A stretch of 29,908 nt of DNA. It comes from a virus. Shown here piece after piece: positions 1 through 29,908 of the stretch. The stretch's first letter is position 1, and each line of letters opens with the position of its first letter. The position numbers and the translations under genes were made by a program. The notes under the pieces are model-generated. The model was not told where the DNA came from. It worked only from the letters and a program-made list of their open reading frames with translations, and searched no databases. The DNA is taken from positions 1 to 29,908 of the IMG/VR virus record IMGVR_UViG_3300008120_000326, one strand, 5' to 3'.

Positions 1-1587
1 ATGATGGCAAAGTATGCTAGCAAACGTGCTGGCATAGGATTAGAGATTGGGCGCATTCGCCCACTAGGCTCACCTATTCGTAACGGGGAAATCAAACATA
101 CAGGCATGATTCCTTTCTTGAAGAAATGGTTTGGTGATCTACGTAGTTGCAGTCTAGGTGGTGTACGTAATGCAAGTTGCACAGTTACATTCCCAGTATG
201 GCACTATCAGTTTGAAGATTTAATTGTATTGAAGAACAATCAAGGTACAGAAGAAACACGTGTACGTCAAATGGACTATAGTGTTGTAGTCAATAAGATG
301 TTCTGGAATCGTTATCGTAACAATGAGAATATGACATTGTTTGATCCACATGAAGTACCTGATCTATATGAAGCATATTACAGAGATAGTGCTGAGTTTG
401 AAAAACTATACACTATGTACGAACACAAGCGTGGTATCAAAAAGAAAACGATATCGGCAGTAGAGATTTTTAAGAATGGTATTCTTAAAGAAAGAACAGA
501 TACTGGTCGTATCTATATGGTTAACATTGATAACGTTATCAATCAAGGACCGTTTGATACAACCGTTGATCCGATTTATCAAAGTAACTTGTGCCAAGAG
601 ATACTATTACCTACTAAGCCTTTTCAGCGAATTGAAGACGAAACAGGACGCATAGCCCTATGTACATTGGGTAGCATTAACTGGGGTGCATTTAGAACAC
701 CACAAGAGATGCGTAAGGCTTGTAGAGTATTAGTACGTTCACTAAGCAATCTCCTAAGTTACCAAGACTTCTTGAGCGTTCAAAGTAAACTAGCTAATCT
801 AGACTTTGAGCCTTTAGGAGTTGGTATTACTAATTTAGCTTACTGGCATGCAAAACGTAATTACAAATACGGTGAGAAAGAAGCACTAGCAGAAGTTAAA
901 CGTTGGATGGAACATCAGGCATTCTATCTAACTGAAACATCAGTAGAGTTAGCAGAAGAAAAAGGTGCTTGTGAGAAGTCTGCACAAACATATTATGGCA
1001 AAGGTATATTTCCCTGGGAACGTAGAAACAAAGGTGTAGATGAACTAACAGACTTTACACCTAGTATGGATTGGGAACTACTTCGTCAAAAACTACTGAA
1101 ACATGGTATCCGTAATGCTACACTAATGGCTATAGCACCTGTTGAATCTAGCTCAGTAGTATTAAACTCAACAAATGGCATTGAGATGCCAATGGAAATG
1201 ATTAGTGTAAAAGAATCTAAAGCAGGTAGTTTTGTACAAGTTGTTCCAGAATACAAAAGATTAAAGAACCGCTATCAGTTGATGTGGGATCAAAAAGATT
1301 GTGTAGAATATTTAAAAACTGCGGCAGTACTGGCAGCATACATCGACCAATCGATTAGTACTAACACATTCTATAACCCTGCATTCTTTGATAAAGGTAA
1401 AGTACCCGGTACATTGATTAGCAAGAACTTAATGCTTGCTTATAAGTGGGGTATTAAAACGGTATACTACAGCTTGATTAACAAAATGGGTTCAAAGGCT
1501 GCTCTATCTGAAGAAAATAACGTAATACCCTTCATTAAATTAGATGCAATTGAAGATGAAGAATATTGCGAAAGTTGCGTTCTATAA
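1..1587 (+). CDS. nrdA: Ribonucleotide reductase class Ia, large (alpha) subunit, 5' part missing
   Basis: This is the catalytic subunit that reduces ribonucleoside diphosphates to deoxynucleotides for phage DNA synthesis. The 528 visible residues align throughout with E. coli NrdA from about its residue 242 onward (RAGIG, GRIRxLGSPIR, TGRIY). Seen: the thiyl-radical cysteine in NLCQE (C198 here, C439 in E. coli), the redox partner C221 in ALCTL, the radical-transfer tyrosine pair Y489-Y490, and a C-terminal redox pair C523/C526 two residues from the end. About 240 N-terminal residues, including the allosteric cone and the first active-site Cys, are absent. The ATG at base 1 is therefore probably an internal Met, with the gene starting upstream of the window. 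A gene split by an intron or endonuclease, known for nrdA in other T4-like phages, is the alternative. nrdB lies two genes downstream. Confidence 0.96.
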   Translation: MMAKYASKRAGIGLEIGRIRPLGSPIRNGEIKHTGMIPFLKKWFGDLRSCSLGGVRNASCTVTFPVWHYQFEDLIVLKNNQGTEETRVRQMDYSVVVNKMFWNRYRNNENMTLFDPHEVPDLYEAYYRDSAEFEKLYTMYEHKRGIKKKTISAVEIFKNGILKERTDTGRIYMVNIDNVINQGPFDTTVDPIYQSNLCQEILLPTKPFQRIEDETGRIALCTLGSINWGAFRTPQEMRKACRVLVRSLSNLLSYQDFLSVQSKLANLDFEPLGVGITNLAYWHAKRNYKYGEKEALAEVKRWMEHQAFYLTETSVELAEEKGACEKSAQTYYGKGIFPWERRNKGVDELTDFTPSMDWELLRQKLLKHGIRNATLMAIAPVESSSVVLNSTNGIEMPMEMISVKESKAGSFVQVVPEYKRLKNRYQLMWDQKDCVEYLKTAAVLAAYIDQSISTNTFYNPAFFDKGKVPGTLISKNLMLAYKWGIKTVYYSLINKMGSKAALSEENNVIPFIKLDAIEDEEYCESCVL

Positions 1588-1596
1588 AGGAAAAAC

Positions 1597-2181
1597 ATGA
1601 AAAAACTATTATTAATCTTATCACTTTTTATATTCGGTAATGCACAAGCACAAGAAATTGCATTGTGTAACGGTAAGTATGCACTATGTGCAGCCTCTAC
1701 TTGTAAAACTACTGGAAAAACTATTACAACCAATGACGGACAAGTATGGCCTGAAGTAAGTTGTACATGTCCTGTACTTGAAGGTTTGGCTATTGCTGAT
1801 TTGACAGGTGGAAATATGAAGGGTAGTTGTGCCGCCCCTGATGCTAACAGCGTATGGAGTTTGTTTGCACCTAAAGTATTCTATCCACAAGAAGCAAGTA
1901 ACTTTGTACAAAAGCCAAAGAGTGCAACTAGAGCCACTGTTCAATCATGTCCTGGAGAGTTAGCAGCCGGTAGCACAAATTGCTGGAGTATGGTATGTAC
2001 ATATGATAAAACTATCAATGGAACACAAACAGCTAGTTGCAAATGCCCAATCAATCAAATTCAAAAAGGAGTTGATTTCTTAACTGAAGCAGGACAGGGA
2101 GATCCAAAAGCATGTGCGAAACACCCCGTAGCAGCACCTAATGTTTTTGAAAATAAAATACAAACAAAAGGTAAAAAATGA
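1597..2181 (+). CDS. Secreted Cys-rich protein with a duplicated six-cysteine domain
   Basis: I do not recognise the family. Residues 1-19 form a classic signal peptide (MKK, a hydrophobic stretch, then NAQA before QE), so the protein should be exported to the periplasm. The mature part has 12 cysteines in two matching sets: C24, C31, C36, C56, C58, C78 and C118, C129, C134, C148, C150, C173. Each set has a five-residue step, then a CxC, then a last Cys about 20 residues on. This points to an internal duplication of a small disulfide-bonded domain. The start follows a good AAAGGA ribosome site, and the 3' end overlaps nrdB by four bases (ATGA). An exported protein between nrdA and nrdB is out of place for dNTP synthesis. 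A role at the envelope, such as superinfection exclusion or lysis control, is speculation. Confidence 0.8.
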   Translation: MKKLLLILSLFIFGNAQAQEIALCNGKYALCAASTCKTTGKTITTNDGQVWPEVSCTCPVLEGLAIADLTGGNMKGSCAAPDANSVWSLFAPKVFYPQEASNFVQKPKSATRATVQSCPGELAAGSTNCWSMVCTYDKTINGTQTASCKCPINQIQKGVDFLTEAGQGDPKACAKHPVAAPNVFENKIQTKGKK

Positions 2182-3278
2182 GCACCAGTCAATATAATTT
2201 AACAACAAAGACAGACTATCTGTCACGTAAGATGTTTTTGGACCCAGCCGGCCCAGTTACAGTACAGAGATTCGAAGAAGTAAAGTATCCTAAATTACAA
2301 AAGTATGAAGAAACAGCACGTGGTTTCTTTTGGGTACCGGAAGAGATTAGTCTGACAAAAGATAAAATTGACCATAAGGAATCAAGTGATGCCATTAAAC
2401 ATATTTTTACTTCAAATCTGTTACGTCAAACGGCACTTGATAGCATTCAAGGTAGAGCCCCAAGCCAAGTATTCGGTCCTGTGTGTAGTATCCCGGAACT
2501 CGAAGCGTTAACTCTTACTTGGGGATTCTTTGAAACAAGCATTCATAGTAAGAGTTATAGCCACATCATTCGTAATGTATACGGAGTGCCTAAAGAAGAA
2601 TTTAATAAGATACATGATACTACAGAGATTGTGGGAATGGCAGCTAACATAGGTCGTCACTATGAAGCACTACATCAACTTAACTGTAAGAAAGAATTAG
2701 GGATAGAAGTAGACCTACACGAACATAAAAAAGCTATTTGGATGGCTCTACATGCAAGTTATGCATTAGAAGCATTACGCTTTATGGTTAGTTTTGCAAC
2801 AAGTCTTGCTATGGTAGAGAACAAGATTTACATTGGTAACGGAAACATTATCTCTTTGATCCTGCAAGATGAGTTGCTTCACTCAGAATGGACAGCATGG
2901 TTAATTAATAATGTTACAAAAGACGATAACGAGTTTGTACAAATTTCAAATGAAATGCAAAAAGAAGTATATAGTTTATATATGGAAGTCATCAGAGAAG
3001 AAAAAGAATGGGCAACATACTTATTCAGTAAAGGTGTAGTCATTGGGTTGAATGCAGAAATCTTACAAGACTTTGTAGACCATACTGCATTTATTAAACT
3101 AAAAGAAATAGGTATTAAGTATGCGGAGAATCATCCTAGGTCTAGTCCTATTCCATGGTTCAACAAGCACGTAAACATTAACAAGAAACAAACAGCGTTA
3201 CAAGAAAACGAATCTACTAACTACGTTATTGGCGTTATGTCAGATGTAGTTAACTATGAGGAGTTACCAGTACTGTGA
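2178..3278 (+). CDS. nrdB: Ribonucleotide reductase class Ia, small (beta) subunit
   Basis: This is the radical-generating partner of NrdA, with a di-metal site and a tyrosyl radical. At 366 residues it matches the usual length (E. coli 376). Ligands can be placed: D88 in LDSIQGRAP, E119, H123, E198 in ALEALRF, and E232/H235 in DELLH. The radical tyrosine is Y127 in HSKSYSHII. One oddity is that the Glu and His that are normally spaced ExxH (E115/H118 in E. coli and T4) are here ExxxH (E119-T-S-I-H123), a one-residue insertion beside the metal site. The acidic, hydrophobic C-terminus (ELPVL) fits the tail that docks on NrdA. The start ATG overlaps the upstream stop as ATGA, and the stop overlaps the next gene's GTG start, so translation is coupled. 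Confidence 0.96.
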   Translation: MSTSQYNLTTKTDYLSRKMFLDPAGPVTVQRFEEVKYPKLQKYEETARGFFWVPEEISLTKDKIDHKESSDAIKHIFTSNLLRQTALDSIQGRAPSQVFGPVCSIPELEALTLTWGFFETSIHSKSYSHIIRNVYGVPKEEFNKIHDTTEIVGMAANIGRHYEALHQLNCKKELGIEVDLHEHKKAIWMALHASYALEALRFMVSFATSLAMVENKIYIGNGNIISLILQDELLHSEWTAWLINNVTKDDNEFVQISNEMQKEVYSLYMEVIREEKEWATYLFSKGVVIGLNAEILQDFVDHTAFIKLKEIGIKYAENHPRSSPIPWFNKHVNINKKQTALQENESTNYVIGVMSDVVNYEELPVL

Positions 3279-3712
3279 TAGAAAAAGATATTAGAAAACA
3301 ATTAAACATGATTAATGAATCTATGCAAATTAATGAAGATCCAGTCACAAAATTTGCTAGTTTAGCGCATGAAGAATGGCGTAAGAATTATGATCCTACC
3401 GGTACAAAGCCTAGAATTAAAAAGAATAGTGATGGTACTGAAGGTGATATCAATCAATCGTTTAACAAAATTCATCCTGATTGGCAGAAAGAAAACTTAG
3501 CTGCCGGTCAAGCCGCATTAGAAGCAGTTAAACAGTTTCCTAATGATGAAGAACAAGCTAGCGAATATATACACATTCAATGGATGAGACGTAATCCCAA
3601 ACAAGATTACAATGCCGCACAACATGTACCTTATGAACAACTTCCTGAAGAAGAAAAAGAAAAAGATAGGGTACACGTAAGAACAATGAAAAAACTATTA
3701 GGACAACAATAA
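3275..3712 (+). CDS. RyR-domain-like small protein
   Basis: This is a 145-aa acidic, soluble protein. Residues from about 30 on resemble the RyR domain first seen in ryanodine receptors and found as a small free domain in bacteria and phages. The features are HEEWRKNY near residue 32, a HPDW segment, and the diagnostic C-terminal VPYEQLPEEEKEKDR followed by a helix ending in KKLLG. Its role in phages is not established; ligand binding has been suggested for the fold. It starts with GTG, overlapping the nrdB stop by four bases (GTGA). The GAGGAG ribosome site ten bases upstream decides this start. Being translated straight after nrdB suggests a link to nucleotide metabolism, which is inference. 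Confidence 0.62.
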   Translation: MIEKDIRKQLNMINESMQINEDPVTKFASLAHEEWRKNYDPTGTKPRIKKNSDGTEGDINQSFNKIHPDWQKENLAAGQAALEAVKQFPNDEEQASEYIHIQWMRRNPKQDYNAAQHVPYEQLPEEEKEKDRVHVRTMKKLLGQQ

Positions 3713-3724
3713 AGGAGAAAAGGT

Positions 3725-3868
3725 ATGTTAGAAACATTATTTTATATAGTAGTAGGTGCATTTATAGGTTGGAACTTCTCTCAACCACAATACGCAAAAG
3801 ACATTCAAACAAAATACTTACAAAAGTATATTGATAAACTAAAAGCAATATTATTCTTTTGGAAATAA
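3725..3868 (+). CDS. 47-aa single-span membrane miniprotein
   Basis: This short gene begins at an ATG seven bases after a strong AGGAG and ends just before the ribosome site of the glutaredoxin gene. The product starts MLETLFYIVVGAFIGWNFS, which gives one hydrophobic span at residues 4-17 with a GxxxG-like GAFIG. A hydrophilic, Lys/Tyr/Gln-rich C-terminal half follows and ends in FFWK. It is most likely an inner-membrane protein with its tail in the cytoplasm. The family is not recognised. Confidence 0.7.
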   Translation: MLETLFYIVVGAFIGWNFSQPQYAKDIQTKYLQKYIDKLKAILFFWK

Positions 3869-3876
3869 GAGGTAAT

Positions 3877-4107
3877 ATGAAAGCAATCGTATGGAGTAAA
3901 TACCACTGCCCTTATTGCGATCAAGCAAAGGCATTATTAAAACAAAAAGGCATCGAATTTGAAGAAAAGAAGATCGGTGACGGATACACTAAAGAAGAAT
4001 TATTAGAAGCAGTGCCAACTGCTCGTACAGTACCACAAATCTTCTTAGATGGAGAATTGATCGGTGGATTCACCGAACTTAAACAAAAACTAATAGAAAG
4101 CAATTAA
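3877..4107 (+). CDS. Glutaredoxin, likely electron donor to NrdAB
   Basis: This 76-aa dithiol glutaredoxin would reduce the disulfide that NrdA forms in each turnover, as NrdC does in T4. The active site CPYC is at residues 11-14, the cis-proline loop TVPQIF at 51-56, and the glutathione-contacting GG at 63-64. All sit at canonical spacing, and the length is typical of phage and bacterial Grx. An in-frame TTG lies 18 bases upstream at 3859, but the ATG at 3877 follows an AGAGGT ribosome site and gives the standard N-terminus (MKAIVWSK). The stop shares one base with the next start (TAATG). Confidence 0.95.
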   Translation: MKAIVWSKYHCPYCDQAKALLKQKGIEFEEKKIGDGYTKEELLEAVPTARTVPQIFLDGELIGGFTELKQKLIESN

Positions 4108-4412
4108 TGCAAATAACACTAAAACAAAATCAAGTATATACATTTAAACTTAACTCAGGAGAAGAACTTATCGCTAAAGTTATCCAATCCGGTGGAGACT
4201 TTATTGAAATTGAAGAACCAGTCTCTATTGCACCTATGCAACAGGGTATGCAAATGATTCCTAGCGTATTTACTGCAGAACCGAAGGGTGAATTCAGACT
4301 AAATACTAATAACGTTACAATGTATGCTGAGACTGAAGATAGCATTAAGATGAAATACATTGAAGCAACAACAGGAATTAAGATTCCTGATAAAAAACTA
4401 ATATTAGGTTAA
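4107..4412 (+). CDS. Sm-like (LSm/Hfq-type) small protein
   Basis: This 101-aa protein has an N-terminal pattern like the Sm fold: YTFKLNSGEELIAKVIQ, then GGDFIEIEEPVSI. That is a first beta strand, a Gly turn, and an amphipathic strand pair ending in an acidic stretch. Small proteins with this look occur in T4-like aquatic phages. A role in RNA binding is only inferred from the fold, and no RNA-contact residues can be claimed by eye. It starts on the last base of the glutaredoxin stop and lies directly before the PAAR gene. Confidence 0.5.
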   Translation: MQITLKQNQVYTFKLNSGEELIAKVIQSGGDFIEIEEPVSIAPMQQGMQMIPSVFTAEPKGEFRLNTNNVTMYAETEDSIKMKYIEATTGIKIPDKKLILG

Positions 4413-4413
4413 T

Positions 4414-4695
4414 ATGGCAAAATTGAGTAGGGTAGGTGATCAGAATCAAGCAGGTGGAGGTATCGTCAGAGGTGCTTCTACTGTATTTGCTAATGGTATC
4501 AAAGTAGGACTACACGTTAGTACTATGACACCCCACTCACCATGGGGTCGATCACACCCTCCTCATAGAGCCGCAACTACTACATCAGGTAGCCCAACAG
4601 TATTCTGTGAAGGCTCACCTGTACTCAGAGTGGGGTCAGGAAATAGTTGCGGTCATAGTATCGTAAAAGGTAGTCCTGATGTATTCGTCCCATGA
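4414..4695 (+). CDS. PAAR-domain spike-tip protein
   Basis: This 93-aa protein has the repeated short motifs of PAAR proteins. They are STVFANGIKVG near residues 23-33, a central HPPHRAATTTSGSPTVFCEG, then SPVLRVGSGNSCGH and a terminal KGSPDVFV. PAAR proteins form the sharp cone that caps the central spike of contractile tails (gp5.4 in T4) and type VI systems, where His and Cys side chains hold a metal at the tip. His and Cys residues are present here. It overlaps the following 662-aa gene by four bases (ATGA), so the two are translationally coupled. Confidence 0.9.
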   Translation: MAKLSRVGDQNQAGGGIVRGASTVFANGIKVGLHVSTMTPHSPWGRSHPPHRAATTTSGSPTVFCEGSPVLRVGSGNSCGHSIVKGSPDVFVP

Positions 4696-6680
4696 GTCTA
4701 GCAGGTAAACAAACTCCACTGAGTCTTAATGTTTTAAGCTCATTAATGCAAAGCATAGGATTCAAGCAGGGTCAGTATAGCTCTGACTATGCCGGTGGTT
4801 ATACACCACCTACTACATATAGTTATGGAAGTATAGTTGGTGCAACTTGCTTGCTAAATCTTATGCTCTCAGCAATATATGCACAGGGCAAAATTGGATC
4901 AGGTATAACTCAAGGTACATATGATAATCTAATCAGTATAGGTGCAGGATCTATACGTGCATTAGGTAATACCCCACCAACTACTTACACTACATCAATA
5001 TCTACTACTCATAATAAGTTTGGATTTATTGCACAATTAGCTATTCAAGCATATAACGAACTACACCCAAATGGTGGAACATATGCTGACTTTGTTAATA
5101 GCTATATGGTATGTCATAACTATGTAAACAGCAACAATGATGTTATTAGTAGCATGGTCAATAGCGCAGACTTCTTAAAAGGCGCATATAGTAACATGGA
5201 TGATCTAGTAACCGGAGACGTTACCGGTGTCAGTCTATCTACAATATATTGGGGACAGGATCTAATTAACTTAGGTCGTGCTTTAGACTTAAAGAAAATA
5301 GCAACGTTTGGTAACCCGGCTGACTTGCTACTAACTCTACAAGCTAATAACGCATTCACTAAAGCTGTATCATTGGCTTTACTAGCTACAGGACTAACCT
5401 CTCCTGAAATATTAAGTATTCTAACAGCTACTACACCCGCTACTATAGAACAACAAAAGAAAATCTATACAGCATATAAGATTATAATGGGTACTGACTT
5501 AGAAAATGTATTGATACCTTTAAACTGTCAAACAAAAGGATTAAACACTCTTGCAGATTTGTTAAACCCTATTAAGATATTCCCCAACAGTTACTCAACA
5601 TTGACCGTACCTAAATACAACTCAATAGATTTACCTACTAATAGTAAAACATACTATTTGATATATGAAGGCACTGGAGTAAACAGTCAATTACTATCAT
5701 ATGGCACAAGATTAAACAATGTTATTCCTAGTGATATAGCAGCCGCCTGTGATGCGTTTAGTACAACGATACAACAGATTAAAAATATTGCTTCAATGGA
5801 CGTACAAAAATTAGCACAAGTTGTAGCTAATATGGAAACATTGAAAGACTTGAATCTTAATAATACTGATGTACCAACAAATCAAACACTTGTAGCACCT
5901 GCATTAGCACAAATAGCAAATGGATCAGGTGATAGTGGTACGTATACTATGTATGACTTCTTTGGTGCATTAGTGGGTAATGCATACAAATTAGATGAGA
6001 TACAAACATATATTCTTAAACTACAATCATCTAACCTAACAACAATATATGCTAACATTAATAGTTTATTATTAACTGCAGGTCCATATACAGCATTACA
6101 AGGTTTAATAAATGATGCAAATACAGAAGTAGCCGCTATCATGACTAATAACCCAACTGATGCCGCATACTTGAATACATTATGGAACGATCTAGGAACA
6201 CAACTACAAAAAGAAATTGATCTTAGAAGCGACACTATATCAGTGGATACAGTGGGCGCATTAGCTGATATCTACAGTTTTGTAGATATGATTAACCAAT
6301 ATGCAACAGAAACTCAAGCAGAAATGAGTGTTGATGTATTGGAAAAAATCTCTGACATTACTACCGTTGGTGGTAGAAGTATCATAGGATTAATGCGAGA
6401 AATTCGCAACGCACAACGTATTATGTTAGCCGGCGGCATATTAGATAATGATATTGACAATAAGCTATCGATTACGTTTGTAAACAATTTGGGTATACCA
6501 AAATTGACAGGGGTAGCTATACCGGGAAGTTTAGCTGGTAGCCCTGAAACTAACTTAATACCCGAAAATCTTGATGTGTATACATATGCTCCAACTACTG
6601 TGATACCATCAATCTATACACCTTTAGAAGCAATCGATGATGTTATTAGATGTAACTGCGACTGCTGGGATAACCTATAA
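4692..6680 (+). CDS. Large probable virion (tail/baseplate) protein, 662 aa
   Basis: I do not recognise a family. The protein is rich in Ser, Thr, Asn, Ala and Leu, has no signal peptide, and reads as a long string of short helices separated by TTYT, TTTPAT and similar loops. This composition is common in phage structural proteins. The C-terminus is distinctive (RCNCDCWDNL), with three closely spaced cysteines that could bind metal. Coupled translation with the PAAR gene (ATGA overlap) makes a spike, baseplate or ejected-protein role the best guess. The gene ends the first transcription block, and a new promoter follows within 20 bases of the stop. Confidence 0.6.
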   Translation: MSLAGKQTPLSLNVLSSLMQSIGFKQGQYSSDYAGGYTPPTTYSYGSIVGATCLLNLMLSAIYAQGKIGSGITQGTYDNLISIGAGSIRALGNTPPTTYTTSISTTHNKFGFIAQLAIQAYNELHPNGGTYADFVNSYMVCHNYVNSNNDVISSMVNSADFLKGAYSNMDDLVTGDVTGVSLSTIYWGQDLINLGRALDLKKIATFGNPADLLLTLQANNAFTKAVSLALLATGLTSPEILSILTATTPATIEQQKKIYTAYKIIMGTDLENVLIPLNCQTKGLNTLADLLNPIKIFPNSYSTLTVPKYNSIDLPTNSKTYYLIYEGTGVNSQLLSYGTRLNNVIPSDIAAACDAFSTTIQQIKNIASMDVQKLAQVVANMETLKDLNLNNTDVPTNQTLVAPALAQIANGSGDSGTYTMYDFFGALVGNAYKLDEIQTYILKLQSSNLTTIYANINSLLLTAGPYTALQGLINDANTEVAAIMTNNPTDAAYLNTLWNDLGTQLQKEIDLRSDTISVDTVGALADIYSFVDMINQYATETQAEMSVDVLEKISDITTVGGRSIIGLMREIRNAQRIMLAGGILDNDIDNKLSITFVNNLGIPKLTGVAIPGSLAGSPETNLIPENLDVYTYAPTTVIPSIYTPLEAIDDVIRCNCDCWDNL

Positions 6681-6697
6681 ATTCGGTTAAACTAAGG

Positions 6698-6726
6698 TTG
6701 TGTACTTATCACATATAGTGTATACT
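6698..6726 (+). promoter_or_regulatory. Sigma70-like promoter before the endolysin operon
   Basis: TTGTGT (6698-6703) is followed by a 17-base spacer and TATACT (6721-6726). The -10 is one base from consensus and the -35 is weak. It is the only clear gap in the plus-strand operon from 1 to 8877, and the endolysin start is 20 bases further on. Confidence 0.55.
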
Positions 6727-6746
6727 ATATGAACGAAAGGAATAAT

Positions 6747-7277
6747 ATGAAAACTTCTCTATTAGAGAACTTTAAGTTTTTAATCGTAATGTCCATTCTT
6801 TTACTTGGAACATTACTTCCCAAAACAACAGTAGTCCCCGTCATGCAAAATTCTCTGTCTAACAAAATGGTAGATATGAAACAACTAATATGCATGGCTA
6901 ATAACATATTCTTTGAAGCAGGCAGTGAACCACTTAAAGGACAAGCAGCCGTAGCACATGTAGTATTAAACAGAGTGCGTCATGGCTTTGGTGCTAACCC
7001 ATGTAAAGTAATCAATCAAGTTACAAATATAGACAATAAGAAAATCTGTCAGTTTAGTTGGGTATGTGAGAACAAAGCACCACCCAATAAACGTGATGCA
7101 CGATACATTAAATCGTTACAAACAGCATATGAAGTAATGGTACTGGGTATGTATAAAGATGTTGTACCTCGTAGTACCTTGTTCTTTCATAACACCACTG
7201 TACAACCTAATTGGCCATATCGTAAAGTAGCAGAGATCGGTAACCATATATTCTATAGTAAGATTTATAAAAAATGA
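6747..7277 (+). CDS. Cell wall hydrolase, SleB/CwlJ family, membrane-anchored endolysin
   Basis: This is a peptidoglycan hydrolase, probably the lysis enzyme. Residues 10-24 are a hydrophobic signal or signal-anchor segment, and the rest is a Hydrolase_2 (SleB/CwlJ) domain. That domain has the hallmark NIFFEAGSEPLKGQAAVAHV at 53-72, with E57 the likely catalytic acid, then LNRV and CQFSW. The family cleaves the glycan backbone. I chose the ATG at 6747 because AAAGGA lies eight bases upstream; an ATG at 6729 has no ribosome site and lies at the promoter. With an N-terminal hydrophobic segment it may be exported by the Sec system and released on membrane depolarisation, as SAR endolysins are; this is inference. 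It overlaps the next gene by four bases (ATGA). Confidence 0.88.
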   Translation: MKTSLLENFKFLIVMSILLLGTLLPKTTVVPVMQNSLSNKMVDMKQLICMANNIFFEAGSEPLKGQAAVAHVVLNRVRHGFGANPCKVINQVTNIDNKKICQFSWVCENKAPPNKRDARYIKSLQTAYEVMVLGMYKDVVPRSTLFFHNTTVQPNWPYRKVAEIGNHIFYSKIYKK

Positions 7278-7834
7278 TAGTAAGAAGCAAAGAACGTGGG
7301 ACATTTCAAATAAAAAATCTAGTTGAGAAAGTTAAACTGGGTGAGAAAACTGTGGAATCAGCAGAAGAAATGATTGACTTTTATAAAAGTTCTCATCAAC
7401 GGCAGCTTGACCTTGAAGAAACATATGAATGGAAAATAGACAACATGGAGTACGACTTGCGTAGTACTCAATGGATTGTTGATAAAGTCAAAAAAGACAA
7501 TGTGTACGCACAACATCTTTATGCTTCTATGTGTAACAATGACTTTACTAAGAATGATGTATGGCCCATACTGACTGAAAAGAAATGGAGTTGCAGTTGG
7601 AGACATGCCGGCGGTATTATTGCCGACATGCAAGAGAAGGGTGATTACATTGATTGGTATTGTTCTGGGATTAGAGATAGTAAAATATTAGATGACGATG
7701 AATTCAATAGCTTAACTAAAGAACAACAAGAATACTATATACAAGGTAAGAATTTTGTTCCCGAAAGTGCGGTAACAGACGAAATTAGAGAAGACTTACT
7801 AAAACTAGGCTGGATAGTGGTAGATGACAAATAA
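7274..7834 (+). CDS. Conserved phage protein of unknown function
   Basis: This is a 186-aa soluble, acidic protein. Residues 1-80 are Lys/Glu-rich and helical, probably a coiled coil. The second half has the conserved-looking block NVYAQHLYASMCNNDF, then WSCSWRHAGGIIADM, GDYIDWYCSG and a terminal VTDEIREDLLKLGWIVV. I recall this pattern from uncharacterised proteins of T4-like cyanophages and related phages, but no function is known to me. Its start overlaps the endolysin stop and its stop overlaps the next start by 11 bases. Confidence 0.7.
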   Translation: MIVRSKERGTFQIKNLVEKVKLGEKTVESAEEMIDFYKSSHQRQLDLEETYEWKIDNMEYDLRSTQWIVDKVKKDNVYAQHLYASMCNNDFTKNDVWPILTEKKWSCSWRHAGGIIADMQEKGDYIDWYCSGIRDSKILDDDEFNSLTKEQQEYYIQGKNFVPESAVTDEIREDLLKLGWIVVDDK

Positions 7835-8483
7835 CGTATATGTTGGATATGATTCTAGGCTTAATAACGTTTATGAAGTATGTAAACACAGCATCTTACG
7901 ACATAGCAATGTAAATGTATTACCCATAGTTCAACAGGAACTACGAGACAAACATATCTACACCAGGCCCATAGACGATAAGGCTAGTACAGAATTTACA
8001 TTAACTAGATTCACGGTGCCATTACTTAATAAATATACTGGCTGGGCATTGTTCTGCGACTGCGATTTCTTGTTCTTAACTGATGTAAATGAACTATTCA
8101 ACACAGTTAATAACGACTATGCTGTTATGGTAGTCAAACACGCCTACACACCAAAAACATCAATTAAAATGGATAACAAAACACAATATTCTTATCCTAG
8201 AAAGAATTGGTCTAGTCTTATTCTATTCAACTGTGAACACATATTAAATAGAAATATAGACGTAAACAATATGGAACCAAATTATCTACATCAATTTAAA
8301 TGGTTAGACGATAAACATATAGGATCAATAGACACTGCTTGGAATCACTTAGTTGGGTATTGTACCGGAACACCTAAAGCTTTACATTATACTGACGGTG
8401 GTCCATGGTTTACAAACTATAAAAATACTGAATACAACTCAATATGGAACAAGGAATATGAACTTTATCGGCAACAACTGTGA
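7824..8483 (+). CDS. Glycosyltransferase, GT8-like
   Basis: This 219-aa protein has the layout of GT-A fold transferases. It opens with NVYVGYDSR, followed by the STEFTLTRF segment that usually precedes the sugar-nucleotide site. Next comes a DxD-type metal-binding motif, DCDFLFL (D79 and D81), and then a C-terminal segment with LHYTDGGPWF. That last part matches the late His/Gly motif of GT8-like enzymes. It should transfer a sugar from a nucleotide-sugar donor; the acceptor is unknown. It overlaps both neighbours and is the last firmly assigned plus-strand gene before the island. Confidence 0.75.
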   Translation: MTNNVYVGYDSRLNNVYEVCKHSILRHSNVNVLPIVQQELRDKHIYTRPIDDKASTEFTLTRFTVPLLNKYTGWALFCDCDFLFLTDVNELFNTVNNDYAVMVVKHAYTPKTSIKMDNKTQYSYPRKNWSSLILFNCEHILNRNIDVNNMEPNYLHQFKWLDDKHIGSIDTAWNHLVGYCTGTPKALHYTDGGPWFTNYKNTEYNSIWNKEYELYRQQL

Positions 8484-8877
8484 GTACAATAACATTGTAC
8501 GCAATAATCTAAATGAAATAGATTATACAATTGTCAGTAACATCGGTGATGACTACACTAAAGACATTATAGGCAATAAAGTTATCATGTTAATGCCCAT
8601 TGAGAGTCTAGAGGGATATACTACTAATACTGGTATAGGACTATCTAAAATGATTGAAAGCGGATTTACTGATAGCTTAAAGGTTTATACTACAATCTAT
8701 CTGTATATGCATAAACAAATAGATCCTGTTAAAGTAGCAGATATTATCAATACATTTGATAAGAACAATCTAGTAGATAATATTTGGCTCTACCCCACAT
8801 TAGAAAACTATGAAATAAGAGATAATAGTGTAGAAAACTTAGCTTGGCAGAAACTCAAACCACTCAACGTTAGCTGA
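8458..8877 (+). CDS. Small protein of unknown function
   Basis: This is a 139-aa Asn/Ile-rich protein with no recognised motif and no signal peptide. The open frame extends back to 8353, but those codons lie inside the glycosyltransferase gene. The ATG at 8458 has AAGGA only two bases ahead, so the start is uncertain. A segment MLMPIESLEGYTTNTGIGLS precedes alternating helix and strand. It ends the plus-strand operon, and its last 39 bases overlap the convergent minus-strand gene, leaving no room for a terminator. Confidence 0.55.
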   Translation: MNFIGNNCEYNNIVRNNLNEIDYTIVSNIGDDYTKDIIGNKVIMLMPIESLEGYTTNTGIGLSKMIESGFTDSLKVYTTIYLYMHKQIDPVKVADIINTFDKNNLVDNIWLYPTLENYEIRDNSVENLAWQKLKPLNVS

Positions 8878-9123
8878 ATACTCTAATAGCTTGTTTATTA
8901 TCTGACTATACTCAATAGTATTGATAACTTCATTGTAACTATCAATACTATCCCATCTACATTCATAATACTCACTAACGGGTATCATTTCATGTAATCT
9001 TAACGGGATATAGTCAGCCATTAGTTTACCTAATATGTCTTTCTCTTGCCAAGATGTATTGGGCAATATATCTTTGAATAATTCTTTGTCCCCAATATGT
9101 ATTTTAAAATAGTTCTTATACAT
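8839..9123 (-). CDS. Small protein of unknown function at the end of the minus operon
   Basis: This 94-aa acidic protein is rich in Tyr, Trp and Glu. Seen motifs are only SWQEKDILGKLM and a C-terminal WFEFLPS. The start used is the ATG at 9123, which overlaps the stop of the upstream oxygenase gene as ATGTATAA, the same junction sequence found at 14808. A GTG six bases earlier is the alternative. As the last gene after a PLP enzyme and a 2OG oxygenase it may be their partner or substrate, but nothing in the sequence proves this. Confidence 0.5.
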   Translation of the reverse strand: MYKNYFKIHIGDKELFKDILPNTSWQEKDILGKLMADYIPLRLHEMIPVSEYYECRWDSIDSYNEVINTIEYSQIINKLLEYSANVEWFEFLPS

Positions 9124-9604
9124 ATTCACACACTACTAAATGAGTACGGGTTACATTGTTACTACTGTTAAACACAGTATGTAATCTTCTTGCATTCAAT
9201 TTATATAAGTATCCGTCACTTGGTATATGGAATGCTTGATTAGTTTCTAAATCATATGCAACACAGCTAGGATCAGTAAATAACGCAATATGCCACCGTG
9301 CTTCAGTATCTCTATGCATTGTTAATAACTTAGCTGGGCCCATATTCATTATTCTAGCACGTCCAATCTTCCCTGGAATAATCTTTAATGTGTCTTCCCA
9401 TATAGTATCTTTGAATATACTATTCATATACTTGAACTCAGTATAAATCAATCGTTGCCCTGCATTTAGTACGTAATCCTCTGAGTCATCATGGTTATTC
9501 AAACATATTCTACTCTTATGTTGGGGCCAGTTCTGTACATTATTTAAATAATGTTTGCGTAAACCTTCTAGGTCTATTCTGATATCTGTCTTTTCTATTA
9601 GCAT
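9116..9604 (-). CDS. 2OG-Fe(II) oxygenase, Asp/Asn beta-hydroxylase-like
   Basis: This 162-aa protein shows the cupin-type iron triad. H97 and D99 lie in the motif MHRDTEARWHIALF, H142 in RRLHTVFN, and the 2OG-binding arginine is R153 in VTRTHLVV. The order and the spacing (about 45 residues between HxD and the distal His) fit the aspartyl/asparaginyl beta-hydroxylase family, which hydroxylates side chains of proteins or small molecules. The start ATG overlaps the stop of the upstream PLP-type gene by seven bases, so both are made together. Two further 2OG-like proteins with intact iron residues occur in the window (16059-16496 and 29180-29761). Confidence 0.78.
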   Translation of the reverse strand: MLIEKTDIRIDLEGLRKHYLNNVQNWPQHKSRICLNNHDDSEDYVLNAGQRLIYTEFKYMNSIFKDTIWEDTLKIIPGKIGRARIMNMGPAKLLTMHRDTEARWHIALFTDPSCVAYDLETNQAFHIPSDGYLYKLNARRLHTVFNSSNNVTRTHLVVCEYV

Positions 9605-10452
9605 AATTTGTCAAATAAATGTGTGATTCTAACTTTCTTATCAGGATTGTCTGTATTAGTATCAATACCCAAATGTAAACAATCTGATGTAGCCACGTTT
9701 AATAATTTGCAGGCTTCTTCCTGCACAGATTTATACTTCTCTGTAAAGTAATCTATATTGTATTTACTCATTAACTCACGTGCAATCTGGCAAGAATATA
9801 GATTTAAATAAGCATACTTATGATATATGTCATACTCCGGAATGAATTTATCTGTAAACATAATCCCAATCCTAGAATATCTTAATCCAAACCCTTTACT
9901 AAAACTGAATACAAAACTTTCAACGTTAGATAATTTATTAAAGTCTAATGTAATAGGGAACATATTAGTACCTAAGAATACGCTGTCCAGTGTGATTTTA
10001 CTAGTAGATTCAGTTAATAGTTTCTCTATATCAACATCCCTGTTCCCGTTTAAACTGAACGGATAACTAACTATCACTAACTTATCTGAATCCTTACCCA
10101 TAGTATCAAATGAATCATGCTGGGTAAATTTCATATTATGTAAGTCTAATAGTGTTCTATATGCTACATATTCATGCTTATGTAATTCTATGTGACGGTC
10201 TTCAAACTTAACTAAATCATCAATATACTGACTGCCACCATATAATACATAAACATACTTGAAACGTTCTAAGCCACGGATTATAGTACTATTACCATTT
10301 TGCAACCAATTAAGACATTCAGTACGGTAGTTGTTTAATATGTCATGGCGGGTATCCCAATGAGGTAACTCTATGTTATTTTTAAATAACTCAGATATTT
10401 CGGGGAATACGTATGGGACTAATGCATTCTCAGTTGGTGTATACTTTTGCAT
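9598..10452 (-). CDS. PLP-dependent aminotransferase-like protein, fold type I
   Basis: This 284-aa protein resembles the large domain of aspartate-aminotransferase-fold enzymes. LVIVSYPFSLNG (125-136) stands where family members have the Asn-Pro motif. D156 in TLDSVFLGT would contact the pyridine nitrogen. SFSKGFGLRYSRIG (183-196) is the typical PLP-lysine segment, with K186 as the Schiff-base lysine and R194 near the phosphate site. At 284 residues it is shorter than the usual 350-400 and lacks most of the C-terminal small domain, so its reaction is uncertain. It starts an operon directly under two late-promoter motifs, with no ribosome site. Confidence 0.68.
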   Translation of the reverse strand: MQKYTPTENALVPYVFPEISELFKNNIELPHWDTRHDILNNYRTECLNWLQNGNSTIIRGLERFKYVYVLYGGSQYIDDLVKFEDRHIELHKHEYVAYRTLLDLHNMKFTQHDSFDTMGKDSDKLVIVSYPFSLNGNRDVDIEKLLTESTSKITLDSVFLGTNMFPITLDFNKLSNVESFVFSFSKGFGLRYSRIGIMFTDKFIPEYDIYHKYAYLNLYSCQIARELMSKYNIDYFTEKYKSVQEEACKLLNVATSDCLHLGIDTNTDNPDKKVRITHLFDKLC

Positions 10453-10460
10453 TGGGTGCT

Positions 10461-10468
10461 TATTTATG
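10461..10468 (-). promoter_or_regulatory. Late promoter motif CATAAATA, minus strand
   Basis: On the minus strand CATAAATA ends eight bases before the ATG at 10452. A second match, GATAAATA, lies at 10476-10483 on the same strand. In T4-like phages transcription starts about six bases after this element, so the message would begin at or next to the start codon. No ribosome site fits in between. Confidence 0.6.
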
Positions 10469-10469
10469 A

Positions 10470-10477
10470 ACTAAATA
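10470..10477 (+). promoter_or_regulatory. Variant late promoter motif ACTAAATA, plus strand
   Basis: ACTAAATA is followed by eight bases and the ATG at 10486. It differs from NATAAATA by one base. The same octamer stands 4 and 7 bases before the starts at 23805 and 23951, which supports it as a working variant. Confidence 0.45.
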
Positions 10478-10485
10478 TTTATCTC

Positions 10486-11367
10486 ATGCTAGATTACCAT
10501 CTATATTTAAACAATAAACAAAACATATACACTGCCCAAAGCCTAGTGCATTATGGTATATTGTTACAGAACGACAAAATTAACACAGTTAAGCCCAATA
10601 TTGGGACATATACTAAACCCTATTATCTGATAGATGAGGGTATAATTTGTCACCCAGACTTAAACAATAAGATACGTAAACTACCCAACGTGGAAGTATA
10701 TAAGAATGGTAAACTTGTATTAAAAAAATCAACCGATAATACAGTTATAACAACATTCACTGATAACGTATACGACCTCTATAATACAACAGACCGTAAT
10801 ATTATTACGGATATCATTAACACATACGAGAATGATAGGAAAGTGTACGCTATAAACACAGAACCATTGCCCATCATTACCGATACTGTGGCACTTGCAG
10901 GACTTAGTAGTGGGTCACATTTAGCACAATTAGCATATGAAAACATGCTGGAAAGTGTTATCTATTATGACTACAGTAATGATAGCTTAAGCTTCCAACA
11001 AGAGTTATTACATTCAAACAACCGATATGACACATATGTCAAGTATCTAGGACTATTGACAACAGGGTTTAATCCTGCTACAATAGACGATATTAATGGT
11101 ATTGACTTTATTAAACTAAACACGTACTATGATTATCTTAGAACAATTAATGTCGGATTCGAGCTAATTGATATGCGGAATACAAAAGATATAAAACGTT
11201 TATTAGATGTTATTCCAAACGGCTCAACACTCTGGATCAGCAATGTATATCATTATATCACATCATTAAATGATTACAGTAAAGAACGCTACATATTAAT
11301 AGATGAACTATGTATAACAAAGAACATAACACTATTACCATACACAAGGATATATTATGAAAGCTAG
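10486..11367 (+). CDS. Rossmann-like protein, possibly a methyltransferase
   Basis: This 293-aa protein has no firm family. Residues 132-170 look like the first half of a Rossmann or class I methyltransferase fold. A strand leads into AGLSSGSHLAQLAYENM, in the position of a glycine-rich loop, and a second strand ends in an acidic VIYYDYSNDSLSFQ, where SAM enzymes carry their ribose-binding acid. The first 120 residues are Asn/Tyr-rich and unassigned. The ATG at 10486 is preferred over an in-frame ATG at 10447, because the latter would run through the divergent promoter region and add 13 unconvincing residues. Its stop overlaps the next gene, which begins after an AAGGA site. Confidence 0.5.
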   Translation: MLDYHLYLNNKQNIYTAQSLVHYGILLQNDKINTVKPNIGTYTKPYYLIDEGIICHPDLNNKIRKLPNVEVYKNGKLVLKKSTDNTVITTFTDNVYDLYNTTDRNIITDIINTYENDRKVYAINTEPLPIITDTVALAGLSSGSHLAQLAYENMLESVIYYDYSNDSLSFQQELLHSNNRYDTYVKYLGLLTTGFNPATIDDINGIDFIKLNTYYDYLRTINVGFELIDMRNTKDIKRLLDVIPNGSTLWISNVYHYITSLNDYSKERYILIDELCITKNITLLPYTRIYYES

Positions 11368-11953
11368 AATAACGTGTGACGAATCACATCCGTTAGGACA
11401 ACGATTTAGTACACTATTTGATTTAACTTATTACAGTAGACGCAATGGGTTTGACCTACACGGCGATATAACTAATTTCTTACTAGATACACCAAACTAT
11501 GATTATACAATTAACTTCACTAGGGCCATGCAGTTTGGACAAGTGAAACTGTTAGCTAATTTAGATAAACATTGCTATCATAATAAGATACAGCACAAGG
11601 TTATTAATATAGGAAGCTATGTTAATACGTTATTATTGAACAATCCCTACAGTAGTTATGATGTAGAGAAAGCTAGTTTAAAGTTTACACATAGAAAAAT
11701 AGCGTTTGCACGTATGTTCCATAACAATTACCTAGACAGTTATATGATTAATTTAGGGCATTTACAAGAGATTAGCGTTGATATACATAAGCATTACGAA
11801 CACTTAAATACATTAGCATTAGATGATGTTATAAAGAATGTTAAGTTTATGATTGACAAACCTTATATTAAAGAACTTAGTGTACAATACAAACAGCCGG
11901 GTAATCATAGAATCAATGATGGTATCGGCACAATATTACCAGGACTATATTAA
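11357..11953 (+). CDS. Short-chain dehydrogenase/reductase-like protein
   Basis: This 198-aa protein follows the SDR plan from the middle onward. It has an INFTRAMQFGQ segment in place of the NNAG motif, a strand with the catalytic-type serine in VINIGSYVN (S87), and Y101-x-x-x-K105 in SYDVEKASL, the YxxxK active-site pair. The N-terminal nucleotide loop is poorly matched (SHPLGQRFSTLF replaces TGxxxGIG) and the protein is about 50 residues short, so cofactor use needs proof. It starts at an ATG after AAGGA and its stop overlaps the radical SAM gene start (TAATG). Confidence 0.6.
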   Translation: MKARITCDESHPLGQRFSTLFDLTYYSRRNGFDLHGDITNFLLDTPNYDYTINFTRAMQFGQVKLLANLDKHCYHNKIQHKVINIGSYVNTLLLNNPYSSYDVEKASLKFTHRKIAFARMFHNNYLDSYMINLGHLQEISVDIHKHYEHLNTLALDDVIKNVKFMIDKPYIKELSVQYKQPGNHRINDGIGTILPGLY

Positions 11954-13359
11954 TGACATATTGGATTCAACCAGAAGATTCCCCAGTTGGAAACTTTCAA
12001 CAACAGATTAAAAATCAAGCAAAAGTAGATACATTCTGTGTATTACCCTGGATACACTTTGCTACACGTCCTAACGGTGATATGCGTCTATGCTGTAGTA
12101 GTAATGCTAGTGGCGCAGGTGGTGACCATACTATAGGATTAGTTAAGAATGAGAGTGGACAGCCAGCTAACTTCGGTCGTGAAACACCCATGAGTGCTTG
12201 GAATAATGAATACATGCGTAGTGTTAGAACTACGATGCTTGATGGTAAGATACCTAAAAGCTGTACTAAATGCTTTAATGAAGAATCACAAGGTGTTAGT
12301 AGTAAAAGGTTATGGGAAACATACACGTGGATGCAAGAAGATATAGATGTAGAAGAACTAATTAAACAAACACAAGAAGACGGAACCATCCCCGAAGAAT
12401 TAGTGTACTTAGACTTACGATTAGGACATACTTGTCAATTAAAATGCGTTATGTGTAGCCCACATGATAGTAGTAAGTGGGTTACAGAGTATAAGAAGGT
12501 TATCAATCTATATAAGAATGATGAATTAAAACGGCAAATGGGTTGGGATGAGCAATCATTTAATAATTATTGGCATGAGAACCCAGATTTTTGGGCTGAA
12601 ATGTACAAGCAAATACCTAACTTAAAACAAGTATATTTTGCCGGTGGCGAGCCATTAATGATTAAAGAACATAAGATGTTTATTGAAGAAATCATTAGAC
12701 AGGGATACCAGGATCGTATACTATTAAGATACAATAGCAATGGACTATTAGTAGATGATGATATTATAGACTTATGGAAACACTTTAAGAAAGTAAAGTT
12801 TGGCTTTAGTTTAGATGGTACTGACCAACGTAACTACTATATACGTTATCCTAGTGACTGGGCTACAGTTGAAAAGAACTTACATAAGTTAGACAATACA
12901 CCGGACAACATTGAAGTAAGTATTGCTACCGCTATACAAGTATTAAACATTAAACATTTACCTGAATTTATTAAATGGAAAGTCAATAGTAAGTTTAGAA
13001 AGGTTAATTTAGGATATGGTCCAGGAAATACTCAGTACGGTGGCGGATTAATTAACTTTCATCTACTGTATATTCCTACATATCTTAGCTTACGTGTGTT
13101 ACCTGAAGTAGATAAGCAAGAAGTACATCAATTGTTTAGTGAGTTGAAAGACTGGCTATGGAATAATTATACACAATCAGATGAGTTCTGGCATAAGAAT
13201 CCATATGGTTGGAAACGATATGAAGCTGTATTAAAGTTTATGGACGGCAGTGATGATACCCATCTATTGCCCGCGTTCAGTGAATATATAAGTCACATTG
13301 ATAGTCAGCGTAAGCTTAACCTTAAAGAAACTTTTCCCGAATTAAGTCACTTACTGTAA
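11953..13359 (+). CDS. Radical SAM protein with N-terminal SPASM/twitch-like Cys region (1 of 2)
   Basis: This 468-aa protein has two parts. Residues 25-120 hold a Cys-rich half-domain with C29, C47-C48, C104 and C107, plus PNGDMRLCC and SAWNNEYMRSVR. These match the auxiliary iron-sulfur module of twitch/SPASM proteins, placed N-terminally. The radical SAM core follows, with CQLKCVMC (C161, C165, C168) binding the cluster that cleaves SAM, GGEP at 231-234, and SLDG further on. Such proteins often modify peptides or small molecules; the substrate here is unknown. It is coupled to the SDR-like gene and shares its full layout with the gene at 14801-16069. Its last 38 bases overlap the convergent SGNH gene. 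Confidence 0.9.
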   Translation: MTYWIQPEDSPVGNFQQQIKNQAKVDTFCVLPWIHFATRPNGDMRLCCSSNASGAGGDHTIGLVKNESGQPANFGRETPMSAWNNEYMRSVRTTMLDGKIPKSCTKCFNEESQGVSSKRLWETYTWMQEDIDVEELIKQTQEDGTIPEELVYLDLRLGHTCQLKCVMCSPHDSSKWVTEYKKVINLYKNDELKRQMGWDEQSFNNYWHENPDFWAEMYKQIPNLKQVYFAGGEPLMIKEHKMFIEEIIRQGYQDRILLRYNSNGLLVDDDIIDLWKHFKKVKFGFSLDGTDQRNYYIRYPSDWATVEKNLHKLDNTPDNIEVSIATAIQVLNIKHLPEFIKWKVNSKFRKVNLGYGPGNTQYGGGLINFHLLYIPTYLSLRVLPEVDKQEVHQLFSELKDWLWNNYTQSDEFWHKNPYGWKRYEAVLKFMDGSDDTHLLPAFSEYISHIDSQRKLNLKETFPELSHLL

Positions 13360-13903
13360 GAGAAAACAGTTCATGCGTTTTGGGGCCCGGATGACTATTA
13401 TCTAATCCATAGTCTACTGGGTCAACCTTACTCACATCGAAGTCAAAAACATTGTTGATAAACGTACACTTATCCATTGCTAAAGGTAACTCTGTGCTGT
13501 TATCAGCTTTAAAGTGTATATGTTTCATGTTTAGTGAGTTTAGGTGTAGTTTAGCATGATGTATATTGATTAGTGTTTTAACGCTATAATCATAGGGTTC
13601 TGCGAATTCAACCCACGGTCTTTCAATGCCACCCTTATCCCATGGTCCAAACAATTCGCTAGTACCATCAATTTGTAAACGCATCTCTCTAGTAACATAC
13701 GTCCACATGATTACTACAATATCGTCTGGGTTAAACTTATAGTTCAGAATATTGTACAATATTTTATGATTGCTAACGCCACGTTGTCCTTGATTATCAC
13801 AGGGAATATTAAGATGTTTACTAGTTAAATAGGGCCATGCTGATTTATTGTCAGGTAAGCTGTCACCATATGTTAAGCTACATCCAAATGTTACTAATCT
13901 CAT
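13322..13903 (-). CDS. SGNH/GDSL-type hydrolase
   Basis: This 193-aa protein begins MRLVTFGCSLTYGDS, the block I signature of SGNH hydrolases, with S9 as nucleophile. It ends with the block V pair D168 and H171 in DNSHPGPKTHE. The intervening NQGQRGVSNHKI (block II Gly) and a central strand also fit. These enzymes remove acyl or acetyl groups from sugars, lipids or peptides. I use the ATG at 13903, which overlaps the stop of the upstream radical SAM gene as ATGA; codons further upstream belong to that gene. It is the last gene of an eight-gene minus-strand operon. Confidence 0.82.
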   Translation of the reverse strand: MRLVTFGCSLTYGDSLPDNKSAWPYLTSKHLNIPCDNQGQRGVSNHKILYNILNYKFNPDDIVVIMWTYVTREMRLQIDGTSELFGPWDKGGIERPWVEFAEPYDYSVKTLINIHHAKLHLNSLNMKHIHFKADNSTELPLAMDKCTFINNVFDFDVSKVDPVDYGLDNSHPGPKTHELFSLTVSDLIREKFL

Positions 13904-14808
13904 AATAATTCTTTCGTTAATGGTATATCTGCGGCGCAAGTACAGAAGTTTCTATCACATACAATTGGCTCTACGGGAAGAGTAAAATCACTAGAGTAGA
14001 TATTACCCAAGCTTCCACCAACACGGCATGTAGCACGATGTACCTCACCGTCCCAATTAATCATTAAACTCTCAAGTCCCGCATTGCAAGTCCAACCCTT
14101 ATACTTGTTTAGATGCAATTTAATCACATCATTAGCATGATAGGTCTTGCTATTATCTATTCTTACATTGGGCATAACTGTGCTAGCTTTTTTTAATATC
14201 CAATCTAAGTCTTTTTGGTCATAGCGTAAATCGTCAAAGATATCATGGTCTATATTATCACTCCAACGAACTCTACGTATATTATATGGAATATGGTAGA
14301 AATCTAATCTTTCTACGGTTTCTTTAACTTGAGCCATATAGTTATGGTGCGCCATGACATGTACTAAACAGTGTTTCTGATAGTCTTTCTCATCACTGTC
14401 ACTGGCTATTGTTTTGATAATAGTGTCTAAACAACGTTCCCATTCATATTCAAAGTGCAAACTAAACACTAATTGGTTAAGTTTTAATTGCTTATAGTAC
14501 AAAGGTTTCCGTGTAGCATTAGTAGTAACACTAATAAACTTTACATCTTTACTATTACAGTACTCTATTAATTCTTCAAACTTAGGATGTACAGTAGGTT
14601 CACCACCAGTAAAGCTAATACGTAATGGCTTATTGATAGACAACAGTTTATCTACCGTACTCTTTAATAGTTCAATATCAGTGTGTGGGCTGGTGTTATC
14701 GTGTATAATGCTTGGGCAATAGCTACAATCGTAGTTACAGCGTTTACCTAAATTCCATTCAATCTTAACGCTATTTTCGTGTCCCCAAATACCCTGTACC
14801 TTATACAT
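13900..14808 (-). CDS. Radical SAM protein with C-terminal Cys cluster (1 of 2)
   Basis: This 302-aa radical SAM enzyme has CNYDCSYC (C24, C28, C31) and GGEP at 68-71. The C-terminal third contains C241 in GWTCNAG, C261, C284, C289 and C291, enough for an auxiliary iron-sulfur cluster as in SPASM proteins. It is a clear paralogue of the gene at 21433-22410, which shares CNYSCSYC, the SGGEPT region and a GWxCNxG motif before its C-terminal cysteines. The ATG at 14808 overlaps the upstream stop as ATGTATAA and has GGAG ten bases ahead; an upstream in-frame start would lie deeper in the neighbouring gene. The substrate is unknown. Confidence 0.9.
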   Translation of the reverse strand: MYKVQGIWGHENSVKIEWNLGKRCNYDCSYCPSIIHDNTSPHTDIELLKSTVDKLLSINKPLRISFTGGEPTVHPKFEELIEYCNSKDVKFISVTTNATRKPLYYKQLKLNQLVFSLHFEYEWERCLDTIIKTIASDSDEKDYQKHCLVHVMAHHNYMAQVKETVERLDFYHIPYNIRRVRWSDNIDHDIFDDLRYDQKDLDWILKKASTVMPNVRIDNSKTYHANDVIKLHLNKYKGWTCNAGLESLMINWDGEVHRATCRVGGSLGNIYSSDFTLPVEPIVCDRNFCTCAADIPLTKELL

Positions 14809-16069
14809 ATGGTTTAAACTCCGGTACAACTTCTAATAGTGTTTTGCACTTTCTACTGTCATCTAATCTACGATTAAACTCTATGTAATCACTCCACAAA
14901 TTGTTTTGGTCAACAGCTTTTAAGTAGTTGATATTGTCATTGATTTGTTGTAATGTAATGCCACGACTGTATGCACTAAAGTCAATGTTCTTAATTGTAT
15001 CAATATTATTATACAAATTAGTTAATCGTTCAATACATAAGTCTTTTAATGGTTGGGGTAATACTTGTGCAGATAGTAGTTTAGGATAGCTAACACGATG
15101 ACTGTAGAAGTATATACCTAAGTCATCTAAGAAATATCTGATACAATCAGCCATTTGTAACATATTGCCCGCTTGTGCAGTAAATGCCCCCACGATTCTA
15201 CTGATATTAGGTAATTTTTTAATCTCTTGTACATTTCTAACAACTTCACTAAAGTCACCGTTACCTCTAATATGTTCATATACATCATGTATTCCGTCTA
15301 TAGATACGTTAACCGCAACACTACGGAAGTGAGGCCAGTAGTCAAAGATTGTTCTATTCTTACTAATACCCAATGTTGTACCGTTTGTAGCATATTTGAT
15401 TTCAATATTTTTAGCGTAGGGCTTAAGCATATCTAGTATCTTATAGTGTTGAGGATCCATTAAGGGTTCACCACCAGCAAACTCTACACGTTTAAAGTGT
15501 GGGATTAGTTTCTCAAAGCTATTCCACCAATTGTCACTATCATCAAACGGACCTATATATTGTCCGGGCTTATCCACTAACTTCTCTACCGTAGGAACTA
15601 AGTAATTGTTTTCTTTCTTATAGAATTCAACGATACTATTCCAGTCTTGCCAGCTTGTACTATCTAGTGGGTTACACATTCTACAGCGTAAATTGCACAG
15701 ATTGTTTAGTTTAATCTCCATTGTAGGGAATTCAAAGGGCATTGAATAGTCATCATTTAATTGATTTAATTGATTTGGATACAATACAATTCTGCTCTCA
15801 GGGAGTCTGGGTTGTATATGTCGTTGTCGCAAGCTTTCAACACCCTGATCTTCTAAGTCAAAGCAGGGTGTACATACGTCAGGGCGTTCGTCATTTAGTA
15901 TTTGCTTACGTACACTAAGCATCTTATCATTGTTCCATGCGGATTCTAATGATTCGTTTTGAATCCATCCGATAGGCAGACTGCGACAGCATATCTTAAT
16001 TGCCCCGTCTTCTCTTGTAGCTAAACCCGTAAATGGGTGCATACAGAATGTTTTACTTTTATCCGACAT
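14801..16069 (-). CDS. Radical SAM protein with N-terminal SPASM/twitch-like Cys region (2 of 2)
   Basis: This 422-aa protein is laid out like the one at 11953. An N-terminal Cys module comes first (C9, C27-C28, C66, C69, with SAWNNDKMLSVR), then the radical SAM core CNLRCRMC (C125, C129, C132), AGGEP at 198-202 and SIDG. The two proteins share the FCxxPFxxxAT-like opening, the WNN motif and the CxxC near residue 66. They are therefore duplicated family members that now sit in oppositely oriented operons. Its start overlaps the stop of the small 2OG-type gene by 11 bases, and its end overlaps the next radical SAM gene. Confidence 0.9.
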   Translation of the reverse strand: MSDKSKTFCMHPFTGLATREDGAIKICCRSLPIGWIQNESLESAWNNDKMLSVRKQILNDERPDVCTPCFDLEDQGVESLRQRHIQPRLPESRIVLYPNQLNQLNDDYSMPFEFPTMEIKLNNLCNLRCRMCNPLDSTSWQDWNSIVEFYKKENNYLVPTVEKLVDKPGQYIGPFDDSDNWWNSFEKLIPHFKRVEFAGGEPLMDPQHYKILDMLKPYAKNIEIKYATNGTTLGISKNRTIFDYWPHFRSVAVNVSIDGIHDVYEHIRGNGDFSEVVRNVQEIKKLPNISRIVGAFTAQAGNMLQMADCIRYFLDDLGIYFYSHRVSYPKLLSAQVLPQPLKDLCIERLTNLYNNIDTIKNIDFSAYSRGITLQQINDNINYLKAVDQNNLWSDYIEFNRRLDDSRKCKTLLEVVPEFKPYV

Positions 16070-16496
16070 ATTTAATATATAAGTTTGTTTTATCTTTTAG
16101 GTACTCTACTACATCATTATACACTAATTCAAAGTCTAATGCTAGAAAACTAAAGCCCTTTATTCCATTGATCCCATGCAATATTGACGTATCTAATACA
16201 AATGGTTTGTCAATAATTACCGAATTGTTACCATATAATAGTGTTGTATTGTCCGTATCTATGGGTAAAATGATTGTACTATTGCGTCCCTCGTCGGTAT
16301 GCATAGGTAGTGTGTCACTTTGCGTAACACCATAGCAGGAATACTTATAGTCAATGTTAGTTTCAAAACGATTTTTACTAACATTATATTCTAATAGATC
16401 ACCGTTGCTATATGATACAGGGGTAGTGTTATGTTGTATATGGTCTAACCCTAAATTCAAGTTAGATTTATCGTATATAATATCAACTACCTGCAT
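16059..16496 (-). CDS. Small 2OG-Fe(II) oxygenase-like protein
   Basis: This 145-aa protein has the core of a double-stranded beta-helix oxygenase. LPMHTDEGRNSTIILPID gives H66 and D68, then PFVLDTSILHGI places H107 about 40 residues later. The 2OG-anchoring arginine that usually follows is not obvious (K113 is nearest), so the co-substrate may differ or the site may be altered. The ATG at 16496 has AAGGT a few bases upstream and overlaps the preceding 60-aa gene by 14 bases. It lies directly before the two radical SAM genes, which suggests that it acts in the same pathway. Confidence 0.62.
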   Translation of the reverse strand: MQVVDIIYDKSNLNLGLDHIQHNTTPVSYSNGDLLEYNVSKNRFETNIDYKYSCYGVTQSDTLPMHTDEGRNSTIILPIDTDNTTLLYGNNSVIIDKPFVLDTSILHGINGIKGFSFLALDFELVYNDVVEYLKDKTNLYIKYVG

Positions 16497-16665
16497 TGTT
16501 TACCTTAAGTGTTTTACTGTCGTATTCAATAACTAGATTGTAGGGACTGTCTTCCCAATCTAAGTACACATCAGTTATTAGATTTAACCATTGTCCGAAT
16601 ATTTGAGTAGTTAATAGTAACTCAGTATCTTTGTACACGTGTACTGTAGCTATTCTATCGTCCAT
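16483..16665 (-). CDS. 60-aa protein of unknown function
   Basis: This is a short acidic protein (about ten Asp/Glu residues) with two Trp and three Tyr and alternating strand-like segments: ATVHVYKD, ELLLTTQIF and NLVIEYDSKTLKV. That pattern reads as a small beta-rich domain. The frame is held between overlapping genes on both sides (16 and 14 bases), as expected for a real operon member. It could be a partner or a substrate of the neighbouring oxygenase and radical SAM enzymes. There is no Cys and no obvious leader/core split, so a RiPP precursor role is only a possibility. Confidence 0.55.
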   Translation of the reverse strand: MDDRIATVHVYKDTELLLTTQIFGQWLNLITDVYLDWEDSPYNLVIEYDSKTLKVNNAGS

Positions 16666-17342
16666 GTGTTTTCAATATGTTGTTTTAAATACTCTGTATC
16701 AAGTTTGATACCGTTATTGTTGCAGTAATTAATCTGATACAATAAGTTATTGCTATTATCTAACATGTATTTATTTTTAGGGTGATGCCACTTTTTAAAA
16801 TCAAAGTAGAAATAGCCTATATCATCACGCAATCGTTTTGTTGGTAGTATAAAGACGCTGGGTAATCCTGTTTTAAACACACTATCAACCTCAAACAGTG
16901 CTTTAAACAATGGTACAGTTGAGTCAATAAACTCTATGAAGTAATCATTATTCACCCTATTGTTTACTATATCTAAATGGTAATCAATTCCTATCTGATT
17001 GTTTGGGCGTTGAACTACGGTGTATAAGTATTGTTTGTCATTGATTATAACAGTCTCAGAATGTCGTGGTATTTCTATCCTATAGTTGTATTTCTCTGTT
17101 AATCTATATAACAGTTTGTGCTTATCAAAGTCGTCATTACGGTACAAACAGCTTAGTTTATATACAAAGCCTGTTGCTTTATCTATATAGCAACTGGTAT
17201 ATTCGTTATTAACGGTATATCCTGTATCATTATGACTCCATGTATATTTGCTATCATAACTATATGGTAGTGGTATATTGTGAAATTGTTTCACATTCTC
17301 ATACTTGTAATTCTCTATCAGATTAGAAAGATAGTCTAACAT
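16650..17342 (-). CDS. Unknown protein, faint kinase-like features
   Basis: This is a 230-aa Tyr/Asn-rich soluble protein. Residues 50-115 recall the N-lobe of small-molecule or protein kinases: GFVYKLSCLYRN, a helix with DKHKLLYRL, then QYLYTVVQRP as a possible hinge. Later, DDIGYFYFDFKKW might stand for the metal-binding DFx region. No catalytic HxD loop is visible, so it may be a pseudokinase or unrelated. It is overlapped by 20 bases at its start and 16 at its end by its neighbours, in the middle of the eight-gene operon that begins with the adenylating enzyme. Confidence 0.45.
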   Translation of the reverse strand: MLDYLSNLIENYKYENVKQFHNIPLPYSYDSKYTWSHNDTGYTVNNEYTSCYIDKATGFVYKLSCLYRNDDFDKHKLLYRLTEKYNYRIEIPRHSETVIINDKQYLYTVVQRPNNQIGIDYHLDIVNNRVNNDYFIEFIDSTVPLFKALFEVDSVFKTGLPSVFILPTKRLRDDIGYFYFDFKKWHHPKNKYMLDNSNNLLYQINYCNNNGIKLDTEYLKQHIENTWTIE

Positions 17343-17904
17343 CTATGTTACCCTCGTAATACTTTTGATAGTCACTAAACCATAAATCTCTGTCAAGCAA
17401 CCAAACGTTCTGAACAGTGTTTAAGTATGTAATTTTATCGTATAATAATGTACATCCACTTACTCTATTACGTTTAGCGATAGTATCAAACATACGACTA
17501 CGTCCTGCGGTATCAACTTTATTTTGATTGTCGTTGCTGGTTATAATAAACGTACCCGTACCGTAGTTATGTTCTACCCATTTCATTTCTAATGTGAAAA
17601 GCACACCGGCGCTGTATGATATTTTTCTAAAGTTATTAGATGGTTTTGGTTTAAACTTGTCATCATAGAGAGTTACGGCTCTAAATCCTACACGCCAATA
17701 TTGTTTGTTATCATATTCAAAGTTATGTACCCCGCTGAATACTTTAATTTTGTCATCTTCTATCCCTGCAAAGAATGCAGAATGTTCAAAGTAATCAAAC
17801 TTAATCTTATCTAGTGTAGAGTTATTGTTATATCCATGTGTTGAACACCGTACAATGAAGTCGGGTAATAGTGGGTCATCTTTGTATATTTGTTTAAAGT
17901 ACAT
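17323..17904 (-). CDS. Unknown protein, possibly GNAT-like acyltransferase
   Basis: This 193-aa protein is the second gene of the operon, directly after the adenylating enzyme. The segment SAFFAGIEDDKIKVFSGVHN followed by YWRVGFRAVTLYD resembles strands 2-4 of GNAT acyltransferases, with a basic loop where CoA would bind. The usual R/QxxGxG/A pyrophosphate loop is not clear, so this is weak. A transferase acting on an adenylated acyl group would fit the position, but that is inference. Start and stop overlap both neighbours (11 and 20 bases). Confidence 0.4.
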   Translation of the reverse strand: MYFKQIYKDDPLLPDFIVRCSTHGYNNNSTLDKIKFDYFEHSAFFAGIEDDKIKVFSGVHNFEYDNKQYWRVGFRAVTLYDDKFKPKPSNNFRKISYSAGVLFTLEMKWVEHNYGTGTFIITSNDNQNKVDTAGRSRMFDTIAKRNRVSGCTLLYDKITYLNTVQNVWLLDRDLWFSDYQKYYEGNIDVRLSF

Positions 17905-19072
17905 TTCTAATCTTTTTTCCTAGTGAAGTCTTGGGTAAAGATTCGACATATGTATATTTTCTTGGTATGCTATAAACAGGAACATGTGTTTCTAGCATAG
18001 AATTTAGTGTTTGTTTATTAATAATAGTGTTATTAGTGTAAGCTACTTCAATGTAATCAGTGCCCATTTTATTTCTAGGGATAGCTAAGACTTCACCCAG
18101 GTTTGTATTATTCTCAATAGTAGATTCAATTAATAATAAACTGCATTGATATCCGTTTAGTTTCACAATGTCATTAGATCGTCCAGCAAATTTGACTAAG
18201 TTTCCTTTCTGTTCCCATAAATCATTTGTCTTAAACCATTCTCCGTCTGACGAAAAATCTTTATAGTTCACACATAATGTTTTACTCTTGACATATAGTT
18301 CATTATTGACTAATTTAAACTCACTAATATCTGTATTCTTTAATTCTAAATAGTCTGGATAGTCATCTATTGAAGTGCTACTCTTGTACAATGAAGGAGA
18401 ACCTATCTCAGTGGCACCGTACAACTGATTAACTTCAGTAGCACCCAGACTGAACAATATTCCAGTATGTCTTTTAGATACAGCAGAAGCTCCTGTACCC
18501 ACTCGTTTAACCCTAGATAAATCAACTGGCATGTTGTTCATACGAATCATATCAATTAATGATGGTACTAATATAGTGTAATTAACATCCTCATTGAGGT
18601 TTTCTATCAATGTTTCACGTGACCCTAATACAATTGTTGAATTGTTATATAATGCAGGTGCAAGTACAATATGCCAGAACCCAGATGTTGACGCGGGGAA
18701 GAAATTCAAAAATCTAGTGTTCTCTTCCCAACGCATATGCTTAGTTGCCATAAGTGCGATACTGTCCATTTGTTCTTTGGTGTGTACTACTAATTTAGGT
18801 ACACCTGTAGTTCCGCTAGTATGAAAGCATATAGAGTTTTTGTAACTGTAGTTACTAATCTTTTCGTCTAGTATTTCTGATTGCTTCTCGGGTAATATAG
18901 TAGATTTAACAAAGATGTTGCCACCCACTTTAGTCCAAGCTATGTAAGCCGCAATGTGTTCAATATAATTTTGCGTATTAACTACGTATATTTTACTATC
19001 CTTTAATTGTGTTTCAGCCAGTTTAACATGAGATGTAATGTTGATTTCTTGCTGATTTTGAATTATTTTCAT
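17894..19072 (-). CDS. ANL-superfamily adenylating enzyme (acyl/aminoacyl-AMP ligase)
   Basis: This 392-aa enzyme should activate a carboxylic acid with ATP. All core motifs are present in order: P-loop TSGTTGVPK (85-93), YGATE (218-222), TND (282-284) with D284 for ribose, GR at 297-298, and the C-terminal catalytic lysine near K386 in PKTSLGKKIR. It is about 100 residues shorter than typical acyl-CoA synthetases because the N-terminal subdomain is reduced. No carrier-protein gene is visible nearby. The ATG at 19072 (MKIIQNQQE) is chosen because an AATAAATA late-promoter motif lies five bases upstream; the frame stays open to 19165, across the divergent promoter region. It heads the eight-gene minus operon that ends at 13322. 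Confidence 0.9.
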   Translation of the reverse strand: MKIIQNQQEINITSHVKLAETQLKDSKIYVVNTQNYIEHIAAYIAWTKVGGNIFVKSTILPEKQSEILDEKISNYSYKNSICFHTSGTTGVPKLVVHTKEQMDSIALMATKHMRWEENTRFLNFFPASTSGFWHIVLAPALYNNSTIVLGSRETLIENLNEDVNYTILVPSLIDMIRMNNMPVDLSRVKRVGTGASAVSKRHTGILFSLGATEVNQLYGATEIGSPSLYKSSTSIDDYPDYLELKNTDISEFKLVNNELYVKSKTLCVNYKDFSSDGEWFKTNDLWEQKGNLVKFAGRSNDIVKLNGYQCSLLLIESTIENNTNLGEVLAIPRNKMGTDYIEVAYTNNTIINKQTLNSMLETHVPVYSIPRKYTYVESLPKTSLGKKIRNVL

Positions 19073-19077
19073 AAGAA

Positions 19078-19085
19078 TATTTATT
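19078..19085 (-). promoter_or_regulatory. Late promoter motif AATAAATA, minus strand
   Basis: This is an exact NATAAATA match five bases before the ATG at 19072. The expected transcription start falls on the start codon, and there is no ribosome site between them. Confidence 0.65.
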
Positions 19086-19124
19086 GAGTTATAGCATGTC
19101 CTTTTAATAAACCTTATTTCCAGT

Positions 19125-19132
19125 GATAAATA
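19125..19132 (+). promoter_or_regulatory. Late promoter motif GATAAATA, plus strand
   Basis: This is an exact NATAAATA match seven bases before the ATG at 19140. It is divergent to the motif at 19078, and the 67-base gap between the two genes holds both. Confidence 0.65.
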
Positions 19133-19139
19133 CAATACT

Positions 19140-19865
19140 ATGTTTAACATTAATAACCTACTCAACTCCCCAATTCAGACGACTCCATGGTCTCACCAAA
19201 GCGTTTCTGGTTTTTTTGAAACTGATGCACACACCAAAATTACCGAAGGAATTCAAGGGCTATTAGCCACTTTAAATCCTACCGAAACGTATGATGGTTT
19301 GACTAATATATCTATATATGATGCCAAAGATGCTATTGGCCAAGAAGCGTTTGACCTTATTTCAGAAGCAAATGAGTCTATACTAGATAATCTTAGTAAT
19401 ATTTTTACCAAGTATCCAAATCATAGAAATTATTCTAGTGTTATGTGTGTACCTTCATTTAGTGTAATAGCACCCAATCATATATTTCCGTATATTAATG
19501 ATAGTGCAATTGACAAAGTATGTAACATTGTTTCGTTTATGACACCAAACATTAATATAGAAACCGTGCTATATAAATCCAATGACCCAGAGTCTGAGAA
19601 TGCAACGGTTACTAATCAGTATAATACAGCTAGCATGTATTGCCCTACATCAAATGTTACGTGGGCAAAGTATAATTCAACAGCTACACGTTATGTTACT
19701 ATTAATTTCTTTGTGAGCAACAATGTTTTTGATTCATTAACATTAGTTGATGATAACTACCAATATCTTACACTTGAAGGTCAATTAGTTACTATACCTA
19801 AAAATGCCGCAAGTGATGCTACAATTGCTGATGCCCAAGCAGGTAAACTAGTTAGAAACTTATAA
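19140..19865 (+). CDS. Possible degenerate 2OG oxygenase-fold protein
   Basis: This 241-aa protein is the only plus-strand gene between two long minus-strand operons. Residues about 115-200 follow the spacing of prolyl-hydroxylase-like 2OG oxygenases. IFPYINDSAIDKVCNIVSFM stands where PHxD-K-xSxVxYL is expected, ETVLYK matches the GT-x-LY step, and a final ATRYVTINFF matches the R-x-S/T-L-x-F strand. The iron-binding HxD is replaced by Y-x-N and no distal His is seen, so it would not be an active enzyme of that class. It could equally be an unrelated beta-rich structural protein. It has its own late promoter, and its last six bases overlap the convergent methyltransferase gene. Confidence 0.45.
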   Translation: MFNINNLLNSPIQTTPWSHQSVSGFFETDAHTKITEGIQGLLATLNPTETYDGLTNISIYDAKDAIGQEAFDLISEANESILDNLSNIFTKYPNHRNYSSVMCVPSFSVIAPNHIFPYINDSAIDKVCNIVSFMTPNINIETVLYKSNDPESENATVTNQYNTASMYCPTSNVTWAKYNSTATRYVTINFFVSNNVFDSLTLVDDNYQYLTLEGQLVTIPKNAASDATIADAQAGKLVRNL

Positions 19866-20465
19866 CTTACCAATTAGCATATAACGAGAGTACAACGGTA
19901 ATTGTAACTCTCCTTGAAACAGGACTTTTAAGTTGCTTTGACTCTTAAAGTCCTGTAAATCATTACAGATTCTAACATGTTCTGGTATGTCATAGTTATT
20001 GCTTTGTAACACGATTAAACTATTGTGAGGTAGCCCACTTAACCACAAATCATATTGATCCTGTGTAATATGTTCACAGCTTGTATTAATAATGATATCA
20101 GCATCGGATCTAATGTCACACATATCATATGTTACTGCTCTAAATCTATTCTCTAATTCTTCTTTACGGTTCATCATATTAGCAATTGATTCGCAAGTAT
20201 GGTCTATATCAACACTACGTATAGATGATATATGTAAATTACTTTGAAATAACATACTAGCCAATACCCCTACCCATCCACCGTGAATGTCTACTGCTAG
20301 TTTTGTTTTGTTAATATATGGACGGACAACAAACTCTAAGCTATCTATTAACCATTCTTTACTTTTAAGTTGTCCACTCCAAAATGCATCCATGGTTCGC
20401 ATTTGGTTCTCGCTATTTCTAATAGCTTGCATCCAGTAGTGTAAATGTTCTAAATCAATTTTCAT
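19860..20465 (-). CDS. Class I SAM-dependent methyltransferase
   Basis: This 201-aa protein has motif I as AVDIHGGWVGVLASML (about 57-72), a second strand ending in the acidic IRSVDIDHT (D86, D88), and INTSCEHI as the motif IV strand. The order of strands and helices fits a Rossmann-fold methyltransferase without an added substrate domain. The start overlaps the stop of the upstream radical SAM gene as ATGA, and it is the last gene of the 23805-19860 operon. The methyl acceptor is unknown, possibly the product of the neighbouring radical SAM enzymes. Confidence 0.75.
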   Translation of the reverse strand: MKIDLEHLHYWMQAIRNSENQMRTMDAFWSGQLKSKEWLIDSLEFVVRPYINKTKLAVDIHGGWVGVLASMLFQSNLHISSIRSVDIDHTCESIANMMNRKEELENRFRAVTYDMCDIRSDADIIINTSCEHITQDQYDLWLSGLPHNSLIVLQSNNYDIPEHVRICNDLQDFKSQSNLKVLFQGELQLPLYSRYMLIGKL

Positions 20466-21445
20466 TTAAACTGTTCTCCAAACTTATCAAACACACCGCA
20501 TTGTTTGCTACATTCTTTTAATGAATTGTTATTCCATGTGTTTTCTATCTTATTGAAATATTGTGATTCAAAGATTTCTTCTAGGGTATTGTTGTTTAGA
20601 TTAGGGAACTCACCGATCTGATCCATGTAATCTATTCGTGATTCGTTCATGGGTGCGAACCAGTTAACATCTAACCAACAGCATGGGCTAACAGTTCCGT
20701 CACTACCTATATACAACTGACTATACTTCTGTGCTTTGCATAGTATTTGTGGTCTGTCTATTGTGATAGCTGACAATACACTGTCACGTAGTTCTTTACT
20801 ACGTTGTGTGGGTTCAATGATATGAACAGTCTTACCGTCATTATCTATTACTGGTAGATTATCTTTTTGAAAGCGTGAAGTGTGTTTAACTTCAAACTTG
20901 TTAAAGCCTAGTGTTTTACTAAGTTGTTCACAACTTTCTATTTGATGTTCATTATGTTTAAATGCTAGCATATGCCACTCAGCACTGCCACCCGCACTAA
21001 TAAAAGCTTTTGCATTATCTATAATCTTATGGTAATCAGTAGATACACGATATAATTGATGAGTGTCAGCTAGTCCGTCGATTCCAAATATAACTCTGAC
21101 ATTTAGTTTAGCTAGTTTCTTCCACCATTCTGTATCTTTAGCACTACCGTTTGTGTTCATTGATAGCGTAATATTGGGATTGGATTCACGTAGGTATTGA
21201 TAGATTTCTAGTGTATCTTTGGCAACAATAGGGTCGCCTAAGTTACCACACATAAACAACCGTGATAGTTGTTTCACAAAGTCAACATTGAACCATTCTT
21301 TAAATGTTTCTAATGTAATTTCATTGAGTTCAATATATGGGTTGAGTGGTCCACCATGAGGTCGTCTAGGGCACATTGGGCAACGTGCTTGACATTTGCT
21401 TGTTATTTCTAAATGAATCTCTTTGATATTGTTTAGTTTATACAT
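20462..21445 (-). CDS. Radical SAM/SPASM protein
   Basis: This 327-aa protein starts almost at once with the cluster motif CQARCPMC (C18, C22, C25). The SAM-binding GGEP is replaced by GNLGDP, a variant seen in SPASM-type radical SAM proteins. Near the C-terminus IGSDGTVSPCCWLD gives a pair of cysteines, and KECSKQCG supplies the remaining SPASM ligands. It is therefore a conventional C-terminal SPASM enzyme, unlike the two N-terminal-module proteins of the island. Its start overlaps the upstream radical SAM gene by 13 bases, and the methyltransferase follows with ATGA overlap. Confidence 0.9.
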   Translation of the reverse strand: MYKLNNIKEIHLEITSKCQARCPMCPRRPHGGPLNPYIELNEITLETFKEWFNVDFVKQLSRLFMCGNLGDPIVAKDTLEIYQYLRESNPNITLSMNTNGSAKDTEWWKKLAKLNVRVIFGIDGLADTHQLYRVSTDYHKIIDNAKAFISAGGSAEWHMLAFKHNEHQIESCEQLSKTLGFNKFEVKHTSRFQKDNLPVIDNDGKTVHIIEPTQRSKELRDSVLSAITIDRPQILCKAQKYSQLYIGSDGTVSPCCWLDVNWFAPMNESRIDYMDQIGEFPNLNNNTLEEIFESQYFNKIENTWNNNSLKECSKQCGVFDKFGEQFK

Positions 21446-22410
21446 TTTACTTTTGGTAATTTACTATCGGCTGAACTGACACATGCGGTTGATATACAGA
21501 CTTTTGGTTCAGTGAATATTGTAAAGTTATCTAGTGTACCAATCGGTTGATCCATACAACTATAGCTACGTTTAACTTCATTCTCTCTAATCACTATACC
21601 CTGATAACCACTATTGCACATCCATCCTTTAAAGTTGTTGAATCCAAAACTATTAAAGCGTTCAGCTTGATCCAGATACCATACTTTGTTAGTATCATCT
21701 ATTAACTTAACTTGATATAGGTCTTGTTGATTTAGTTGTTGTGGGAACCCTGTACGCATACGATATAGCATGTCATCAGTATATCCATCAACTACTCTGC
21801 TAGCTGTAGGGTCACTTTGAGGCTTTAGTGTAACGTTGATACCCCTATCATTAAATCGTTTGCATCTATCATATAGTTGTTCAAACTGTTCAGGAACCAT
21901 AACTTGATTAATTGTTACGAACACCTGGTTATTCATTAAGAATAATATCTTATCACCAAACTCTACTTCATCTGCAAACTCATGGTGAAAGCTAGCAGTA
22001 ATACTACGGCGTTGCATGTATTTTGTATTCTCTAACCATCGTTCCCACCATTTGATACCGGGACTTAAGTTAGTAGTCATGTGAATACTTTGATAATCTT
22101 CAACGCCCAAGTGTGCTACAAGTTCATTCAATTGCTTATAAGCGGTAGGTTCACCGCCACTTAAGCTCCAATGAAACTTAGTGAATCCGTTATGTCTTGC
22201 TTGTTTTTTGATACTATCAATAGCTCTAGTATAGACTTCAAACTCTTTATAGTCTGGTGTTTGACTGTTAGCATAGGGCCAGCAATAGCTACAACTATAG
22301 TTACAGAATCTACCTAATATCCAACTGATACTGAATAGGTTAGAATCAAGCATTGTAGCCTGACCAAACTTAACTATTCGTTCAAATGGTATATCAGTGA
22401 AATCTGTCAT
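21433..22410 (-). CDS. Radical SAM protein with C-terminal Cys cluster (2 of 2)
   Basis: This 325-aa protein has the motif CNYSCSYC (C36, C40, C43) and SGGEPT at about 84-89. Its C-terminal third has GWMCNSG, then cysteines in SYSCMD, PKVCISTAC and KVKC, for an auxiliary cluster. It is the paralogue of the gene at 13900-14808 with the same architecture but low identity, so the duplication is old or the two act on different substrates. It overlaps the glycosyltransferase-like gene before it by 17 bases and the SPASM gene after it by 13. Confidence 0.9.
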   Translation of the reverse strand: MTDFTDIPFERIVKFGQATMLDSNLFSISWILGRFCNYSCSYCWPYANSQTPDYKEFEVYTRAIDSIKKQARHNGFTKFHWSLSGGEPTAYKQLNELVAHLGVEDYQSIHMTTNLSPGIKWWERWLENTKYMQRRSITASFHHEFADEVEFGDKILFLMNNQVFVTINQVMVPEQFEQLYDRCKRFNDRGINVTLKPQSDPTASRVVDGYTDDMLYRMRTGFPQQLNQQDLYQVKLIDDTNKVWYLDQAERFNSFGFNNFKGWMCNSGYQGIVIRENEVKRSYSCMDQPIGTLDNFTIFTEPKVCISTACVSSADSKLPKVKCIN

Positions 22411-23443
22411 ACTGTTCCTTCATCCACACAAAGTCATTTATCTTTTGTAGCATATTCATATTATGTCTATGCTGTTCACCGTACTCACGTCCTTTGATAG
22501 CACCATCGATTGCATAACTGTCAGTACCCGTTGTACACCATATGTCTAATCGTTTCTTTGTTTCGTCATCAATTTGTCCGGGTATGACCTGACTACTTAG
22601 TTTAGTACATTCTCTGAATGCCGATCTCCATGTATTGAATGGGTCAGTATTAAATTGTGTTATGTTACTAACAACCATTATGGGTTCATAGTTCTTACAT
22701 ATGCTTGTAGTCATATCAGGTCTGTCTGTATTCATTCTCACCGTTGCTGTTCTGGGTAATAGTTTTACTCCACCATATCCATATACCAAGTCATTGACTG
22801 GATTCTTTGCTCTCCAAACACGTGTACATAAGTTATCATAGAAAGGTACAACATAGTCAAACTTAAAGTCATCTACAATTTCAGCATCACCATCAACTAC
22901 CCAAAAGTAATCAGTATCACACAGTTTTGCCGCTTCTATGTGTGCATTGTGTATTCCCTTGACTCCATGTATGCGTTTAGCTCTAGGGAATCTTGTTAAC
23001 AAAAGTTTGTAGTTTTTGTCACAATTGAGTTCATTATAGCTAATGAATACAATGTCATATGGTTTGTTGTCAGGACAGCGTAATATAGGTTTTACTTGTT
23101 CCTTGTACAGTTTGCTATCTCCATTGCTGTATACGTTTTTTATTCTACGGTCGTTTGTTTTTACACGAATTAGTTGACCAATTCTGTTACATTCTGTTTC
23201 TAATCTATCTCTAAATTTTGAATCGCTAAACGTAAGGTCATAGAACATATTATCTATATAGTTAAAGTCATGTAGATTTTTCAAGTCGAAGTTAAGTAAT
23301 GCTTGCCAGCATCCAAAACGTGCCCCGTGTATAGCCCACAATCCGTTAGTAACATCACTGCCTATGTGCATCCAGTTCCATAGTCTATCAAAGTTACGCC
23401 AGTCGATTTCCTCTAGACTAGATACAACTAATCCATTCCTCAT
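22394..23443 (-). CDS. Glycosyltransferase-like protein, continuation of a frameshifted two-domain gene
   Basis: This frame encodes 349 residues. Residues from about 125 to the end form a full copy of a family seen in phages: IVFISYNELNC, RFPRAKRIHGVKG and a DxD-like WVVDGDAE (181-188). It goes on with VWRAKNP and a C-terminal WRSAFRE. Residues 1-120 are not a new domain. They match the end of the same family (MRNGLVV following the in-frame AWRAGFREGVKLC just upstream) and belong to the domain encoded by 23440-23805 in another frame. One inserted G in the GGGG run at 23496-23499 would join the two into one protein with two tandem domains. The ATG at 23443 (ATGA overlap) may still allow restart. 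A sugar-transfer role is inferred from the DGD motif. Confidence 0.7.
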   Translation of the reverse strand: MRNGLVVSSLEEIDWRNFDRLWNWMHIGSDVTNGLWAIHGARFGCWQALLNFDLKNLHDFNYIDNMFYDLTFSDSKFRDRLETECNRIGQLIRVKTNDRRIKNVYSNGDSKLYKEQVKPILRCPDNKPYDIVFISYNELNCDKNYKLLLTRFPRAKRIHGVKGIHNAHIEAAKLCDTDYFWVVDGDAEIVDDFKFDYVVPFYDNLCTRVWRAKNPVNDLVYGYGGVKLLPRTATVRMNTDRPDMTTSICKNYEPIMVVSNITQFNTDPFNTWRSAFRECTKLSSQVIPGQIDDETKKRLDIWCTTGTDSYAIDGAIKGREYGEQHRHNMNMLQKINDFVWMKEQYDRFH

Positions 23444-23805
23444 ACATAGTTTAACACCTTCACGGAATCCAGCACGCCACGCTTGTAATGGGCTACCCCG
23501 TTTCCATATTGTAGTCCGTTGATATGATTTCTAGTACTAAAGCTAACAACTTTACAATTAAAGTCATCTATGTTATACTCGTTTGTAAAGAAGTCAGACC
23601 GCACATAGTTATCACCGTCGATGATGTTAACACGATCACCTGTACATAGTTCAGCTACTTTTTTGTGTGCAGTATCAGATCCCTTGACTCCGTGTACTCT
23701 TTTAGCAGTTGGACATAGTTCTAATAGACGTTTGTAATTACTTTCGCAATTTGGTTCGTCATAGCTAAGGAAGACGGTTTCGTAGTTAGTAGGTATGAAT
23801 AGCAT
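23440..23805 (-). CDS. N-terminal half of the frameshifted glycosyltransferase-like gene
   Basis: This frame gives 121 residues. ETVFLSYDEPNC, AKRVHGVKG and IIDGDNY (DGD at 63-65) match the second domain encoded by 22394-23443, which shows a tandem duplication. After GNG (101-103) the sequence loses the family pattern and soon stops. In the next frame it resumes as SPLQAWRAGFRE, equivalent to TWRSAFRE in the other copy. The break is at a run of four G (minus strand), so an indel, a sequencing error or ribosomal slippage could explain it. The ATG at 23805 is four bases after ACTAAATA. The frame is open to 23895, but that part has no counterpart in the second copy. Confidence 0.65.
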   Translation of the reverse strand: MLFIPTNYETVFLSYDEPNCESNYKRLLELCPTAKRVHGVKGSDTAHKKVAELCTGDRVNIIDGDNYVRSDFFTNEYNIDDFNCKVVSFSTRNHINGLQYGNGVAHYKRGVLDSVKVLNYV

Positions 23806-23809
23806 GAAA

Positions 23810-23817
23810 TATTTAGT
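23810..23817 (-). promoter_or_regulatory. Variant late promoter motif ACTAAATA, minus strand
   Basis: The octamer ACTAAATA ends four bases before the ATG at 23805, with no ribosome site in between. The longer string ACTAAATATTT also occurs at 10470 on the plus strand before another island operon. Confidence 0.45.
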
Positions 23818-23935
23818 GACTGTTGTTGTAGCTGTATAACTATTTGGGTAAACTAAAGGTTGACGTTTAATCAATAGTCTGTTATACTTCAGCATGAATT
23901 GAAAAAGTGCAATTTAGCACTAATTTACAACCAGG

Positions 23936-23943
23936 ACTAAATA
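23936..23943 (+). promoter_or_regulatory. Variant late promoter motif ACTAAATA before the mini-gene
   Basis: ACTAAATA lies seven bases before the ATG at 23951. A weaker sigma70-like pair (TTGAAA at 23899, TAATTT at 23921) and a 5-bp inverted repeat (AGTGC/GCACT, 23906-23921) lie just upstream. Confidence 0.4.
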
Positions 23944-23950
23944 AAAGACT

Positions 23951-24085
23951 ATGATGAATAAAACTTGTAAATCGCTGAAGCATATGGGACAATGGCAGTC
24001 AATCGCCACAGTATCCTTTGCACCAGTATATCCAACAAGTATTCGCGGCAATGATTCACTAGAGTATAGCCCGGGGACTAGGTAA
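23951..24085 (+). CDS. Possible 44-aa peptide gene, monocistronic
   Basis: The ATG-started frame encodes a basic, Ser-rich peptide beginning MMNKTCKSLKHMGQW and ending SLEYSPGTR. It is not similar to anything I know. In favour of a gene are a promoter motif seven bases upstream, the lack of overlap with other genes, and a strong terminator 30 bases after the stop, which make a self-contained transcription unit. Against it, there is no ribosome site and the 3' half is more GC-rich than neighbouring genes. The unit could therefore make a non-coding RNA instead. It lies divergently next to the operon with radical SAM enzymes. Confidence 0.35.
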   Translation: MMNKTCKSLKHMGQWQSIATVSFAPVYPTSIRGNDSLEYSPGTR

Positions 24086-24114
24086 CAAGTTAACATCATA
24101 ACGACATTATCAAG

Positions 24115-24147
24115 ACCCTGGGAATCGAAAGACTCTCAGGGTTTTTT
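24115..24147 (+). terminator. Rho-independent terminator
   Basis: CCCTGGGA (24116-24123) pairs with TCTCAGGG (24134-24141) in an eight-pair stem with one G-T pair and a ten-base loop, followed by TTTTTT. It closes the small unit that starts near 23943 and separates it from the tRNA transcription unit. Confidence 0.88.
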
Positions 24148-24153
24148 GTTAGC

Positions 24154-24169
24154 GTTGTAAAAATACAAC
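24154..24169 (+). repeat. Short inverted repeat before the tRNA promoter
   Basis: GTTGTA and TACAAC form a perfect six-base inverted repeat around AAAA, 11 bases before the -35 at 24180. There is no T run, so it is not a terminator. It could be a regulator site or chance. Confidence 0.4.
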
Positions 24170-24179
24170 AAAAGGAAAT

Positions 24180-24208
24180 TTGACAATAAATGGACAAAGA
24201 GATACAAT
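24180..24208 (+). promoter_or_regulatory. Near-consensus sigma70 promoter of the tRNA array
   Basis: TTGACA (24180-24185), a 17-base spacer and TACAAT (24203-24208) are near ideal. The same hexamers at the same spacing precede the tRNA-Arg at 29832. Transcription should begin near 24215 and run through a hairpin-rich leader into the tRNA-Arg at 24570. Confidence 0.8.
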
Positions 24209-24357
24209 ACAAAACTTCTGAAGACAAACGAGATTGGTTTAGCAATCATGTTTTGACAAAGGAAGATTTAGCACAGTTGATACAGAATAAAATCGACCGT
24301 GCTAGGATCTATCATATGGCTACTAAGAAAGCTAACGAGCAGACTGGTATCACTTGA
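24190..24357 (+). CDS. Possible 55-aa protein, perhaps extended by frameshift
   Basis: The frame from the ATG at 24190 encodes a hydrophilic helical peptide (KTSEDKRDWFSNHVLTKEDL, then KIDRARIYHMATKKA) that looks like genuine coding sequence. An AAAGGA lies 13 bases upstream. It ends in tandem stops at ACT TGA TAG. Reading on in the +1 frame gives DRQREQATRAVIQRKMYRM to a stop at 24430, which continues the same helical, basic character and suggests a frameshift or indel at 24354-24356. One difficulty is that the ATG lies inside the spacer of the strong promoter at 24180, so transcripts from it would not include the start. The gene may be a relic now serving as tRNA leader. Confidence 0.4.
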   Translation: MDKEIQYKTSEDKRDWFSNHVLTKEDLAQLIQNKIDRARIYHMATKKANEQTGIT

Positions 24358-24465
24358 TAGACAGCGTGAACAGGCAACGAGAGCCGTGATACAGCGCAAA
24401 ATGTATAGAATGGGCGGACAGTATATATGAAATTTGTGGCGATAACACAAAGAGTAAGACTACTG

Positions 24466-24504
24466 GGTAGGGTATAACCCTATCGTGTCGTGTAGAGATA
24501 CACG
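24466..24504 (+). ncRNA. Two short hairpins in the tRNA leader
   Basis: GGTAGGGT/ACCCTATC (24466-24484) is an eight-pair stem with one G-T pair and a three-base ATA loop. CGTGTA/TACACG (24489-24504) is a six-pair stem closed by GAGA, a GNRA-type tetraloop. They stand directly before the 20-bp inverted repeat, so the leader RNA should be strongly folded. Confidence 0.5.
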
Positions 24505-24571
24505 GCATTCTAAAACATACTTTGAGTTAGGGAGGCGTTAAGTGAAATCCCCAAAGTATGTTTTAGAATGC
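24505..24571 (+). repeat. Perfect 20-bp inverted repeat running into tRNA-Arg
   Basis: Bases 24505-24524 are the exact reverse complement of 24552-24571, around a 27-base loop. The arm starts GCATTCTAAA and ends CATACTTTG. The right arm includes the first two bases of the tRNA-Arg acceptor stem (24570-24571), so hairpin and tRNA folding compete at the 5' processing point. A 20-bp duplex would be a good RNase III substrate. Confidence 0.85.
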
Positions 24572-24646
24572 GACCGTAACTCAGTGGATTAGAGTACCTG
24601 TCTACGAAACAGGGAGTCGGAGGTTCAAGTCCTTCCGGTCGCACCA
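24570..24646 (+). tRNA. tRNA-Arg (anticodon ACG)
   Basis: The acceptor GCGACCG pairs with CGGTCGC, followed by ACCA. The anticodon stem CCTGT/ACAGG encloses the loop CTACGAA. CCA is encoded. It is the first tRNA of the array. Confidence 0.95.
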
Positions 24647-24652
24647 ATATAT

Positions 24653-24729
24653 GGAAGCATAACTCAGTTGGCTAGAGTATCGGACTTTTAATCCGAGAGT
24701 CGTGGGTTCGAATCCCACTGCTTCTACCA
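24653..24729 (+). tRNA. tRNA-Lys (anticodon TTT)
   Basis: The acceptor GGAAGCA pairs with TGCTTCT (one G-T), followed by ACCA. The stem TCGGA/TCCGA encloses the loop CTTTTAA. The T arm is canonical. Confidence 0.95.
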
Positions 24730-24735
24730 TATTAT

Positions 24736-24764
24736 GGAAACGTGGCAGAGTCAGGTTTATAGCA
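24736..24764 (+). pseudogene. 5' fragment of a split tRNA gene (Ser/Leu-like)
   Basis: GGAAACG followed by TGGCAGAGT reads as acceptor strand, TG linker and D arm, and then tRNA similarity stops. The seven acceptor bases find their partner CGTTTCC plus ACCA at 25352-25362, beyond the HNH gene and tRNA-Ser. The end of the fragment (TTTATAGCA, 24756-24764) also pairs perfectly with 24782-24790. Confidence 0.65.
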
Positions 24765-24791
24765 TCAAAATGTCAAATTATTGCTATAAAG

Positions 24792-24799
24792 CATAAATA
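24792..24799 (+). promoter_or_regulatory. Late promoter motif CATAAATA before the HNH gene
   Basis: This is an exact NATAAATA match 17 bases before the ATG at 24817. Here there is room for a leader with an AAGGAA ribosome site (24805-24810), unlike the island operons. Confidence 0.5.
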
Positions 24800-24816
24800 A
24801 GAGTAAGGAAACTATT

Positions 24817-25269
24817 ATGAACTGCCCACATTGTAACAGAGAAATAAATAACAAAGGATCGCTAAAAGCACATGAAATGTCATGTCATAGTAATCCAAAT
24901 AAAATTAAACACAAGCATTCAGCTAAAGCAGGAGCACAAAAAGGACATATTGCTTGGAATACAGGTAAAAAATTAGGGCGTCATGCTAAATGGGATATAT
25001 TATATCCCGATGCAGAGGTGTTTTGTGAAAATTCTACATATGCACGGCATAGTATTAAAGCAAGAATAAAATCAAAAAACTTAATAGAGTACAAATGTGC
25101 TTGCTGTAATATAGGACCTGAATGGCAAGATAAACCAATGCCGTTAATACTTGACCATATTAACGGGATTAATAATGACAATCGTTTAGAAAATTTAAGA
25201 TTTGTGTGTAGTAATTGCGATTCGCAACTCCCTACATATAAGTCTAAAAATAGAAACAATGGAAGATAG
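24817..25269 (+). CDS. HNH homing endonuclease with N-terminal zinc finger
   Basis: This 150-aa DNA endonuclease probably spreads its own gene. Residues 1-25 hold a C2H2-type finger (CPHC, then H and H-type ligands in KAHEMSCH) for DNA binding. The C-terminal half is an HNH nuclease with two CxxC-type knuckles (CACC and CSNC). Its core is LILDHINGINNDNRLENLRF, with the first His in LDH, Asn in DNRLENL and the later knuckle. It has its own late promoter and ribosome site. Its stop codon lies inside the acceptor strand of tRNA-Ser (9-base overlap). The gene together with that tRNA sits between two halves of another tRNA, the signature of a mobile insertion. Confidence 0.9.
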   Translation: MNCPHCNREINNKGSLKAHEMSCHSNPNKIKHKHSAKAGAQKGHIAWNTGKKLGRHAKWDILYPDAEVFCENSTYARHSIKARIKSKNLIEYKCACCNIGPEWQDKPMPLILDHINGINNDNRLENLRFVCSNCDSQLPTYKSKNRNNGR

Positions 25270-25350
25270 GCTGCATGGCGCGGACACGGTCTTGAAAACC
25301 GTCCCACTTATGATGAATAGGTGACAGTTCGATTCTGTTATCTTCCTCCA
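25261..25350 (+). tRNA. tRNA-Ser (anticodon TGA)
   Basis: The acceptor GGAAGAT pairs with ATCTTCC, followed by TCCA. The anticodon stem ACGGT/ACCGT encloses the loop CTTGAAA. A long variable arm typical of class II tRNAs precedes the T arm ACAG-TTCGATT-CTGT. The 5' end overlaps the HNH stop codon. Confidence 0.92.
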
Positions 25351-25362
25351 CCGTTTCCACCA
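25347..25362 (+). pseudogene. 3' fragment of the split tRNA
   Basis: TCCAC (the 3' strand of a T stem), CGTTTCC and ACCA remain here. The acceptor strand pairs with all seven bases of GGAAACG at 24736-24742. The fragment shares four bases with the end of tRNA-Ser. Confidence 0.6.
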
Positions 25363-25363
25363 T

Positions 25364-25440
25364 GGTGCTTGTCGTCAAGCGGTTAAGACCTCGGATTGTG
25401 ATTCCGATATACGTGGGTTCGAATCCCATCAAGCACCCCA
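25364..25440 (+). tRNA. tRNA-His (anticodon GTG)
   Basis: The acceptor GTGCTTG pairs with CAAGCAC. An encoded extra G at -1 (25364) stands opposite C73, the His identity pair, followed by CCA. The loop is TTGTGAT. Confidence 0.95.
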
Positions 25441-25441
25441 T

Positions 25442-25516
25442 GGATGTATAGCACAGCGGTAGTGCATCTCCTTCATACGGAGCAGGTCAGTAGTTCAAAT
25501 CTACTTACATCCACCA
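25442..25516 (+). tRNA. tRNA-Met (anticodon CAT), elongator type
   Basis: The acceptor GGATGTA pairs fully with TACATCC, so it lacks the C1-A72 mismatch of initiator tRNA. The loop is TTCATAC. A tRNA-Ile read by lysidine-modified CAT is an alternative that sequence alone cannot exclude. Confidence 0.85.
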
Positions 25517-25524
25517 AACAATTT

Positions 25525-25599
25525 AGCCGCGTAGCTCAGAGGAAGAGCACTCGCTTGATAAGCGATAGGTCGACATTTCAAAACTGTCCGTGGCTACCA
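25525..25599 (+). tRNA. tRNA-Ile (anticodon GAT)
   Basis: The acceptor AGCCGCG pairs with CGTGGCT (one G-T), followed by ACCA. The anticodon loop is TTGATAA, with a four-pair stem plus a C-T mismatch. The T stem has a further mismatch (GACAT/CTGTC) and the T loop lacks the usual TTCGA. It may be a drifting tRNA. Confidence 0.85.
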
Positions 25600-25604
25600 A
25601 ATTT

Positions 25605-25682
25605 ACCCCCTTCGCCAAGTTGGTCTAAGGCATCGGATTTTGATTCCGACACTCCGAGGTTCGAATCCTTGAGGGGGTGCCA
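25605..25682 (+). tRNA. tRNA-Gln (anticodon TTG)
   Basis: The acceptor ACCCCCT pairs with AGGGGGT, with discriminator G and CCA. The stem TCGGA/TCCGA encloses the loop TTTTGAT. Confidence 0.93.
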
Positions 25683-25720
25683 GTTATGGGATAGACGATA
25701 GGTTCGAGTCCCTGTCAATC
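25683..25720 (+). pseudogene. Possible remnant of a tRNA T arm
   Basis: GATAGGTTCGAGTCCCTGTC resembles a T arm with the invariant TTCGA, but only two stem pairs form with a seven-base loop. There is no acceptor strand or CCA. It lies directly after tRNA-Gln and is probably a decayed tRNA. Confidence 0.4.
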
Positions 25721-25723
25721 TAG

Positions 25724-25744
25724 TCACAGTGGGGTTAACTGTGA
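25724..25744 (+). repeat. Hairpin between tRNA remnant and tandem repeat
   Basis: TCACAGT and ACTGTGA pair perfectly around GGGGTTA. No T run follows, so it is not a terminator. It could be a processing signal in the tRNA transcript. Confidence 0.5.
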
Positions 25745-25757
25745 TGACACTATAGTA

Positions 25758-25836
25758 TGATTGATGGGTGTATAAACTTGCCTATACGAGACAATCTGAT
25801 TGATGGGTGTATAAACTTGCCTATACGAGACAATCT
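25758..25836 (+). repeat. Two exact tandem copies of a 39-bp structured unit
   Basis: The unit beginning TGATTGATGGGTG repeats at 25758 and 25797 without a mismatch, plus one shared base. Each copy folds on itself: GATTG pairs with CAATC at the ends, and GTATA with TATAC inside, around AACTTGCC. With only two copies and no spacers it is not a CRISPR. No anticodon or T arm is present. Confidence 0.85.
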
Positions 25837-25881
25837 AGCGAGGCTTATTAACAATAAGATAGTTAGGCTCCCGCCCTATAT

Positions 25882-25957
25882 GCCCCCATAGTTTGCAACG
25901 GTAAAATATCTCTTTGGTATAGAGAAGTCGATGGTTCGACTCCATCTAGGGGCACCA
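25882..25957 (+). tRNA. tRNA-Thr (anticodon GGT)
   Basis: The acceptor GCCCCCA pairs with TAGGGGC (one C-A mismatch at the sixth pair), followed by ACCA. The stem TCTCT/AGAGA encloses the loop TTGGTAT. It directly abuts the next tRNA. Confidence 0.88.
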
Positions 25958-26032
25958 GGATGATTATTTCAGCGGTAGAATACTTTGTTGACATCGAAGA
26001 GGTCAGTGGTTCGATCCCACTATCATCCACCA
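25958..26032 (+). tRNA. tRNA-Val (anticodon GAC)
   Basis: The acceptor GGATGAT pairs with ATCATCC, followed by ACCA. The anticodon loop TTGACAT sits in CTTTG/CGAAG. There is zero spacing to tRNA-Thr, so one cleavage makes both ends. Confidence 0.93.
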
Positions 26033-26038
26033 AACAAC

Positions 26039-26114
26039 GCCGCAGTAGCTCCAATGGTAGAGCAGAGGACTGAAAATTCTTGTGTTACTGGTTCGAGTCC
26101 AGTCTGTGGCACCA
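26039..26114 (+). tRNA. tRNA-Phe (anticodon GAA)
   Basis: The acceptor GCCGCAG pairs with CTGTGGC (one G-T), followed by ACCA. The loop is CTGAAAA in GAGGA/TTCTT. It is the last tRNA of the first array. Confidence 0.93.
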
Positions 26115-26143
26115 AATAACTTTAATAATTTTACATTCAGTGT

Positions 26144-26151
26144 GATAAATA
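26144..26151 (+). promoter_or_regulatory. Late promoter motif GATAAATA
   Basis: This is an exact NATAAATA match 19 bases before the ATG at 26171. AGGAG (26160-26164) lies in between, so this transcript has a short normal leader. Confidence 0.6.
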
Positions 26152-26170
26152 TATATAATAGGAGAATATT

Positions 26171-26437
26171 ATGCCAATATATACAAAATCAGTTATTGCA
26201 ACTCATCAAGACCCAGTAGACTCAGTAAGTATGGAGTATCTGAGTGAAATAGCTAGTAAAATAGAAGAATTACGACAAGCTGGGAAAACTGACGGAGAAG
26301 TAGAATTTTTAGATGAATACCGTATAAAAAGAATTTGGTTAGATCAGGACGCAGTTGATGCGTGGTATGCTTGGCTCAATCCGATAAACACAACACATTC
26401 TGTTGTTATAACAAATGTTGCCGTGTCTGATATCTGA
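26171..26437 (+). CDS. 88-aa protein of unknown function
   Basis: This is a small acidic protein with a helical centre (YLSEIASKIEELRQAGKTDG) and a strand-rich end (EYRIKRIWLDQDAVDAWYAW, then SVVITNVAVSDI). It has no recognised motif. A late promoter and a perfect AGGAG six bases before the ATG support the start. The next gene follows after nine bases. Confidence 0.7.
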   Translation: MPIYTKSVIATHQDPVDSVSMEYLSEIASKIEELRQAGKTDGEVEFLDEYRIKRIWLDQDAVDAWYAWLNPINTTHSVVITNVAVSDI

Positions 26438-26446
26438 TAGGATTTG

Positions 26447-27424
26447 ATGCTAAACAAAAATATATATTTGATATATCCAGCTGGATATTCAGGTAGTTAT
26501 GTCAGTTGGTGCTTAAGTAAAAGTGAAGAATCTTTAAAAGATTCAACAGTTAATAATCCTATCAATACTTCTCAAACAGAAAAATATGGTGGTTTGGGAA
26601 CGTCACATTTACATCATCGTTATCCCACACATTGCGGAATCGACCAACTAGTATTTTGGTTGATTCTAAATCAACCGAAAGATAAAAAAATATATCTTAT
26701 AAACGGATGGGATAACTATTGGCTTATTAAATCAGTGTATAATATTATAGGATTTGATAGAGACCCGGTCATAATTCAGATATCCGCTGAAGATAAACAT
26801 TACAATCAATTAGGCCACATAAATGCAATAACAAAGTGGCCTTTATATTTTGAAATTCAAGAAATTTTTAAAGTACACAATATTGATGTTTACAATTTGG
26901 ATAACACTTCATTACATCATCGAAATGTATTTGTAAAATATTACAATGATATTTTCACGATGCCAAATAAATTAGATTTTAATAAAGCAGAGGGTATGCC
27001 AAATATGCCATACCATGTAAGTGCATATCGTCAATGGTATAATCTGCGTAATAAAAATAATCCACATGAAGTTAATGAAGAACAATTTGCAAAACCTTCT
27101 AATCCTGTAGATTATTATCATCATTTAGATTTAAGTGAAATTTACAAAGAAACATTTATAGATAAATTATCATCTATAGTAAAAGATAAAAATGCAGGTG
27201 ACTTTGATTTTGAATATGCAAAATCATTTCACAATAACTATATTGAAGCACAGCAACACCTAAGATTCATTGATGAGATCAATGAGTTTAAGAAAACAAA
27301 AGTACTCACTGCGTACTTAGATTCTCACCCCCTAATTCAGGCAATTGTAATAAAAGAAATATTTGACCAGTTGCCTACTGATTGGGAAACCAAAACTTTA
27401 CAGGAAATCGTAAAGGCACTATAA
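26447..27424 (+). CDS. Phage protein with P-loop/sulfotransferase-like N-terminus
   Basis: This is a 325-aa soluble protein. It opens with a strand and glycine-rich loop, IYLIYPAGYSGSYVSWCLS, in the place and style of the phosphate-binding loop of sulfotransferase-like P-loop proteins. A His-rich HLHHRYPTHCG follows near residue 55. The rest is helical and carries long polar stretches with no family I can name. The ATG at 26447 (AGGA five bases upstream) is preferred to an in-frame TTG three bases earlier. The last 28 bases of the gene contain the promoter of the following tRNA-Arg. Confidence 0.55.
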   Translation: MLNKNIYLIYPAGYSGSYVSWCLSKSEESLKDSTVNNPINTSQTEKYGGLGTSHLHHRYPTHCGIDQLVFWLILNQPKDKKIYLINGWDNYWLIKSVYNIIGFDRDPVIIQISAEDKHYNQLGHINAITKWPLYFEIQEIFKVHNIDVYNLDNTSLHHRNVFVKYYNDIFTMPNKLDFNKAEGMPNMPYHVSAYRQWYNLRNKNNPHEVNEEQFAKPSNPVDYYHHLDLSEIYKETFIDKLSSIVKDKNAGDFDFEYAKSFHNNYIEAQQHLRFIDEINEFKKTKVLTAYLDSHPLIQAIVIKEIFDQLPTDWETKTLQEIVKAL

Positions 27425-27425
27425 T
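27397..27425 (+). promoter_or_regulatory. Sigma70 promoter of tRNA-Arg (TCG)
   Basis: TTTACA (27397-27402), 17 bases, then TATAAT (27420-27425). It lies across the end of the preceding gene, and the tRNA begins nine bases later. Confidence 0.75.
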
Positions 27426-27433
27426 AAAAACTT

Positions 27434-27508
27434 GGGTCCTTAGTTCAATGGATAGAATACGATGCTTCGAACTTCGGGATGTGGGTTCGATTCCTGCAGG
27501 ACCCGCCA
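27434..27508 (+). tRNA. tRNA-Arg (anticodon TCG)
   Basis: The acceptor GGGTCCT pairs with AGGACCC, with discriminator G and CCA. The loop CTTCGAA sits in CGATG/CTTCG, with one T-T mismatch in the stem. It has its own promoter. Confidence 0.9.
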
Positions 27509-27557
27509 AACCGACATTAAATACAATTAGTGACAATAGCAAGAAAAGGAGTACACC

Positions 27558-28118
27558 ATGGCTGTTCTAGCACTAGATATCTCAGGAGTTCCCCGGCAGT
27601 GGATCTCAAATGATGACGCAATTACCTATAAAGCAAAAGATGCCATTGCATGGTCAATGGGGAATATTGTGGCTAAATATCGTGGTGGCATACAAAAAGA
27701 CGGTACGTTAAGCTATTTAGAAACTTCTAGCATCATTGCTATCAAAGGTCATGGATTCAATCCATACAAACACTCATGTGTTGCACTAACTAACAAAACA
27801 TTGTTCGGTCGTGATAGACATGTATGTGCTTACTGTGGTGAATACTTTGCAAACTATCATACACTAAGTCGTGACCATATTGTTCCAAAGAGCAGAGGTG
27901 GCGAAAACACTTGGATGAACGTTGTTACAGCTTGCAAAGATTGTAACAGTAAGAAGGGTCATAAGAGTTTGAAAGAAGCACGTATGGAATTGCTTTACGC
28001 ACCTTACGTACCTAATCATTATGAAAACATGATTCTTCAGCATAGAACTATTCTTGCTGACCAAATGGAATACTTGTTAGCAGGTGTTCCTAAGCACAGT
28101 AGAATACTATTATCATAG
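27558..28118 (+). CDS. HNH endonuclease, McrA-like
   Basis: This 186-aa protein has a C-terminal HNH domain. CAYC is followed by LSRDHIVPKSRGGENTWMNV (DH plus the Asn after GGEN) and CKDCNSKKG, so two CxxC knuckles hold the zinc and H/N/H-type residues form the active site. After it comes KSLKEARMELLYAPYVPN, an ending conserved in a widespread group of bacterial and phage HNH proteins. The N-terminal 75 residues are of unknown role. It starts at an ATG after AAAAGGAG and ends exactly where the next gene begins. It is either a free-standing homing nuclease or a DNA-processing enzyme. Confidence 0.88.
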   Translation: MAVLALDISGVPRQWISNDDAITYKAKDAIAWSMGNIVAKYRGGIQKDGTLSYLETSSIIAIKGHGFNPYKHSCVALTNKTLFGRDRHVCAYCGEYFANYHTLSRDHIVPKSRGGENTWMNVVTACKDCNSKKGHKSLKEARMELLYAPYVPNHYENMILQHRTILADQMEYLLAGVPKHSRILLS

Positions 28119-28973
28119 ATGAATTACAAAAATTACCATCTAACTATAGGCAATGACTCTAATTCATATACGTTTGTATATGAGTTAGAGCAACATCATC
28201 CTGCTCAAACTTGGGCTAATTTAATGGAATCAACTACAGTTGATGCTTTAAAGAAAGGATACAATCCATGGATGGGTTCAATGGGTTCAACATCTCCTGA
28301 AAAAAGAACAGCTGCCGTTAGTAGATTAATTGCTTTAATTTCTTCTTTGAATCAATGGGTTCCTGAAAAAATAGAAACACAATGGGATGAAAATGATCCT
28401 CAACATTGCTTGAACAAATTACATGTTCATTTTCCAGAAATAGTTCGTGTTGAAAAAGATCCAGAACGTCTACGGCAAATAAGCGAATATAATGATGTTA
28501 TTCATATATTGGAGCACTTGTATAAAAATCAGCAACATGAAAGTTTGATGTTGGTAGTGCTTCCTAATTTTGATAAATCAGTACCTATTAATGATGATGA
28601 TTACGAATTATTTGATCCAAGCGTAAAGTTTGGTGAAATGGTATTGCACTACCCACTAGTGGGTCGTGAAGCATTTGCTATGCTAAAAGGTAACGATTAT
28701 GATTGTCCAGTAGAACAAATTCGTCCCCAAAACATCATATCACCGTATCATCATTTAAGATTCTTTGATGACCCGGCTGATACCGAAATGTATCGTAAAC
28801 GATTCAAAGATTTTTACGAGAGAAGCACGATAAAACAAAAATATAAAATAGACGATCCTAAACTTGCATTTGGTTTTATAAAGTTAGGCAAATTAGTTAG
28901 CATCTTGGATCGTAGTGAAATTTTAAATATTGTTAGGTCATGTAACAAAATAATTTCTTGGAAAATTACTTGA
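28119..28973 (+). CDS. 284-aa protein of unknown function
   Basis: This is a soluble, acidic protein with no signal peptide or membrane span. Seen segments are HHPAQTWANLM near residue 26, a helical region ending in SSLNQWVP, a strand LMLVVLPNF near 143-151, then HYPLVGREAFAMLKGNDYD and ISPYHHLRFFDD. None matches a family I know. It begins at the base after the HNH stop with no intergenic space and no clear ribosome site, so it probably depends on translation of the HNH gene. A sigma70 promoter for tRNAs overlaps its stop. Confidence 0.65.
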   Translation: MNYKNYHLTIGNDSNSYTFVYELEQHHPAQTWANLMESTTVDALKKGYNPWMGSMGSTSPEKRTAAVSRLIALISSLNQWVPEKIETQWDENDPQHCLNKLHVHFPEIVRVEKDPERLRQISEYNDVIHILEHLYKNQQHESLMLVVLPNFDKSVPINDDDYELFDPSVKFGEMVLHYPLVGREAFAMLKGNDYDCPVEQIRPQNIISPYHHLRFFDDPADTEMYRKRFKDFYERSTIKQKYKIDDPKLAFGFIKLGKLVSILDRSEILNIVRSCNKIISWKIT

Positions 28974-28998
28974 CAAAAAAGTTTCGTTGTGATATACT
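28970..28998 (+). promoter_or_regulatory. Near-consensus sigma70 promoter of tRNA-Thr and tRNA-Asn
   Basis: TTGACA (28970-28975), 17 bases, then TATACT (28993-28998). The expected start is about ten bases before tRNA-Thr. Confidence 0.85.
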
Positions 28999-29015
28999 TC
29001 AGTTAAATAAAATAT

Positions 29016-29090
29016 GCCCTTATAGCTCAGTGGTAGAGCAACCGCCTTGTAAGCGGTAGGTCCCGTGTTCAAGTCATGGTGGGGGCACCA
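29016..29090 (+). tRNA. tRNA-Thr (anticodon TGT)
   Basis: The acceptor GCCCTTA pairs with TGGGGGC (two T-G pairs), followed by ACCA. The stem ACCGC/GCGGT encloses the loop CTTGTAA. It is a second Thr tRNA besides GGT at 25882. Confidence 0.93.
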
Positions 29091-29097
29091 AACATAT

Positions 29098-29172
29098 TCC
29101 TCGATAGCTCAGTGGTAGAGTAGTTGACTGTTAATCAATTGGTCCCTGGTTCGAGCCCAGGTCGAGGAGCCA
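29098..29172 (+). tRNA. tRNA-Asn (anticodon GTT)
   Basis: The acceptor TCCTCGA pairs with TCGAGGA, with discriminator G and CCA. The loop is CTGTTAA. It is seven bases from tRNA-Thr and shares its promoter. Confidence 0.95.
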
Positions 29173-29179
29173 AATAATT

Positions 29180-29761
29180 TTATATTAAATGGTTATATTT
29201 TTTTAAAAATAAATCATAAGGTAAAGAAGGAATGCTCAAACTGAATAGTAACCGCACATCGGTTATGTTTTCAACACTATGATATGCTTGCACATTAAGA
29301 GCATACCATGTCATAGGTTTTGTTCTAGTTGTTGAAATAATTTCGACACTATCATAATCAACCATAATTGTTTCATTTGGTATGTATAAATCATGTTTTG
29401 TCTTATAACAACTAGTGGTACATTCTGGCCCTCCCGTCTCTATTGCAAATAATAAAGCAGTAGACCTAGATTTATCAATATGCGGCGGAACAAAGCATGG
29501 ACCCCTTTCAGGAAAAATATTTTGTAAAATACCTATATCAGGTCTAAATTTATCAGATATGATTGAATAAAATTCAAGGTATGCTAATATTGTTAAATTA
29601 GGATCTACAAAAAATTTACCCTCAGCACAATTGATAGATTTATTTTGTGTTTTACTAAACCATTTACTAGAAGCATTATTAGGTTTATTATTGTTGTAAA
29701 AATTTGTTATGTGATTAATTATTTTTTCTGAAGGTTTAGGTAAATTTGATAGTTCTTGCAT
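29180..29761 (-). CDS. 2OG-Fe(II) oxygenase-like protein
   Basis: Counting from the ATG at 29761 this is a 193-aa protein with an oxygenase core. PPHIDKSRSTALLFAIETGG contains H94 and D96, and LNVQAYHSVENITDVRLLFS gives the distal H161 and the 2OG arginine R170. The DSBH strand order is right, so it is likely catalytic. The open frame reaches 29791 through a TTG, but a GATAAATA late-promoter motif at 29769-29776 lies just before two ATGs (29764 and 29761), so one of these is the real start. It is the only minus-strand gene in this part, divergent from the tRNA-Arg at 29832. Confidence 0.75.
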   Translation of the reverse strand: MQELSNLPKPSEKIINHITNFYNNNKPNNASSKWFSKTQNKSINCAEGKFFVDPNLTILAYLEFYSIISDKFRPDIGILQNIFPERGPCFVPPHIDKSRSTALLFAIETGGPECTTSCYKTKHDLYIPNETIMVDYDSVEIISTTRTKPMTWYALNVQAYHSVENITDVRLLFSLSIPSLPYDLFLKKYNHLI

Positions 29762-29768
29762 CATTTGG

Positions 29769-29776
29769 TATTTATC
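29769..29776 (-). promoter_or_regulatory. Late promoter motif GATAAATA, minus strand
   Basis: This is an exact NATAAATA match, four bases before the ATG at 29764 and seven before the ATG at 29761. It has the same tight promoter-to-start spacing as the island operons. Confidence 0.6.
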
Positions 29777-29781
29777 AAAAT

Positions 29782-29810
29782 TTGACAACAAATCAACGAC
29801 CTGCTACAAT
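29782..29810 (+). promoter_or_regulatory. Near-consensus sigma70 promoter of tRNA-Arg (TCT)
   Basis: TTGACA (29782-29787), 17 bases, then TACAAT (29805-29810). It has the same hexamers and spacing as the promoter at 24180. Confidence 0.85.
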
Positions 29811-29831
29811 AGAGACAAGTAAGAAATTCAT

Positions 29832-29906
29832 CTGGCGTTCGTTCAACGGATAGGACATCATTCTTCTAAAGTGATTATAGGGGTTCGATTCCCTTACGCC
29901 GGACCA
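29832..29906 (+). tRNA. tRNA-Arg (anticodon TCT)
   Basis: The acceptor CTGGCGT pairs with ACGCCGG (one T-G), followed by ACCA. The loop CTTCTAA sits in TCATT/AGTGA. It is the third Arg tRNA of the window and the one for AGA/AGG codons. The window ends two bases after it. Confidence 0.92.
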
Positions 29907-29908
29907 AA

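Follow-up and report, generated by a model that had tools for sequence, protein, structure and literature searches.

A linked core of five radical SAM genes and a putative methyltransferase gene in uncultured T4-like viruses

Gene content of the island

The window is the whole analysed stretch of 29,908 nucleotides (positions 1 to 29,908 of the IMG/VR virus record IMGVR_UViG_3300008120_000326). At positions 8839-23895 it contains an island of enzyme genes (Table 1), and every gene listed in the original prediction was found at the place given there. All five radical SAM proteins lie above the curated Pfam cut-off of PF04055 (E-values 2.5e-11 to 1.5e-12), and CxxxCxxC is kept in 96-100% of the orthologues of each. 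Neighbouring genes do overlap, by 1-40 bases (4-20 had been claimed), but strands change within the island and it comprises at least five blocks, not one operon. The island is flanked by a glycosyltransferase gene (f11) with a PHROG match (phrog_28018, E 7.6e-50) and 53% identity to an annotated glycosyltransferase of Synechococcus phage S-SCSM2R. A PAAR gene is found near the island, as is also the case with the radical SAM genes of Campylobacter phage CP21.

Table 1. Features of the island and its flank, in window positions
Gene	Product and status	Positions	Strand	Basis
f11	glycosyltransferase, island flank	7824..8483	+	phrog_28018 match
g3	2OG-type oxygenase-like, 162 aa; frequent partner	9116..9604	-	HxD...H...R
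g4	probable PLP fold-type I enzyme; accessory	9598..10452	-	conserved D + SK motif
g7	N-twitch radical SAM, 468 aa; core	11953..13359	+	NF033640, 390 bits
g8	SGNH hydrolase-like; variable partner	13322..13939	-	GDS-type N terminus (sequence reading)
g9	radical SAM, twitch-like C-terminal cysteines, 309 aa; core	13900..14829	-	PF04055, 47 bits
g10	N-twitch radical SAM, 422 aa; core	14801..16069	-	NF033640, 308 bits
g11	oxygenase-like; local accessory	16059..16496	-	HxD...H
g14	ANL adenylating enzyme; local accessory	17894..19165	-	PF00501
g16	class I SAM methyltransferase fold (predicted), 201 aa; core	19860..20465	-	AlphaFold + Foldseek
g17	radical SAM/SPASM, 327 aa; core, most variable member	20462..21445	-	PF04055 + SPASM PF13186
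g18	radical SAM, C-terminal cysteines, 325 aa; core, g9 paralogue	21433..22410	-	PF04055, 44 bits
g19+g20	GT-A-like transferase, two DGD repeats	22394..23895	-	weak GT-A fold match

Two of the radical SAM proteins, g7 and g10, are clear members of the N-twitch subfamily NCBIfam NF033640 (twitch domain-containing radical SAM protein; 390.5 and 308.4 bits, cut-off 170), the name of which gives no reaction. The other three (g9, g17 and g18) remain below this cut-off. Of these, g9 and g18 are mutually related, and for neither was kinship to any named equivalog found. The AlphaFold model of g16 (pLDDT 92.8) gave more than 1,000 PDB matches at E<=0.001 in Foldseek (best E 2.4e-10), and by this predicted fold g16 is a putative class I SAM-dependent methyltransferase. 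Fold matches of this kind do not fix the substrate. Its gene overlaps that of g17 by 4 bases. PDB profile searches with alignments of g16, of the family c8 and of a QueC-like protein matched nothing useful. Relatives in viral contigs number 157 for g10 (mean column identity 81% in 27 sequences) and, in IMG/VR, at least 576 for g18 (mean column identity 75%) and at least 599 for g16.

The labels given to the remaining enzymes fared unequally. The ANL assignment of g14 is supported by Pfam (PF00501, 64.2 bits against a cut-off of 29.9) and by the visible motifs TSGTTGVPK, YGATE, GRSNDIVKLNGYQ and a C-terminal lysine; g14 stays below the cut-off of each of the 25 models shown (CoA ligases and related). 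The methyltransferase label is backed by the fold described above. For the putative PLP enzyme and the oxygenases the support consists of conserved catalytic residues. In g4 the D and S-x-S-K-[GT]-x-G are conserved in five homologues, and neither a profile match nor a PDB sequence match was found. In the g3 family all 23 aligned sequences keep HxD, H and, eleven residues on, an R; g11 retains HxD...H in three sequences (the window and the loci L004 and L009), without a conserved Arg. Profile searches with g3 and g11 gave no match. The SDR-like label has no support from Pfam for either g5 or g6. Finally, g19 and g20 are one frame split into 349 and 151 aa in the window contig; in locus L002 it is intact (546 aa), with 139 extra bases at window position 23497/23498. 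The similarity of g19 to GT-A glycosyltransferases is weak (best PDB match E 0.0066, model pTM 0.64), with the DGD repeat present.

Linkage and co-inheritance of the core genes

Linkage was anchored separately on g10, g18 and g16 in uncultured viral loci with enough flank, the best 80 loci per query being sampled, which favours close relatives. Around g10 both g7 and g9 occur in 47/47 loci and g17 in 43/47, and the g3 family is likewise present in 47/47; among g10 loci with long flanks g7 is found in 40/40. Loci anchored on g18 contain g16 and g17 in 19/19 cases each and g7 in 18/19, and those anchored on g16 contain g17 in 20/21 and g18 in 19/21. Hence g7, g9, g10, g17 and g18 together with g16 represent a conserved module, present as a linked set in hundreds of uncultured T4-like phage sequences; T4-type capsid genes were detected in all four tested contigs longer than 180 kb. 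All six core families, together with three further N-twitch paralogues, are also found in a distant contig of 108 kb that was binned with a gammaproteobacterium.

The surroundings of the module vary and include 2OG oxygenases, glycosyltransferases, an SGNH hydrolase, and acyl-activating and PLP enzymes. Among 230 viral loci g8 has homologues in 47, and g5, g6, g11 and g13 in just 2-3 each. For the ANL gene g14 there is one divergent homologue (L004), and for the PLP gene g4 there are 23, mostly remote (two close, about 20 remote). Because of these counts the ANL and PLP enzymes are rare local add-ons, accessories to the core, and a pathway including both is rejected for the conserved core. The single pathway proposed originally is thus upheld for the five radical SAM genes and g16, which are linked, but not for ANL and PLP. 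Homologues occurring scattered and alone had been named as the observation that would speak against one system: the radical SAM and methyltransferase genes are together almost always, and it is against ANL (1/230 loci) and g5, g6, g11 and g13 that this comparison counts. The core genes very probably form one system.

Co-inheritance was assessed by correlation of distance matrices (Mantel), which is not a phylogenetic test. The distances of g7 and g10 correlate with r 0.73-0.77, followed by g18-g16 (0.67), g9-g18 (0.52) and g9-g16 (0.45). By contrast, r is just 0.22 for g10-g9 though these genes abut in 77%, and just 0.12 for g17-g16 though they abut in 64%. According to these correlations most core gene pairs differ in their history. 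There are two co-inherited sets, g7+g10 and g9+g16+g18, whose members are as a rule non-adjacent. Linkage was dismissed as the source of this pattern, given the weak correlation of pairs that mostly abut and the strong one of distant pairs, and so were outliers, since the pattern survives removal of outlier loci or thinning at 10%. That non-adjacent genes diverge together suggests a functional unit in each set, either a complex or successive steps.

Related modules in phages and bacteria

The statement that no known phage pathway has such a set was too strong, because multi-radical-SAM modules of T4-like phages have already been published. In Campylobacter phages CP220 and CPt10 five radical SAM genes make up interchangeable modules (PMC2853527), a marine T4-like genome has 12 radical SAM genes (PMC5332604), and the host-recognition clusters of pelagimyophages comprise LPS genes together with acquired radical SAM cassettes (PMC7029224). 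The core is therefore a new, widespread variant of a module type already known.

The island resembles the module of CP220, CPt10 and CP21 in that T4-like phages carry five radical SAM genes within about 10 kb in an interchangeable island. In CP21 tail lysozyme and tail-fibre genes are close by in addition to PAAR, and CP21_027 matches the profiles of g9 (E 8e-17) and g18 (E 1e-13). However, the sequence similarity is no more than remote (22% identity); in the searched stretch of CP21 matches to g16 and g17 were not found. Moreover, the Campylobacter phage module includes a putative glycine amidinotransferase, whereas the window island gave no amidinotransferase match. The cultured Pelagibacter phage Mosig has relatives of g17, g9 and g16 together (89, 36 and 65 bits), in a cluster with an oxygenase, a GT8-like gene and, unlike the window, a DegT sugar aminotransferase and a carbamoyltransferase; VrlC is near, and no relatives of g7 or g10 were matched in this cluster. 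Clustered radical SAM genes, several of them N-twitch, are also found in large marine Vibrio phages of about 250 kb (K566), with a PagP lipid A gene nearby; the stretch searched matched neither g16 nor g18.

A cultured phage with the same module was sought by tblastn of g10, g4, g19, g14, g18, g7 and g16 in 50,697 phage records, which gave nothing or remote matches only. As for a bacterial source of g10, a scan of genome contigs with g10 orthologues found none; the scan with g7 and g10 returned mostly relatives of 23-31% and two virus-like contigs. Bacterial members of NF033640 are 23-31% identical to g7.

Possible products of the module

For the product of the module we tentatively prefer a glycan or decorated sugar, to which we concede nearly an even chance. 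On a sugar or a sugar-linked intermediate the core would carry out methylation and C-H chemistry such as dehydrogenation, epimerisation or deoxygenation, glycosyltransferases would then join the modified sugar to a host surface polymer or to the virion, and accessory acyl-activating enzymes may vary the decoration, as an arms race over phage-host recognition would predict. It is possible, if slightly more doubtful, that we are dealing with a new radical pathway in which the g7/g10 pair and the g9/g18/g16 trio build an undescribed modified sugar or glycoconjugate, its decoration being varied by exchangeable accessories. Several contexts point in the glycan direction: the Mosig relatives of the core sit with DegT, carbamoyltransferase and GT8-like genes, f11 borders the window island, LPS genes and radical SAM cassettes are combined in the pelagimyophage clusters (PMC7029224), and Candidatus Jettenia has an N-twitch radical SAM gene flanked by two GT2 glycosyltransferases, next to which a Wzt O-antigen exporter is encoded. 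In the other bacterial N-twitch loci a consistent glycan context was not found. Against this reading, the window lacks any profile-matched sugar-nucleotide enzyme, g19 matches GT-A folds weakly, and N-terminal protein methyltransferases are among the closest fold matches of g16.

The last point leads to the main rival, which we consider unlikely: radical SAM and 2OG enzymes may introduce C-H modifications into a phage structural protein (tail fibre or spike, for example) or a ribosomal peptide, with g16 methylating and g19 glycosylating it. SPASM and twitch domains are common among peptide maturases. The top fold matches of g16 would suit this modification of proteins, as would the polypeptide GalNAc-transferases and SunS among the weak matches of g19, the PAAR gene near the radical SAM genes both here and in CP21, and a PP-loop protein whose cysteine motif resembles that of QueC, encoded upstream of g10 in many relatives. 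QueC-family proteins are able to conjugate a nucleobase to protein (PMC13279940, PMC13329287). However, the core has no conserved precursor-like small ORF, Pfam revealed no PqqD-like recognition domain, and all RiPP maturase equivalogs shown are far below their cut-offs. As RiPP precursor no small-ORF family fits, most being tRNA-overlapping or antisense frames, IF-1, AbrB-like or other small phage genes; one family of 57-64 aa occurs in 25 loci, the window not among them.

Still less probable is a small molecule, lipid or nucleotide-type product free of glycan and protein, e.g., a modified nucleotide or an amide formed via adenylated acids. ANL (in the window and L004) and the QueC-like PP-loop enzyme of many relatives belong to carboxylate-activating classes, and g9 profiles remotely match tetraether lipid synthase, viperin, MoaA and QueE. 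But remote matches of this kind reflect the radical SAM fold in general, and the ANL gene is nearly confined to two loci. Family scans of the window island proteins found no QueD, FolE or DpdA/TGT partner, and for the 7-deazaguanine DNA modification genes (QueC, QueD, QueE, FolE, DpdA) no match above cut-off. A hotspot gathering unrelated metabolic genes, with radical SAM proteins acting apart on unrelated substrates, would agree with the strong variation of accessory genes from locus to locus, the strand changes and the lack of a common history of most core gene pairs, but it is quite improbable and for the core largely refuted by linkage of the six genes under any of three anchors and by two sets that co-vary without adjacency being the cause; for ANL, g5, g6, g13 and g15 it is the best reading.

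Islands with several radical SAM genes have been on record in T4-like phages since 2010. What is now defined is a six-gene core, conserved in sequence in many uncultured aquatic T4-like viruses and separated from the accessory genes that led the first reading astray. With the co-diverging enzymes named (g7/g10 and g9/g16/g18) a small testable set is at hand, and with Pelagibacter phage Mosig a cultured relative that shares part of the core. Should a surface sugar prove to be the product, as the favoured glycan interpretation would have it, these phages would be seen to bring radical chemistry into the contest over host recognition.

Composition of the island

The window, a virus record of 29,908 bases, is a genome fragment whose gene content is T4-like. 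Its left side carries nrdA and nrdB together with genes for glutaredoxin, PAAR and an endolysin-like protein, its right side tRNA genes interspersed with HNH endonuclease-like genes. Relatives (76–82%) of the second of these HNH-like genes occur in other cassette-bearing viral loci. The island (mechanical ORF calls) encodes five radical SAM proteins (Pfam), two of which firmly belong to the N-twitch group NF033640. Also the assignment of the ANL adenylating enzyme (g14) is firm, and the fold of g16 places it among the class I methyltransferases. The putative labels PLP enzyme (g4), oxygenase (g3, g11) and glycosyltransferase (g19/g20) are based on conserved residues or weak folds. The latter gene is split in the window because 139 bases are absent at 23497/23498 if compared to the near-identical contig L002, where one 546-aa frame is found; this can be either a real deletion or an assembly difference. 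Adjacent genes overlap by 1–40 bases, but the presence of at least five strand blocks means that the island is not one operon.

Features of the window and of compared loci
Feature	Location	Remark
Island g2–g20	window 8839-23895	19 genes
g19/g20	window 23440-23895	split
g19/g20 frame	L002:1183-2823	undivided
tRNA region	window 24570-29906	fourteen tRNA genes, two HNH-like genes in between
HNH endonuclease-like gene 1	window 24817-25269	
HNH endonuclease-like gene 2	window 27558-28118	
PP-loop protein	L009:9223-10008	upstream of g10; ~35 other loci
IF-1 gene	L040:19309-19527	26 other viral loci
57–64-aa protein	L019:15517-15711, L012:3263-3436	23 other loci
Radical SAM array	L084:5590-17573	nine genes, ~12 kb, single strand; gammaproteobacterial bin
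g17-, g7- and g10-like genes	L096:8829-12422	adjacent, beside fatty acid desaturase gene; Bacteriovoracaceae MAG

Linkage of core and accessory genes

The linkage of the core genes (radical SAM g7, g9, g10, g17 and g18, methyltransferase g16) and their enzyme classes are established. Scanning IMG/VR revealed 157 relatives of g10. Of their loci, 40 have flanks longer than 8 kb on both sides; in these g7 and g10 were always present (40/40), followed by g9 (37/40) and g17 (36/40). Scans anchored on g18 or g16, which have at least 576 and at least 599 relatives, respectively, show that the linkage does not depend on a single anchor. At flanks of at least 6 kb, all g18 loci contain g16 and g17 (19/19) and all but one contain g7 (18/19), g16 loci contain g17 in 20/21, g18 in 19/21 and g7 in 17/21, whereby retention of the best 80 loci per scan skews the frequencies to close relatives and short flanks lower the counts of g7, g9 and g10, located up to 7 kb from g18/g16. 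In one locus (L261) g16 and g18 were the only core genes detected. Scattered, solitary homologues, named in the original note as an argument against one system, were not what the three anchors showed for the core. By the same test the ANL gene (one homologue among 230 viral loci) as well as g5, g6, g11, g13 and g15 (0–3 of 230) drop out of the system. For the PLP gene 23 mainly remote homologues were found in these loci.

Extra radical SAM genes occur in many loci, as many as eight in 21 kb when counted by motif. Further 2OG-type oxygenases and SDR-like proteins are also encoded there, as is, 5' of g10, a QueC-like PP-loop protein. The latter shows SGGADS and a widely spaced C...CGxCxxCxER motif, close in style to QueC and QatC with a score under the Pfam QueC cut-off. 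Where the cassette region ends, a viral gene for translation initiation factor IF-1 (TIGR00008, 92 bits versus cut-off 61) adjoins an AbrB-like gene. Within this region a conserved protein of 57–64 aa, for which no family match was found, is possibly a small partner protein or a substrate.

Two co-inherited sets

For each pair of core genes, amino-acid distance matrices were compared over 95–172 loci. Expressed as correlations of distances, not as reconciled-tree tests, r reached 0.77 for g7–g10, 0.67 for g18–g16, 0.52 for g9–g18 and 0.45 for g9–g16, against 0.08–0.26 for the remaining pairs. In 500 label permutations of the 61 loci with all six genes the maximum never exceeded 0.30 (0.17 for g7–g10), and the pattern was unchanged after dropping outliers or near-duplicates. 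Adjacency does not account for the pattern: ~2.4 kb and a change of strand separate g7 from g10, and ~5.8 kb separate g9 from g18, whereas the mainly abutting pairs g10–g9 (r 0.22) and g17–g16 (r 0.12) are weakly correlated. Among the four correlated pairs only g18–g16 is often adjacent (43%). g7 and g10 are paralogues within one family, and the profiles of g9 and g18 match each other's proteins. The simplest reading suggests two functional units, each of which may represent a complex or successive steps.

Carriers and putative product

T4-type major capsid genes were detected in all four tested virus contigs above 180 kb and in none of seven shorter ones, fragments that may miss the capsid. 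A 108-kb contig binned with a gammaproteobacterial MAG, which also contains several T4-type capsid contigs, carries all six core genes in diverged form plus three further N-twitch paralogues. By tblastn the module is absent from cultured phages (50,697 records); remote partial counterparts occur in Campylobacter phage CP21, Vibrio phage K566 and Pelagibacter phage Mosig. Since Campylobacter phages CP220 and CPt10 possess 11 and 12 radical SAM genes, respectively, with an interchangeable module made up of five of them (PMC2853527), and a T4-like TARA genome 12 (PMC5332604), the multi-radical-SAM kind is already known. As far as the searched papers show, the literature has no precedent for the conserved core of six genes, for its wide occurrence in viral metagenomes or for the two co-inherited sets.

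Protein modification by the cassette is a possible alternative, given its oxygenases, the accessory protein resembling QueC and the structures that are nearest in fold to g16 and g19. Against RiPP chemistry speaks that neither a conserved precursor nor a recognition domain (Pfam) was found and no maturase equivalog among the matches listed scored above cut-off. For the chemistry and substrate of the core enzymes, both of which are inferred, we favour a sugar or glycan product, because in Mosig relatives of g17, g9 and g16 are located beside genes for a DegT sugar aminotransferase (E 1e-74) and a carbamoyltransferase and a further gene of GT8-like type, in Candidatus Jettenia an N-twitch gene has GT2 genes and a Wzt exporter gene as neighbours, a glycosyltransferase gene borders the window island, and the host-recognition clusters of pelagimyophages hold LPS genes and acquire radical SAM cassettes (PMC7029224).
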